Source: Tridacna crocea
Taxonomy: Eukaryota > Mollusca > Bivalvia > Cardiida > Cardiidae
NCBI GenBank assembly: GCA_943736015.1
Contig: OX031062.1
Location: 30,787,462-30,851,461, forward strand
Reading direction: 5' to 3'
DNA length: 64,000 nucleotides
In this document: piece by piece, positions 1 through 64,000 of the stretch
Position numbering within the stretch: position 1 is the stretch's first letter
Layout: the number at the start of each line of letters is the position of its first letter
The notes under the pieces: generated by a model
Seen by the model: the letters and a program-made list of their open reading frames with translations, nothing else
Database searches by the model: none
What the model was told of the DNA's origin: nothing
Translations under genes and position numbers: made by a program

Positions 1-190
1 CGGCTGCTAAGATAAAAAACTAGAGCTATCACTGAACGTAATCATACCCCCCACCAGCTCCTTGCCACCAAACAGGTCTTTGTCACACAATGCAGAATGG
101 TTGAGTACAAAAGTAAGAGTTGAACATGAGCGGCAAATTGTCACAAGATACGCCCGTCTTACCCCATGTTGTTAAGCTGGGGCATACACC
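1..190. other. No recognisable feature
   Basis: Unique-looking sequence before the tandem array. I see no open frame or repeat that I can support. Confidence 0.4.
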
Positions 191-966
191 GGACCAAATT
201 CAAGTATGAAAAACGACAAAGGGCAATAACTCAAAAATTAAGCGAGCAAGAGGTATGATTCCTGTGCACTGCACTCCCCCTTGATGAGATCTATCCATCC
301 ATGAAATTTCATAACCCTAGCTAGTATAGTTTGGAGATACGCTCCGGACAAAATTCAAGTATGAAAAACAACAAAGGGCAATAACTCAAAAATTAAGGGA
401 GCAGGAGTTATGATTCTTATGCACTGCAGCCCCCTTGATGAGATCTATCCACCCATGAAATTTCATAACCCTAGCTAGTATAGTTTTAGAGATATTCACC
501 GGACCAAATTCAAGTATGAAAAACAACAAAGGGCAATAACTCAAAAATTAAGTGAGCAGGAGTTATGATTCCTGTGCACTGCACTCCCCCTTGGTGAGAT
601 CTATCCAGCCATGAAATTTCATAACCCTAGCTAGTATAGTTTGGAGATACGCTCCGGACCAAATTCAAGTATTAAAAACAACAAAGGGCAATAACTCAGA
701 AATTAAGCAAGCAAGAGTTATAATTCCTGTGCACTGCACTCCCCGTCAATGAGATCTATCCACCCATGAAATTTCATAACCCTAGCTAGTATAGTTTCGG
801 AGATACACTCCGGACAAAATTCTACCCCCAGCTGGGTGGGGGGATAGAAATAGCTCAGCTGTCGCACTACAGCAGGGGTAAGACCCCCCCACTGTGCCTG
901 CCTGTTTGCCGTAGGCTGCAACTCGTGTCGTTCGATGACGGGATCCTGGCGGTTTAGTGGATTCAG
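191..966. repeat. 155-bp tandem repeat, four full units plus a partial
   Basis: The unit beginning GGACCAAATTCAAGTATGAA recurs at 191, 346, 501, 656 and 812, so the period is 155-156 bp. Each unit contains GGGCAATAACTC and a block ending CTAGCTAGTATAGTTT. The fifth unit diverges after about 15 bp, so the last ~140 bp of this interval are flank. Units differ at scattered bases only, which points to a fairly young or homogenised array. Short open frames on the minus strand here are repeat-derived and unlikely to be genes. Confidence 0.9.
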
Positions 967-1416
967 AGTATGGCCCTTTGATAGCTCTGTTTTTACAACA
1001 CACCACTTTGGCCTTGAACTGAACTAAACGAGGGGTCAGGAAGGCCCGTCCTGATCAATCGGCTGGTCATGCCGAGCCCTAGGGTGTTTTTCTGTTTTCT
1101 TTTACACATACATACACAGATATATCATTTCAGTTCTCTGTCATCAGTTGATGTATGTCAATACCCTAGAAGGCGATGGCTCATGGGCTAATCGGGTGAA
1201 GGTCTGGTGTTTGATTGACACTTGTGGATACCCAAAGATAGTCTATGCTTGGTATGACATTCTGCGGGCCTACATTTGTCCGGTCTAGCCCTTTCACTTC
1301 GAGTATATCACTGATGTATCCTTGTCATGATCTGAGTTGGATTTCCCCAGATCATGTCCCCTTGTTGGGCTCCGAGGCGGGTGGGGAGCATCGGTGATGA
1401 ATATTCAACAACAACT
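967..1416. other. Flank and probable 5' untranslated part of the retrotransposon
   Basis: No coding signal of its own. The 5' end of the retrotransposon must lie in or before this stretch, but I cannot fix it because I found no target-site duplication. Confidence 0.35.
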
Positions 1417-2922
1417 ATGGCTTCTCAAAAAAAGGCCAAGCGTGTACTATCTGACTCCGATTCAGAATCGGAATATTCAAGACCCTCTACAACATTTGCT
1501 CTGTTTTCAGTTATTCAATCTATTAACTCTTCTAAACCGGTAACAAAACTCTCTCCCTTCATCATTGAAAAATCCATTTCTGCAATCCTAGGAACACCAA
1601 AATCTGTTAAGAAACTTAAAGATGAAACATTACTTGTTGAGTGCATTTCACAACAACAGGTTAGAAACCTTCTAGGACACAAGAAACTTTTCAATCTTGA
1701 TGTCAAAATCTTTCCTCACAAGACTTTGAATACCTCCAAGGGAGTCATTAGATGCAAAGAGCTGAGCTTCTGTGACTCTATGGAGGAAATCAAAATAAAC
1801 CTTAAAAGCCAGGCTGTGTCTGATGTAAAGAGAATTTCAGTTCTCAGAAATGGTATTCGTAGAGATACCCATACCTACATCCTTACATTCTCTACGCCAA
1901 CTTTACCTACTTCAGTTAAAATTGGATTTCAATCTGTCAAGGTCGACGTTTATGTGCCCAATCTGTTGCGCTGTTATAGATGCCAACGGTACGGCCATCA
2001 TGAAAGTAACTGCAGAAGCACACCTGTTTGTCCCAGATGTGCTTTTGAGGGGGAAGACCATGACCAAAAGACTTGCAATAACCCCCCTCTCTGTGTCAAT
2101 TGCAAGTCCTCTCATCCTACCTTTTCCAAAGATTGTTCTGTTTGGAAAGATGAGAAAGAAATCCTGTCAGTCAAGTTTAAGGAGAATGTTACCTTCTTGG
2201 AAGCCAGGAAAACAGTTGAAAAACGCAGGTCTGATCAGGCTTTGTTGAGCAAAAGCACAACCTATGCAAATGTTGCTTCTCCTTTGCCTGCAAATGGACA
2301 TTGTCCAACCTGCGAACTGTTGGCAAAAAAACTTCTCCAAAAGTTTCCTGAAATGACTGATGATCTGAAAGCTCTCATTCCCAATATCCAAGTTGCAAAA
2401 CCTTCTACTCAGACTCAGCCTGCTTCTGAAACAAACAAAACCTCTTCTGCACTCTCAAAACCCACAAACTCTCCAAGTATTCCTTCAGAAAAAGCTTCAA
2501 AACCATCTACCTCCTTGCAAAATAGCTCTTCCAAAAAAGGTTCAAAACCATCTCCCCCTTCAGAAAAACCTCCAAAGAAACCACAACCTCCATCTTCACA
2601 ATCTACCACGAAATCTAATGTTTCATCTAAAGAGAGCAAATCTAGTCATACACCCCAATCTCCTAAAAGGTCTTCTTCAAGATCTAAACAACAACCAAGA
2701 GATACCCAAGGGTCTTGTGAAATTACAGTCAAAGTAAATGATCCTGTCCCTACCTCCAACAGATTTTCGGAGCTAGAGGACATGGATGCAGATGCTGAAA
2801 ATCTGGAAGGTGAGGCTTCAGATTCAGAAGCCTCTATCTGGTCCACTTCCAAAGATTTTTGGAACAAGGATTTTGACGCTTGGCAATCATCCAAAGCCGA
2901 GACATCTGTAATTAAATCTTAA
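1417..2922 (+). CDS. Retrotransposon ORF1, gag-like zinc-knuckle protein
   Basis: The frame is open for 501 codons from ATG 1417, in good context (ACAACTATGG). An in-frame ATG at 1354 would add 21 residues with no family feature, so I prefer 1417. Three consecutive CCHC knuckles lie at about residues 186-199 (CYRCQRYGHHESNC), 205-220 (CPRC..H..C) and 226-240 (CVNC..H..C). This triple arrangement is typical of ORF1 proteins of Jockey- and I-type LINEs, which bind element RNA in the RNP. The region from about 330 to 450 is rich in Ser, Lys and Pro and is probably disordered; the tail is acidic. The N-terminus has an acidic SDSDSESE patch. ORF1 ends 72 nt before the ORF2 start and is intact. Confidence 0.88.
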   Translation: MASQKKAKRVLSDSDSESEYSRPSTTFALFSVIQSINSSKPVTKLSPFIIEKSISAILGTPKSVKKLKDETLLVECISQQQVRNLLGHKKLFNLDVKIFPHKTLNTSKGVIRCKELSFCDSMEEIKINLKSQAVSDVKRISVLRNGIRRDTHTYILTFSTPTLPTSVKIGFQSVKVDVYVPNLLRCYRCQRYGHHESNCRSTPVCPRCAFEGEDHDQKTCNNPPLCVNCKSSHPTFSKDCSVWKDEKEILSVKFKENVTFLEARKTVEKRRSDQALLSKSTTYANVASPLPANGHCPTCELLAKKLLQKFPEMTDDLKALIPNIQVAKPSTQTQPASETNKTSSALSKPTNSPSIPSEKASKPSTSLQNSSSKKGSKPSPPSEKPPKKPQPPSSQSTTKSNVSSKESKSSHTPQSPKRSSSRSKQQPRDTQGSCEITVKVNDPVPTSNRFSELEDMDADAENLEGEASDSEASIWSTSKDFWNKDFDAWQSSKAETSVIKS

Positions 2923-2994
2923 CCACACTATTTTAGAATGCATTGGTTTACGGCCTCGTTTTTTACTTTAGTCTTTGTACTTTCCTCATGCACT

Positions 2995-5637
2995 ATGGAT
3001 ACCATAATCCAGTGGAATTGTCGAGGTCTGAAGTCAAACTTTGACGAACTTTCACTCTTAATCAATGACCACAAACCAGTTGCTGTTTGTCTGCAAGAAA
3101 CCTTCCTTAAACGGGAGGATGATATCACTATCAAATATCATTCTGTTTACAACAAGATTTTTACCGAAGGTGAAAAAGCCAGAGGAGGTGTTTCTGTTAT
3201 TGTAAACAACAACATTCCTCACAAAGTTATCTCTTTAAATACAAACCTGCAAGCTGTTGCTGTCAGGTTATCTATACACAGTGCTGTTACACTGTGTTCT
3301 TTATATCTCCCGCCAAGCATACCTATCAATGAGACCAATCTGAATGATCTCATTTCACAATTGCCATCCCCCTATATCCTTGCTGGGGACTTTAATGGTC
3401 ACAATGTTATTTGGGGTTGCAATGACACCAACCAGAGAGGTCTACAGTTAGAAAACTTCATTTCGAACAACTCTCTGTCTTTCATGAATGATAACAAATC
3501 CAAAACCTACTTGCATCCAGCAACTGGATCTTACTCTTCCATTGATTTAACATTATGCAGCCCAGTCCTACTTCCCAATTTTACTTGGAAAGTGACTGAG
3601 GATTTGTGTGGAAGTGATCACTTCCCCATCATCCTTTCACCTACACAACCGTCCAGCAGTGTATGACCACAGAAATGGAAGCTTTCCAAAGCCAATTGGA
3701 ATAAATTTGAAACCCTATGTGAACAGACCATTACACATGATAAATTTGGAAATTGCGATGATCCTGCAAAACGTTTCACTTCCTTATTAATTGATGCAGC
3801 TAAACAGTCCGTCCCTCAGACCTCGACAAACCCAAAACGACCTGAAAAGCCTTGGTACAATGATGATTGTAAACAGGCTGTCAGAGACAGAAAACAGGCC
3901 CTTAGAAAATTTAATCTCAGGCCTACCAAAGACAATCTTAACTTATTCCGTATTTCCAGGGCAAAAGCCCGTCGTACCATTAGAGAAAATAAGCGCAAGG
4001 CCTGGAGACAATATGTCTCTAAGTTGAATAGTAGAACTACTACTAAAAAAACCTGGGATATGATCAGAAAGATCAATGGCAAAGGCCAGTCCCCTCTTAG
4101 TCACCTTGAAGTTAACAATACTTCATTGGAATCTCCCAAGGATATAGCTGATGCTCTTGCTGACACCTTTTGCAAAAAGTCTTCCTCTGCAAACTATTCA
4201 GAAAAGTTTCAGAGGAATAAAGCTAGAGAAGAAAAGAAAAAGCTTAATTTCAAGTCCTCGAATTCAGAGCATTATAATAAACTCTTCACTTTTAAAGAAT
4301 TAAAATCTGTTCTGAATAAAGCTCATGATTCTTCTCCTGGCCCAGATAAAGTTCATTACCAGTTTTTAAAACACTTACCTTTTACTTCCCTCTCAGTTTT
4401 ACTTGATATTTTTAATGATATCTGGCAGTCAGGTGATTTTCCTGCATCCTGGCGGGAGGCACTAGTCATTCCTATCCCAAAACCTGGCAAAGATGGTAGT
4501 GAGCCGGCCAACTATCGGCCAATAGCCCTTACTAGTTGTCTCTGCAAGACCCTAGAACGTATGGTCAACGACAGGCTTGTCTGGTTTTTAGAAAAAAAAC
4601 ACCTCATTGTTGATGTACAGAGTGGATTTCGTCGCCAGCGTGGCACCATAGATCATCTTGTCCGCTTTGAAACCTTTGTCAGAGAAGCCTTTATTAATAG
4701 ACAGCATGTAGTTTCTGTCTTTTTTGACCTTGAAAGCGCTTACGATACAACCTGGAAATACGGAATTCTTAAAGACTTACATGACTTTGGTCTTCGAGGC
4801 CGTCTTCCTCTTTTTATTTCAGCCTTCTTGGATGAACGTCTTTTCCGCGTCCGAGTTGGTAATACTGTCTCGGGAGCCCGTGAACAGGAAATGGGTGTAC
4901 CCCAAGGATGTATTCTCTCTGTTACACTTTTCAGTGTAAAAATAAACAGTATAGTTAAAGCTATCTGTCCTGGTGTAGACTGTTCCCTTTATGTTGATGA
5001 CTTCGTCATATGCTTCAGATCTCGAAATATGAATATTATTGAGAGACAACTTCAGCAATGTCTCAACAAATTGCAAACATGGTCTGATGAAAATGGCTTC
5101 AAATTTTCAAAGTCCAAAACTAAGTGCATGCACCTCTGTAATCTACGAGGTGTTCATCCAGATCCTGAACTTTATCTGGACAAAACTAAAATTGAAGTTG
5201 TTTCTGAGTTTAAATTTCTTGGAGTCATCTTTGTCAGAAAGCTTTCTTTCCTTCCTCACATCACTACACTTAAAAAGAAGTGCAAGAAGGCTCTTAATCT
5301 TCTTAAGGTTGTGGCTCATTCTGAATGGGGAGCAGACCGTAAAGTCCTCTTGCGGCTTTATCGGTCTTTAGTTCGCTCCAAGTTGGACTATGGATCTGTT
5401 GTATACGGATTGGCCCGTAAATCCTATCTGAAAATTCTCGACTCTATACATCACGAAGGTCTAGGTCTTGTACTTGGAGCTTTCAGAACTTCTCCCGTCA
5501 ATAGTCTTTATGTTGAGGCTAATGAACCTTCTCTTTCTTACAGGAGAGAAAAACTCTCACTTCAATATATTTTAAAACTTAAGTCGAATCGTTTTAATCC
5601 AACTCACAGGCCTCCTAGCAGGCCAAAACAAAAATAA
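2995..5637 (+). pseudogene. Retrotransposon ORF2 (endonuclease + reverse transcriptase) with one in-frame stop
   Basis: One frame runs 881 codons from ATG 2995 to TAA 5635-5637, interrupted only by TGA at 3664-3666 (codon 224). Before it is an EEP-type endonuclease with WNCRG (Asn8), QET (Glu35), GDFNGHN (131-137), SSIDLTL and GSDHFP (His209). After it is a reverse transcriptase with FFDLESAYD (catalytic Asp578), GVPQG (634-638) and YVDD (666-669), then a thumb-like tail. ORF2 would nick the target and prime cDNA synthesis. The tail stops shortly after the thumb, with no RNase H or CCHC, so either this clade lacks them or the 3' end is truncated. The TGA fits a single C-to-T change of CGA at a CpG. 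Confidence 0.88.
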
Positions 5638-6082
5638 AGGTTTTTATAAAGGCTCCAATGTATGAAAATAAAGGCCTTTTATTGTAAAATATGAAAAAAT
5701 AAAGAGTAAATAAAGGCTATTTTCATCGAAGTTCTCATTTCTTTATTAAACCCACAGTCATATCAAAGTCATTTTTTGATGTTACATACTGTTTGAATTA
5801 TGCAATATAATACATACCTTATTTAATGTGTATACCTATTTTCTCTGCATATTTATATCATACATAGCTCCTGTTTTACAGTGTAGGATCTACATCACCT
5901 TTGTTCAGAATGCATTGTTGAGAAATAGAGCAGACAAAAAGCTACAGACCGACCGACTGACCGACGGACCGACCGACAAGCTGAATCCTATATACCCCCC
6001 AAACAGAGTTTTAGGGGGTATAAAAATGTAAAATGAAAACATTGGAGCCAGGCTCTTTGAAACAGAGGTAATAATGTATCTG
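5638..6082. other. Retrotransposon tail and flank, no gene
   Basis: Contains the AATAAAG-rich tail to about 5731 and a short GACC-type simple repeat at about 5947-5980. The open frame at 5828-6031 has no recognisable features. Confidence 0.5.
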
Positions 6083-6311
6083 TTAACCCTTTCCCAAACG
6101 ACAAACTTCTGGACTTGACCAAATTGAAAGCATTTGCAGACGATAATTCAGCTCTTGCTGAAAAGATGATTTCTGTCTATGATAGGGTAGAAAACATTGT
6201 AGGAAAAGGAGAAAATGCTGGTTACCAGCATTTTCTCCTTTTCCCACAATTTTTTCAAAAGGCTACTATTCCAGACCCGTAAAAACCAGGGATTGTTTGA
6301 GAAAGGGTTAA
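6083..6311 (+). mobile_element. Family A TTAA foldback MITE
   Basis: Complete copy bounded by TTAA, with inverted ends CCCTTTCCCAAAC / GTTTGAGAAAGGG and the central hairpin core AAATGCTGGTTACCAGCATTT. It is the variant with CCCAAACGAC ends also seen at 17173 and 58229. Confidence 0.9.
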
Positions 6312-6609
6312 AAAAATGACCTAGATTGGCCTGCGCATTCTGTGCAGACTGACCTGGTTTAATTTTTTTGTTATTGGTCAATTTACTGCCTAGGACCATT
6401 CTGTTTCATGATTTAGTCTGTAATTGGACAATAAGGTTATAATTATATTAGGAACTGCTTGGTATGATGTATCACAAAGATGTATCAAACCCCCCTTTCA
6501 CAAGAGCACCACTCAGTTTATACTGATTAACCCTTGACCACACAGTGAAATTTTATACCTATTCAAATTGAAAGCAATTTCATAGTGGCTCAAATGACAC
6601 AATTTTTCT

Positions 6610-6836
6610 TTAACTCTTTACCACACAAGAAAATTTTAGACTGGTCCAAAATGAAAGCATTTGTAGACCACAAAATAAAGGTAACTGAAAAATTGAAATT
6701 TGGTATGGGAAGGGTAGAAAACACTTTGGGAAAAGAAGAAAATGCTGGTTACCAGCATTTTCTCCTTTTCCCAGTGTTTTCAAAAGGCTTCTTCCTCAGG
6801 GTCATCAAAAGTCGGAATTGTGTGGTAAAGAGTTAA
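6610..6836 (+). mobile_element. Family A TTAA foldback MITE
   Basis: Complete, TTAA at both ends, GGTTACCAGC core intact, left arm carrying the AAAGCATTTG block. It is followed directly by a partial second right half. Confidence 0.9.
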
Positions 6837-6965
6837 TAGGGTAGAAAACTTTGTGGAAAAAGGAAAAAATGCTGGTCACCAGCATTTTCTCCTTTTAGCA
6901 CAATGTTTTCATTAGGCTTCTTTCTCAGGGTCATTGAAAGACGTCATTGTGTGGTAAAGAGTTAA
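6837..6965 (+). mobile_element. Family A, partial right half duplicated in tandem
   Basis: Repeats the hairpin (core GGTCACCAGC) and right arm of the preceding copy and ends in GGTAAAGAGTTAA. It has no left arm, so it probably arose by local duplication. Confidence 0.8.
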
Positions 6966-6989
6966 AATGAATGTATTCAAGAGACAAAC

Positions 6990-7050
6990 CTGTTTCTGTG
7001 TAGTTTGCATATTCTCTTTCACCAGCACTGTCTCCAGTTGGCTCTGAAAC
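6990..7050 (-). CDS. Host gene exon 11 (last found), partial gene end
   Basis: 61 nt; it starts in phase 0 and leaves one base, encoding VSEPTGDSAGEREYANYTET plus a split Gly. The acceptor is TGATTATAG and the donor is CAG|GTTTGT. The frame agrees with exon 10. The segment resembles exon 5 in being a short polar stretch next to a Gly-Pro-Gly exon. No stop codon follows, so the gene should continue to lower coordinates, past the retrotransposon or out of the window. Being short and with a modest donor, it is less certain than exons 7-10. Confidence 0.6.
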
Positions 7051-7718
7051 CTATAATCAATTTTGATTAATTCCATTGCACAAATGAGTTGATTCAGTAA
7101 ATGCCATCAATCTCTGAGAAAAATGCACACATGGTTAAAATTATGACAATTACTTGATGCAGCTGATGAAGACCTTTGTTCTGCTTTTAAATAAGTATAA
7201 TGCAATGTAACCATAACATGAAATACAAAAAAGCAAGACAGAAGTGATGGGTTAATATCACTTAAAGTTAAAGCTTTATATCCTGTTGACTTCTTTTTTC
7301 ATCTCACAGCAAGCCATTTTTGAAATCATTTCTACATTAGAACTTACTATGTGTGCAATATCTTTTGTTATGATGCTTTCTTGTGTATAAATTTTGTACA
7401 TGGAACTTCAATATTTATGTTGATTATACATATTTCAAAAAAAAAAATGTCTGTTTTCTTTGGCAAATTGGTTGGAGGAGCTTCACTGCCATCTACTCAC
7501 AAGTATCAAAATAAAATGTAAGAATTGTGTTCAAAAGCACTTGATACCATATAAAACCTGCTTGGTTTGCTTTTGAGGCTATATTACAGTGTAACAAGAA
7601 CAGGTCTGGAAAAAAAGCAAAATGAATATGACAGCATGTTGTAACCAAGGATGGCAATGAGACATTTGTCCACTCTAAATATCCATGAATGAACTGTTAC
7701 GTAATTGTTACTACTTAC
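7051..7718. other. Intron 10 of the host gene
   Basis: No MITE or other repeat that I recognise. AT-rich with short poly-A runs. Confidence 0.5.
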
Positions 7719-7822
7719 AAGTGGTTGTTGGCAACCATTATCAACTCTCAAGTTCTTAATGTCATTTCCTTGTAAGTAGCTTATCCCTGGGCCACCTGCT
7801 TCACCATTGATAGAGCCACCTC
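7719..7822 (-). CDS. Host gene exon 10, Gly-rich GPG segment
   Basis: 104 nt; the acceptor is GTGTTAAAG|GA and the donor CTT|GTAAGTAG is strong. It begins with two bases completing a Gly codon from exon 9 and ends in phase 0. It encodes GGSINGEAGGPGISYLQGND, followed by a segment containing NGC. The AGGPGxxY pattern resembles exon 6 (PGGPGTVYF), so the same module seems to occur twice in the protein. Function unknown; extracellular by the signal peptide of exon 1. Confidence 0.78.
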
Positions 7823-7996
7823 CTTTAACACAAAAAGAATGTCAGAGCTTCAGATAAATATAAGAATAAGATTCTGAAACTGTGTGATCAGTTTGCAGAA
7901 ATCCAGAGGGCAATAAAATTTTAGATGAAACACCTGATTGTTTAGCGTTAAAGAGACTGAGGGGACCCTCATAAGACCTGTCCCGCTGAGACATTT

Positions 7997-8253
7997 TTAG
8001 CCCTTTATCACACATTCCCAAGTTTTAACTACCCTGAAGAAGTAGATGCCTTTTGAAAACATAGTAGGAAATTGAGAAAGAACTGGTAACAAGGATGGGA
8101 AAAGGTGAAATATATGCTTGTTGTCAACATTTTCTCACAATGTTTTCTATACTATCATAGAAAGTAATCATCGTTCTGGCAACATTTAATTTGCTTTCTG
8201 CAAATACTTTCATTTTAGCACAGGCCAATTTTTTTCATTTGGAAAAGAGTTAA
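7997..8253 (-). mobile_element. Family A, diverged copy
   Basis: Right-arm block comes first and the copy ends GGAAAAGAGTTAA. The hairpin is badly decayed, so this is an old copy. Confidence 0.65.
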
Positions 8254-8379
8254 TAAGTAAGAACCTACCATGTAAGTTATAGAGAATAGCAAAGATTAGT
8301 ATTATGCTTTTAGCACTGCACCTCAGTCACTGATGTTTTTATTATGTAATGAAGACAGATATTAATATCTGCATATGAG

Positions 8380-8596
8380 TTAACCTTTTACCAAACAACA
8401 AAATTTTAGACTGGTCCTAATTGAAAGCACTTGCAGAGGACAAAATAAAATAACTCTAATATTGAAATTTGTTTCCTGCAGGGTAGAAGACATTGTGAGA
8501 GAAGGAGAAAATGCTGGTTCTCCTTCTCCCACAATGTGTTCAAAAGGCTTCCTTCTCAGGGTCGTAAAAACCAGGGATGGTTTGGTAAAAGGTTAA
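8380..8596 (+). mobile_element. Family A, first of a TTAA-sharing pair
   Basis: TTAACCTTTTACCAAACAAC start and GGTAAAAGGTTAA end. The hairpin has lost the ACCAGC half of its centre. Its right TTAA (8593-8596) is also the left TTAA of the next copy. Confidence 0.82.
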
Positions 8597-8818
8597 CTGT
8601 TTACAACACAGTCCTGAGCTTTAAAGACCCTGAGATAGAAGCATTTAGAAAACATAGTGGGAAAAGGCAAAAATGATGGTTTTCTGCATTTTTTCCTTTT
8701 CCCATAATGATTTTGACCCGATCAAAAACAAGTTCCATCATTTGAGTCACATTTAAATTGTTGTCTGGAAATGCTTTCAATTTGGGCAAGTCTGCACTTT
8801 TGTCATAGTAAACATTAA
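8593..8818 (-). mobile_element. Family A, second of a TTAA-sharing pair
   Basis: Inverted relative to the preceding copy, sharing the TTAA between them. The hairpin core is mutated (GATGGTTTTCTGC). Confidence 0.78.
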
Positions 8819-8918
8819 AGTAAATAAGTAATTAGAAGATTCTGTTTCTAAAGGTGACTATGGGGATATGGCTAAAATTTTCTATAATCTGATAGAGAAA
8901 AAAATAGAAGAAAAAAAC

Positions 8919-9105
8919 CTTTGGTCTGGATGAGACCAGAATGAAATTGTCCAACTTTGAAGAATGAATGAACTCTTCCCCCTGCTCCACCTCCTCCTTT
9001 TCCTTGGGCACTACCTCCATTTGAATAAAGATGGCCAGTTAATGTAAAAGTGTTCTCACACTGAAAGAAAAGATTCCCTCCACTTCCTCCCCCTCCAAGG
9101 TTATG
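8919..9105 (-). CDS. Host gene exon 9, glycine-rich module
   Basis: 187 nt; acceptor TTTTCAG|CAT, donor AAAG|GTTTTT (weak). Phase 0 start, phase 1 end. It encodes HNLGGGGSGGNLFFQCENTF and later GGGGAGGRVHSFF; the GGGGxGGR motif matches exon 2. Exons 8 and 9 together form one phase 1-1 unit equivalent to exon 2. Glycine-rich segments of this kind may form tight turns between beta strands in large secreted proteins. That structural reading is inference. Confidence 0.8.
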
Positions 9106-9224
9106 CTGAAAATGCAAGCAAATTTTATTATGTCAGTATTTTCTGATTTTTAAATTCAAGTAGTCATAACAATTATTGAAATACTTTGCAGGTTATCTGT
9201 GCCAAGAGGTTGGTTTTATGAAGC

Positions 9225-9400
9225 GGTAACACTAAAATATGCCACAGCAGTTATTTACACAACAGATAAAGGTAGGTGCAAAATCTTTTAGGCCTAGGCC
9301 TTTCGGTTAGAAATGGGAATATTTTTCAAACTTCCTCTATATAGGGCACTGTAAAACTTGTAACAACCAGGGCAGGCCAAGTTTTGACTCCTGGTCTATA
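9225..9400. repeat. Dispersed repeat O, copy 1
   Basis: Shares GCCTAGGCCTTT..GGTTAG and TGTAAAACTTG blocks with 9660-9757 and 10340-10460. No coding capacity. Confidence 0.5.
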
Positions 9401-9411
9401 ATCTGAGGAAT

Positions 9412-9641
9412 CGTAACTCATTACCAAACAACAATATTTTAGGCTTGTCCAAATCAAAAACATTTGCAGACAACAAAATAAAAGTGACTGAAAATTTGAA
9501 ATTTGTTTTGTAAAGGGTAGAAAACAATGTGGGAAAAGGAGAGAGTGCTGGTTACCAGCATTTTCTCCTTTTCCCACAATGTTTTCTAAAAGCTTCTTTC
9601 TCAGGGTCGTCAAAAGTAGAGATTGTGTGGTAATGGGTTAA
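9412..9641 (+). mobile_element. Family A TTAA foldback MITE
   Basis: Variant with CATTACC ends. Hairpin core intact; ends GGTAATGGGTTAA; left terminus slightly decayed (GTAACTCATTACC). Confidence 0.87.
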
Positions 9642-9659
9642 TAGAGGCTCACTAAAACT

Positions 9660-9757
9660 ATATGCAAAAAAGTAGCCCTAGGCCTAAATGTCAGGAACAG
9701 AAAGGTTTTTAAAGTTTCCACTAAGTAAACAGATGTAAAATATGTTACCCCCAGGGC
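9660..9757. repeat. Dispersed repeat O, copy 2
   Basis: CCCTAGGCCTAAATGT and TTTTAAAGTTTCCACTA blocks match the other O copies. Confidence 0.45.
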
Positions 9758-10243
9758 AGGCCCGTCGGAAGGAAATTTCGTTTGATCCGGCCAATATGGC
9801 GAGTGACGAAGTCGTCAAGCCATGCTTGGGGGGCATGCTTCCCCGGAAAAATATTACGCATTTAACCCATTACCACACAATCCCTACTTTTGATGCCCCT
9901 GAGAATGAAGCCTTTAGAAAACATTGTGGGGAAAAGGAGAAAATGCTGGTAACCAGCATTTTCTCCTTTTCCCACAATGTTTTCTACCCTTCACAAAATA
10001 AATTTCACATTTTCAGTCACTTTTATTTTTTTGTCTGCAAATGCTTATAAATTGGACCAGTCTAAAATATTGTTGTTTGGTAATGGGTTAAGCCATGCTA
10101 GGGGGGTCCTAAGACGCTCTCTGGTGCATTCTGGCACATTTATTGAGGTTTATATTTTTTTTCGAAAATTGGTCTGGCCATTTTTCATTTTCGGCCAAAA
10201 ATTTGGTCCGGCCATGGCCGCACCGGCCCGACCGCTTCAGACA
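9758..10243. mobile_element. GC-rich family K element, split by a family A MITE
   Basis: Ends AGGCCCGTCGGAAGG and ..CCGGCCCGACCGCTTC; the middle has CGAAAATTGGTCTGGCC. The same sequence occurs inverted at 62630-62905. Here a family A copy interrupts it at TTAA (9862-10091). Open frames inside are not gene-like. Confidence 0.75.
9862..10091 (-). mobile_element. Family A MITE nested in family K
   Basis: Complete 230-bp copy, TTAA at both ends. The interrupted K copy gives its relative age: A inserted after K. Confidence 0.88.
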
Positions 10244-10339
10244 GCCTTGCAGGGACAGGGCTAATTTTGATCCAAAGGCTATAATTTTAAGAGTAAAATT
10301 TTGCAAAGTTCTATCAGATAAAGCTACCAGCTTAATTTG

Positions 10340-10460
10340 GTAGCCCTACGCCTTATGGTTAGGAACAAGAAGACTTTTAAAGTTTTCACTAGATCTATAT
10401 AAGGACACATGTAAAACTTGGAACCCTGGCAAATTTTGACTCAAGGGCCATTATTTGGAG
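10340..10460. repeat. Dispersed repeat O, copy 3
   Basis: Contains GGTTAGGAAC and ATGTAAAACTTGG in the same order as copies 1 and 2. Confidence 0.45.
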
Positions 10461-10465
10461 AAATT

Positions 10466-12096
10466 GAGTACAGAACTAGACTATTAGCTGAAGCTATAAT
10501 TATACCAAATTTGCTGGTTCTAGGCTTTATGGTTTCAAACAAAAAAGATATTCAATAGTTTTCAGTTTTGTTGCAATGGTAACAAGAAATTTTGCCACAA
10601 CAAATCTGTTTGAAGAAATTGCACTGCTGAGAGAATGAAAACTGGATTAGATCCTATTTCTGTGAAGTTTCTCCAAAATTGGATAAGATGACATAAGCTA
10701 TCTGGCCTTTGGTAGGTAAGTGGAGCTAAAGATAATGACAAAAAGGCCATCGAAGCTACCCTTCAATTGAAGGTACCCTCGATTCTGGAGGGAGTGGGCA
10801 AACACGCCTATCGCTCTCACTCTCACGCTCATCAGAAAAGAAACTTAGATCAAGATCTAGCTTCTGGACACTTAATCTAAATATGTATAGCTCTAGTTTC
10901 AATATAATGCAATAAGTATCCAGGAATCGATCCTGGCTTATCTTAGCTCAAAAACAGTTTCATGAATTTTGAAAAAATCAACGAATTGAACTGCTTTAAA
11001 CTGCGACTTCAACATTAAAGGCTTTTCAATTACCAACAATCTATTTTATATTCAGTCTTAGAAATCTAAAGTAAACAAAGTTATAAACGTCATGTTCCTC
11101 TATGAAATCTTTAAGTTGTAAAAACAAAGCAACAGTGTTTTTTTTTTAATTCCCAAAAGCGAAATCTTTCTGCAGACGAACTTCCTTCAACCGGATCTTA
11201 CTCAAATAACTCGCTAGTTTCCGGTTTCTTCTACCAAATAAGTAAACTGGCACCACACTAGTGATAAAACGGGAACCATGTTACCAAATGCGTACTCATT
11301 AAAACTCGACCGTTCTTTCCATCTTAGGTGATCACCACATCATTCAATTTAAATAACTTGTTACTTTTCTTTGTTTAATCATTTCTTACCATATGAAACT
11401 TCTGACACGATAGTATTCATTAAAATATATGTGTTATTCCAGCGTGGGACAAAATTACAATACTGCATTGAGTATATCCCGGATACTAGGCAGTAAGCTA
11501 AGTTAGTTTCCTGTGCGGAAGGCAGCTTTTAAAGTGGACAATACAAAAGCAAAAAAGATCATTAGCTTACTCTAGAAATATTGGAAGAACAATCCTAAAC
11601 AAAACAAAAAAATCGGAAAAAAATCATTTAAAAAAAAATCATGGGGCTATATTACATTCCAACTTGAAGATAATCGACCGACTCTTTTCCAAAGCCGAAT
11701 AGACCTACTGATTTCATGAGAAACGGCTTGCTCCTTTACAAACTGCTATTTCTTTGGAAAAAATATTTGGTGCCAGTGTTGGGCCTACTCAAACAGTGGA
11801 CCTTAGGTCATCTTGTTCTCTACTATTTTTCAAGGATTGATATTTTGTGATGAACATATTGTGAGAAGCAACAGGAAAAAACAGTCGCATGGGTTTAGAA
11901 ATCATTGTCCTTGCTTTTCAGTCTTTTGGAGCCACTGGTCATATATCCAAGGGTCATGTTCTGTTAATATGGGGTCAAAAACAATCGACCGAGGTCAGCC
12001 TGAGCAGTCCGCACGACCACCATTTTGTCCTTTTCAAACCGGAAATGTTTCCAACCCTGTGCAAATTTACTCTCACTTCGTACAAGTCTAAGACGT
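10466..12096. other. Intron 8 interior, nothing recognised
   Basis: AT-rich sequence without conserved exons, MITEs or palindromes that I can support. The open frame at 11813-12091 has no domain. Confidence 0.4.
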
Positions 12097-12160
12097 ATTA
12101 ACCCTTTACCACACAGTTCCAAGTTTTAACCACCCTACTAGAAAAGTCTTTTATTGTTGG
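12097..12160 (-). mobile_element. Family A fragment
   Basis: TTAACCCTTTACCACACAGT start only; the remainder is lost. Confidence 0.6.
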
Positions 12161-12264
12161 AAACGGAGAACGGTAGCTAACCTACAATGTTTACTTGTCT
12201 GGAACAAGACTTAATTATTGTCCTCTGGTAGAGTCATCTCTCTCGCCACCAATGTCGCCTTGAA

Positions 12265-12355
12265 TAGCTCAAACTTGCGGACAATATAGGTCAAGATCAG
12301 ACTGCTCTGATCTTTGATCCACCGCGTCTGCTATCTGATACTTCAGTCGCAACGG
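12265..12355. repeat. Family D fragment
   Basis: GGTCAAGATCAGACTGC followed by a short inverted half (CTGATCTTTGATCC). A decayed hairpin. Confidence 0.5.
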
Positions 12356-12449
12356 GAGTACACACTCTACTTCTAGAAAAGTTGAATCCATTTAGTTGAG
12401 AGCACAAGAGTTAAACTTCATGTACTAAAACAAACTAACGAACGAAACC

Positions 12450-12630
12450 TACAAAGAAGAGCATTCTTTGTCTTGTTCTTCAAGATTTTCTAACTATGAA
12501 AGTAACAGAACTTATGATTGGCTAAACCAAATGGTTTAGCCAATCAGAAATTCTGTTACTTTCACATTGACAAAATTCTGAAGAATAAGACTGAGCGTGT
12601 TCTTAAGAATGCTTGGTGAATACCGACCCA
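12450..12630. mobile_element. Family E CCAAT-palindrome MITE
   Basis: Palindromic core GATTGGCTAAACC / GGTTTAGCCAATC flanked by GAAAGTAACAGAA / TTCTGTTACTTTC. Right end TTAAGAATGCTTGGTGAAT. The left end is diverged. Confidence 0.8.
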
Positions 12631-12651
12631 GGAGCCACTCAGTTTACTTAC

Positions 12652-12902
12652 CGTAGACGGAAGTCCGTTGCTTATAATACTTCCTTCTATTTGTATAAAC
12701 TCCTTCACGTACATTCTTACAAATCCCCCACCGCGACCGCCAGTTTTACCGCTTGGTACATGACTACCTCCTCCGGAGCCCCACACACTTTCTTTAAAGA
12801 TCGAACCGTATGGATACCCAGCAAACTGGTAGCCAGCACCTCGACCGCCCCTGCCACCATGACTGGCACCACTTCCTCCGGTAATGGATATCTTACCTTT
12901 GC
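12652..12902 (-). CDS. Host gene exon 8, glycine-rich module
   Basis: 251 nt; acceptor CATCAACCAG|GC, donor TACG|GTAAGTAA. Two bases complete a Gly from exon 7 and it ends in phase 0. Motifs: GGSGASHGGRGGRGAGY, WGSGGGSHVPSG, GGRGGGFVRM, then IEGSIISNG. The order (Gly loop, hydrophobic strand, xGSIISNG) parallels exon 2, where ISVDGVISVNGG follows the Gly loop. Exon 2 and exons 8-9 therefore look like copies of one module. Confidence 0.85.
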
Positions 12903-13107
12903 CTGGTTGATGACAGAAAAGTTTCTTTGTACAAACATTTGAGGAATGCTACATGAAAAGTGGACTGAACGCATCTGCTAAATGTATCAACTCAGGTCAT
13001 CCCGCGTAGTCTCCGCAGGCTATCCGGGATCGAAACACTTTCCTATTGGTGAATTTTCTGCATGTTGAAGGATATAACTCCTGTTATAGCACATATCTTC
13101 ATGATTT

Positions 13108-13320
13108 GACCAGCCTGCATAGCTCAGTTGGTAGAGTGTGATCATGAGGGTGTGGGTTCGATCCCAATGGCTGGTCATCTAAAATCACTAATAGTCTTTC
13201 GGATGAGACGTTATTAAACCGAGGTCCCACGTGACGGTGCTATACACTGAGCACGTTAAAGAACCGGGCGAAACTCTTTGGATGGGTTTCGTCACAGTAA
13301 GATTATTGCTAATGTATTTG
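13108..13320 (+). mobile_element. tRNA-derived SINE
   Basis: tRNA-like head: A box TAGCTCAGTTGGTAGAG, B box GGGTTCGATCCC, pairable ACCAGCC / GGCTGGT. The anticodon arm is too short for a functional tRNA. The body includes GACGTTATTAAACCGAGGTCC and GCACGTTAAAGAACC. Confidence 0.8.
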
Positions 13321-13523
13321 TCGTCGGCCAGATTGGAATCTATGCAGATCCGGAATCTGCCCAGGCAGATCTGGAATCTGCCTAGACCAAATTAGAATTA
13401 TGATTTTGTGTAGACTAAAAATTCTTTTCAATTTTTTTTTTATTCATATTAATTCACATGTGTTTACAAGTGAAATGTATTTTTAATTAAAGTAATTTAT
13501 GAATTGATGAATTACAGACGTAC

Positions 13524-15497
13524 CAGGTCCTTCATCAGACAGGTAACCGCCTCCAGTCACATCTATGGTTCCCGATATCGTGACTCTTTCGCAGTCCTGG
13601 GTACCATCGTCTGTCGGTCCAAAATGCAGCGATCCCGCTTGCAGTTTACCGCTAATATGAACTTCCCTGTATAACATCTGTGAGGGTTCCGAACCGTTGG
13701 CCATGTTATCTGGATCATGTTGAAAGGCAAAGTCTACAAGTCCTCCAGATTGGATTGTGAAAGCAACTCCTTGTATAGTTACCGGACAGGAGAAGTCTAC
13801 ACGTCCTGTGCTGTTGATCAAACAGAAGACCATGGTCATTTCCGCAGTTGGCTGCGAGTACAGTCGTCCAGCTATTTCAGCTTTTGTTACTGTCCAGTTT
13901 GTATCACCAGACTGAAATTGGGAACCATCATTCATGACGAACTTCGACGCGATCACTTTGGATTGAGAAACCCAATTGGAGCTGACGAGAGAGTCAAATG
14001 TTACCGAGCCCTTTGAATCAATGAGGAGAAAAAGGTCATCGTTTTTTGCATAAATGTTGATAGTGTTAAGACAAGTTAAGTCTCCATTTACGTAAACATT
14101 ATCGATGATGAAGTCATCTTCGATTTCGAGAAGCACAGTACCACCCTCGTATATTTCTATCGAGTCCCACTGTCCGTTTGGTATGACTCTGGGCTTCATC
14201 TTTCCAGGATAAAACTTACCATAAACTTTTAAAGTATGAAGTGCAACTTTAGATACTCCAGACCAAGGTCTTTGATTTCCTGATACAGAATCAAAAGTAA
14301 CGGTTCCACCCTCACCCACTGTCATAACGTGAACCATCTCAATGTCTTTGCCCTCAAGGTGAATTGGTGCTATGGAGGTCAGCTTTCCTTCAACATTGAT
14401 TTCATGAACGTGGTAAATTCCGCACGGATTAAATACCCAGTCCCCAGATTTTCCGATGTCTATTTCATCTATTCCTTCACCAATAGACAAATTCCCCGCG
14501 TTAAATGAACCATCAACCATCAAATACCTTACTTTCATTACACTACAGGAGTCATTACTGTCTGAGTTTAGAGTCAAACTGCCTGAACGACCGTGTATAA
14601 AGACGGTTTCGATTCTTGAATCGGACGTGTTCGGTGCTTGGAACACGGCAGCATTTCTTAAGTTCAAGTGACCATAAACATGTAAAGACTTCATTTTTAC
14701 TGGTCCTACTGCTTGAAAATCTGAGCGTCCGTTTTCACCAAAAGTTAGCTGACCTATGTTGTCACCGAATGTAATATTGGCAGTTGGAAATACATTGTTA
14801 ATGTTGATATCGGAACAATCAAGAATGATTGTGTCGGAAGTCTCGGGCCATGTTAACGAACCATCGATATGTAGAGACTTACATGGACTTTCAAAATGTA
14901 CATATTTGTCCAGTATCAAAGTTCCGTTTATGTCGATTGCTGTGCCGAGTAACATGTTTGAAGTCACAGGATCAAATCTTACTGACCCAGCCTTGTCAAC
15001 AGAGAATACTTCAACTTCGTTTAGCTGCAACAAACTGGCCGTGAAAGTGCCAGTTATAAACACTTCCTCGATTGTTAAACTGAATTTTCTTGCTTTGTTT
15101 TTAATGGTGACTAGGCCTGATTCTTGAATTTCAAACTTTTTAACATTGATGGAATCTAACTCGAGAGTGTCCAGAGTAATGTTTCCTTGTCTTGAGACCG
15201 TAACTGATCTTTGTGTAGAATTAACAAACTGAATTTTACCTTGCATGTAGATAAAGCTATTCAGAACTACGTTTTCATCAGAAATAATTTGAAGTGTAGA
15301 CCCCGGATATATCAGGTAACTGACATCCACTTTAGCGTTCACGGATACGACGCTGCTATCGGTTACGTGAACTACAGACTCCTTGGATCCTATCACATTC
15401 TGGAAGGTGTAGCTGGCACTCAGTACAACATGTGAACCTTCTGTAACGACCAGGATCACCGGATCAGAGGAAGGATCTAGGATATATGCTGCGGCTC
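13524..15497 (-). CDS. Host gene exon 7, large beta-solenoid-like repeat region
   Basis: 1,974 nt, the largest exon; acceptor TTTAAACAG|GAGCC, donor CCTG|GTACGT, phase 1 on both sides. It encodes 658 residues with no known catalytic motif. A motif of type VxVxGxL recurs at least twelve times: VFITGTF, DINGTL, LHIDGSL, LHVYGHL, VFIHGRS, LMVDGSF, INVEGKL, LKVYGKF, VYVNGDL, AEIAGRL, VHISGKL and VTISGTI. Many are followed by a segment ending GxVxFD. Alternating hydrophobic strands with Gly turns suggest a right-handed beta-helix; this is inference. Several NxS/T sites and few cysteines fit an extracellular protein. I recall similar Gly-loop plus strand repeats in large uncharacterised secreted proteins of molluscs and in plant glycine-rich proteins, but cannot confirm homology here. 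Confidence 0.9.
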
Positions 15498-15579
15498 CTG
15501 TTTAAAAAAAATGAAAATTCTGATATTTCATATTTCTCGTGGTCTACATTATGGGACAGCATGAGCCACAGGTACCTTT

Positions 15580-15703
15580 TCGGGGTGCTCTGGGGCTCAG
15601 TGGTTGAATCCCAGGAATTACATAAAGATGTGACCTGTCGCCGTGATATGGATGAAATGATGTTGAAAGCGGTATAAAACACCAATCAATCAATAAGTCG
15701 ATC
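15580..15703 (+). mobile_element. SINE tail fragment
   Basis: CCGTGATATGGATGAAATGATGTTGAAAGCGGT-type body and a CCAATCAATCAATAAG tail, the same family as 22597-22905 and 54679-54987. Confidence 0.7.
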
Positions 15704-15924
15704 AACAACTACTTTTTTTTGTTAAACTTCGCCCCTTATAATCTAGTATGAAAGTTAGGGTTGATAAATTATGCTTAGCTAAAGTGAGCGAATGAGCATA
15801 TTAGTTCGCTCAAAAGCCTAAGCTGTAAATGAAAAGGCATGGCTATTCACCGTCCTACCTACTAGGATAACCCATCAAGGAAAGAGATGTACATCAATAT
15901 TTACACTCTTTTTAATAATAAATT

Positions 15925-16184
15925 TGTGACCCATCATGCAAAAAGGGACCTCTGGGAAGTGCGAAAAGTCTCGACCCTGGTCAGCCTGCGCGGATTGCGC
16001 AGGCTGACCAGGGTCGAGACTTTTCGCTTTTATGATATTTTCTGTTTGAAAAGTGGTCATTCTACCTTACTGTAGAATCATTTTTGAACTATCAACTTAA
16101 CTTGACCTGCACTATCTTTGATCTGTTTTCATCTCATTGATGTGCGGAATTTCCAGATCTCCCCTTTTCGCGTGACGGGTCACA
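15925..16184 (-). mobile_element. Family C foldback element, complete
   Basis: Inverted ends TGTGACCCATCA.GC / GCGTGACGGGTCACA, flanked by AATTT on both sides, a possible 5-bp duplication. Near one end is a 70-bp perfect-looking hairpin (GCGAAAAGTCTCGACCCTGG and its complement) with centre CTGCGCGGATTGCGCAG. Confidence 0.85.
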
Positions 16185-16202
16185 ATTTCATAGAGAAGAC
16201 AA

Positions 16203-16468
16203 ATGGAGTGCAACACATGAAAAGGTGCATTCGGACATTTGCGTAAAGTGTCGTCCCGGATTAGCCTGCGCAGTCCGCGCAGGCTAATCCGAGACGGCAC
16301 TTTACGACTACAGTAGATTTTGTGCTACAGTAGACTTGCGTAAAACAGAAAATCACATAAAATCGGAAAGTGTCGTTTCGGATTAGGCTGTGCGGACTTC
16401 ACATGCTGATCCGAGACGACACTTTAAGCAAATGTCCGAATGACGTTTTTCGCGTGTTGCACTCCATT
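16203..16468 (+). mobile_element. Family F foldback element
   Basis: Ends GAGTGCAACAC / GTGTTGCACTC. Two internal hairpins, the first GGATTAGCCTGCGCAG / CGCGCAGGCTAATCC, the second decayed. Same family as 20313-20577, opposite orientation. Confidence 0.85.
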
Positions 16469-16669
16469 AATTATGAGACGTGTTTTGTAAAATGGGCGTT
16501 AAGTCCGTGATGCTGACATGAATTGAAACTTTTTTTAAATATTGGTCAATTTTCAGCATGTCCAAGGACCATTCTACTCCTGGATTTGGTCGGTTGTTAT
16601 AAAGAAAAGTAGATTTATGGATCCATAACTCTGTGCTGCCGGTAAGGTATGATCCATTAAGGGAGGCCC

Positions 16670-16770
16670 ATTGAACATTTTTGTCTTATTCTCAAGATTT
16701 TTTCCAACTTCGAAAGTAACCTATCTTCTGATTGGCTACACCATTTGGTTTAGCCAATCAGAAACCTGGC
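16670..16770. mobile_element. Family E fragment
   Basis: GATTGGCTACACCATTTGG / GTTTAGCCAATCAG core and left arm; the right arm is lost. Confidence 0.7.
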
Positions 16771-16836
16771 CAGGACGACATAAATGTAAGCATGTATATA
16801 GATTCAATGCCAAAACAAGGCTCATTTTGATTATTT

Positions 16837-17061
16837 TAAGTCTATACCAAACGACAAAATTTCAAACTAGTCAAAATTGAAAGCATTTGTAGACGAAACG
16901 ATATACATGACTCGAAAATTGAAAATTGTTCTGGGAGGGTAGAAAACATTATAGGAAAAGGAGACAATGTTGATTACCAGCATTTTCTCTTTTTCCCAAG
17001 ATATTTAAAAATGTTTCTTTTTCAGGGTCGTGAAACCAGGGATTGTTTGGGAGAGGACTTA
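16837..17061 (+). mobile_element. Family A, diverged copy
   Basis: Left block TACCAAACGACAAAATTTC, core TTGATTACCAGC, right block GGGATTGTTTGGGAGAGG. The TTAA ends are lost. Confidence 0.78.
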
Positions 17062-17095
17062 TTGAATCTTTCGCTATTTACATAGGTTTAAATAT

Positions 17096-17572
17096 TGTGA
17101 CCCATCGCTCAAAAAGGAACCATCTGGGGTACATCAATTAGATGAAAACAGATCAACGATAATTCAGGTCAGTTAACCCTTTCCCAAACAATCCCTGGTT
17201 TTTACGGGTCTGAAATAGTAGCCTTTTGAAAACATTGTGGGAAAAGGAGAAAATGCTGGTAACCAGCATTTTCTCCTTTTCCCACAATGTTTTCTACCCT
17301 ACCATAGACAGAAATCATCTTTTCAGCAAGAGTAGAATTGTCGTCTGCAAATGCTTTCAATTTGGTCTAGTCCAAAAATTTGTCGTTTGGGAAAGGGTTA
17401 AAGTTGATAATTCAAAAATGATTGTATAACAAGGTGCAATGACCACTTTTCATACAGAAAATGTCATTAAAGCGAAAAGTGTCAACTCTGGTCAGTCTGC
17501 ACAGTTCGCGCAGTCTGAGCAGCGCTGACACTTTTCGCAGTTCCCAGAAGGTCCGTTTTTGCGGAATGGGTC
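17096..17572 (+). mobile_element. Family C element split by a family A MITE
   Basis: GTGACCCATCGCTCAAAAAG start, hairpin GCGAAAAGTGTCAAC..GACACTTTTCGC, end GGAATGGGTCAT. Where other C copies read GGTCAATTAAAGTTGAT, this one carries a family A insertion between two TTAA copies. Confidence 0.86.
17173..17401 (-). mobile_element. Family A MITE nested in family C
   Basis: Complete 229-bp copy with a perfect-looking hairpin. The host C element gives an empty-site comparison that proves duplication of TTAA. Confidence 0.93.
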
Positions 17573-17968
17573 ATATATAATATTACACCATGGGCTTTTA
17601 TCAGTAGTTATCATTTTACAATTGATCATTCTTTTGAGATTTATTTTCTAGCATGCTACACTTTCATTGCCTAGCATTCTATAACAATGGCCCGATAATG
17701 TTTGACAGCTTTTTTCTAATAATTGCCCGGCCTTTGAAGAATTGTTTTCATTTATTCTGATAAAATTTCTTAATTTATATAGGACACGTTTTAATACTCT
17801 AAATTGCGTGAGTCTCTCTTTCATTTGATCTGATAAATTTTCCTACTTTATTCGGCACACGTTTAGAATAATCTGGTGTGCACGAACACGCCAATTTTGT
17901 TTTATTACATACCGATATAGACTGCGAAGAAGACAATTCAAAAGCACAACACTTTTCCAGTATCTCTT

Positions 17969-18165
17969 CAACTCTTTACCAAGTGATAAAATTTTAGACC
18001 AGTCCAAATTGAAAGCATTTGCAGACGACAAAATTAAAGAAAACTGAAATAAGAATTGATATGTCTATAGGGAGTATAGAAAACATTTTGGGAAAAGGAG
18101 AAAATGCTGGTTACCAGCATTTTCTCCTTTTCCCATAATGTTTTCAAAAGCTTTTTTTCTCAGGA
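17969..18165 (+). mobile_element. Family A, right end truncated
   Basis: CTCTTTACCAAGTGATAAAA start and an intact hairpin. The right arm stops after TTTTTTCTCAGG. Confidence 0.8.
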
Positions 18166-18356
18166 TTGATCGACTGAATTAGAGTTTAATGGCGTTTTAA
18201 GCGCGTAGATCATATCAAGGTGAGTTAATCTATGCATATGTTTCCTGGCTTTTTTACATCAGAACTGACAAAACTTTCTTTCAAAATCACTAATTATATA
18301 CTCTCTCATATGTTACTGAAATGGGAGGCGAAAAATCGCCGAAAAGATAATTTGCC

Positions 18357-18588
18357 TTAACCCATTACCACACGATCCCTACTTTTGTCGATCCTGAGTA
18401 AAGAAGCATTTGGAAAACATTGTAGGAAAAGGAGAAAATGCTGGTAACCAGCATTTTCTCCTTTTCCCACAATGTTTTCTATCCTTCCCAAAACAAATTT
18501 CAAATTTTCAGTCATTTTTAATTTGTCGTCTGCAAATGCTTTCAATTTGGACAAGCCAATTTTTTTTTTTCATTTGGGAAATGGTTAA
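18357..18588 (-). mobile_element. Family A TTAA foldback MITE
   Basis: CCATTACCACACGATCC end variant, intact hairpin, TTAA at both sides. Confidence 0.9.
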
Positions 18589-18662
18589 TCGAGTATCGAA
18601 CTCACAACCACCAGATCAAGAGTCCGATACGCTAACCACTGAGCTAGCTTACCCGGGAGGGC
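18589..18662 (-). repeat. tRNA-like SINE head
   Basis: On the minus strand: TAGCTCAGTGGTTAGCG (A box), later GTGAGTTCGATACTC (B box). It joins directly to a family A copy. No SINE body recognised. Confidence 0.65.
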
Positions 18663-18712
18663 TTTTATCTTTTTCAGGGTCGTAAGATAGAGTAGTGTAG
18701 TAAAGGGGGTAC
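18663..18712 (+). mobile_element. Family A right-arm fragment
   Basis: TTTTTCAGGGTCGTAAGATA followed by TGTAGTAAAGGGG. Only the last 50 bp of a copy. Confidence 0.55.
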
Positions 18713-18748
18713 TAAAAAATCCGTTGAGTGATAGAAAAAATACTTGAC

Positions 18749-18883
18749 CTTGCCGAGTTATATCAACTTTGGAGCAGTTAGTATCAAGGGCGACGTCAGT
18801 AAATTTCCCGAGGTTATCAATGACAACTGTAGAGACATTGTTAGGTTTATTAAAGTAAACAGTCCCCGGTCCTCCTGGCTCAC
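18749..18883 (-). CDS. Host gene exon 6, GPG segment
   Basis: 135 nt; acceptor TTTAATTTACAG|GT, donor CAAG|GTCAAGTA. Phase 1 on both sides. It encodes EPGGPGTVYFNKPNNVSTVV and then KFTDVALDTNCSKVDITRQ. One NVS glycosylation site and one Cys. It resembles exon 10 in the GGPGxxY start and a single Cys. It joins exon 5 to the large repeat exon. Confidence 0.85.
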
Positions 18884-18924
18884 CTGTAAATTAAATGAGG
18901 AGAAAAAAAACTAAGATAAGATAT

Positions 18925-19093
18925 AGAGGATATTTTTTTTTCTTAGTGAAAGATCGAAATTTATTACACCTCATGAACATCATCGATAATGTTTTCACGT
19001 GTGGTGCAGGCACGAGTGAAAATGTAACCTACCGTATGTTGTTTATTAGATAAAATAAATTTCGACCTTTCACCGAAAAAAAAATATATTCTA
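18925..19093. repeat. Palindromic element family I, copy 1
   Basis: Arms GTGAAAGATCGAAATTTATT and its complement about 100 bp apart, with a TTTTCACGTGTGGTGC / CACGAGTGAAAATG inner pair. Second copy at 60217-60382. Confidence 0.8.
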
Positions 19094-19236
19094 TTTATCA
19101 CATGCTTCTAACATCTTTTTTTTTTCTAATTTCGGTCAAAATCCAGAACAATTAATTTTGGTGGTTCTACATAACGTTCCCTCCCCCCATCCCATAAAAA
19201 AATAAGACCGCATTACAAAGGAAAAGTGTTTATTAG

Positions 19237-19463
19237 TTAACCCATTACCACTCAATCCCTACTTTTGACGCCCCTGAGAAAGAAGCCTTTTGAAAACACT
19301 GTAGGAAAAGGAGAAAATGCTGGTAACCAGCATTTTCTCCTTTTCCCACAGTGTTTTCTACCCTTCCCAGAACCAATTTCAATTTTTCAGTCACCTTTAT
19401 TTTGTCGTCTGCAAATGCTTTCAATTTGGACCAGTCCAAAATTTTCTCGTGTGGTAATGGGTT
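19237..19463 (-). mobile_element. Family A TTAA foldback MITE
   Basis: TTAACCCATTACCACTCAAT start, intact hairpin; the right end has changed TTAA to TTCA. Confidence 0.88.
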
Positions 19464-19998
19464 CACAAAGAAAGCAGTTCGTTGGTGTATACAAGAGTTA
19501 TGACAGTATAGTGTGAAATAATAGATTTCAGAGAAAATCACGTCCAGTGAGCTATTCAAAAAAGATGGAAATTTGTTTTCATCCTGACACTTTTTCATTT
19601 TTTTATTCCACACTTCTTCTAATTGCCAAATATATCCGCCCACTTTATTGCCATTAGTATCCGCCATTTATTTACATTCGAAGTGACAAAACCAATCAAC
19701 AAAACTCATTAACCTGAATTAAACAGAATTGATAAACATCCGTAAATTATTTTGTGTTTGAGTTAAACCTTTTTCCTCCCTTTTTTCGGGGACATGTGTA
19801 ATTTTACAAGTCAAATTTGACTGAATACTTACATATACCGTGAATTGTGTATGTATAGGTGAAAAAATAGTTCCGTACCAGCGAGTTCAAATCGGTAAAT
19901 TCCCTTTTCGAAATCGATATGGTCCCTGTTTTGGCTCAGTTATTAAAATGTGTGATTCGTCAGGAAAGCCTGGTTCGATTCTGGAATGTGGCAGTGTC
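19464..19998. other. Intron 5 interior, nothing recognised
   Basis: No exon, MITE or SINE that I can support. Confidence 0.4.
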
Positions 19999-20232
19999 GT
20001 AACCTATTACCACACAATCCATACTTTTGACGCCCCTGAGAAAGAAGCCTTTGGAAAACATTGTGGGAAAAGGATAAAGTGCTGGTAACCATGCAGCATT
20101 TTCTGCTTTTCCCACAATCTTTTCTACCCTTCACAAAACAAATTTCAAAATTTTCACTCACTTTTATTTTGTCGTCTGCAAATGTGTTCGATTTCGACAA
20201 ACCTAAAATTGTGTCGTTTGGTAATGAGTTAA
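19999..20232 (-). mobile_element. Family A MITE
   Basis: Intact arms. The hairpin centre has an insertion (GGTAACCATGCAGC), so the loop is no longer a perfect palindrome. Right end TTAA. Confidence 0.82.
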
Positions 20233-20312
20233 CCCTTTACCTGATATGCCAATTTGAGGCTCTTCCATTTCAGCAGCATGATGTCTGTACCAAGAATGCC
20301 CAAATTATAATA

Positions 20313-20577
20313 ATTGGATTGCAACACGCGAAAAGGGTCATTCGGACATTTGCGTAAAGTGTCGTCTCTGATCAGCATGTGCAGTCCGCACAGGCTAATC
20401 CGAAACGACACTTTCCGATTGTATGTGATTTTCTGTTTTACACAAGTCTACTGTAGCACAAAATCTAATGTAGTCGTAAAGTGCCGTCTCGGATTAGCCT
20501 GCGCGGACTGCGCAGGCTAATCCGGGACAACACTTTACGCAAATGTCCGAATGCACCTTTTCGCGTGTTGCACTTCA
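20313..20577 (-). mobile_element. Family F foldback element
   Basis: Ends TTGCAACACGCGAAAAGG / CCTTTTCGCGTGTTGCA. Here the second hairpin (GGATTAGCCTGCGCGG / CTGCGCAGGCTAATCC) is the better preserved one. Confidence 0.86.
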
Positions 20578-20762
20578 ATTATAGATGTGTATTTGATGAA
20601 TGCCATCTAGTGGGAGATACTGAGGCTCCTTTTGGGCAGAGAAAAAATGGATACTGTAGATTTAAAATTGTTGGTTTTTTTTTTTTGGTTTCGTGCAGCC
20701 AGCCTAATGTTGGTCTTCCTTGATAAAAGAGACAAAAACTTAAACCTGGTTGAACTACTCAC

Positions 20763-20810
20763 CTCTTGTTGACGGAGAACACAGACCGCTGGGTTCAGGG
20801 ACATCAGTGC
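20763..20810 (-). CDS. Host gene exon 5, 48-nt small exon
   Basis: Acceptor GTTTTGTTTTCAG|GC, donor AGAG|GTGAGTAG, both strong; phase 1 on each side. It encodes TDVPEPSGLCSPSTR between a split Cys (if joined to exon 4) and a split Gly. Read in phase 0 it would run into a stop in exon 6, so the phase is settled. It is a likely linker after the discoidin module. Confidence 0.75.
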
Positions 20811-20912
20811 CTGAAAACAAAACAGCTAACTTTCGATCTGTTGCGAAGCAATAAAATCTTCTAGAGAGTATAAAAAATTTCTAGTGTTTCTGAAGGTGAA
20901 ATATAGACTTCA

Positions 20913-20989
20913 GTCTGTCTGTCTGTCTGTCTGTCTTTCTGTCTGTCTGTCTCTCTCTCTCTCTTTCTGTATCTCTCCCAGCGTGGCAG

Positions 20990-21042
<53 letters not shown>
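20913..21042. repeat. GTCT/CT microsatellite
   Basis: (GTCT)n grading into (CT)n over about 130 bp, lying in intron 4 of the host gene. Open frames on both strands here are repeat-encoded. Confidence 0.95.
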
Positions 21043-21044
<2 letters not shown>

Positions 21045-21416
21045 GACACATATTGTTAATGATCAAATAAATACATCTGTCTACCCTTGTAATCTTCAGG
21101 GCAGCGTAAGGAAAAAAAGGATGTTTCATGTTCAGATAAAAAGCCAAAAGCACATGTAGAAATATGGACAGCTTCAAAAGAAAAATAGAGAACATGAGCT
21201 GGACGAACCTTTATATCCCCGCAACATCATTGCTAGTTCTATTCCGTAGTGCCAAGATTTCACATACAGACGGACACGAGAGGTATATATAGGCCATGGC
21301 ATCTGAACGGTTGATCGATAGTGTCGTCCTTGGAAAACGAAGTTACTGTCGCCGAGCGGGATCTATAATACGAAACTTTTTTTTTTTTCATCTCTTTGAT
21401 AAAATAATCTCTTGAT

Positions 21417-21595
21417 TTTATGATCCTGAAGGGGCGTTTTTTGAAAATATTGTGGGAAAAAGAGAAAATGTTGGTAACCAGCATTTCCTCCTTTTTCCCA
21501 CACTGTTTTCGACCATCCCAACGCAGATTTTGAAATTTCTAATGACTTTGATTTTTCGGCTGCAAATGCTTTCAGTTTGGAAAAGTATGTATTGT
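21417..21595 (-). mobile_element. Family A, both ends truncated
   Basis: Starts in ATCCTGAAGGGGCG; core TGGTAACCAGCA; ends TTTCAGTTTGGAAAAG. Confidence 0.78.
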
Positions 21596-21837
21596 TGTTG
21601 CCTGCTTTTCAAAGAGTTCTGTAATGGTAAATTTATTACCTCCTGCGTTATTTGCCTTCCTTTATTGTACCATAGGCCACTGAAACTCCATTGGTCTATC
21701 ACGGGATAACGAATTTTTATTATCGGGCGTTACTATAAATAGGACAATGGTGATTCCATCTATATCGTATATAGTAAGACAACACTCGTCATGTCTCGGC
21801 CGATTCCGTACCTACATCTAACCTCATCCGTGTGACG

Positions 21838-21945
21838 GTCGTTGTCTGCGCATGTCATATTCTTCGAAGATTCGACCGGTCTTATATGACGCATCACCAA
21901 TTCCCAGATACTTGGGAAAAGTAGGGCTTATACCGAAGCTAAACC
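21838..21945. repeat. Dispersed repeat L, copy 1
   Basis: TTGTCTGCGCATGTCAT, GACGCATCACC and GGGAAAAGTAGGGCT blocks recur at 61433-61540, and in inverse at 39515-39575. Confidence 0.65.
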
Positions 21946-22414
21946 CAAGGCTGTAGGGACTTTTGGAATAAATGGCCGGTGCAAAAGTTACCTCAAAGCT
22001 GATCATAGCTGAAAAAATCGCACCAGGTAGCGTTTAACTAAGTAAAAGTTTATTTTGTTTTCAAATTCAAAATAACGGTTGTCGTTTTGAAAAATTAGTC
22101 CGCTTATGCACCCAGAATGCCCGTATTAGATAGATGTATATTTGTAGAATGACGTCAAATGTCTCCATATGGAGTGCCAATCACGTGATCTTGTAAATAG
22201 TGGCGCCACTGTAAGTCGTTTAGCAACGACATAAACAACCTCGTTGCAGTTATTCACATTTATCCATCTGTCGGTCAAATTTTAAATCGGAATTCATACA
22301 CCACCTTAAAAATGAATGTTAGTACTGTTTGTCAACTGAAATATAGTTAGAAAGATTTCGATAGAAAATCGAGACTCAAGTTTTATTTTTATTTTTTCTT
22401 AAGAGGAACCTTAC

Positions 22415-22499
22415 AATTTTCAGAACGGTAAGTCGGCGTATTTCCGGGGATGAAATGTACTGATCTGGTGAATATCAATCCCCCAGAGTTTTTGAGTTT
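22415..22499 (-). CDS. Host gene exon 4, probable end of the F5/8 C domain
   Basis: 85 nt; acceptor TTTTCGATCAACAG|AAA, donor AATT|GTAAGG. Phase 0 start, phase 1 end. The last T joins GC of exon 5 to make TGC, Cys. It encodes KLKNSGGLIFTRSVHFIPG and then NTPTYRSEN(C). IFTRSVHFIP aligns with the family pattern (I/V)xARYIRxxP, and RSEN-C fits the usual RxExxGC end. The central loop usual in F5/8 C domains (FxGNxD type) is missing. I inferred this exon from phase and pattern; transcript evidence would settle it. Confidence 0.55.
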
Positions 22500-22596
22500 C
22501 TGTTGATCGAAAAGTAATTACCGTGAACCAACAAACTGCAAGGCTAAGACGTCAATGAGGCACACTATTCAAGAGTGCACATGGACTCACCCACGT

Positions 22597-22905
22597 GGCC
22601 AAGCTGCGGTAGCTCTGTCGGTTGCATGTGAGGACTTGTTCAATCCGCGACTCGGCCAATTTCTTTCCGAGGACTGACGATAGTCATTGCAACGGGACCC
22701 ATTCCTCTCTCATCGCTCATCATTGTTTCGACGATGTTTAAGTGGGAAAGCAGCCAGTAGTTTGGGAAATAATATTATGCGGAGTAGGCCTACTGGTAAA
22801 ACAAACTCAAGAAAAGCATGGATAGGTGTACTGGACTCCGGGATATAACTGGAATAAAATTGAAAACGGCGCCAAACACCATTAAATCAACCAATCAATC
22901 AAAAC
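22597..22905 (+). mobile_element. tRNA-derived SINE abutting a splice donor
   Basis: tRNA-like head (GGTAGCTCTGTCGGTTG.., TTCAATCCGCG), body ATAGTCATTGCAACGGGA.., tail CACCATTAAATCAACCAATC. The same family is inverted at 54679-54987. The tail ends only a few bases from the exon 3 donor at 22908-22909. Confidence 0.85.
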
Positions 22906-22909
22906 TTAC

Positions 22910-23169
22910 CCATGTATTTGTCGAGTCATTGTAATATTGCACTGTGAACGCCGTTACGTAATATCCGGAAGATGGTCCCCCGCCTGTTTCTATGGATGTT
23001 ATATAATGGTTGGAAGAAAGCTGGGCCTCAAGCCACTGGTTTGCTGTATTGTATCCGGGTCTCCAGGCCCTTAAATTATGGGCGCCAAGTTTACCGTAGA
23101 TATATGAATGATTAGTACTGTAGGACGCTGCTCGCATTACGGCCGATGTAAAGGGCATCTCTGACGAAC
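22910..23169 (-). CDS. Host gene exon 3, F5/8 type C (discoidin) domain, first part
   Basis: 260 nt; acceptor CTGTATACAG|GT, donor ATGG|GTAAGTTT. Two bases complete a Gly from exon 2; it ends in phase 0. Key pieces: AASYSTNHSYIYGKLGAHNL (early strands and the variable spike loop), AWRPGYNTANQWLEAQLSSN (the W..NxxQWLxxxL hallmark), ITSIETGGG, and YVTAFTVQYYNDSTNTW (YVTxFxVxYxxD hallmark). F5/8 C domains bind phospholipids, glycans or collagens; many invertebrate versions are lectin-like. With exon 4 it forms a phase 1-1 module. Confidence in the domain is high. Confidence 0.92.
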
Positions 23170-23288
23170 CTGTATACAGAGTAAACGATGAAAAAAATGT
23201 TTATTTGATACATTGAAAATGTAAAATAACCTTTTTCTTATCTGGTATTTTGATGCTTTACAAAATCATCCCATATTTCTTCGGACCC

Positions 23289-23506
23289 TTAACCCTTTTC
23301 CAGACGACAAACCCATCAAAACTGAAAAAAAAAAAAAACATATAAACGACGAAAAAAACATTGGTGCAGTATTTTTATAGAGTAAAAAACATTGCAGGAA
23401 AAAAAAGAAAATGCTAGTTACCAGTATTTTCCCCTTTTCCCAGATTGTTTTTAAATACTTTCTCTCCTAGAGTCGTCAAAAGGGGCATTGAATGGTAAAG
23501 GGTTAA
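23289..23506 (+). mobile_element. Family A, diverged copy
   Basis: TTAACCCTTTTCCAGACGAC start, GGTAAAGGGTTAA end, core AGTTACCAGTA. A poly-A run replaces part of the left arm. Confidence 0.8.
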
Positions 23507-23590
23507 GAAGAAGGCTTTTGAAAACACTGCGAAAACAGGAGAAAATACTGGTAACCATGCATGCAGCCTTTTCTTCTTTTTGTGAAACAT
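23507..23590 (-). mobile_element. Family A fragment
   Basis: GGCTTTTGAAAACACTGCG and a core with a CATGCATGCAG centre; arms missing. It abuts the previous copy. Confidence 0.6.
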
Positions 23591-23616
23591 GTCTTTTATA
23601 TTGTCTATTATTTAAT

Positions 23617-23818
23617 CAGGGTCTGTATTCACCAGCCATTACTAAGAACGTTATTTGTCTTATCCTCCAGAATTTGCTTCATTTGTAAGTAACACGACTT
23701 CTGATTGGCTAAACCATTCGGTTTAGCCAATCAGAAGTTGTGTTACTTACAAATTTTGAAAACCTTGGCGAATAAGACTAAGAATATTCTAAAGAATGGT
23801 TGGTGAACATGGGCCATG
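23617..23818. mobile_element. Family E CCAAT-palindrome MITE
   Basis: Complete: CAGGGTCTGTATTCACCAGC start, GGTTGGTGAACATGGGCC end. Core CTTCTGATTGGCTAAACC and its exact complement. Confidence 0.9.
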
Positions 23819-23820
23819 GT

Positions 23821-24014
23821 TTCGCATTCAGCAAACATTCTTAATCTGAACGTTCTTTGTCTTCTCCCTCAAGATTTTTGATTATGAAAGTAACAGAACT
23901 TCTGATTGGCTAAACCAATTGCTGTCGCCAAACAGAAGTTCTGTTACATACACGATGACAATATTCCTCAGAATAAGACTAAGAATATTCTGAAGACTGG
24001 TTGGTGAATATACT
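23821..24014. mobile_element. Family E, second tandem copy
   Basis: Follows directly on the preceding copy. GATTGGCTAAACCAATTG on the left, but the right half-core is mutated (GCCAAACAG). Confidence 0.8.
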
Positions 24015-24434
24015 CTACAGGTCCAAGCTTTGCAGGTCGCCATGAACACTAAAGGAGATCAAGGGATTCGTATTTTCCTTGATAAAACACACAGTTATTG
24101 TTATCTGTTAGATCTATGTGGGTTTTTCATATCCTGATAAAACCATACGTGGTTATTTCCATGAATAAAACCACCCCGATTCACTTCTTCGAAAAAAGTG
24201 AATAAATTGATGTCACATATGATATCATATGATAAATGTCTGGACGTATGTAGGATAAGAACATTCATAATGGGTAATCGTACATCACAATGAAAATAAG
24301 AGAGGTTATGTGATAATATTTATCTCTGTTATCATGTTAGGATTATGTAAATTCGCATAGTCATTGCAGTATCCCAATCTAATCACGTTGCGGAGAAAGT
24401 GTACATATATATCATTTAGAATTATGTATCTATT

Positions 24435-24945
24435 TAACTCTTTGCCAAGTATACGCAAACTTTAAGACTTATCAAAATCGAAAGCATTTGCAGATGACAT
24501 ATTGAATATTTGGCTCGAATAATTGTCACGTGACACGCGAAAAGGGGCGATCTGGGAATTCCGTACATCAGTTTGATGAAAGCATATTATAGATGAGTGC
24601 AGGTCAATTAAAGTTGATAGTTCAAAAATGATTGTATAACAAGGTACAATAGGCCTAATCACTATTAATACAGAAACTAGTCTATCATAAAAGCGAAAGG
24701 TGTCAACCCTGGTCAGCCTGCGCAATTCGCGCAGTCTGACCAGGGTTGACACTGTTCGCAGTTCCCAGAAGGTCCCTTTTTGCGTGATGGGTCGCAGTTC
24801 TATTGTCTTTGAAATGTTAGAAAGCGTTGAGGGCAAAGAAGAAAATGGTGGTTACTAGCATTTTCCTCTTTTCCCACATTCTTCACAAACTGTTAGCTCC
24901 AAGATCGCTAAAACTTGGGATTATGTGGTAAAAGGTTAAAATTTA
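24435..24945 (+). mobile_element. Family A split by a family C element
   Basis: Left arm 24435-24515 (TTTAACTCTTTGCCAAG.. AAAGCATTTGCAGATGAC), hairpin and right arm 24797-24945 (GGTGGTTACTAGCA.., GGTAAAAGGTTAA). A C copy lies between, so this A copy is older than that C insertion. Confidence 0.8.
24525..24796 (+). mobile_element. Family C element nested in family A
   Basis: GTCACGTGACACGCGAAAAG start; hairpin TGTCAACCCTGGTCAGCC..CAGGGTTGACA; end TTTTTGCGTGATGGGTCGCA. Uninterrupted at its TTAA (GGTCAATTAAAGTTGAT). Confidence 0.83.
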
Positions 24946-25036
24946 AATTTTCAGGTCCTGATAAAACCGTTGATTAGTATATCTCTCTAGTCTATTTTTG
25001 AGTTTTCTATGAAATTGATTTTATCTTAAGTTATCC

Positions 25037-25171
25037 CATTTCTCCTTTTCCCACAATGTTTTTCTACCCTTCCCGAATCAAATTTCAATTTTTGACTCAC
25101 TTTTATTTTGTCGTCTGCAAATGCTTTGAATTTGGACTGGTTCAAAATTTTGTCTTTTGGTGAAGAGTTAA
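25037..25171 (-). mobile_element. Family A, half copy
   Basis: Starts within the hairpin (TTTCTCCTTTTCCCACAATG) and keeps the full left-type arm to GTGAAGAGTTAA. A fragment of another copy follows to about 25,195. Confidence 0.75.
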
Positions 25172-25371
25172 CCCCTTTACCAAACGACTTTTCCTAAAGC
25201 ATGGCTCATTTTACTGTGCGAATAGCTCCTTTTATCTCTCCATTTATCGAAATAGTTTTTTCTCCTATAATTACATTATACGATTCAACGTGATTTTCTG
25301 CCAAGCTGTAAACTGTATACATTTAAAATGACGGAAATTCGACCTTTATGAACTACTTCTAGTCACTGACT

Positions 25372-25460
25372 GTATATCGATGGCTGAGTGCAACACTATC
25401 CTAAGTGCCTATACGAAGTATAGGCACTTAGGATAGTGTTGCACTCACCCATCGATATAC
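25372..25460. repeat. Palindrome family H, copy 1
   Basis: 89-bp near-perfect palindrome: arms begin GTATATCGATGGCTGAGTGC, 3-nt centre GAA between GCCTATAC and GTATAGGC. Second copy at 63862-63952. Confidence 0.92.
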
Positions 25461-25896
25461 GCCTACTTTCTAGCCTGGCATTCAGGCCCTGCATTTGAGT
25501 CAATCTCATAAACAAGATACACAGCTATAATAAACTCACAGAGACATGAGTTGTTGCTTGCCCTTCATCTGAAATTCAGATCAAAATTTTATTTATTTTT
25601 TCCAGATTTATTTGGTGGTCTTTTTCCTTAACACAAAATACTCTATTTAACGGACTTATATCAGTCTAGCCTACTTTTATGATAGGCCTAAATTTTGTGA
25701 TATGCGTTGTAGGCGTATTCATTTTTGATATCTGTTCATTGAATCTAATCAAAGACATGCTACGTGACTCCGAGTGACAAGGGTACTTTGAGCTTAAATA
25801 GGTCATATATTGATCTTCTCATGGTAGAGCTTTCGACATAGCGAATAAATTTCTTCAACTAAAATGACTTCTGGGTTTCTACTTTTGGTCGGTATT

Positions 25897-26093
25897 AACC
25901 AAGCATCTTACGAATGTACTAAAACTACTTGATCTTATCCTCCAGTATTTTCTAAATTTGAAAAGAAAAATCCTTCTGATTGGCTAAATCAAATGGTTTA
26001 GCCAATCAGTAATTATGTTACTTTCACATTTGGAAAATTCTGTCGAATAAAACTGCAAATATTTTTTAGAATGATTGGTGAATACAGGCCCTA
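25897..26093. mobile_element. Family E MITE, diverged
   Basis: GATTGGCTAAATCAAATGG / TTTAGCCAATCAG core; right end GATTGGTGAATACAGGCCCT. Confidence 0.78.
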
Positions 26094-26284
26094 GCGCGTC
26101 ATTGAGATGAGTATTCAATATAACGTCTCTTGATTGCGTTCTGTAATCACAACGCATTTTGTAATACTTATTACATTTTGAACTTTTATTACAAAATACG
26201 TTGTAACAGAGCTCATTCAATGATTTATTGGCGCGCACAAAAAGTGTGTTCAAGACGCCCGCAACATTATCGACAAGCTGTATT

Positions 26285-26478
26285 TTAACCCTTTACCAAA
26301 TGACAAAATTTTAGACTGGTCCAAATTGCACACGACAAAATCAACCTAACTCAAGAATTGAAATTTGCTTCCAGCAGGGTTGAAAACATTGTGGGAAAGG
26401 AGAAAATGCTGGTTACCAATGTTTTCAAAAGGATTCCATTTCAGGGTCGTAAAAACCAGGGATTGTTTGGTAAAGGGA
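26285..26478 (+). mobile_element. Family A with half the hairpin deleted
   Basis: TTAACCCTTTACCAAATGAC start. GTTACCA is followed at once by ATGTTTTCAAAAGG, so the second hairpin arm is gone. End GGTAAAGGGA. Confidence 0.82.
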
Positions 26479-26525
26479 AAAGTTGTCGCTTTACTTGTTT
26501 TGAAGACGAGTGAATAATTTATTAC

Positions 26526-26927
26526 CTGAAATACCACCGTCAGCATAAACATGTCCTCTAAAATCATTTGACTGGTGTTTTAGAACTATTCGCCCGCCTG
26601 AGCCCCCTCCACCTTCACCAATACTTCTCCCTCCGCGAGCCAATACTACTCCACTTCCGGTCAGGTGACTAGTTTCTATAGCAACGCTTCCACCACTTCC
26701 ACCGCCAGATCCCGATTGTTTCGCATCTCCACCATTTACCGAAATAACGCCATCCACGGAAATTTTATTGGTTGCAGTAAGTCCTAGAATGCCACCTCCA
26801 CTCCCTGGATGACTTCCGCCACCTGCACTTCCGGTTTGTTTTGGATCGTCAAAGTTTCCGTAAGATGCAGATTCTGTAGGTAACAAAAACGTGTGTCCGG
26901 CACTGCCTCCCCTTCCTCCATAACCAC
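26526..26927 (-). CDS. Host gene exon 2, glycine-rich module
   Basis: 402 nt; acceptor TTTCTGTTTCAG|GT, donor TCAG|GTAATA; phase 1 on both sides. It completes a Gly from exon 1 (HGSG-G-GYGGRGGSAG). Motifs in order: GYGGRGGSAGHTF, GSAGGGSHPGSGGGILGLTA, ISVDGVISVNGGDA, GSGGGSGGSVAIETS, GVVLARGG, GGGGSGGRIVL and GHVYADGG. The alternation of Gly loop and strand pair is repeated three times. It is a secreted structural-looking module with no enzyme motif. Exons 8-9 carry the same layout. Confidence 0.9.
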
Positions 26928-26945
26928 CTGAAACAGAAAGAGGTC

Positions 26946-27271
26946 AGGGTCCGTATTCAACTACCATTCTTTAGAATAGTGCACCGTAATTGGATTCCTG
27001 TATAATCGATTTTCATGGAATTCGGCAAAGACTCGGGTGCTCCATAATGGTTCTCTGCACAGATTTCCCAAGTCTTTGCAGAATTCGAACAATATTTTGG
27101 CCATTTTTTTTCGAATCCCATTGGAATGCCCTATGAATAAGAACTTCTTGGACTAATCCTAATTCAGAAGTTTCTAAATTTGAAAGTAACTTGGTTACTT
27201 CCAAACTTGGAAGATATTAGAGTAAAAGAACAAGAGTATTCTTAAGAATGGTTAGTGAATACAGACCGGGG
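26946..27271. mobile_element. Family E relative with a different interior
   Basis: CAGGGTCCGTATTCAAC start and TTAAGAATGGTTAGTGAATA end match family E. The CCAAT core is replaced by other inverted blocks (AATTCGGCAAAGACTCGG / CCAAGTCTTTGCAGAATTCG). Confidence 0.75.
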
Positions 27272-27314
27272 TTTTTTTTTTATTGTGTTCTCTTAACTGG
27301 ACAGTTCGTCGTTT

Positions 27315-27470
27315 TTAACCCTTAGGTTGCTATGAGCGACTCACTGACCTTTCGCGAACAGTGTGGATCAATATCAGATTACACATAATCTGCAGTCTGA
27401 TCTTGGATCTACACTGTCCGATAGAGAGATACCTTTGTCCTAAAAATGCCTTTGAAATGGAAAAACTTTG
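27315..27470 (+). mobile_element. Family D hairpin element
   Basis: TTAACCCTTAGGTTGC start; arms GATCAATATCAGATTAC / CAGTCTGATCTTGGATC. Right end not defined. Confidence 0.72.
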
Positions 27471-27541
27471 GGTTATACCGTTGGCTTGAAAGTTTCATTT
27501 AAAATCATTAAGCAGGATAAGGGTTTAGTTTAAATATATGT

Positions 27542-27989
27542 GACACATCACACAAAAAGGGACCATCTGGGAATTCTGTACATCAATTAGATGAAAACAG
27601 GGTCTCTATTCACCAACCATTCTTACGAGTATTCTTGGTCTTATATTTCAAGATTTCCTGATCGTGAAAGAAACAGGACTTGTGATCGGCTAAATCAAAT
27701 GGTTTAGCCAATCAGAAGTTCTGTTACTTTCACATTAACAAAATTCTGAAGAATACAACTAAGGCTCTTCTTAAGAATGGTTGGTGAATAATGACCCAGA
27801 TCAACGATTGTGCAGGTCAGTTTACGTTGATAATTGAAAAATGACTGTATAACAAGGTACAATGATCACTTTTCATACAAAAAATACCGGTACCATTAAA
27901 GCGAAAAGTGTCAACCGTGGTCAGCCTGCACAATTCGTGCAGTCTGACCAGAGTTGACACAGACAGTCCCTTTTTGCATGATCGGTCAC
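27542..27989 (+). mobile_element. Family C element split by family E
   Basis: GTGACACATCACACAAAAAG start, hairpin TGTCAACCGTGGTCAGCCTG.., end GCATGATCGGTCACA. Between GATGAAAACAG and ATCAACGAT, contiguous in other C copies, lies a family E insertion. Confidence 0.85.
27601..27797. mobile_element. Family E MITE nested in family C
   Basis: GGTCTCTATTCACCAACC start and GGTTGGTGAATAATGACC end; core GATCGGCTAAATCAAATGG / TTTAGCCAATCAG. Empty-site comparison suggests a 2-3 bp duplication (AG or CAG). Confidence 0.85.
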
Positions 27990-28108
27990 ATTTTTATTTT
28001 ACATCGGTTTAGAAACTAATACTAATATCTCTCGATTCTGCTTCCTGTGGACTTCACCAATACTCGCACCGAACATGTTGGCCAATGAAAAATCCTAAAG
28101 TAGACCCG
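27990..28108 (-). mobile_element. SINE tail fragment, family of 43469
   Basis: TCTCTCGATTCTGCTTCC..GGCCAATGAAAAATCC is the reverse of the 3' part of the SINE at 43469-43684. Confidence 0.7.
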
Positions 28109-28116
28109 CTCCTAGG

Positions 28117-28382
28117 AACCAGCCCGGGTGGCTCAGTGGTGAGCGTGTTGGACTCATGACCTGGTGGTTGTGAGTTCGATACCCGGTTGGGGCAAACTTT
28201 CTTTCCGGCGTATTTTCGCTTATCACCTCTCTTGAAGCATGTGAGAAAAGTAATCGGTGGCTTTGGAAAGAAAGTTGTGTTAGTACCGGTGTGAGAAAGC
28301 CGGGAAAGACATGTGCGTCACCGACCGCCATGATATGACCTTAGCTGTTAGAGTGGCGTTAAACCCCAATACAACCAACCAA
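28117..28382 (+). mobile_element. tRNA-derived SINE, complete
   Basis: Head GGTGGCTCAGTGGTGAGCG, B box GAGTTCGATACCC. Body CTTTCTTTCCGGCGTATTTT.., tail GCGTTAAACCCCAATACAAC. Body copy also at 51289-51445. Confidence 0.85.
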
Positions 28383-28489
28383 CGCTCCTAGGAATCGGAT
28401 TCGGGACCTTATAGATACGAGACCGACGCTCTACCTCACAACCACGGCCACCACACTAGATAAGGATAAGGTTTAATACTGTAATAACA

Positions 28490-28590
28490 TGAAAGCATTT
28501 ATAGACGGCATTTTCTCCTTTTCCAAAAGTGTCTTAAAACGCCATTTTCTCTCGAGCAGCTGAAGCACGGAACGTTTTGGTAAAGGGAAA
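28490..28590 (+). mobile_element. Family A, decayed fragment
   Basis: GAAAGCATTTATAGACG, a partial core TTTTCTCCTTTTCC, and TTTTGGTAAAGGG. Confidence 0.55.
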
Positions 28591-28619
28591 TCAGTATTTC
28601 AGGAATATAGCAGGAAAAG

Positions 28620-28741
28620 TTTTGTTCATTCCTAAACCGAATGGCTTGGTCAATCAGAAGTTGTGTTACTTTCAAATTTAGAAAAACTTGGAGACTAAAA
28701 CTAAGAATATTCTTAAGAATGGTCGGTGAATACGGGCCCTG
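28620..28741. mobile_element. Family E right half
   Basis: Right half only: TCAATCAGAAGTTGTGTTAC.. to GGTCGGTGAATACGGGCCCT. Confidence 0.75.
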
Positions 28742-28894
28742 GGCTTTTCGTTCCAAAACTTGTATTACGTGCAACAGCCTAGTCACCCATCCAGGCCCTA
28801 ACCTAATGCACGTTGCTTAACTATCATGGAGAGAAATACACAAAACCGCATCGCTGTAAAAGCTAGCTCAACAGCAAGGCAGGTTTCAAGTGCT

Positions 28895-29215
28895 TATATA
28901 TCTAACCTCCGTGACACTAGTTCGTTCCATGGCTTGTTCATCCTATGATTAAGCGCTATTCCATTTGATTGGGCAAGAATACTTATAAATCTAATTGATA
29001 GTAATATTTGGATTTAAATGTTAAAGGCCAAAGATATTTCAAAACCATCAACATTTGAATGATATTTCTCTTTTTCTTTCAAATAATCATTCCACACAAG
29101 TGGCTTCTGTGACAAATACCACTTCAGCGTTCTCATTGCTTTGATTTTGATAGGGTTCAGAACTGATTGTAAGCACACTTGCAATCAGTAGAAAAACATG
29201 CGTGTTTATCTGAAG
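28895..29215 (+). repeat. Dispersed repeat N, copy 1
   Basis: TTCGTTCCATGGCTTGTTCA.. and GGCTTCTGTGACAAATACCAC blocks match 32440-33240 and 58905-59770. Confidence 0.7.
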
Positions 29216-29309
29216 AGTATAATTTACATTGCTTGTTATCTCCTTGACGATCAAAGTACTCAACACTTCTATAATATATATTTCATAATTCAATTTATCA
29301 ACTTTAAAT

Positions 29310-29510
29310 GTTTTGCCAAAGCGCCTCGTGTTTTAATGACACTGAGGACAGACGACTTTTGAAAACATTGTGGGACAATGAGAAAATACTGGTGATGAGC
29401 ATTTGCTGATTGTCCCACGATGTTTGTTAACCCTTTCAAAGCCGAATTCCATTACTTTGAGTTAGATTTAGATTGTGGTCTGAAATTGGGACAGGTCTAA
29501 ATATTCAATA
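29310..29510 (-). mobile_element. Family A, strongly decayed
   Basis: Hairpin recognisable (GAAAACATTGTGGGACAATG) with core GGTGATGAGC; the outer arms are poorly kept. Confidence 0.55.
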
Positions 29511-29513
29511 CCT

Positions 29514-29950
29514 GGTTATCCCATTACCAAACAATCCCTGTTGTTTACGACCCTGAGATAGAAGCCTTTTTGAAAACATTATGGGAAAAGGAGAAAATGC
29601 TGGTAAGCAGCATTTTCTCCTTTTCCAACAATGTTTTATACCGTGCCGAAAAATATCAATTTATTAACCTTAATCGCCTGCTAAATAACTAAAATAAAAT
29701 TTTAGTTCGATACTAAAGTCGCACATATTGCTATTTCAAATTCATGTTTTGGGGAATAAAATATCCTCATCGGACAGTGTGGATCCAAGATCAGACTGCA
29801 CCTTGTGTGCAGTCTGATCTTGATCTACGCTGTCCGCAAAAGGTCGGCGGGTCGCTCCGAGCAGCCTATAGGTTAGGTTACGTTTATTTTGTCGTCTGCA
29901 AATGCATTCAATGTGGACCAGTCTGAAATTTTGTCGTTTGGTAATAAGTT
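29514..29950 (-). mobile_element. Family A split by family D
   Basis: 29514-29650 holds the right-type arm and hairpin (core GGTAAGCAGC). 29876-29950 holds the left-type arm (TTTTGTCGTCTGCAAATGC..). A D element separates them. Confidence 0.78.
29651..29875 (-). mobile_element. Family D hairpin element nested in family A
   Basis: GGATCCAAGATCAGACTGC / GCAGTCTGATCTTGATC arms; AGCAGCCTATAGGTTA right end matches the D terminus TTAACCCTTAGGCTGC in reverse. Confidence 0.75.
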
Positions 29951-29999
29951 CAAGACTTTGAATTTACAGCAGACTTCTTAGTGAACCGTAATCCGTATA

Positions 30000-30600
30000 A
30001 AATGCAGATGGCTAACATAAAATAACGTTTTAACAGGTATAACGGATACTAAACAATAAAACAAATGTGACAACGGGAGTTTCGACCAATTTCTCCTTTT
30101 GTCACGAAATATATGAGCCGTTCTCTGGCAAAAGGGGGCTAAATGCATCTCCGTTATGCACGATACTGGCCAAAGTCATCTTCGGGAGCCAAGGTTACGA
30201 TCACTACGTGGATCTTACCATGGCGGATCGAGCCCGATTTCGAGATTCCCGCGACACGCCCCTTATTGGATGCTGCTTATTGTCTTCCTTTACATCATAT
30301 TTCTTATAGCCAATGAAATATCGTTTTACAAACATGGATTGGTCACACTGAAACTTTATGTAAATAGTGTGCGTCTATGTTTTGATTTGATGCAGTTAGA
30401 GCTATCTGCAACCAATGAAAATGGGCAATGGATCACACGATTGTCGAAATCAAGGACAATCCGCCAAGGGTGGAGTAGCATAGTGGATCGTAACCCTTGG
30501 CTTGCGAAGATGAATAATGGGTCTATAGGGGCGACTTTTTTTCTTGACTTGATCATAACTTAGCTTGGTCCTTTGACAAACAGAATATTGACCAACAGCA
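30000..30600. other. No supported gene
   Basis: A plus-strand open frame at 30156-30563 (135 codons) has no domain and no partner exon. Inverted segments ACAATCCGCCAAGGGTGG.. give a second minus frame. I treat both as chance. Confidence 0.45.
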
Positions 30601-30605
30601 AAAAA

Positions 30606-30720
30606 GTTTCGGTCCGGGTCAGCCTTCGCAGTCCCCGCAGGCTGACCTGAATCGATACTTTTCGCAGATGCATTGAGCCCCCTTTTCTCAGAGCACGGCT
30701 CGTATATATCGAGCTGAGAT
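30606..30720. repeat. Family G hairpin
   Basis: GGTCAGCCTTCGCAG / CCGCAGGCTGACC, followed by TGAATCGATACTTTTCGC. Related to 54585-54649, 50148-50205 and 61262-61315. Confidence 0.65.
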
Positions 30721-30770
30721 AGGACTAAACGTTATTATCCGGACCATTCTATCTCATGATTAAACCGGTT

Positions 30771-30999
30771 TTAACCCTTTACCCCATAATGCATTTCTAT
30801 GGTATCTCTAATTGACCCTAAATAACAGCAAGGATGAAGCTGTTTCTTATGTGTATATGACACCTTTTGATAGCACAGAAAACAATGTAGCAACAGGTGA
30901 AATTGCTCGTCACGAGCAATTTCACCTTTTGCCACAATGTTTTCCAAAGGCTCCTTCAAGCAATGCGTAGAAATGAGTATCTATGGAGTAAAGGGTTAA
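30771..30999. mobile_element. Family A relative with alternative hairpin core
   Basis: TTAACCCTTTACCCCATAAT start and GGAGTAAAGGGTTAA end. The core is AATTGCTCGTCACGAGCAATT instead of the GGTTACCAGC type. Same subtype as 46609-46839. Confidence 0.85.
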
Positions 31000-31327
31000 G
31001 GTAAGTGGATCTTTATAATGCGACATTTGGCTTGGTGTATAATACATCGTCGGTTTACTTCCAAAACCTCGTAACTTCAACTTGAAACAAGGTGCAGTTA
31101 GGAGGTTTTTGAAGGAAACTGATGACATGAAGAAAATGCATTTAGTCCCCTTTTCCCAGAGCGCCGCCAAAATATTAAAATCTTATCTTGAAAAATTTAT
31201 TTAATTGAAAATTTCGCTTTTCAGCATCATGCTACAAGACAAGCAACAACAAGGCGATTGCTGACGAAGTTACTGTCACATAACTTTGCCACATATTACT
31301 ATTTTGTTATTAGCAAAGACTTTCAGT

Positions 31328-31559
31328 TTAACTCATTACCAAACGACAAAATTTTAGGTCTATCCAAATCGAAAGCATTTGCAGACGACGAAATAAAAGT
31401 GACTGAAAATTTGGAAATTTGTTTTGTGAAGGGTAAAAAAAATAATTTGGGAAAAGGAGAAAATGCTTGTTACCAGCATTTTCTCCTTTTCCCACAATGT
31501 TTTCAAAGGGATTCTTTCTCAGGGTCATAAAAAGTAGGAATTGTGTGGTAATGGGTTAA
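31328..31559 (+). mobile_element. Family A TTAA foldback MITE
   Basis: Complete; core TTGTTACCAGC with one mismatch. TTAA at both ends. Confidence 0.9.
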
Positions 31560-32307
31560 TTACATACAACCTGCCTTGCTGCCACACAAGCTCCTACGGC
31601 GACGCATGTTTGGTGCATGGCTCTGGTTGGTAGTAGATCAGCGTGCATTACAGTTATATAAATTATAGTGCTTGGATGGGTGACTTAGCCCCTGGACATA
31701 GATCTATTCGTATTGGCCATAATACCACAAAAGAATTTCGAAAGACTAGTACCTCTTAGCACCGTCTATTTTTTGTTTTTAGGATACCGCATGTGTATCG
31801 TAGATGGATTAAAGAGATTTTGTTTCTCACAGTTCAGAGCGACTAACACTTGGACCTACAACACAATAATACAATAATCTCCATATTTTTAAATGGCATG
31901 ATTTCAAATTAAATGTATTGTAATACTGCTTTGTTTACGTTTGGCTACTAATGTGACTTTAAATGGGAATAATCCAGAAGTCGTTTTCTCTTTTTTAACT
32001 TTGACAAAGACTGCTAATGTTTGAGTCCCATCGAAAGTATTATTATTATCCACCATCATTTTCTCCCAAAAAAACTTTTTTCACAGCCATTTTTCCCAAA
32101 CTGAGGGTTGATAGTCACTTCTTTATGATTTTAATGACAAAATTTAAAGTTAATCGCTCTTTCTTCCCCCTCCCCCCCCCCCCCCAGCAGAAAGAAATGA
32201 GCCGAAACCTAGGTTTTGAGGCTATTTTACTCTGCTCAATGAATCAAACGGTTTATCGAGCCGGAAAAAGGGTCAAATAATGGAATTATTGGAAAAATGC
32301 ATTATAT
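31560..32307. other. Intron sequence, no feature but a poly-C run
   Basis: A C-run near 32171-32186 and AT-rich sequence. No repeat family recognised. Confidence 0.4.
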
Positions 32308-33624
32308 GTGATCCGTCACTCAAAAATTGACCTTCTAGGAAATGCGAAAAGTATCAACCCTGGTCAGACTGCCCTATTGCGCAGTCTGACCAGGGTTAAC
32401 ACCTTTCGCTTTTATGATATTTTCGAGTGGTCATTTTACCTTGTCATACAATCAGTCGAAGACAATACCACTTGTCATACAATACCACTTTGAGTTCAAT
32501 ATTGAATTTTGAAGACCATGTTTCGTGTTTTGTGCAAAATCGAAGGAAATAAACCCAATTAAACTCAACTTTTCTCAGGCGGGTGACTTTTTCAGGAGCA
32601 CTTAGATATGTAATTGGAAATGCATGTTAAAATACACTGCATAAAGCCATCGATCGTGGAAATACTATTCTTTTTATTGATAATAGCTTCACTCGCTTAT
32701 ACTCTTCCATTGGCGCAATGATACATTATTTGTCTATCGATCGCCTGGGCTTCTTCGTTCCAAAATCAGTTCGTCCCATGGTTTGTTCATTCCATGATTG
32801 CACACTTCTCCATTCGATTGGGCATGCATATTTATAGATCGAAATAATTGATTGTAATGTTGGGAATTAAATGTCAAAGATACTTCAAAATCATAGTTTT
32901 TAGGTACAAACTTAAATCTATTTAATTATTCATATAGTTTCTCTTTCTATCTATCATGCATCGAACTGTAAAGGGACGTTACTCCTGACTCCTCCTAATG
33001 ATCAAAGGAAAACCACCAATACAAAATACAGTTATTCTAACTTCGTCATGAGCACTCTCCTTTCAGCCAAATAGTTATTTACTTGTTTGGTTGGTTAACT
33101 TTCAAGCCAATATTTGAATAACATTTCTCTTTTTCTTTCAAAGTATTAATTCCACATAACGGCTTTCTCGGCAAATACCACTTCACCATTCTCAATGCTT
33201 TGATTTTTGAATTATCAACTTAAACTGGCCTGCACTATCGTTGACCTTCAAGTAATTCAAGTAATTGTGGCTTTGTTGCCAAAAAGGCATTTCCCTGGGG
33301 ACATAAGTTTCTGGTAGGATTTTATAGGAGAAAATTTTGTGTGTCTTCTAGTAAAAAAACTAATTGGCCAAGTACTGTAATGTTTTGCTTGTAGTGTTTT
33401 GACTTTAATAGCCAGTGGAGCGATACAGGGCCATCAAGGCCCTCTTGTTGTTATATGGTAAAACTAAAGAGTTAACGCATCTGCAAAATGTATTGTTCCG
33501 GGTCCGAATTTTTTACTATGATGTAAAATTGTAAATTCCACATGTGGAAAGACAACTTGATATAAAGCATCACAGAGATACCTTCAACCTCCCAGATGGT
33601 CCCTTTTATGCGTGACGGGTCACA
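32308..33624 (+). mobile_element. Family C element expanded by internal insertions
   Basis: GTGATCCGTCACTCAAAAAT start, hairpin ATCAACCCTGGTCAGACTGC.., and C-type sequence resuming at about 33220 (ATCAACTTAAACTGGCCTGC) to GCGTGACGGGTCACA at 33624. Repeat N and an unknown block fill the interior. Confidence 0.7.
32440..33215 (+). repeat. Dispersed repeat N, copy 2
   Basis: AATATTGAATTTTGAAGACC, TACACTGCATAAAGCCATCG and TTCGTCCCATGGTTTGTTCA match 58905-59770; the last part matches 29040-29200. Confidence 0.72.
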
Positions 33625-33811
33625 TAATACTTATTATTAATTAACTGTTGGATATATGGAAGTTATACATGGGAACCGGTCCACGCGATACCAGTCACAT
33701 TTCTGACTTCGTATAGCATACAGGTCGTGACCCGGACTTCATACGACTTGACCTCCGATCAACACAGTTGACCTCGTATCAATATTGATGACCCCCGACC
33801 AATACAGAAAT

Positions 33812-33883
33812 CCTTGAACGTGATTGGTCAAAAGTTCAGTTGCGTGAGCGTCTGCGCTTACTTTTAGCCAATCACGTTCAAGG
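33812..33883. repeat. Inverted repeat with CCAAT boxes
   Basis: CCTTGAACGTGATTGG and CCAATCACGTTCAAGG as arms around a ~40-bp centre. Confidence 0.8.
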
Positions 33884-33889
33884 AGGCGG

Positions 33890-34060
33890 TAAAGTAAGCG
33901 TAACCCAAAAATTGATATTGGTTTCAAGCCGGGTAGAAAACATTGTGGGGGAAAAAGGAGAAAATGCTGGTTACCAGCATTTTCTCCTTTTCTCACAATG
34001 TTTTCAGAAGTCTTCTTTTTCAGTGTCGTAAAAACCAGAGATTGTTTGGTAAAGGGTTAA
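33890..34060 (+). mobile_element. Family A, left end truncated
   Basis: Begins at GTAAGCGTAACCCAAAAATTG; intact hairpin; end GGTAAAGGGTTAA. Confidence 0.83.
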
Positions 34061-34080
34061 TAAATAAAATTGTCCTAAAT

Positions 34081-34201
34081 CAAGTGATTTCGTATTGGTC
34101 CAGTTACAGGTCCTCGGTCAGCGGTATTGGCCCTCGGCCTTCGGCCTCGGGCCAATACGGCTGACCTCGGACCTATAACTGGGCCAATACGAAATCACTT
34201 G
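34081..34201. repeat. 121-bp near-perfect palindrome
   Basis: Arms of about 57 bp beginning CAAGTGATTTCGTATTGG meet at CGGCCTTCGGCC. Only a few mismatches. No other copy in the window. Confidence 0.92.
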
Positions 34202-34424
34202 AATAATAACATTATATTATTACAAGGCTAGTGTTATTAAGAGGGAATGAAATTTATGTGTGTCTATGCAACAAAAAAATTCTTTATCTGATCACTTAGG
34301 GCAATAAATAAAATTGTAAAACGAAAATGCGTGTTTATAAGATATAATCCAAACAAAAAATAGTCAGTTATTCGGTACTTAACTATATATATCTACCTAT
34401 AACTCTTGCATCGCTCAAGCTCTT

Positions 34425-34589
34425 TAAAAAGGAGCTTTTTGAAAAAATTTTCAAGTACAATAATGCTTCCATAATGTTTTCTATCCTTTCTAAGTTAGAA
34501 ATTGTCATTTTGGTTAGCTTTAATTTGTGGTCTGTAAATGTTTTCAATCTGACCTAGTCTATTTTTGTAGTTTTATAAAAGAGTTAACC
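34425..34589 (-). mobile_element. Family A, hairpin lost
   Basis: TTTGAAAAAATTTTC.. then AATGTTTTCTATCC and the left-type arm to AAAAGAGTTAA. Old copy. Confidence 0.6.
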
Positions 34590-34770
34590 CTTAGGCAGCT
34601 CAGCGCGACTCACTGACCGTTAGCGGACAATGTAGATCAAGATCAGACTGCACAGAACGTGCAGTCTGATCTTGGATCTACACTGTCGGATTAGGAGATA
34701 TGATTCCCAAAAGCATTACCCTGAAATAGCAGTTATGGGGATTTTACTATACAATCAAAAATTGTATTTT
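34586..34770 (+). mobile_element. Family D hairpin element
   Basis: TTAACCCTTAGGCAGCTCAG start; nearly perfect hairpin GTAGATCAAGATCAGACTGC / GCAGTCTGATCTTGGATC. Confidence 0.82.
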
Positions 34771-35027
34771 AGTTATAGAGCAGGGTAAAAGTAAAGTTGG
34801 TGCCTGCCTGGTAACCGGCTGGGAGACCCGCCTTGTTCTGTTTTTGTATTTTAATGTATTGCCCCAAATGGAAGTTTGTGTTCTTTCTTTTGAATATGTA
34901 CCTGACATTTAAAAACAAATTAGACACAGATCCGACAGCATGAAGGTGCAGATTCATCTTGCGCTTTCTTATTCAAATACCGGTATACACTTGAATAACG
35001 AGCACTGTTATCAATTATATTCGTGCA

Positions 35028-35255
35028 TTAACCCTTTCCCAAATGACAAATTTTTAGACTGTCATAAACTCAAGGTGTTTGCATATGACAATTTTGAATT
35101 TGATGAGAATGGCAGAAAGTTTTCCGATAGGCTAGAAAACACTGAGGGAAAAGGAGAAATTGCTCGTTACGAGCAATTTCTCCTTTTCCCACAGTGTTTT
35201 CTAAAGACTTGTACTGCAGACACGTAAAACCAGGGCTTGTTTGGGAAAGAATTAA
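35028..35255 (+). mobile_element. Family A with alternative hairpin core
   Basis: Family A arms (CCCTTTCCCAAATGAC, ACCAGGGCTTGTTTGGG) but core AAATTGCTCGTTACGAGCAAT. It combines A-type ends with the core of 30771 and 46609. Confidence 0.88.
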
Positions 35256-35319
35256 ATTAGATTTTTGAGCCAATAGCCAAAGACCAAAATTTGTTATTTC
35301 AAAGCTTTTCTTTTTCGGG

Positions 35320-35455
35320 GTACAATATGTCCTTATCAGACAGCGTAGATCAAAAATCAGACTGCACGTTCTGTGCAGTCTGATCTTGATCTACACTGTC
35401 CGCAAGAGGGCAGTGAATCGAGCTTATAGTTGCCTAATGGTTAAATGTGAACTCT
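35320..35455 (-). mobile_element. Family D hairpin element
   Basis: ATCAAAAATCAGACTGCACG / GTGCAGTCTGATCTTGATC; right end TTGCCTAATGGTTAAA is the D terminus in reverse. Confidence 0.8.
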
Positions 35456-35766
35456 TCGTTTTGAACATGTATGTTGTAAAAATTAGTCTGCTGTTAATTT
35501 GTTTCAGTACCATTCGGCAAACCCCTAGTGGTCCCCTGATAAAATCTTTCGGCTGTACTAAGCAACCTACACCATACATTTCTTGGCCGGAAATAGATCG
35601 TCTTACAGCTGTTAGTGTTATAAGAATCCGCTCAAAAAAAAAATAAAAGTTAATGAGTCATTTTCAATCCACATCAAAATAAATACATGTACATTTCCGT
35701 TGACAGATAGTTTATTGTTTCAAAGTATACGGTCTAAATCTCATATTAAAAAAAAAAAAGTAGGTA

Positions 35767-36045
35767 GCCGAGATTGGCCAAATAGCCTTTACGAAAATGT
35801 CGATGTTACACATTTACCGATGAGTTAGTGAGTCTAGGTTCCATAACTCTCGTGCTAAAGGCGGTAGCTGCCGAGTTTTGCCGAGTAGCCTCTACGGAAA
35901 TGTCGATGTTACACGACATTTACCGATTAGTTAGAGAGTTTAGGTTCCATAACTCTCGTGCTAAAGGCGGTAGCAGCCGAGTTTTGTCGAGTAGCCTTTA
36001 CGGAAACGTCGATATTACACGATGTTCACCAATAAGTCAAGGTTC
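35767..36045. repeat. About 105-bp tandem repeat, 2.6 units
   Basis: GCCGAG..TGGCC/TTGCC starts at 35767, 35870 and 35976. Each unit holds TAGCCTTTACGGAAATGTCG, TTTACCGAT and AGGTTCCATAACTCTCGTGC. Confidence 0.85.
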
Positions 36046-36105
36046 GCAATTCTTAATTATTGCACGTTCTTTCTCAATTTCGATGGAAGTATTGCTGATA
36101 GACTA

Positions 36106-36331
36106 TTAAACCATTACCAAACGACAAAATTTTAGGTTTGTCCAAATTGAAAGGAATTGCAGACGACAAAATAAAAGTGACTGAAAATTTGAAATTTGGT
36201 AGAAAAAGGAGAAAACATTGTGAAAAAAGGAGAAAATGCTGGTTACCAGCATTTTCTCCTTTTCCCACAATGTTTTTAAAGGCTTCTTTCTCAGGGGCGT
36301 CAAAAGTAGAAATTGTATGGTAATGAGTTAA
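36106..36331 (+). mobile_element. Family A TTAA foldback MITE
   Basis: Complete; TTAAACCATTACCAAACGAC start; intact core; GGTAATGAGTTAA end. Confidence 0.9.
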
Positions 36332-36399
36332 TTAATGCAAATGCTAAACTGTATTTGTATAGTTGTAATTCAGACAAACTTTAAGGGCACAGTCTCGTT

Positions 36400-36606
36400 C
36401 AATCCTTTACAAAACAGTTACGTGTCTTAAAGACTCTGGGGGAAGAAGGTCTTTGAAAACATTGGAAAAGGAGAAAATGCTGGTCGCTAGCACTTTCTCC
36501 TTTAAAAAATGCTTACTATCCACTCAATGACTGCTTTTGTCATTTAAGCCACCAGTAATTTACGGTCGTCTGCAAGAGCTTTTAATTCGGACTGGTAAAG
36601 AGTTAA
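36400..36606 (-). mobile_element. Family A, diverged
   Basis: CCTTTACAAAACAGTTACG start; core GGTCGCTAGCA; end GACTGGTAAAGAGTTAA. Confidence 0.7.
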
Positions 36607-37077
36607 AATAATGTAAGTGAAAATATTAAAACGAAAATTCCTTGAACAGATGTAGGTGTAGAACGGAAACGGCCGAGTTGCAACGAGTCACCGGGTTTCA
36701 TCAAAAAAAAAAATTGCCGTGCAACGAAATTTTAGGTTTGTCAATACTGAAAGCATTTGCAGTCGAAATAGGAATGTTAGCTAAAATGCTGGAATTTGCC
36801 TCTGAAAGACCTTCGTGTAGCTTTTTAACGACGTGTTCAAGAAATTTCCCCAAATCGTTTTTATGTTCAAATAGTCCCGATAAAAACCACGCAATACTTA
36901 CCTTTTTTTTTCAATTCATTTTCGCTTAATGTGATTGTTATCGATCCCATATCAGCTTTCACGTAATTTTCGTCTCAAAATCTTTATTATCCGTTATCGT
37001 ATTATATTATATTTCATGTGTCTATTTTCAGAAATGTTATGGGTAAAGACATTTCGTAATTTCAGCTGGGGGGGAAG

Positions 37078-37092
37078 GGGGGGGGGGGGGAG
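37078..37092. repeat. Poly-G run
   Basis: GGGGAAGGGGGGGGGGGGGG; a possible sequencing-error or quadruplex-prone spot. Confidence 0.8.
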
Positions 37093-37221
37093 AAGAGAAT
37101 CATTTCTTCTTCACAGTGAATATTTTCTTCCTGCCGAAAATCCGGTTAATTGACTTGAGATCATTAGTTTTAAAAGTGGCTTTCGTTGACAAAATAATCA
37201 GGGGAAATATAATATATAATT

Positions 37222-37379
37222 TATTTCATCAGTATGTGTGGTTAATATGGGGAAATATTTGCCTCAAAAGGGAAAGGTCCTCGAAAATAACTCGTCCCTT
37301 ATATACGGCACTCGTTATTTTCACATACCTTTCCCTTTTGCGGCAAATATACCCCATATTAACCACAAGCTAATGAAAT
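37222..37379. repeat. Imperfect palindrome, about 65-bp arms
   Basis: GTGTGGTTAATATGGGG.. AAAAGGGAAAGG mirrored by CCTTTCCCTTTTGC.. CCCCATATTAACCACA. Confidence 0.85.
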
Positions 37380-37478
37380 ACACTCTATATATAATTTACT
37401 GTCCTTCCGTTTATAACGCTCTAAACAATTGTGCAGCGTTCTGGCATACGGTGATTCGATGCAACTTCGTAATTTACA

Positions 37479-37708
37479 TTAACTCTTTACCAAACGACAA
37501 ATTTTGGACTGTTCCAAATTGAAAGCATTCGCAGACGACAGAATAAAAGTGACAGAAAATTTGAAATTTGTACTGGGAAGGGTAGAAAACATTGTGGGAA
37601 AAGGAGAGAATGCTGGTTACCAGCATTTTCTCCTTTTCCCACAATGTTTTCTAAAGGCTTCTTCTCAGGGTCGTCAAAAGTAGAGATTGTGTGGTAGTAA
37701 TACATTAA
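37479..37708 (+). mobile_element. Family A TTAA foldback MITE
   Basis: Intact arms and core; right end GTGTGGTAGTAATACATTAA shows a small insertion. Confidence 0.88.
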
Positions 37709-37843
37709 ACCAGACTAATCATTGCGTAGTTATGGATCAAGAAAATCCATTCCGTCTAAAAACCGACTGAATCATGTAGTAGAATGTTCCTTGTACATGC
37801 ACAAAATTTACGAGCTGCGCAGGCTAACATGAGTCGATACTTT

Positions 37844-38070
37844 TTAACCCTTTACCAAACAGCAAAATTTTAGACTGGTCCCAATTGAAAGCATTTGCCG
37901 ACAACAAAATAGATGAAACTCAAAAATTGAAATCTGTTTCTAGTAGAGAAGAAAACATAGTGGGAAAAGGAGAAAATGCTGGTTACCAGCATTTTCTCTT
38001 TTTTCCACAATGTTTTTTCAAAAGGTTTCTATCTCAGGGTCGTAAAAACCAAGGATTAAAAGTTCATTAG
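37844..38070 (+). mobile_element. Family A MITE, right end damaged
   Basis: TTAACCCTTTACCAAACAGC start and intact core; right end decays after CCAAGGATT. A C-run follows at 38071-38080. Confidence 0.85.
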
Positions 38071-38171
38071 AACCCCCCCCCCCACCACCATTTCCCATAG
38101 CATGGCTCAAATTGGGATAGGAAAACACCAGTCCATTTTCAAAGAGTTTTGCAGACGACATAAAGCTTGCA

Positions 38172-38322
38172 AAAAAAGAAAAAGGACATTCGGATATTTG
38201 CGTAAAGCTTCTTTTGGGATCAGCCTGTGCATTCCGAGTAAGCTAATGCGAGACGACACTTTACGACCACATTAGATTTTGTGCTACAGTAAGCTTGCTC
38301 AAAACAGAAAAATTACCTAATC
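38172..38322 (+). mobile_element. Family F, half copy
   Basis: ACATTCGGATATTTGCGTAA and GACGACACTTTACGACC; ends at the AAAACAGAAAAATTACC junction. Confidence 0.75.
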
Positions 38323-39760
38323 AAAGTACTGAAAGTACTGACAGACTAGCGAATTTGAAACTAGTAAGTGGCTATGGTAAATGTAAATCTTTGTTGATTT
38401 ATACCAGACAAAAGAAATATTGTCACATTTGGTTTCTGAGTCCGTTCCAGGTCCATCGGTTCATTCTGGTAATTGAATCCAATTCGGTTCAATTCAAATG
38501 CAGTACAATCCATTGACGTTACCCGACGCTCTTGACTAATTTCTTCCCTAATACAAGAAATAGTACGAAAAACTTCAGTTTGTTAACTTTCAATTTCAAA
38601 CAGTTTTTTTTTTTGTCCAAATGAAATCTCCTGCCGAAAAAGACATCTTTAGATAAAAAGAAATAAGAGGTAAATTGTGTTTTGTATACACACCTGGCCT
38701 TTTAGTTATTTCCATAGCATAGCATTTGAAAGATAAAACGAATATGATTGTATGTGGCCTATAAACAAAATGAATGCGAAGTTTTATGAAATTTTGTCTA
38801 ACAGTTAAAGAGATGCCGGTCTGTAATGGAAATATACATCAAGCCTCCTTTTCCGATGACACGGCATCAAATGAAAGAAGAATCTTTATCGGTGGACTAT
38901 CGTAAGGACTACATGAATGATGTTTCACCAATTTTCATCAAGGATTATAAAAGATGTCTATATGGACAGAGGAGCGGACATTCTGGGTACAGACGTTATC
39001 TCCTGCTAGATGGCATTCTGCAAATGCACATCTATCTAATAAGGGCATTCTGGGAACAGAATCGGACTACTTTTCTATGCGATAACCGTTACTAGATCTA
39101 TACAAAAGACTTTTAACCACAAACATCAGATATATGATTTTGAGCCAAATGTTTCTTTTCATACAAACCAAAGGGACGATATTCGTTTGATCTGCTTTTA
39201 TTGCACGGGTTACGTTCTAGAACATTATCTTCCGCTAGATGGCATTCTATAAATACACATCTATCTAATTTGGGCATCTTAGGTACAGAACCGAATCACT
39301 TTCCTACGCGACAACCGTTACTTTGAATACCAACTAAAATAAATGTTTACTCAATAAAACGCTACGTCGTGCAATTCACTCAGCAGCTATGTTCTGCATT
39401 TTAGAGAAATCTGGAGCAAAAGTAGGTCTCATTTTTCCTCAAACGTATTGATAAAAGCTATTTTCTAAATTGCTACTTAAAATTTATAGAGCGTAATATA
39501 TCAGTCTGCCCTCTTTCGGGGCTAGTGATGCGTCGAATCTTCGAAGAATATGACTGGCGCAGACAACGCGTTCTAGAATGATTTCTGCTGGTTCTACATG
39601 TTAAATATTTGCTGCCCTGACTGGCTGTGACATTCCGGTTCAGCCAATCAGATGTCAGTATTTAGGATAAAATGGTGATAAGCTGTTTTTTTTTCGTCCT
39701 AAATAACCAAAACCGACATCATTCGACTGATAAAAGTACAACATGGCTTTTATTATCGCT
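38323..39760. repeat. No gene; direct repeat M and repeat L fragment
   Basis: AGATGGCATTCTGCAAAT and CGATAACCGTTACTA at about 39010-39095 recur at about 39238-39335, spacing near 235 bp. An inverse fragment of repeat L lies at 39515-39575. The 38826-39095 open frame is within this repeat. Confidence 0.6.
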
Positions 39761-39985
39761 TTAACTACCAAACGACAAAATTTTAGGCTTGTCCAAATCG
39801 AAAGCATTTGCAGACGACAAAATTAAAGTGACCGAAAATTGGAAATTTGTTTTGTGAAGGGTAGAAAACATTGTGGGAGAAGGAGAAAATGCTGGTTACC
39901 AGCATTTTCTCCTTTTCCCACAATGTTTTCTAAAGGTTTCTTTCTCAGGGGTGTCAAAAGTAGGGATTGTGTGGTAATGGGTTAA
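39761..39985 (+). mobile_element. Family A, first of a TTAA-sharing pair
   Basis: TTAACTACCAAACGAC start; core intact; TTAA 39982-39985 shared with the next copy. Confidence 0.9.
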
Positions 39986-40220
39986 CTCTTATGCACAATC
40001 CCCACTTTTTACGACCCTGACGGAAAAGTTTTTCTTTGAAAGAAAAAAAACTTAGAGGAAAAAGGAGAAAATGCTGGTAACCACCATTTTCTCCTTTTCC
40101 CACAATGTTTTCTACCCTGTCACAGACAAATTCCATGATTTGAACCACATTTGATTTGTCGTCTGCAACTGCATTCAAATTTGAACGAGTCTGAGGAACT
40201 GTTGTTTGGTGAAGAGTTAA
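39982..40220 (-). mobile_element. Family A, second of a TTAA-sharing pair
   Basis: Inverted neighbour; core GGTAACCACCA; end GGTGAAGAGTTAA. Confidence 0.85.
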
Positions 40221-40300
40221 ACATCTTATCAAACGACAAAATCAAAATAGACGTGCCAAAAATTGAAAGCATTTTGCAGACGACAGATCAAAATTAAATG
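40217..40300 (+). mobile_element. Family A left-arm fragment
   Basis: Third member of the run, sharing TTAA 40217-40220: ACAAACGACAAAATC-like, then GAAAGCATTTTGCAGACGAC. Confidence 0.68.
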
Positions 40301-40379
40301 GATATCACTGAAGTGCGTCTATTGACGAGCAATTTACATTCTGAGTGAAGTGTTTGTCTTTTGTCACCAGACACTTCTT

Positions 40380-40606
40380 ATCTCCTTTACCAAACAGTCC
40401 CTGATTTTTACGACCCTGAGATAGAAGCCTTTTGAAAACACCGTGGGAAAAGGAGAAAATGCTGGTAACCAGCATTTTCTGCTTTTCCCAAAATGTTTTT
40501 TACCCTGTTGGAAAGAAGTTTCAATTATTGAGTTACGTTTAATTCGTCGTCTGCAAGTGCTTTTAATTTGGACCAGTCTAAAATTTTGTCGTTTGGTAAG
40601 GGCTAA
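40380..40606 (-). mobile_element. Family A MITE
   Basis: CCTTTACCAAACAGTCCCTG start; core intact; the right TTAA has mutated to CTAA. Confidence 0.86.
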
Positions 40607-40842
40607 GCTCCTTACTGGACGATAGAATTAAAGACTTGCCTAAATTGAAATCATTGGCAGACGACATATTAGGTAAATGTGGTTTAAATAATGGATTTTT
40701 TCCTTTAAACGGATAGAAATCATCGAGGGAGAGGAAGAGAACGCTGGTTACCAGTATTTTCTCTATTTCCTACAACATTTTCATTCATTAGACTTTTTCT
40801 TTAGGGCCATTCTAACTTGGATGTTTTGTGGTTAGAAATTAA
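40606..40842 (+). mobile_element. Family A, diverged, adjoining previous copy
   Basis: CTCCTTACTGGACGATAG start; core TGGTTACCAGTA; end GTTAGAAATTAA. Confidence 0.72.
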
Positions 40843-41309
40843 CAGATGAGTTATATTCGCGTTTTGTAAAACCTTGCCAAAGGCGGTGGAATAAAGGCTT
40901 TACAATGCCCGTCCATCTGCCCGTTTGTCCGTCGGGGCAGATATTTTCCGAAATTCTTGACTAAAATTGATGAAACTTCATACGTATGTGTCGTATGAAA
41001 GTGCACAAATATACCCATATACTTTCTCCATTTCCTCTTATCTGATGCTGTGTCGAGGAAAAGGGAAGTGAGGTGAGTGATTTTTTTTTGTTCAAAATGA
41101 ACAAATATCTCTTCAACTACTTGACAAAATTTTATGAAAACTTCATAATCTTTATTATTTGTCAGAAGCAACAGACAATCATGACCGGTTTTTATCCTAA
41201 TAAAATACCATCTCATGGAAAAAAGTGAGCTTAATGTATAACTTCACTATTAGCCATAACAAAAAAGCCACCCGTATATATGCAAAACACAGTACGGTCA
41301 TTTGTTTCT
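40843..41309. other. No supported gene
   Basis: The open frame at 40851-41216 (minus) includes GGCAAGGTTTTACAAAACG-type sequence common in invertebrate repeats; no domain seen. Confidence 0.4.
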
Positions 41310-41540
41310 GTTTATCTCTTTCCTAAATAATCCCTGGTTTTTACGACCTGACAATGAAGCCTTCTGAAAACATTGTGGGAAAAGGAGAAAATGCTGGTAA
41401 CCAGCATTTTCTCCTTTTCCCACAATGTTTTCTACCCTGGCGAAAAGAAATTTCAATTTTTGAGCTACGTTTATTTTGTCGTCTGCAAGTGCTTTTAATT
41501 TGGACCAGTCTAAAATTTTGCCGTTTAAGAAGGGGTTTAA
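41310..41540 (-). mobile_element. Family A MITE
   Basis: CTCTTTCCTAAATAATCCC start; perfect-looking hairpin; end AGAAGGGGTTTAA. A left-arm fragment sits at 41594-41640. Confidence 0.86.
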
Positions 41541-41839
41541 AAACGAAAAGTCTTTATCGGCGGGGGATCTCATTTCAATTAAATAATTCGCGGGTTGAAA
41601 GCATTTGCAGCCGACAAATTAAATGTAGATGATCATTTTGAGGTCAATTAATTGTGGAATAATACATCCTGAGTGCGTTGGTTGCTTTTTTAGCAACGAA
41701 ACACTTAATATACTACAAGTGCAAATAACACTCCATGATCTTCCTCTTTGCTTTCCCATTATTTCTTATTCTGCTAACTATAACTAAAATGAAAATTTCG
41801 GTTTGATATTAATCACCAATACATTGCTCTTTTTAAATT

Positions 41840-42068
41840 TTAACCCTTTCTCAAACAATCCCTGGTTTTCACAACTCTGAGATAGAAGCTTTTTGAAAAC
41901 ATTGTGGGAAAAAGAGGAAATGCTGGTGACCAGCATTTTCTCCTTTTCCCACAATGTTTTCTACCCTGCTGGAAACAAATTTCAGGTTTTGAGTTACGTA
42001 TATTTTGTCGTCTGCAAGTGCTTTCAGTTTGGACCAGTCTAAACTTTTGTCATTTGGTAAAGGGTTAA
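41840..42068 (-). mobile_element. Family A TTAA foldback MITE
   Basis: Complete; TTAACCCTTTCTCAAACAAT start; core TGGTGACCAGC; TTAA end. Confidence 0.9.
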
Positions 42069-42100
42069 AGCTTTGTTTTGGGGGAAATAACCTTTGTTCA

Positions 42101-42222
42101 AGCATATTTATTTTAAATCGACTGAGAAACAAGTTCTCTCTCTTATACTAATCTCTCTCGATTCTGCTTCCTGGAAACTACACCAGTACTCGCGCCGAAT
42201 TTGTGGGCCAATGAAAATTTTC
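42101..42222 (-). mobile_element. SINE tail fragment, family of 43469
   Basis: TCTCTCGATTCTGCTTCCTG, ACCAGTACTCGCGCCG and GGGCCAATGAAAA blocks. Confidence 0.7.
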
Positions 42223-42234
42223 TAATTTTTATAA

Positions 42235-42377
42235 AATTTGAACTGGGTAGAAAACATTGTGGGAAAAGGAGAAAATGCTGGTTACCAGCATCGGAAAAGG
42301 AGAAAATGCTGGTTACCAGCATTTTCTCCTTTTCCTATAATGTTTTTAAAAGGCTATTCCTATAATGTTTTTAAAAG
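42235..42377 (+). mobile_element. Family A hairpin with internal duplications
   Basis: GAAAAGGAGAAAATGCTGGT occurs twice before the complementary arm; CCTATAATGTTTTTAAAAG is repeated after it. Outer arms missing. Confidence 0.8.
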
Positions 42378-42489
42378 TTGACTGGTCTCTCGACCTTGCC
42401 CTATTTGACCTTGAACTTGAGACAGTCGTCCTCTTAACTCTCATGATCAGCGCCATTGGCAAAAACTGGGTAGCTTTTGCAGAAGACAT

Positions 42490-42560
42490 GGATGAAAATC
42501 AGAGAAATATAGAATGCGTAGTCTGATCAGAGATCTATTCTCTCCGTTAGTAAAGTAAAG
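42490..42560. repeat. Family D fragment
   Basis: GATGAAAATCAGAG and GTAGTCTGATCAGAGATC remnants. Confidence 0.4.
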
Positions 42561-42637
42561 CCTGTCAGATAAATCCTTTTTAGCAGTGGAATGTATGCAG
42601 GGGAGATCGGAGTTTATAATATTTGGCAGTGAAAGGG

Positions 42638-42864
42638 TTAACTCTTCACCAAAGAATCCCTGGTTTTGACAACCCTGAGAAACCCTTTGAAAACATTGTG
42701 GGGAAAAGAAGAAAATGCTGGTAACCAGCATTTTCTCCTCTTCCCCACACTGTTTTCTACTCTTCAAAACTCAAATTTCCATTTTTGAATCACTTTCATT
42801 TTGTCGTCTGCAAATGCTTTCGGTTTTGGACCGGATTAAAATTTTGTCGTTTGGTAGAGAGTTG
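42638..42864 (-). mobile_element. Family A MITE
   Basis: TTAACTCTTCACCAAAGAAT start; hairpin GGGGAAAAGAAGAAAATGCT intact; right TTAA is TTGA. Confidence 0.87.
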
Positions 42865-42952
42865 AAAGCCCGGATGTTGTTGAGTGTTGTCGCTTATTGT
42901 TTCATTGATAATGATATAAACCCTTTACCTACTAAACAATCCAAATGAACCT

Positions 42953-43185
42953 TTAACCCATTAACACACAATCCCTACTTTTGGCGACCCTGAGAAGGAA
43001 GCCTTTAGAAAACATTGTGAGAAAAGGAGAAAATGCTGGTATCCAGCATTTTCTCCTATACCCACAATATTTTCTATTTTATCAGTGAAAAATTACACCA
43101 TTTGAGCCACACTGAAATTGTCGTCTGCAAATGTTTTCAATTTGGACAAGGCTAAAATTTTGTCATCTGCATGGTACAGGGTTAA
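42953..43185 (-). mobile_element. Family A TTAA foldback MITE
   Basis: TTAACCCATTAACACACAAT start; core GGTATCCAGC with one mismatch; TTAA end. Confidence 0.88.
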
Positions 43186-43213
43186 AGCCGATAGTTCAGC
43201 CCAGATGTTCCTT

Positions 43214-43216
<3 letters not shown>

Positions 43217-43256
<40 letters not shown>
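43217..43256. repeat. CT microsatellite
   Basis: About 20 CT units. Confidence 0.95.
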
Positions 43257-43257
<1 letters not shown>

Positions 43258-43388
43258 GGAGTGGGATATCGTCTTATCCGACTGTAGTTCGAAGACTATA
43301 CAGCACATCCTGCGGAGTCTAATCCTGTCCCATATACTGTCAGCAAAATGTCGTCGAGACGCTCTTAGCAGCCTAAAGTTTAACCCCA

Positions 43389-43775
43389 TTAACTCTTTAC
43401 CAAACGGCAAAATCCTACAATGGTCCAAATTGAAAGCAATAATTGCAGACGACATGATAAACGTAACTGTGTGGTGGTGTCCGTGGTCGTGAGGTAGAGC
43501 GTCGGCCTCATTACCTAAAGGTCCTGAGTTCGATACCCGTGAGCCGATGTCACCTTTGGAATTTTTCATTGGCCTACACATTTGGCGCGAGTATTGCTGT
43601 AGTACCCACGAAGCAGAATCGAAAGAGATTTATATAAGTTGTAAGAAATTGATTCTCAATCATTGTAAAATAAATATGTTTAAACTAAGCTAAATGTAAC
43701 TCAAAAATCGAAACAGGTTTACAGCAAGGTAGAAAATATGTGGGCAAAGGAGAAAATGCCGGGTACAATTATCTA
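43389..43775 (+). mobile_element. Family A split by a SINE
   Basis: Left arm 43389-43468 (CTCTTTACCAAACGGC.., GCAGACGACATGATAAACG), remainder 43685-43775 (CTCAAAAATCG.., GAGAAAATGCCGGG). The SINE between has an 11-bp flank repeat. Confidence 0.82.
43469..43684 (+). mobile_element. tRNA-derived SINE with target-site duplication
   Basis: Head GTGGTCGTGAGGTAGAGCG (A box), GAGTTCGATACCC (B box). 3' part CGAAGCAGAATCGAAAGAGA. It is flanked by TAAACGTAACT on the left and TAAATGTAACT on the right. Confidence 0.88.
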
Positions 43776-43799
43776 ATCTCATGTTGTAGTTATCACCGG

Positions 43800-43975
43800 A
43801 AAAATGTTTTTGAAAACATTTTGAGAAAAAGAGTTCATACACGTCATAAGCATTTTCTCCCTTTTCCAAAATGTTTTCTATCCTCTCTAAGACCAGTTCA
43901 ATCATTTGATCCTTACCTAATTTGTCGTCTATTTTTTTGTTATTTTGACATTCTGACAAGTCTACAAGCTATTCT
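43800..43975 (-). mobile_element. Family A, diverged
   Basis: GAAAACATTTTGAGAAAAAG, core decayed, then TCCAAAATGTTTTCTATCC and a left-type arm remnant. Confidence 0.65.
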
Positions 43976-44034
43976 CTTATTCTTTTTTTTTTTCTGGTTA
44001 AGAATACAGTAAGAATGAAAAGATTTGATAAACC

Positions 44035-44236
44035 AGGATCCGTACTCAGCAACCATTCTTAAGAACGTTCTTTGTCCTAATCTTCAATATTGTCTGAGTG
44101 TGAAAGTAACAGAATATCTGATTGGCTAAACCGAATGGTTTAGCCAATCAGATATTCTGTTACTTTCACACTGATGATAATCTGGAGAGTAAGACTAAGA
44201 ATCTTCCTAAGAATAGTTGGAGAATACGGACCCTGC
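44035..44236. mobile_element. Family E CCAAT-palindrome MITE
   Basis: CCAGGATCCGTACTCAGC start, GGAGAATACGGACCCTG end. Core arms from GTGTGAAAGTAACAGAATAT through GATTGGCTAAACC, with an exact complement. Confidence 0.92.
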
Positions 44237-45218
44237 AGATTTATCAAATTATCAAACAAATACCACTTTCGAAATTCCTATTGCAAACAAGCATGAAAAA
44301 AGAATATACAGTAACATATGACAAGGAAGACTTTTTCCTTCTTACATTAAATGTCGTGCCATATATGGACAGTCTGGTCAAAGAGAGTTTCATGCACCGA
44401 GAGTTTAATTTGCGTGAAACATATTATGGCGCAAACATCTAAAACAACTGCGAAAACATAATGCATGTATGTACAAGAGAAATTGATTCTAAGTAGCATT
44501 TTTAGTGTGCTAAAATGTCATAAAATAATTACATAAAGTATCAAAATCACACATAAATGATTTATTATAAATATTGATAAAGTATCACAACTTTGACAGA
44601 AACTGATTCTTTTTTTCCTAGTTCTTTCTTTCCTGGCAAAAATTGATACTTTTTTCCGATACTTACTGACCATGGCTTTAATCCAAGATGTTGTGTTTCT
44701 GGAAGAGCAAAGTAGGTAACGATTTACAGAAAGAATAAAAAATGGGGAGGGGGGACGGGGTTAGTAGATAACGTATGTCAGTCTGCTTGAAGATCAGTTT
44801 GTTCCGAGTTGCCAGTTCTCTCCTAACTTCCTCATAAGAAGCACATAGAAAAACGAGATATCGCACACTTTAGAATTAAGAAAACACTTTCAACAATGAT
44901 AGAAGGCTTAAGAAGTAACGTTACTGGTAGTCTATACAAATATTGAAACTTTTTATTTTGTTCAATATGAACAAAACAGAATGAATATTGATAAATACAA
45001 TAAATGTACCCGCAAACAGGCGTGAAGGGCCCGATGAATAAACACGCCCACCATTTTGACCAATCGCAAACAACTGTTTATTCATTCGAGTATACCAATC
45101 CCAATAAAGTAGGTCATAAGCACGCGTATTCAGCTAAGCCTAATTTTCACGGTATTTCAGCTGAAAAAATAAAACACTTAATCAGTTAAACTTAATTTGA
45201 ACTGCAATAAACACTTTT
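44237..45218. other. No supported gene
   Basis: AT-rich intron sequence. The plus frame at 44122-44442 starts inside the family E element and has no domain. Confidence 0.4.
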
Positions 45219-45264
45219 TGTGTGTGTGTGTGGGTGGGTGGGTGGGTGGGTGTGTGTGTGTGTG
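45219..45264. repeat. TG/GGTG microsatellite
   Basis: (TG)n, (GGTG)n, (TG)n. Confidence 0.95.
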
Positions 45265-45565
45265 TACTCGATTCGTGACTTTAAGTGAATTTCATGAGGC
45301 AGTGTTGGAGTCAAATGCTTTTGTCTGCATTTCTGTCGGTAAACACGTTTGGACACTTCTATAAAAGGCAATTTAGAAAAAAAAACACTGCGGACAAACA
45401 GCCAGTCAGAGACAAACAATATTGTCCATTTCTTTTAAGAATACAAGGGTTTCTTTTTTACTTTTATTTGTAGGAGGAAAAGAGATAGAAGAGAAAACAG
45501 CGACCTAGACATAGAAAACGATAGTCAGACAGACAGAGAAATGTACTTAGTCGTTTGTATTGTTT

Positions 45566-45700
45566 TTAACGCCGTTTTGTACAAAATTTCAGTTATATCG
45601 TGGCGGTCTGTTCACATTTCTAATCTTGAGCTTCTTTCACCAGTACTTGGCACAATAATACTGGAAAACCTTTGGCTGCTGTCCTACTTAATTTTTTTCT
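45566..45700 (-). mobile_element. Degenerate SINE tail
   Basis: TAACGCCGTTTTGTAC and TTATATCGTGGCGGTC match the inverted tail of the SINE at 54679-54987. Confidence 0.6.
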
Positions 45701-45935
45701 ACTATCTCCACAATGTTATCAAACTGCAACGTAATAAAACTCAATTGCAGGTGGTAAATTGTTAATCTGGTAACTTATGAAGTTAACATCCGCCATCCCA
45801 TCAATTATTTGATAAACAATGAAGATTAGTCCTTCCAAAGCCATAGGCGAAACAGAATGTGCAGTCTGATCTTGGCCCTTTATCGTTCCCTAGCTTAGGA
45901 AAACCTTTTACTAGAAACAAAAATCTGAGTTTCAA

Positions 45936-46285
45936 TTAAGGTAAGACCTGTGTAATGGAAAACTGCTATTTCCACTGAAATATCTTTCTGCAAATTTAGC
46001 TGTAATTAAAAATGAGTATTATTGAGTTTACTTTCACCAATTCATTTCTTCCTTCTTTGAATTATCATTTATAAATCTAAAACCACTATTATCTCAATTC
46101 AAAAAGAGATAACAATTACCTCCCTTTTTAGAAATCTAACAAAAGTATCAAAAATTAATTTCAAGATAGACATAAACGGAATTTCTGATCCGTCAGAAAT
46201 GAGCAAAAACATTATTTCTGCATATCCATATCCATCAACCAATTAGAATTTTCACCGGAAGTGCATTACACAGGTCTTACCTTAA
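45936..46285. mobile_element. 350-bp TTAA-bounded element
   Basis: Perfect 22-bp inverted ends beginning TTAAGGTAAGACCTGTGTAA at 45936, complement ending at 46285. Interior AT-rich with CAATTCAAAAAGAGATAAC; no ORF. Only copy in the window. Confidence 0.82.
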
Positions 46286-46608
46286 TGTATTTTCAGCCGT
46301 CGAAAGCTGTCTCGTTTATGTCTTTGGCGCCAAAAATATTCAAACTACACTGCTAAAAAAAAACAAAGGTTTGCACAAAATTCGTTTGCACAAAAGATGT
46401 ATGGGCTGTTCCTGTCAAAGTCGCCTTTTTGATATTCCAGGCAGGTTTTTAAGGGAATCAGTGGTGTCATTTTCTCTTCTCGTTTCCTTTTTCACTAGAT
46501 TTGACAAAAATATCCACAAAAATTTTGGAAGAATAGGAGTTGTTCAACAAAAGAACAAGAAAAAAAAGACAATCTTCTTGACTATTTTCTTAATATGGCT
46601 TATCAGCA

Positions 46609-46839
46609 TTTTACCTTTTACCTGATATGCCAATTTGAGGCTCTTCCATTTCAGCAGCAAATAAAGATAAGATGTCAAAAATATGGACAAATGAAGATAC
46701 AAATATCTGATTGAGTGGAAAACATTGTGGGAAAGGGAGAAATTGCTCGTAACGAGCAATTTCTCCTTTTCCCACAATGTTTTCAAAAGCTGTGTGTTGT
46801 TGATACATCAAAATGAGTATCTATGGAGTAAAGGGTTAA
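46609..46839. mobile_element. Family A relative with alternative core
   Basis: CTTTTACCTGATATGCCAAT start (also seen as a fragment at 20229-20285), core AAATTGCTCGTAACGAGCAAT, end ATGGAGTAAAGGGTTAA. Confidence 0.85.
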
Positions 46840-46982
46840 AAATTAAAAGCAAACAAACAAGAAAGGTATTGAACTATTTCGTCTTGTAAGAGTTGATGAT
46901 TTTCAGAGCAGAAAGACTGTGTGTTTATCAAAATGAAAGATTAGAATTGGGGTATTTGTGTGTTACTTTAATTCTTTTGAGC

Positions 46983-47290
46983 AGGGTATGTTGTACTTCC
47001 GTATTTCGTAACATTCTTCAGAATTTTCTACATTTGTAATTTACACAACTTCTGATTGGCTAAACCATTCGGTTTAGCCAATCAGAAGTTGTGTTACTTA
47101 CAAATTTAGAAAACCCTGGAGAATAGGACTAAGAACATTTTGACATTTTGACAAGTCTACAAGAGACAACTTCTGATTGGCTAAACCATTCGATATATCC
47201 AATCAGAAGTTGTGTTACTTAGAAATTTAGAAAACCTTGGAGAACAAGACTAAGAACATCCTCAAGAATGGTTGGTGAATACGTGCCCTA
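46983..47290. mobile_element. Family E with duplicated core
   Basis: CTTCTGATTGGCTAAACC / GGTTTAGCCAATCAGAAG at 47049-47088; a second core at 47170-47212 with one arm mutated. Ends GGTTGGTGAATACGTGCCCT. Confidence 0.83.
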
Positions 47291-47324
47291 ATGTGTCTCA
47301 AAAAATCATTTTTTGTCTTTGATA

Positions 47325-47455
47325 CAGAAGAAAATCTTGTGGAAAAAGGAGAAAATACTGGTTACCAGCAATTTCTCCTTTTCCAAGAAGATTTTAAAAT
47401 TTCTTCCTCCTGTGGGTTGTGGAAATTTGGGCTTGTGTCAGGTAAAGGATTAATC
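47325..47455 (+). mobile_element. Family A, left truncated
   Basis: GAAAATACTGGTTACCAGCA core, right arm poorly kept, end GGTAAAGGATTAA. Confidence 0.72.
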
Positions 47456-47472
47456 CCATGGGTCATTATAAG

Positions 47473-47700
47473 CCGGAAGAAGACAAAGTAATCGCATGTA
47501 TATGTCATCGGGAATAATTACGGAATAAAGATTTGCCTCTCTACCAAATATCTCGAGTTTTAACAACCCCGAAATGGAAGAAGCCGGAAGAAGACAAAGT
47601 AATCGCATGTACGAGTATAATTATGTCATCGGAAAGAATTACGGAATAAAGAGTTGACTCTTTACCAAATATCTCGAGTTTTAATGACCCCCGAATAGAG
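47473..47700. repeat. 111-bp tandem duplication
   Basis: CCGGAAGAAGACAAAGTAAT at 47473 and 47584, each followed by TACCAAATATCTCGAGTTTT. Confidence 0.85.
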
Positions 47701-47707
47701 CGATTTT

Positions 47708-47945
47708 TTAACCCTTTACCAAACAATCCCTGTTTTTAGGACCCTGAGATAGAAGCCTTTTGGAAACGTTTTAGGCAGAGGAGGAAATGCTGGTAATTAG
47801 AGACTAGCGGCATTTTTTTTTCTCCTTCATCCACAATGTTTTTTATGCAATCAAAGACAGAAATACTCATCTAAGCAACATTTGATTTGTTATCTGAAAT
47901 GGCTTTCAATTTGGTTGAGCGCAAAATTTTGTTTCCTGGGGTTTT
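47708..47945 (-). mobile_element. Family A, hairpin disrupted
   Basis: TTAACCCTTTACCAAACAAT start; core interrupted by an AGAGACTAGCGG insertion; right end decayed. Confidence 0.75.
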
Positions 47946-48009
47946 TCATAGTATTTTAAAAAGCCTTCACCTCAAAATCGTTAAAACTCAGGATTTGTCT
48001 GTAAATGGT

Positions 48010-48242
48010 TACACACTCTATTACTACACAATTCCTACCTTTGACGCCCCTGAAAAAGAATCTTGTAGAAAACATTGTGGGAAAAGGAGAAAATGATGGT
48101 AACCAGCATTTTCTCCTTTTCCCAAAATGTTTTCTACCCTTCACAAAACAAATTTAAAATTTTCAGTCACTTCTATTTTGTCGTCTGCAAATGCTTTCGA
48201 TTTGGACAAACCTAAAAATTTTGTCGTTTGGTAATGAGTTAA
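48010..48242 (-). mobile_element. Family A MITE
   Basis: CTCTATTACTACACAATTCC start; core ATGGTAACCAGC; end GGTAATGAGTTAA. Confidence 0.86.
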
Positions 48243-48511
48243 GTCATTTAGCTCCATACTGAACAACAGAAACATTTAGGTTTTTTTTTCATACTGAAAG
48301 TTTTTTAATATAACCCTTTTAGATCTTGCTAAAATAGTAGCTACCGCCTTTGGAGCCAAAAAGAACATTGCGAACAAAGCACGAAAAGCTATTCTTATGC
48401 TGTAATTGCCACCTTTTACCACGATATTTTCAACCGTTTTCTTCGGCACAGTGAAGTAACAATACCTGACCATTGGATAAAAGGTCTATATAGACTATAG
48501 CCCATTCTATC

Positions 48512-48740
48512 TTAACTCTTTCCCAAATGACAAAATTTTAGACTGGCACAAATTGAAAGCACTTGCAGACGACAAAATAAACGTAACTCAAAAATTGAAA
48601 TTTGTTTGCAGCAAGGTATAAAACATTGTGGGAAAAGGAGAAAATGCTGGTTACCAGCATTTTCTCCTTTTCCCACAATGTTTTCAAAAGGCTTCTGTGT
48701 CAGGGTCGTAAAAAGCAGGGATTGTTTGGTAAAGGGTTAA
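48512..48740 (+). mobile_element. Family A TTAA foldback MITE, well preserved
   Basis: All parts intact: TTAACTCTTTCCCAAATGAC, AAATTGAAAGCACTTGCAGA, hairpin, GGGATTGTTTGGTAAAGGG and TTAA. Confidence 0.93.
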
Positions 48741-48892
48741 AGGCGTCTGGTTGTTTCATTCATTTCTATACTAACTTATTTTCAATCAACCAAATATATT
48801 ATCAAAGTACATGTATCTATCCATAAATATCACGAAATGATAAAAAAAACAAACAAACATGATAAATAGTTATAATTACATAGTTTTGCTAA

Positions 48893-48935
48893 ATGTGAAG
48901 ATCAAGATCAGACTGCACAGAACGTGATCTTCAAT
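48893..48935. repeat. Family D fragment
   Basis: GATCAAGATCAGACTGCAC followed at once by GTGATCTTCAA; a contracted hairpin. Confidence 0.55.
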
Positions 48936-49129
48936 TAACAGTTTTATTTTTATATCTATCTCTATAGGCCTAATGCTTATTTAAATTTGTTTTATTCTAC
49001 AGTAAATCTAATTTATTTTGCGCTATAAAACTCTATTGTAGTTCAATTTAAGAAGCGGCCATTAACAGTCTGGTGCGACATTGGCCCTTTTGTGGTACCA
49101 TTTCTCAGCGTTTCACCTTTAACACCTAA

Positions 49130-49323
49130 ACGTTTACCAAACAATCCCTTCAGATAGAAGCCTTTTGAAAACATTGTGGGAAAAGGAGAAAATGCTGATA
49201 ACAATAATAATCATTTTCTACCCTCTCCAACTCAAATTTCAATTTTTGATTCAGATTTATTTTGTCGTCTGCAAATCTTTCATTATGGACCAGTCTAAAA
49301 GTTTTGTTGTTTGGTAAAGGGAC
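49130..49323 (-). mobile_element. Family A with deleted hairpin arm
   Basis: TTTACCAAACAATCCC start; AAAATGCTGATAACAATAAT in place of the second arm; end GGTAAAGGGACAA. Confidence 0.78.
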
Positions 49324-49553
49324 AAAGTGACAAAACATCACAATAAAAAGACAGGTGTTTTGACCGGCATTTCACGGGATTAGATATGGACGGTATTGGT
49401 TCAAGATCAGACACGTTGCTCGATGATGTTTGTTGGTTTATCCAAGTCCTGAAATTCGTTTTTCAATATCATTCGAGCGTTGCTCTGACGAATGGGGGAC
49501 TCATTGCATATCCGTGACGTTTGTTCCAAATCAAGTCATCACATCACATTTAC

Positions 49554-49782
49554 TTAACCCTTTACCACACAATCCCTGGTTTTTACGACTCTGAGAAAGA
49601 AGCCTTTTGAAAACATTGCAGGAAAAGGAGAAAATGCTGGTAACCAGCATTTTCTCCTTTTCCCGCAATGTTTTCTATCCTGCTTGAAACATCTTTCAAG
49701 TTTTGAGTTACTTTTGTTTTGTCGTCTGCAAGTGCTTTCAGTTCGGACCAGTCTAAAATTTTGTCGTTTGGGAAAGGGTTAA
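49554..49782 (-). mobile_element. Family A, first of a TTAA-sharing pair
   Basis: Complete 229 bp; core intact; TTAA 49779-49782 shared with the next copy in the same orientation. Confidence 0.92.
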
Positions 49783-50008
49783 CCCTTTACCACACAATCT
49801 CTACTTTTAACGACCCAGAAAGAAAAGTGCTTTTGAAAAGATTGAGGAAAAAGGAGAAAATGCTGGTTACCAGCATTTTCTCCTTTTTCCACAATGTTTT
49901 CTGCCATATTAAAGACAGAAATCACTCATTCACAACATTTGAATTGTCGTCTGCAAATGCTTTCAATTTGATCCAGTCCAAAATTTTATCGTTTAGTTAA
50001 AAAGTTAA
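49779..50008 (-). mobile_element. Family A, second of a TTAA-sharing pair
   Basis: Complete 230 bp; TTAACCCTTTACCACACAAT start; core intact; end AAAAAGTTAA. Confidence 0.9.
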
Positions 50009-50147
50009 ACGCTTGATAAACAATTTCTCTACGAAAAGGCAGTTCAGTTCTGGTGTCGTCTATAGTTTGGAAAAAAGTTAACAACCCACTAGATTATAAA
50101 ATACATTGAACCTTTGAGCTGCAGAATATTAACCAATAGCAAAAATG

Positions 50148-50205
50148 TCGGCCCAGGTCAACCTCAGGCTGACCTGAATCGATACTTATCAACTTTTCGC
50201 AGATC
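50148..50205. repeat. Family G hairpin, contracted
   Basis: GGCCCAGGTCAACCTCAGGCTGACCTG: the loop is nearly lost. TCGATACTTATCAAC follows. Confidence 0.55.
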
Positions 50206-50234
50206 TATACGAAAAGCCATCTTTTCAGAGAGCA

Positions 50235-50345
50235 TGACTTATGGTAGTTACATCCAAGCATGCAGACATTGCATCTATTCATGCTTTTCTGGAGAGCGTT
50301 TTACTGGTATTTCGCACAACCTTTTTTACCAAGCCACAAGTTTCT
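50235..50345 (-). mobile_element. Degenerate SINE body
   Basis: CATGCTTTTCTGGAGAGCG and GGTATTTCGCACAACCTTTT match the inverted body of the SINE at 54679. Confidence 0.6.
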
Positions 50346-50368
50346 ATCCTACCTATATAAACATGTCT

Positions 50369-50922
50369 TTAAAGGTGGCCTCCCAGATTTTGCGGACAAA
50401 ATTTAAAAAAAAAAAATACAATAAAAAAATCCCCAAAGCCTTTTAATTTTTATTCATAAAACCCCAGTACTCCAAAACCATCCGACAACAAGAGAAATTA
50501 GAGATTTACTACGGCCCAGATGAACACCGACGGGAAACACAGTCTATTTTTACAGGAGCAACTCGCTCATTTACATACCGGAAATTCACAGACGAAGCTT
50601 CAAACATAGCATCCGAAGAAGACAATATGGAAAATAATTACATATTTGTTAATATGTTATGGAATTTAAGCGTCATTAGTCACGTGCCAGTCATTTGACA
50701 TTCTCACAATGCTTTTTTGATTTCTGGCGCGAAATTTAAAAATACATTAAAAAGGCTATGCAGACCTTTAGGGGAACACTACCAAAAAGATTCTTTCTTT
50801 TTTTGTAATTTTATGATTCTTAATTATTGATGATTTGTATTGCTTTTTCATAAAAATTTCAGTGATATATATTTTTTTTTTAAATTTGTTGAGATGTGAA
50901 AAATCTAAATGTCCACCTTTAA
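50369..50922 (-). mobile_element. Family J, 554-bp TTAA-bounded element
   Basis: TTAAAGGTGGCC start and GTCCACCTTTAA end. It is the reverse complement of 60394-60947, which is also exactly 554 bp. Interior includes GAAATTAGAGATTTACTACG and CATTAGTCACGTGCCAGTCA. No ORF. Confidence 0.9.
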
Positions 50923-51060
50923 GCGTTACCCCAGGAGAAAAGAGTTAATCCTGTCGCATGACAATTATCAGCCCTCGGAAAGAATTTGGCAGCCAGCTAT
51001 CCCTAGGTTTAAGCCATTTTCGTTGTCAAATGAACGATGGTATTTGGTAATTGTAGAATT

Positions 51061-51236
51061 CATGGTTTTGAGGTAGAGTGTCGACCTCGTAACCAAAAGT
51101 CCCGGGTTCGATGCCCGGGATCTCAGGCGCTGTGGGATTGAGTCCCAGTCCAGATAAGCTCTTATTGTGGTTGGATGATAGTCATCGCGACAGAATTCAA
51201 GCTGCAAAGGGGTGCCAAGGGCTCGGGGAAAAAGTC
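51061..51236 (+). mobile_element. SINE head and body fragment
   Basis: GAGGTAGAGTGTCGACCTCG, then GGGTTCGATGCCCGGG (B box), body TAGTCATCGCGACAGAATTC. Confidence 0.75.
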
Positions 51237-51288
51237 ACGTTTTTTTTTTTTTGCAAAGTTCTTGTAAAACAACGCTTTTAAAGTATGA

Positions 51289-51445
51289 GGTAACTTTCTT
51301 TCCGGCGTATTTTCGCCTCTCACCTCTGCTGAAGCATGTTAGAAAAGTAGTCGGTGGCTTTGGAATGAAAATTGTGTTAGTACTGGTATGAGAAAGCCAG
51401 GAAAAACATGTGCGTCACCACCCCGATACAACCAACCAACCAACT
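51289..51445 (+). mobile_element. SINE body fragment, family of 28117
   Basis: CTTTCTTTCCGGCGTATTTT to CCGATACAACCAACCAACC. Confidence 0.78.
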
Positions 51446-51500
51446 GGCGCAAAACGTGCAGGCTGATCTTAACCTATAGTGTTCGGCCAAAAAAGCCATA
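51446..51500. repeat. Family D half-hairpin
   Basis: GGCGCAAAACGTGCAGGCTG and ATCTTAACCTATAGTGTTCG. Confidence 0.5.
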
Positions 51501-51580
51501 CTGAAGCCCTTGTTAAAGGATAGATATTGAGTTACTATGTTGATAAAAAATCACTGTTTATCAATTCTTTCAATGATATG

Positions 51581-51828
51581 ACCTGCAACACACGGAAAGG
51601 GGCATTTGGATATTTGCGAAAGCGTCGTCTCGGATTAGCCTGCGCTTTCCGCGCAGGCTAATCCGAGACAACTCTTTCCGCCGGCGTTCTTTTGTCATCT
51701 TTTGTTTTGTGCAAGTCTACTGAAGATAATCGTAAAGTGCCGACTCTAATTAGCTCTCTCGGTCTGCACAGGCTGATCCAAGAGAACTTTAAACGCAAAT
51801 GTCTTATGCCCTTTTTCGCGTGTTAAAG
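51581..51828 (+). mobile_element. Family F foldback element
   Basis: CTGCAACACACGGAAAGG start; first hairpin GGATTAGCCTGCGC / GCGCAGGCTAATCC intact, second decayed; end TTTTTCGCGTGTTAAAGG. Confidence 0.84.
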
Positions 51829-51933
51829 GACATACCGGTATATAAAGGACAATATTAACGGTGTTATCTGTAGATAAAGCGTAATCGTGATGAATACAAA
51901 CATGTTCAATAATTTTTACTTGCAGTTGACCCA

Positions 51934-53518
51934 TTAAGGTTCATGTAAAGTGTTTATTTTGCTTAATTTCATATGTGAATAATTCTGTAATTATTAAAAT
52001 TTGTCCAGGAAAACCATATATTAAATTGAAGCTCTGGATGAGTACAAGCTGTTTTACCTAATTATACCAACTGGCCTTACATAACAAAACTAAAACATTG
52101 CAGAAAAAGATGACATCGTTTAAAACCTACAAAATAATAATGACATAACAAAATTGCTTAAGTTTTGGAGAAAACACAGGCTATGGTACATACCAGGTAC
52201 TGCTACTACCAAAAATCCTATAGTTTCTTTAAAAAGGCACATATTTAAGTCAGAAAGTTTGACATTTTTCCCTTATTGAAATGTCAACCATGTTTGACCT
52301 ACTTTTTTTTAGTAACAGGTATGGTGTCTCCACAGGATCAAAATGTACAAGTGGTTGTGTGTAATAAACTTTCATTAGTATTACCTGAACAAATTGACAT
52401 GAAATAAATGACCTCAATTACCATATATATTACACGCTAGATTTATTGTTCTAACTTGGCTCCGGCTAATGTCGTCTGCATGCGGAACTATGTGCATGTT
52501 TCTAAACTCTTTATGCTTAGATTTATAGTGCTTTTAAAGAATACTTGAAATACCTGAAATAACCATTATATTGTTGGTTTAAATTGGTCATACATGGTGG
52601 GCGACTTAGATCTGTGATGCACTTTCTGTGCAGCCTGATTTTAATTTATGCCAACCACAAAACTTTTTATTTTGACTAAGGCGCAGTAAGGGTCAAACCC
52701 GACATTTACCGATAACAGAGTTTCTGTACAGTCCGATTATACCCGATGGTTTAAATATTCACGTTTTAATTACTCTTTGCATAAAGGTCAATATCAGGTC
52801 AATTTATTCCAGTAATAATTTTAGATAAAAATGACCTGTACAAGTGAAATTTCCATGTCCACTTCCAAACTCTTTCTCAAAAACAGTACCCCCACTACCC
52901 CATCACACACACAAAAAGAACAATGAAAAAAATGCTTATGTCAAAAATTGATTCTAAATCCTATCTACCAGACTGGTAACACCTTTTGTAACTGCTGTTT
53001 TTGAGGAAGGGTTTGGACGTAGACATGGAAATTTCACTTGTTCAAGTCATTTTTATTTGTTTTATTATCTAAAATTACTAATGAAATTATGCACAACCAC
53101 TTATACATTTTGATCCTGTGGAGACACCATACCTGTTACTAAAACAAAAGTAGTTCAAACATGGCTGACAATTCAATAAGGGAAAAATGTCAAAGTTTCT
53201 GACTTAAATATGTGCCTTTTTAAAGAAAATATAGGATTTTTGGTAGTAGCAGTACCTGGTATGTACCATAGCCTGTGTTTTCTCCAAAACTTAAGCAATT
53301 TTGTTAAGTCATTATTATTTTGTAGGTTTTAAACGATGTCATCTTTTTCTGCAATGTTTTAGTTTTATTATATAAGGCCAGTAGGTATAATTAGGTAAAA
53401 CAGCTTGTACTCATCCAGAGCTTCAATTTAATATATGGTTTTCCTGGACAAATTTTAATAATTACAGAATTATTGACGTATGAAATTAAGCAAAATAAAC
53501 ACTTTACATGAACCTTAA
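51934..53518. mobile_element. 1,585-bp TTAA-bounded long foldback element
   Basis: Left arm from TTAAGGTTCATGTAAAGTGT (51934) is mirrored by ACACTTTACATGAACCTTAA ending at 53518. Arms of about 480 bp differ at few sites (roughly 95% alike by eye). An inner inverted pair, GTGAAATTTCCATGTCCAC / GACATGGAAATTTCAC, lies at about 52845 and 53020. No coding region. Family unknown. Confidence 0.9.
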
Positions 53519-53679
53519 CAGTTGCTAAACCAGATATTAAAACTGTTCCAATTGACTGTACATGGAGGAACACTTTTAAAAAGTATAGGACAAATGTTGT
53601 CTTTGAATGGAAAATGTTAAGAAGGCTCGCTTGCCTGTTGTACTCTGACCGTCCCTCCGTCCACCCACGAGCCCGCCTT

Positions 53680-53768
53680 CGCTCTCTCTCTCTCTCTCTC
53701 CCTCCCTCTCTCTCCCCCGTCTCTCTCTCTCTCTCCCTCCCTCCTGTCCCTCTCACTTTGTCTCTCCT

Positions 53769-53815
<47 letters not shown>

Positions 53816-53848
53816 GTCTGTCCCTCTCTCTGTCTCTGTCTGTCTCTC

Positions 53849-53898
<50 letters not shown>

Positions 53899-54037
53899 CT
53901 TTTCTGTCTTTAATCAGAAATATTTTCCTTCACTCTAGCTCTCTCTGTCTCTGTCTCCCTCTCTTTGTGTGTCTCTCTCTCGCTCTTTCCGTCTCTCTCC
54001 CCCTCTCCATCTCTCCCTCCCTCTCTCTTTCTCTCGT
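53680..54037. repeat. CT/GTCT microsatellite, two blocks
   Basis: 53680-53896 and 53934-54037, CT-rich with GTCT tracts. The 53614-53913 open frame is encoded by the repeat. Confidence 0.95.
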
Positions 54038-54159
54038 GCCATGCCATAACGGCAAAAAAATGAAATTAAGTCTAGCCTTACGAACTTAAATATTTTCGTT
54101 CACCATGGGATTGAATACGAATTATGCATGTACATAGCTAAAACAATTAATTCAGTTTA

Positions 54160-54285
54160 AACATATTTATTTTACATCGATTGAGAAACAAGTTCTTACA
54201 ACTTATACTAATCTCTCTCGATTCTGCTTCCTGGGAACTACACCAGTACTCGTGCCGAATGTGTGGGCCAATGAAAAATCCCAAA
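54160..54285 (-). mobile_element. SINE tail fragment, family of 43469
   Basis: Nearly the same limits as the 42101-42222 fragment. Confidence 0.7.
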
Positions 54286-54299
54286 AGGATTAAAAAGGG

Positions 54300-54380
54300 C
54301 GACTAAACGTATAGACTGAAATCAGATTGCATATGTATATACATGTATGTAGTCTGATTTTTGTCCTTACTCACTGCAGA
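54300..54380. repeat. Family D-like hairpin
   Basis: GACTGAAATCAGATTGCATA / TATGTAGTCTGATTTTTGTC. Confidence 0.5.
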
Positions 54381-54584
54381 ATGCATAAAATGCATTCATT
54401 TTCACGCATACTAGGATTAAAGTTTAATCTGACATCGAAAAATGACAAAAAACACATTAAATCTAGTGAATCACAAAAATGCATCGGCGTGTCCGGACCT
54501 GTTCTCTAGATTTGCATCTTAACCCTTTGTGTGATAAGCTTATTTCAGCTTTTGCTCTTTGAAAGTAGTCTTTGGTGATTCTGC

Positions 54585-54649
54585 AAAAAGTATCGACACA
54601 GGGTCAGTCTGCGCGGACTGCGCAGGCTGACCCTGTGTCGATACTTTTT
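54585..54649. repeat. Family G perfect hairpin
   Basis: AAAAAGTATCGACACAGGGT.. centre CTGCGCGGACTGCGCAG, full complement on the right. Confidence 0.88.
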
Positions 54650-54678
54650 TACTTTTGGTCAATTTTCAACTGCTCAAT

Positions 54679-54987
54679 GATTGATTGATTGATTGTAACG
54701 CCGTTTTCAACATTATTTCAGTTATATCGCGGCGGCCAGTGCACATATCCATGCTTTCCTGGAATCTCTTTCACCAGTACTTCGCACAATTTCCTTTCCA
54801 AGCCACTGGCTGCTTTCCCACATAACCATCAACGAAACAATGATCAGCGGTGGGAGAGGAATAATTCCTGTCGCAATGACTATCATCAATCTTTCGGAAA
54901 AAAATTGGCCGAGCCGTGGATCAAACTCACGACCCCTTGTTCTAAAGTCAAAGTACACTATCTACTGAGCTACCAAGGCTCGGCTTC
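54679..54987 (-). mobile_element. tRNA-derived SINE, complete
   Basis: Minus strand head GCCGAGCCTTGGTAGCTCAG and TGAGTTTGATCCACGGC (B box). Body ATGATAGTCATTGCGACAGG, tail (CAAT)n. Same family as 22597-22905. Open frames on both strands are shadows of it. Confidence 0.9.
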
Positions 54988-55079
54988 GACGTCAAAGGAT
55001 CATTTTTTTTTCTTTCTTTTTTTAGGAAGAAAGTTTTTAAAAAGTAAATATTGTCGGGATAACCAGGACAAAAAAAATC

Positions 55080-55184
55080 TGGAAATCGACATTTTCTTAT
55101 TTTCCCAAAATGTTTCTGCACTATCAAAAGATCTTAACTCAGTCTATACCACTTTTGAAATTGCCGCCTGCATAACTTTTCAAA
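55080..55184 (-). mobile_element. Family A remnant
   Basis: CATTTTCTTATTTTCCCAAA and a weak left-type arm. Confidence 0.45.
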
Positions 55185-55406
55185 TTAACTCTTTACCACA
55201 CAATCCCTACTTTTGACGACCCTAAGCCTTTAGAAAACATTGTGGGAAAAGGAGAAAATGCTGGCAACCAGCATTTTCTCCTTTTCCCACAACGATTTCT
55301 ACCCATCACAAAACAAATTTCAAATTTTTAGTCACTTTTATTTTGTCGTCTGCAAATGCTTTCGATTTGGACAAGGTTGAAATATTGTCGTTTGGTAAAG
55401 GGTTAA
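55185..55406 (-). mobile_element. Family A TTAA foldback MITE
   Basis: TTAACTCTTTACCACACAAT start; core TGGCAACCAGC; end GGTAAAGGGTTAA. Confidence 0.9.
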
Positions 55407-55419
55407 GAGAGTCGAGAAG

Positions 55420-55653
55420 TTAAAACTCTTTACCAAACGTCAAAATGTTTGGACTGATCCAAATTGAAAGCACTCGCAGAGGACAAAATAAACGTAAAGA
55501 TTGAAATTTGTTTCTATATAGCAGGGTAGACAATATTGTGGGAAAAGAAGAAAATGCTGGTTACCAGCATTGTCTTCTTTTCCCACAATATTTTCAAAAG
55601 GCTTCTTACTGAGAAAAAAAAGTAAAAACTAGGGACCGTTTGGTAGGGGTTAA
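55420..55653 (+). mobile_element. Family A TTAA foldback MITE
   Basis: TTAAAACTCTTTACCAAACG start; hairpin arms share AAGAAGAAAATGC..GCATTGTCTTCTT; end GGTAGGGGTTAA. Confidence 0.87.
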
Positions 55654-55734
55654 AAGGGGTTTTACCATTGGCTGAAAAATTTATTTTATTGAGTGGTTTA
55701 TTCTTTGCCGTACAAATCAGACTTGTAACTACCC

Positions 55735-55800
55735 AGAGGAATAGACGTATTGTTTCGGATATTGTAGCTCTAAGATCAGATTGTGTGTTCTGAAGAGAAT
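55735..55800. repeat. Family D fragment
   Basis: TTGTTTCGGATATTGTAGCTC and AAGATCAGATTG, a partial duplicate of the next copy. Confidence 0.5.
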
Positions 55801-55969
55801 TGCGGTAAAAGTAGAAATGTTTTACCATCTCTCTCCCTCTCAGGGGGTCATGAAACATTTGGGTTGATTTTGATAAAGGGTAAAACAACTAATATGAAAT
55901 GACAGGAAAATCCCGGTCATTCATGAAATCCGAAATATGGCGATTTCAAAATTCTCCTGTACAGATAAA

Positions 55970-56060
55970 ACGTATCGTTTCGGATATTGTAGATCTAAGA
56001 TCAGACTGCGCGTTCTTTGCAGTCCGATCTTGTTCTGCACTGTTCGCAGCAATAATACAT
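55970..56060. repeat. Family D hairpin
   Basis: TAGATCTAAGATCAGACTGC / GCAGTCCGATCTTG, with CTGCACTGTTCGCAGC end. Confidence 0.65.
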
Positions 56061-56153
56061 CGAATTGTATACTCAACAGCCTGTGACTTCATGCGCATTA
56101 TTTTAATATTTTCGTCTCACAATCGGATGTGTATTCTGTACTACTTTTTTTTT

Positions 56154-56240
56154 CATATCGTCGGTTTACTTCGAAAACCTCGTAACTACAGCTTGTTTCA
56201 AGCTGTAGTTACGAGGTTTTTTAAGTAAACAGACGATATG
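56154..56240. repeat. 87-bp palindrome
   Basis: Arms from CATATCGTCGGTTTACTTCG to CAGCTTG, centre TTTC. A half copy lies at about 31048-31090 (CATCGTCGGTTTACTTCC). Confidence 0.9.
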
Positions 56241-56329
56241 CAGTTTCAATCTGTAAATAAACAATTGCGTAATTCGTTGTATATATGTACATGAAAGTCG
56301 TCCCTTTAAGGGCTGCAGGGAAAACAGTG

Positions 56330-56412
56330 CCTTTACCGAACGGCATAGATGCAAGATCAGATTTCACACAATGTGCATTCTGATCTTGATCTGTACCGTC
56401 CGTTTATTAGTC
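56330..56412. repeat. Family D hairpin
   Basis: GATGCAAGATCAGATTTCAC / GTGCATTCTGATCTTGATC. Confidence 0.6.
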
Positions 56413-56443
56413 AAGTCTGTAAGATCTAAGAATCTATGTGGGT

Positions 56444-56709
56444 TTAACCCTTTAAAATATTTAGGGCTTGTCCAAATTGAAAGCATTTGCAGACGACAAA
56501 ATAACAGTGACTGAAAATTTGAAATTTGTTTTGTGAAGGGTAGAAAACATTGTGGGAAAAGGAGAAAATGCTGGTTACCAGCATTTTCTCCTTTTCCCAC
56601 AATGTTTTCTACTCTTCTATAGTCATGTTTCAATTTTTGAGTCATACTTTATTAGTCGTCTGCAAATGCTTTCAATTTGGACAAATCTTGTCGTTTGGGA
56701 AAGAGATAA
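56444..56709. mobile_element. Family A, symmetric form with two left-type arms
   Basis: The left arm has TCCAAATTGAAAGCATTTGC and the right arm has its complement GCAAATGCTTTCAATTTGGA. Right-type sequence (CAGGGTCGT..) is absent. The hairpin is intact. It ends 22 bp from the exon 1 donor. Confidence 0.88.
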
Positions 56710-56731
56710 AAGAAATTGAGAAAAGACAAAC

Positions 56732-57035
56732 CTCCGGATCCATGCGTGTTTCCGCTTCCTAGACCTCCGACTTCCGTTGGATCGACGACAATTTTCCCAC
56801 CAGAATTGATTGTGATGCTATCGGAAGCTGATATCTTGACTTCGTTCGCCACCTGTACCCGGATAGTCCCGCTCACGGTTGCTGTGGAAACATCAATACT
56901 TTGTCCCAGAATGCATTCGTTCCCGGTCGGGATCTGAAGTTCGTTCTGCTGATTTTTGAAAGAATCACAATTCCCGACGGCAAAACATTGCCGTAGAAGG
57001 ATTGACAACATTATAATGATACTGTAGAGCAACAT
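56732..57035 (-). CDS. Host gene exon 1, signal peptide and N-terminus
   Basis: 304 nt from ATG 57035 to donor GGAG|GTTTGT; phase 1 end. MLLYSIIIMLSILLRQCFA is a classic signal peptide with probable cleavage before VGNC. An in-frame ATG at 57080 would put 15 polar residues before it, so I prefer 57035. The mature part has three Cys, strand-like repeats (STATVSGTIRVQ, VKISASDSITINSGGKIVVD) like those of exon 7, then a Gly-rich GGLGSGNTHGSG that continues in exon 2. The secreted location is well supported; the role is unknown. Confidence 0.85.
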
Positions 57036-57214
57036 TTTGCGATGCTCAGTGGCGATACTCCCGCCAGTATCGCGGGACATCGTTTTGGTAAACTGTTTAA
57101 ACCAGATATTAAAAGATTGTCATTTCACTGATAAAAACAGTCAGATAACGTTATTGTTTTAATCTATCTTGCCCTTATTGCAATACTGGATCCGTTTGAC
57201 GAAAAGCATCCGTG

Positions 57215-57235
57215 AAGCAACTTAAATAAGTGGAT
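57215..57235 (-). promoter_or_regulatory. Possible TATA-like box upstream of the host gene
   Basis: Minus-strand CTTATTTAAG about 190 bp upstream of ATG 57035. Position is plausible for a core promoter with a 160-bp leader. Sequence alone is weak evidence. Confidence 0.25.
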
Positions 57236-57338
57236 GTTTTAAACTTCCGCATTTAGTGGTTGGCTAATTTATCCAGATTTGGGGGCGTGGAGGGGCGGGG
57301 CTAAGCGAATGGTGCGCCCTCCCACTATACAGAATCTA

Positions 57339-57553
57339 TTCCTTTCCCAAGCGATCTAATTATAGATTCATCCAAATCCAAAGCAATTGAAAACTACAAG
57401 TACATGGATTAAATACGTTTTACAAAGGGCAAAAAAAAACATTGTATGAAAAGGAGAAAATGCTGGTTATCAGCATTTTCTCCTTTTCTTACGACGTTAT
57501 AGAAGGCTTTTTGTCGGGGTCATTAAAATTGGTGTTTGTGTAGTAAAGAGTCA
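57339..57553 (+). mobile_element. Family A, diverged
   Basis: CCTTTCCCAAGCGATC start; core TGGTTATCAGC; end GTAGTAAAGAGTCAA. It lies about 300 bp upstream of the host start codon. Confidence 0.75.
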
Positions 57554-57719
57554 ATGGAAAATTGAATATTTCGAATCTTAAGTTTTCGGTTTAATTGAAA
57601 GAATGGAAGTTGTAAAGAAATCTCGAGTTTTGTTAATTTATAGACACTTCTAGCGGATTTTCAACTTTTACGACATTTACGAGACCACAATTTTTTAAGG
57701 CTCTTCTATATTTGGATTC

Positions 57720-57960
57720 AAGTAACGTATCTGCAGACGACATTAATTTCATTCTTTCAGAATATGGTTGGATTTGTCTGTAAAAAAGAAGACAACATTG
57801 TGGAATAGGGAGAAGAAAAAATAACAATTTTTGACAGCATTTGGGATTTTACATGTAAAAGAGTATGCATTTGATCGAATTTGTCTCTAAAAGGAAAGAA
57901 AGTTTTGTGATAAATAGAGAAAATGCTAGGAAGCAAGATGTTCTCCTTTTCTCGCAATCA
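57720..57960. mobile_element. Family A remnants
   Basis: GCAGACGACATTAATTTC and two hairpin-like remnants (ACATTGTGGAATAGGGAG, GAGAAAATGCTAGGAAGC). Confidence 0.45.
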
Positions 57961-58079
57961 TTTAAAAAGTTTCCTTGACCCGTATTCTGTAAAACAACTG
58001 AAAAAAAAATTCAAGCCGATAAGAAAAAAAAAAACGCATGCAATTTTTAACTATATGTTTTCGTCATAAATATCGCCTT

Positions 58080-58194
58080 ATAGAACAGTATAGATCCGAG
58101 ATCAGACTGCACGTTTTGTGCAGTCTAATCTTGATCTACACTGTCCGCAATTGGTCTTATATAGTGTCGCGCTTGGTAGCCTAAGGGTTAATTA
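58080..58194 (-). mobile_element. Family D hairpin element
   Basis: GATCCGAGATCAGACTGCAC / GTGCAGTCTAATCTTGATC; end GGTAGCCTAAGGGTTAA is the D terminus in reverse. Confidence 0.82.
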
Positions 58195-58228
58195 AGAAGG
58201 GTACAAGATGGGACTCTAAGGCGATTGT

Positions 58229-58462
58229 TTAACCCTTTCCCAAACAACAAACTTTTGGACTAGACCAAGTTGAAAGCATCTGCAGACGGCAATTCAACTC
58301 TTGCTGAAAAGATGATTAATTTTCTGTCTATGATAGGGTAGAAAACATTGTGGGAAAAGGAGAAAATGCTGGTTACCAGCATTTTCTTCTTTTCCCACAA
58401 TGTTTTCAAAAGGCTACTATTCTAGACCCGTAAAAACCAGGGATTGTTTGGGAAAGGGTTAA
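58229..58462 (+). mobile_element. Family A TTAA foldback MITE
   Basis: CCCAAAC-end variant with GCTCTTGCTGAAAAG-type left interior, shared with 6083 and 17173 but not most copies. Confidence 0.92.
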
Positions 58463-58904
58463 CTTGTAATACGCCTGTCACATGCTTATCACATGACCAA
58501 ACAGACTTATTGTGGATTATCGCCAATAAGCTAGAACTGACACTTGCTGGACCACGTGACGAAAAGAGCAAAGAATGAACAGCGTCGTTTCTTTACTATA
58601 TATATTTATCTTGTCTTCCCTATTAAAGCCCAAGAAGCGGCCAAAAGTAAACAGGTATAAAAATAATTTATATTTATTTCATTTCAATTAAGATGACATT
58701 CTGTTATATAGTACGGTCGGTCCAAGTGTAAGTAGCTGGGAAAAAAAATCTGATTTGAAAAGTAGGTAAAAGGTTGGCTGGGTGCCAGTCTATCTTTTTG
58801 TTACTTTTTTACACAGTGGCTTGGAAACGATGTTGTTCGTATTCACGAACAAATTTTGGATAATATATTATTCACTGTGAATTGTTACAAGTGTTTGTGG
58901 TATT
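58463..58904. other. No recognised feature
   Basis: AT-rich flank without repeat families or open frames of note. Confidence 0.4.
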
Positions 58905-59770
58905 TGTCTTAGACAATACCACTATGACTTCAATATTGAATTTTGAAGACCATATCGTATGTTGTGCAAAGCCGAAGAAATTAAACCCAATTAATTAAAC
59001 TCAATTTTTCTCAGGCAAATGAGTTTTTTCGGTAGCACTCAGATATGAAATTGGAATAGAATGTTAAAATACACTGGAGGCCATCTATCGTTGAACTCAC
59101 TGACTTACGATTAATCTACAGTAACCATTTAGTTCAAATCTAAAATCTGAGGTTTTTTTTTTCCTTCATTTTCTTTTATTTGAATAAAAGAATTTTCCTA
59201 CTTTTATTTCCAACTCGATCTCGATTTATCAATTTATCAATTGCCATTACTATGTTAGTGTGTAACTGGAACAAAACTGTCGTAAAAAATGAAATGAAAA
59301 CTTAGTGCAGTATTAGAGAGCCAAAAGTAAAAATGGGTAACTCTAAAAAAATGTAATTTCATAAAGGGAATGACCGAATCTAAGTTGAGAGACGTTGTGG
59401 TCAGACCCTTTTGCCTTGTCCTTTGATTATGTATATTTTTCTGTGTTGTAAATTTTATTCTTGTAACATAACTTGACAATAATATATGATTAAAGTATCG
59501 TTGAACTACTTACTTTTGTTATTAAAGTAGCTTCACTCGCTCACAGCCTTCTACATGTATTCGCACAATGATACAGAATTTGTCTACCGATCGCTTGGTC
59601 TTGGACTTTTTCGTTCCAAAACCAGTTCGTCCCATGGCTTATTCACCCTATAATTGTGCCTACTCCATTTGATAGGACATGGATATCTATAGATTGATTG
59701 TAATGTTGGGAATTTAATGTTAACAGCCAAAATATATTTCAAATTCATAGTTTTCATTAGTCTACAGTGG
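58905..59770 (+). repeat. Dispersed repeat N, copy 3, interrupted
   Basis: 58905-59105 and 59520-59770 match copy 2 (32440-32905). About 410 bp of unrelated AT-rich sequence lies between. Confidence 0.72.
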
Positions 59771-59892
59771 GCAGAAGAAAATTATATCCACTTTCGAAGT
59801 TAGATTGGTCACCTTCCGTGATACAGCAAGTGAAAACTGCAAATGTGGAACGGAGACAGTTTATAGCTCCTAAGGCTCGACTTTTGTCACTC

Positions 59893-60110
59893 CTAATCCT
59901 TTCCCAAACGACAAACTTTTGGACTAGACCAAATTGAAAGCATTTGCAGACGACAATTCAACTCTTGCTTAAAAGATGATTTCTGTCTGTGATAGGGTAG
60001 AAAACATTGTGAGAAAAGGAGAAAATGCTGGTTACCAGCATTTTCTCCTTTTTCCATAATGTTTTCAAAAGGCAACTATTCCATACCCGTAAAAACCTGG
60101 GAAAGGTTAA
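59893..60110 (+). mobile_element. Family A MITE
   Basis: CCTTTCCCAAACGACAAAC start, GATTCAACTCTTGCT-like left interior; right end shortened to CCTGGGAAAGGTTAA. Confidence 0.87.
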
Positions 60111-60216
60111 AATGTTTATACATTTTTTGCATCCATCATATACAAATCGAAGATTCGATTACCGCAGACGATAAGAGTGACTATTTTCTCCATTCAGAAA
60201 TATGAAGAAAATACAT

Positions 60217-60382
60217 AGAGGATATTTGTTTCTTTCGGTGAAAGATCGAAATTTATTTCATCGAATGAACATCATCAGTAATATTTTCACGAATGGCGCA
60301 GCCACGAGTGAAAATATTACCGATTGTGTTCACGAGATGAAATAAATTTCGATCTTTCACCGAAAAAAGAAATATTCTATTT
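60217..60382. repeat. Palindromic element family I, copy 2
   Basis: CGGTGAAAGATCGAAATTTA / complement, inner pair TAATATTTTCACGAATGGCG / CACGAGTGAAAATATTA. Better preserved than copy 1. Confidence 0.85.
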
Positions 60383-60393
60383 ATTTCATGCTT

Positions 60394-60947
60394 TTAAAGG
60401 TGGGTATTTAGAATTTTCACATCTCACCAAATTAAAAAAAATATATATCATTGAAATTTATCTGAAAAACAATACAAATCATCAATAATTAAGAATCATA
60501 AAATTACCCCCCAAAAAATTTTTTTTTGATGCTATTCCCTTAAAAGGCTACGTAGCCTCTTAAGGCATTGTTAGATTTCGCGCCAAAAATGAAAAAAAAA
60601 AAAGCATTTTGGGCATGTAACGTGACTGGCACGTGACTAATGACACTTAAATTCCATAACATAACAAACATGTAATTATTTTCCATAATTTCTTCTTCGG
60701 ACGCTATGTTTGATACGTCATATGTGTATTTCCGGTATGTAAATGAGCAAGCTGCTCATCTAAAAATAGACCATGTTTCTTGTCGGTGTCGACCTGGGCC
60801 GTAGTAAATCTCTAATTTCTCTTGTTGTCGGATGGTTTTCGACTACTGGGGTTTTATGAATGAAAATTAAAAGGCCTTTGGATTATATGGATGAGTTTGT
60901 TATATTTTAGTAAAATATCGTCACAAAATCTGAAGGGCCACCTTTAA
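60394..60947 (+). mobile_element. Family J, 554-bp TTAA-bounded element
   Basis: TTAAAGGTGGGT start, GGGCCACCTTTAA end. Inverted relative to the copy at 50369-50922 and of equal length. Confidence 0.9.
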
Positions 60948-61261
60948 CCCTTTCTGGGAGGAGCTTTATCAGAATCCAGTACAGTTCTTTTCCGTTATTC
61001 CCAGTGGCGTACCTCTCCCGCATAGCAACGCATTACCGTGAATATTACGTCAAGCGCGAGAAATCTAAGGTGTATGACGTCATATTTCCCATCTGGTTGT
61101 TAGGCACGCACAATTTACCTAGGCAACAAGAACATGAAAATCGGTATTTTCTGTGGTGGTACCAGTTTAAGATCGAAAAATATTTTTACTGCTATATCCT
61201 ACCGGAAAGCATGAAATAAGAATGTGTCATGTTCTGTGACAAGGGGATTTTTGCATCTACA

Positions 61262-61315
61262 AAAATATCTACCCAGGTCAGCCTGCGCGCACTGACTCGA
61301 AATTTTTCGCTTTCT
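61262..61315. repeat. Family G half-hairpin
   Basis: ACCCAGGTCAGCCTGCGC then GACTCGAAATTTTTCGC; the second arm is mostly deleted. Confidence 0.5.
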
Positions 61316-61364
61316 GGTAAATTGTGTGTAGGTCAAAGGACAATTCTATACTTTATGACTCAAA

Positions 61365-61540
61365 ATGTTATGAGACAAAAAAAAAATCCATACTTTTGTG
61401 ATGACTTGCTTCCCAAGATGTATCACAGAAATCGTTGTCTGCGCATGTCATTTTCTTCGAAAATTCGACCTGTCTACTGTGACGCATCACCCATCCTCCG
61501 TATACCGGGAAAAGTAGGGCTCATATCGAAGCTATATTAG
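61365..61540. repeat. Dispersed repeat L, copy 3
   Basis: CGTTGTCTGCGCATGTCATT, GACGCATCACCCATCC and GGGAAAAGTAGGGCTC blocks. Confidence 0.65.
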
Positions 61541-61645
61541 CCTATTACCCAAGCATTTGATGTATAGGTTACGTGCTAGGCGATCATAGCTCATTGAATG
61601 GACCGCGCAGGCCTCACATGAGTCGATACTATCTGTAGATGCATT

Positions 61646-61911
61646 TAGCCCTTTACCAAAAGACAAAATAGCAGTCCAAATTGAAAGCATTTGCAGACAA
61701 CATCTTATATACGGATCAAAAATTGAAATTTGTCTTGGCAGAGACATAAATAACATTGTATTGTATATCTTTGGTGTTGTGAAGCGTAGAAAACATTGTG
61801 GGAAAAGGAGAAAATGCTGGTTACCAGCATTTTCTCCTTTTCCTACTATATTTTCAAAAGGCTTCTTTCTCAGGGTCGTTGAAAGTCGGGATTGTGTGGT
61901 AAAGAGTTTAC
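61646..61911 (+). mobile_element. Family A with 38-bp insertion
   Basis: CCCTTTACCAAAAGAC start; extra ATAACATTGTATTGTATATC before the hairpin; end GGTAAAGAGTTTA. Confidence 0.84.
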
Positions 61912-62234
61912 CCACATTTTCCTAGAGCAAGACTTACATATACTTGGCCTATGACATAAAGATTTCATCATAAATAAACCTCTGCTGAGGACACTTTAGT
62001 TGTCATTAAGGATGTTCAGAACTGTATATCTAGGTTGGAGTCAAATGTAATGGCTTGTAAATAAGCTGCCAAACTATGTAATAAAGTTTATATCTTCCTC
62101 TTGAAAAAAAAGAGATGTAATTCATTTAAAATTCAGTCATTTTCAAATTTAGAAAAAAAAAACATATTAAGGGGTCAAAAATTAATTGTTTCACTTGTAT
62201 TTAATACTCATCTTAACCCAGTAATCATTCAAGA
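61912..62234. other. No recognised feature
   Basis: AT-rich. The 62101-62394 plus frame overlaps a GA microsatellite and family J and is not gene-like. Confidence 0.45.
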
Positions 62235-62275
62235 GAGAGCGAGAGAGAGACAGACAGAGACAGAGAGAGAGAAGG
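62235..62275. repeat. GA/GACA microsatellite
   Basis: GAGAGAGCGAGAGAGAGACA-type run replacing the left end of the following J copy. Confidence 0.9.
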
Positions 62276-62629
62276 TATTTAGATTGTTCACATCTCACCA
62301 AATTAAAAGAAATATATATATCACTGAAAATTATATGAGAAAAGAATACAAATCATCAATGATTAAGAATCATAAAATTACAAAAGAATTTTGACAGTGT
62401 TCCCTCATAAGGATATACAGCCTTCTATGGTATTTTTAGATTTCGTGCTAAAAATTGAAAAAATGCATTGTGGGAATGTCAAGTGATTGGCACGTGACTA
62501 ATGACACTGATATTCCATAACATAACAAACATCTAATTATTTTCCATAAGGTCGTCTTCGGACACTATGTTTGAAGCTTCGTCTGTGTATTTCTGGTATG
62601 TAAATGAGCAAGTTGCTCATGTAAATACA

Positions 62630-62905
62630 AGGCCGTCGGAAGCGGTCGGGCCGGTCCGGCTATGGCCGGACCAAATTTTCGGCCTAAAATGAAAAATGGC
62701 CAGACCAATTTTCGAAAAAAAAAAATGCGTAATGTAAACCTCAGAAAATGAGCCAGAATTCACCAGAGAGCGTCTTATTTTCAAATTTTTTTCCGGGGGA
62801 ACATGCCCCCGTACCCACCCCCCCACCCATCCCCCTAGCATGGCTTCACGACTTCGTCGGTCGCCATACTGGCCGGACCAAATGAAATTTCCTTCCGACG
62901 GGCCT
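62630..62905. mobile_element. Family K GC-rich element nested in family J
   Basis: AGGCCGTCGGAAGCGGTCGG start and CCTTCCGACGGGCCT end, the inverse of 9758-10243. Confidence 0.85.
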
Positions 62906-62943
62906 GAAATATGGACTGTGTTTCCCGTCGGTGCAGATGTGAT

Positions 62944-63102
62944 GCAGAGAAATGACCCTCACCCAAAAGATGACCCGGTTCATTATTCTGTGTAGAGAAA
63001 TGATCCCAGAAGTCATTTCACTACGTAGTGGAATGACTCTGGGTCATTCCTGTACGTAGAGAAATGACCCATGAGTCATTTTGTAGGGGAAGGTCATTTC
63101 TC
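62944..63102. repeat. Array of short inverted GAGAAATGACCC units
   Basis: GCAGAGAAATGACCC, GTAGAGAAATGATCCC and GTAGAGAAATGACCC alternate with GTCATTTC, GTCATTCC and GTCATTTCTC. The central hairpin is GTCATTTCACTACGTAGTGG. Confidence 0.8.
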
Positions 63103-63573
63103 GGCATTACACCGGCCTCGGCCGTTATAAATCTCTAATTTCTCTTGTTGCCGGATGGTTTTCAAATGTTGTGGTTTTATGATTGAAAATTAACAGGCTT
63201 TTGGAGTATAAAGATGGATTTTTTTTTTGTATTGTTATAAAGGTTTCGTCCCAATATCTGAGAACCACTTTTAATGCTACACGGTGGTTTGTTACAAAAG
63301 CCTGAAGGAAAGAAAATTAACTTTATGCTTCATAGTGGTCTGGAACGAAATTTAGACAAAATGGATATTTTCTTTATGCTAAACAGTAAAATGGTATATA
63401 AACCTGAAGAAAATTAGAGATATTTTTTAGGCTACAAGTTGGTGGAGTACATAAACCTGACGGAAGAAAGATTAATTGTGTGTTACATTTTCGATTAAAA
63501 AATAATTCTTAAAAGCTCCAGGTAAAGGGAGGAATTTTTATTTCAAAATCAAAAATATTAATTATTCCCCACT

Positions 63574-63648
63574 AAACCCTATGTTGTCGGTACTGATTAG
63601 AATCGTCTCATCGCGACGATTCTAATGAGTACCCACAAGATAGGGTTT
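63574..63648. repeat. 75-bp palindrome
   Basis: AAACCCTATGTTGTCGGTAC..GATTAGAATCGTC mirrored by GACGATTCTAATG..TAGGGTTT. Confidence 0.85.
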
Positions 63649-63861
63649 CGGAGAGAAATAATGGATTTAGAATACCATCACTCCCTTTTATCTGGAACTC
63701 TGTACTTAAAAGTGAGCGTCAGGCCTATTTTTTCCTAGAAAACATATTTCTAGGCCCGTCGAAAGTTGAAAGCAATTCACACAGCAAGTTGTGGTCGGTA
63801 ATCTTTATTAGAGTCTCATTCATGTACAACAATATTTACAACTGATATAAAAGACATGGCA

Positions 63862-63952
63862 GTACATCGACAGGTGAGTGCAACACTATTCTAAGTGCCT
63901 GTACATTGTGCAGGCACTTAGAATAGTGTTGCACTCACCTATCGACATGTAC
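63862..63952. repeat. Palindrome family H, copy 2
   Basis: GTACATCGACAGGTGAGTGC arms, centre GTACATTGTGC. The same GAGTGCAACACTATxCTAAG core as 25372-25460. Confidence 0.92.
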
Positions 63953-64000
63953 ATGACCATTCTATATAGAATTATAAGAGACTATCTAATTGAAAAAAAT

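Follow-up and report, generated by a model that had tools for sequence, protein, structure and literature searches.

Family A, a short repeat bounded by TTAA, is very probably a non-autonomous MITE that is mobilized by a piggyBac transposase, has reached very high copy number and carries a structurally constrained palindrome. In the window, i.e. the whole stretch of 64,000 bases that was analysed, an iterated profile search (E<=0.01) identified 78 non-overlapping family A segments covering 13,337 bases (20.8 %). These were chained into 71 copies, 39 on the plus strand and 32 on the minus strand, with both model ends reached within 12 positions by 42 of the 71. The same search gave 0 matches in each of five dinucleotide-shuffled windows, and the end motif TTAACCCWTTACCAAAC, allowing at most 3 mismatches, matched the window 80 times against 0.88 expected from dinucleotide shuffles, a number reached by none of 100 shuffles. 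A sequence-only reading had proposed about 60 copies and about 12 kb; the family is real, and those figures were slightly low. Its other descriptions held, namely a share near a fifth of the window, a span from 6083 (start of the first segment) to 61908 (finish of the last), occurrence in both orientations, asymmetric arms and a central hairpin of about 70 bp.

The family A consensus is 229 bp long, including one TTAA at each end, and contains no gene. Both ends have the consensus TTAACCC(T/A)TTACCA(A/C)AC and form inverted repeats of 14–17 bp starting with CCC(T/A)TT; inverted repetition between the two arms is restricted to these outer 14–17 nt. The distance from inverted repeat to stem is unequal, with a left arm of ~86 nt and a right arm of ~36 nt. 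For the 11 family A members among the 25 inverted repeats listed, of 73 found in the window, the central hairpin had arms of 33–36 nt with 1 nt between them and a total length of 67–73 nt. Copies are short and nearly constant in length. The features used to define MITEs (short and uniform length, high copy number, terminal inverted repeats and absence of a transposase gene) are all present, and the element ends also conform to the piggyBac pattern of short inverted repeats that open with CC(C/T)T or CCCAT.

A genome-wide count, which the sequence-only reading had proposed, found 49,319 exact 17-base family A ends in the 1.049-Gb genome and 0 for the reversed control. Pairs of exact ends 180–210 bases apart were also frequent (4,913 plus 4,875 strand matches; reversed 0). 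By profile, family A made up 17.7 % (95 % bootstrap 11.7–24.3 %) of a small genome sample of 20 evenly placed 10-kb stretches (200 kb), comprising 209 segments, half of them near full length, and 198 chained copies; shuffled and reversed versions of the sample both gave 0 profile matches. Extrapolated from this 200-kb sample, there are about a million copies genome-wide, or about 18 % of the sequence. The window is close to the sampled genome in this respect (20.8 vs 17.7 %) and holds 6 exact ends vs 3.0 from the genome mean. Family A ranks with the most abundant sequences in this genome; taken with the compensated stem changes described below, this makes the question of what makes a MITE successful a testable one.

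MITEs are usually thought to require little beyond their ends. What is new here is that pairing of the stem has been kept across subfamilies by compensated pair changes while the surrounding sequence changed. Five subfamily consensuses, which take in 99 of the 143 near-full copies found in 264 kb, were compared, and the 33-bp stem was paired at 33 of 33 positions in all five. Of the ten pairs of consensuses, three showed 0 differing stem pairs and the other seven showed 3 or 4; every stem difference was compensated, with 0 one-sided. The arms differed at 18–74 of 121 positions, and the three consensus pairs with 0 stem changes carried 18, 28 and 29 arm changes. Across all 143 copies, median divergence from the consensus was 0.070 in the stem, 0.125 in the terminal inverted repeats and 0.21 in the arms, so that the central stem region is better conserved than the ends; better conservation of an internal stretch is also described for the CMITEs discussed below.

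Stem changes were also placed on a tree built from the arms and tips. Internal branches carried 8.4 compensated changes in the stem, compared with 0 to 1.0 when partners were slid, although one-sided changes exceeded compensated ones on these branches (62 vs 8.4). On internal branches the stem had 1.23 changes per column and the arms had 4.9 and 5.4, rates that poor alignment of unrelated arms may inflate. On tip branches the stem was likewise slower than the arms (0.044 vs 0.075 per site), and for this reason the rates do not cleanly demonstrate a constraint confined to source copies.

Our leading reading is that the stem matters in DNA during transposition. A piggyBac-superfamily transposase supplied in trans would move family A by cut-and-paste into TTAA sites, and a symmetric or foldable centre might help the two unequal ends to come together or the excised element to survive. 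If so, mainly copies with an intact stem would become sources. We tentatively suggest that the central 33-bp palindrome acts in cis as a device for amplification or survival in DNA, and that this may explain how a single piggyBac-type MITE family came to occupy about 18 % of a 1-Gb eukaryotic genome with about a million copies, rivalling SINEs; tips aside, selection would then keep the palindrome alone, as a structure maintained through compensatory changes, as the arms are replaced.

Symmetry could instead be kept by mutation rather than selection, if one hairpin arm templates repair of the other when single-stranded or extruded and so produces paired changes. The consensus changes, paired with none one-sided, are as this predicts. 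Template switching at the hairpin is also suggested by a plus-strand copy with a tandem duplication of part of its hairpin (42237–42377; profile, chaining and inverted-repeat search) and by symmetric derivatives, for which the 264 kb provided candidate pairs of two kinds, left-left (6) and right-right (4), beside the near-full copies. One such copy, at 56444–56709 and assigned to neither strand, has the order left arm, hairpin, left arm (profile and inverted-repeat search), and its arms, read directly, look like different subfamily types. Pure templating, however, predicts a stem rate near the arm rate, and the observed rate on internal branches is about four times lower; it stays low when CpG-type sites are left out (1.16 vs 4.78 changes per column). 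The three of ten consensus pairs in which only the arms have changed also argue against it, and we consider templating as the whole cause possible but doubtful.

Selection on the stem as RNA is unlikely in our estimation. Here a transcribed, perfect 33-bp hairpin would give rise to small RNAs or otherwise shield the element from its host, in keeping with the stable RNA structure predicted for the full-length consensus (−90 kcal/mol), with the position of copies between long open frames, possibly host-gene exons, and with Made1, a palindromic MITE that is a source of human miRNAs (PMC1784062). No Rfam family reached its gathering score in the window, and the mixed orientation of the copies also counts against a role in RNA. 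A piggyBac transposase dimer might also bind the palindrome through its paired cysteine-rich domains, one domain per half, which would keep the symmetry; this is given a similarly low probability. Palindromes of 19 bp occur in piggyBac ends, and paired cysteine-rich domains bind palindromes in both piggyBac and piggyBat (PMC11707139), but those palindromes are short and near the ends whereas that of family A is central and 67–73 nt long, and symmetry along the whole stem would seem to exceed the needs of a protein footprint.

Of the 141 palindromes that exceeded a score limit in 264 kb, 105 lie within family A. The family should therefore be the main source in this genome of hairpin-related instability, of errors in assembly and of double-stranded RNA.

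TTAA was found to be duplicated target rather than part of the element, the alternative that would have spoken against a piggyBac-type assignment. For three window copies, the joined flanks were aligned by hand to nine uninterrupted relatives altogether, and the alignments have a single 4-base site where the flanks meet. Of the two TTAAs, one is thus target duplication. The interrupted hosts were another MITE (full copy 17173–17401, minus strand; four relatives, one of them gapped away from the join), a SINE-like repeat (full copy 18357–18588, minus) and an older family A copy (full copy 6610–6836, plus), whose left and right parts lie at 6527–6584 (also chained) and 6836–6965, both plus. The site reads TTAA in one of the nine relatives and is changed in the others. 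For a fourth candidate, the full minus-strand copy at 9862–10091 with TTAA at both ends, the right flank alone aligned. Of 130 joined sites in an automated scan, 21 had a match; at the join, 11 of these matches were free of gaps and 10 were gapped, and the gapped ones include the top match for 6610–6836. No direct repeat of at least 3 bases was present outside TTAA in the 17 copies checked; 1 base was common to both flanks in 4 of the 17 and 2 bases in 1. A single TTAA at 49779–49782 is common to two adjoining minus-strand full copies, 49554–49782, with TTAA at both ends, and 49779–50005.

The genome also contains piggyBac-family transposase genes, with 118 matches to PF13843 (best 2.3e-94) vs none in any of 14 control genomes. 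Open frames among them reach 668 aa, and equally scoring copies form several groups. Together with the TTAA duplication and CCC(T/A)TT ends, they support the piggyBac-type assignment made from the sequence. Element ends were recognized at 13 of the 29 loci fetched for the 118 matches, and all 13 start with TTAACCC(T/A), although the search was led largely by this motif itself. Longer relatives sharing the ends of family A were sought at these loci: TTAACCC at the recognized ends continues with TATCCTCCAC, ATTTATGCCT, TTTATATAC, TTTCAGTGCG or TAGTCATGCG, and family A's own end, TTACCAAAC after TTAACCC(T/A), was at none of the 13, so that no autonomous partner with family A ends was found among the 29 loci. 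Upstream of five PF13843 genes, ends like those of family A are parts of complete family A insertions. The seven autonomous host elements compared (e.g. L030, L031 and L034–L038) have TTAACCC(T/A) ends and 8–11 outermost bases in common with family A, but they code for a PF13843 transposase whereas family A is non-coding, and the rest of their inverted repeats and their subterminal sequence are unlike those of family A. In a published piggyBac survey, CCCTT was the best conserved end motif, besides CCCAT, CCCTC and CACTA, with TTAA in most elements (PMC10813416).

No longer family A copy coding for another transposase class was seen, in a transposase search that consisted of PF13843. The Kolobok and Sola3 superfamilies likewise duplicate TTAA. 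Mobilization by one of these TTAA-specific transposases, which would fit the missing exact piggyBac partner, is very improbable, given that CCC(T/A)TT ends resemble both those recognized next to this genome's own piggyBac genes and the motif most often published for piggyBac elements (PMC10813416).

Among known systems, family A resembles, by description rather than by sequence, the CMITEs of Acropora corals. These are piggyBac-type MITEs that duplicate a TTAA target and have short inverted ends of the type CCCTTTCCC, a 75-bp internal stretch better conserved between families than the ends, and piggyBac elements in the same genome (PMC2872659). CMITEs are ~100 bp long with ~1,600 copies estimated, compared with 229 bp and about a million for family A, and the parts of their description drawn on here do not mention a palindromic or compensating interior (PMC2872659). 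Made1, a human mariner-type palindromic MITE, is also short and non-coding with a near-perfect hairpin, but there the hairpin consists of the terminal repeats of an 80-bp element whereas in family A it is central and separate from the ends (PMC1784062). Pseudomonas REPINs are likewise miniature mobile elements whose hairpin shows compensatory changes; unlike family A, they are bacterial and tied to RAYT tyrosine transposases, and their commonest 16-mers, in three groups, total about a thousand occurrences (PMC3116915).

The remaining window copies are located as follows; coordinates are those of profile-search segments, and those of the 78 not itemized in this report are mostly weaker. Full copies with TTAA at both ends lie on the plus strand at 6083–6311 and 58229–58462 (both like subfamily C18), 8380–8596, 23289–23506 (divergent), 31328–31559, 36106–36331 and 48512–48740, and on the minus strand at 41840–42068, 42953–43185 and 55185–55406. 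By stem comparison, two further plus-strand copies of this kind fit subfamily B (30771–30999, unrelated arms and compensated stem) and subfamily C5 (35028–35255, compensated stem), and a full divergent copy at 46613–46839 (plus) has a stem with CTCG/CGAG. Other full copies are at 9413–9641 and 55424–55652 (plus) and at 19237–19465, 20000–20232, 41313–41537 and 42638–42864 (minus).

Near-full copies are at 16836–17056, 37479–37696, 37844–38057, 39766–39985, 40606–40819, 48248–48485 (old), 57340–57553 and 59894–60102 on the plus strand and at 21402–21604, 29312–29516, 36401–36601, 39991–40220, 40384–40602, 47708–47940, 48020–48242 and 49128–49321 on the minus strand. The copy at 8593–8806 (minus) has a TTAA common to its neighbour, and that at 26285–26477 (plus) retains both ends but is internally shortened. 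The right end is absent at 17969–18166 and the left end at 33885–34060 (both plus); partial copies are at 12098–12214, 25038–25171 and 43794–43930 (minus) and 47289–47453 (plus). Two chained segments make up the copies at 7997–8253 (minus) and 61645–61908 (plus), and also three in which the interruption was read directly, with another repeat between the segments at 24434–24939 (plus), ~210 bp of other sequence at 29517–29950 (minus) and a SINE-like insertion at 43389–43771 (plus).

The end motif of family A had 80 matches in the window at three or fewer mismatches, compared to 0.88 expected. A profile built from 15 clear copies and then iterated gave 78 non-overlapping segments covering 13,337 of the 64,000 bases, and no matches in five dinucleotide shuffles of the window. 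Chaining produced 71 copies (39 plus, 32 minus), 42 of which span to both ends; the sequence-only reading was right in describing dozens of copies in both orientations, with its figure of about 60 being low. The consensus measures 229 bp with a TTAA counted at each end. Between its two 14–17-bp inverted repeats lie, in order, some 86 nt of left arm, the hairpin and some 36 nt of right arm, in agreement with the asymmetric arms and central hairpin described previously. Inverted-repeat likeness between the left and right arms is confined to the tips. The hairpin has arms of 33–36 nt with one base between (11 family A cases among 25 listed of 73 inverted repeats). Some copies are interrupted: 24434–24939 by another repeat, 29517–29950 by roughly 210 bp that start with TTAACC, 43389–43771 by a SINE-like insert and 6527–6965 by another family A copy. 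These were read as reflecting overlapping periods of activity.

The window corresponds to G000:C7:30787462–30851461 in a host genome of 1,048,827,098 bp and 31 contigs. The exact 17-base family A end had 24,739 forward and 24,580 reverse occurrences across the genome (none for the reversed control), supplying the genome-wide count that the sequence-only reading had proposed. When both exact ends had to lie 180–210 bases apart, 4,913 matches were forward and 4,875 reverse, with none for the control, elements fitting both orientations being counted twice. To these exact counts was added a sample of twenty 10-kb stretches at round coordinates on contigs 1–12 (200 kb in all), in which 209 family A segments covered 35,323 bp or 17.7 % (0 to 59.6 % per stretch; bootstrap 95 % interval 11.7–24.3 %). 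The share was 15.8 % at a limit of at least 40 bits and 11.4 % at a limit of at least 100 bits, and neither the shuffled nor the reversed sample contained any match to the profile. Extrapolated from these 200 kb, the 198 chained copies imply 1.04 million copies genome-wide, with a standard error of 0.18 million. By the same scaling, the 106 of 209 segments near full length, 47 of them with TTAA at both ends, indicate about half a million such copies. Given the sample average, the idea of the window as a special family A cluster was unsupported. Nearest-neighbour distances over arms and tips in 143 near-full copies from the window and sample combined (264 kb) had a minimum of 0.032 and a median of 0.129, and family A is therefore not brand new.

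To examine the target site, the flanks of window copies were spliced together, leaving a single TTAA, and aligned to the remainder of the window. A repeat of another kind hosts the copy at 17173–17401 and has four relatives in the window that are uninterrupted. Three of these aligned gap-free over the compared stretch; the fourth (24540–24793) was gapped, with the nearest gap about 8 bases before the site, and shows GGTCAATTAAAGTTGAT at the site where the joined copy shows GGTCAGTTAAAGTTGAT. The copy at 18357–18588 lies in a SINE-like repeat, and its uninterrupted relative at 28131–28313 aligned without gaps. The copy at 6610–6836 is nested in the older family A copy at 6527–6965, and four other family A copies were gap-free across the join. 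These alignments show that the unoccupied sequence holds one 4-base site, neither none nor two; the conclusion is limited to a 4-base site because TTAA itself stands at the aligned place in only one of the nine relatives (24540–24793), the remaining eight carrying at least one change there. The possibility that both TTAAs belong to the element, raised earlier as one of two findings that would refute the assignment, is rejected on these three hand-read cases. For the copy at 9862–10091, the joined flanks aligned on the right flank alone, and no direct repeats of at least 3 bases outside TTAA were found in 17 copies. When 130 joined sites across the 264 kb were scanned automatically, relatives were found for 21; at the join, 11 of these alignments had no gap and 10 were gapped (6610–6836 being among the latter, with a different relative). 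Several matches were to the copy's own neighbourhood; because of these and the gapped matches, the hand-read cases were relied on.

A first look at the host genome gave 196 candidates (116 scored), and from these came 118 matches to the piggyBac transposase profile PF13843. Their open frames reach 668 aa, some copies form equal-score groups, and 14 control genomes had no match. The best account of family A is that a piggyBac-type transposase acting in trans moves it by cut-and-paste, because of the TTAA duplication, the CCC(T/A)TT tips and these resident piggyBac genes. With these three of five defining features found, the earlier assignment was upheld, and family A works like a piggyBac-type MITE and very probably is one.

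To search for an autonomous partner, 29 PF13843 loci were fetched, 13 with both flanks (L029–L041) and 16 with the upstream side alone (L042–L057). The end search was guided by TTAACC-like motifs, and the 13 two-flank loci were also scored for any TTAA-led inverted pair. Both ends were recognised at seven loci (L030, L031, L034–L038) and one end at six others (L033, L041, L042, L043, L048, L056), with none accepted at the remaining 16. The recognised ends read TTAACCC followed by TATCCTCCAC, ATTTATGCCT, TTTATATAC, TTTCAGTGCG or TAGTCATGCG. Family A has 8–11 outermost bases in common with the seven host piggyBac elements and no subterminal sequence, and the family A-like ends upstream of piggyBac genes were whole family A insertions (L042, L046, L048, L049, L057); therefore, the mobilising element was not found among the 29 fetched of 118 loci. 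The search for longer relatives suggested by the sequence-only reading thus recovered piggyBac genes with TTAACCC ends in the genome, but none with family A ends at the fetched loci. Of four orphan family A ends in the 264 kb, none was traced to an autonomous element. The mobilising element may lie among the other loci, be decayed or have been lost. Equal or near-equal-score gene groups with open frames, such as those at G000:C10:28376412, C18:30428954, C3:66851558 and C4:69349889, suggest recent activity of other piggyBac lineages. In the L030 locus, the two 17-base ends are identical and an intron is apparent, and the non-coding parts weakly match the family A stem (best 8.6e-9); these matches are either old insertions, as we read them, or a clue to the stem's origin.

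In 56 hairpin-spanning window segments, 28 double changes to Watson–Crick pairs were observed compared to 7.9 expected with one stem side shuffled (maximum 16 in 1,000 shuffles), an expectation that ignores relatedness. Relatedness was accounted for by placing the 143 near-full copies on a tree built from arms and tips only. Compensated stem changes numbered 8.4 on internal branches versus 0 to 1.0 with partners slid by −1, +1, +2 or +3, and 23.9 versus 2.5 to 6.7 on tip branches; one-sided stem changes numbered 62 and 428, respectively. Five arm-defined subfamilies (68, 12, 8, 6 and 5 copies) account for 99 of the 143, the other 44 falling in smaller groups that were left out, and all five consensus stems are paired at 33 of 33 positions. 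Among the ten pairs of consensuses, three had no stem-pair difference and seven had 3 or 4, each on both sides, while the number of arm differences ranged from 18 to 74 over 121 positions. The pairs carrying the changes, with Watson–Crick states among those of the 143 copies having letters on both sides, were 115/167 (116 of 134), 121/161 (113 of 134), 128/154 (126 of 134), 133/149 (122 of 132) and 138/144 (117 of 132).

The stem also changed more slowly than the arms, with 1.23 changes per column on internal branches versus 4.9 and 5.4 (unrelated arms align poorly, which may inflate the arm rates), or 1.16 versus 4.78 with CpG-type sites removed. On tip branches, the rates were 0.044 versus 0.075 per site (0.59 of the arm rate). 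Within clusters, total divergence from the cluster's own consensus was 0.045 versus 0.129, 0.029 versus 0.063 and 0.013 versus 0.083. Private changes were 0.024 versus 0.029 in one set, 0.0124 versus 0.0115 in the largest cluster, and 0.0215 versus 0.0358 and 0.0095 versus 0.0239 in two smaller clusters. Wholly neutral stem decay in resident copies is countered by these smaller clusters and the tip-branch ratio. The stem looks constrained as a structure, perhaps not only in copies that go on to transpose, because it is slower on tip branches too.

A role in DNA during transposition is our first preference for the stem. Second comes a process in which one hairpin arm corrects its partner, which would yield paired changes, and a role as RNA comes third; Rfam gave no matches in the window at gathering score. 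Protein binding is thinkable, in that piggyBac transposases bind short palindromes near their ends according to portions of PMC11707139, but symmetry over 33 bp would exceed a protein footprint. A 24-nt stem piece had no matches in viral contigs. Hairpins with compensatory changes, as in the family A stem, are described in part of PMC3116915 for REPINs, which are bacterial, and the coral piggyBac-type CMITEs have an internal region that is conserved and to which no role has been assigned (PMC2872659, in part). Two things are unusual: the compensatory stem, and how much of the genome a single short DNA-transposon family takes up. Among the open-licence papers listed in literature searches there was no report of family A, of a MITE family with a like genome share or of eukaryotic MITEs with compensatory stems, which is weak evidence. 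Sections of two bivalve studies record next to no piggyBac, with about 25 % unclassified repeats in the clam Mercenaria (PMC8905726) and leave MITEs unclassified (PMC10294476), and such families could therefore be widespread yet unnamed. That the present host is itself a mollusc was a guess based on how its repeats look.

Pfam searches of 10 window frames (of 140 of at least 75 aa) found no transposase, the only matches being endonuclease and reverse-transcriptase frames at 2923–5634. These belong to a plus-strand non-LTR retrotransposon at 1336–5637 (PF14529 and PF00078), with one stop codon between the two frames and an upstream frame without Pfam match. Putative minus-strand exons, open frames without Pfam match, lie at 56652–57119, 26491–26943, 13483–15501 and 12562–12948. 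It is possible that the minus-strand frames at about 7600–57100 are exons of one large host gene, in which case most family A copies would be intronic.

Family A accounted for 105 of 141 palindromes in the 264 kb, which also held six further palindrome families of 3–10 members each; members of these six were located at 15961–16027, 47013–47124, 25372–25460 and 63867–63945 in the window and at sample loci. A second TTAA-ended family, beginning TTAACCCTTAGGC and with its own central palindrome beginning GATCAGACTGCAC, occurs at 27315, 34584, 35444 and 58191; a transposase of the same kind may have moved it. Some derivatives are symmetric, their single hairpin being flanked by two left arms or by two right arms (six left–left and four right–right candidate pairs). 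They were found at 56444–56709 in the window, at L020:2414–2590 and at L012, L014, L016, L018, L023 and L026. The two arms of the 56444–56709 copy look like different subfamily types.
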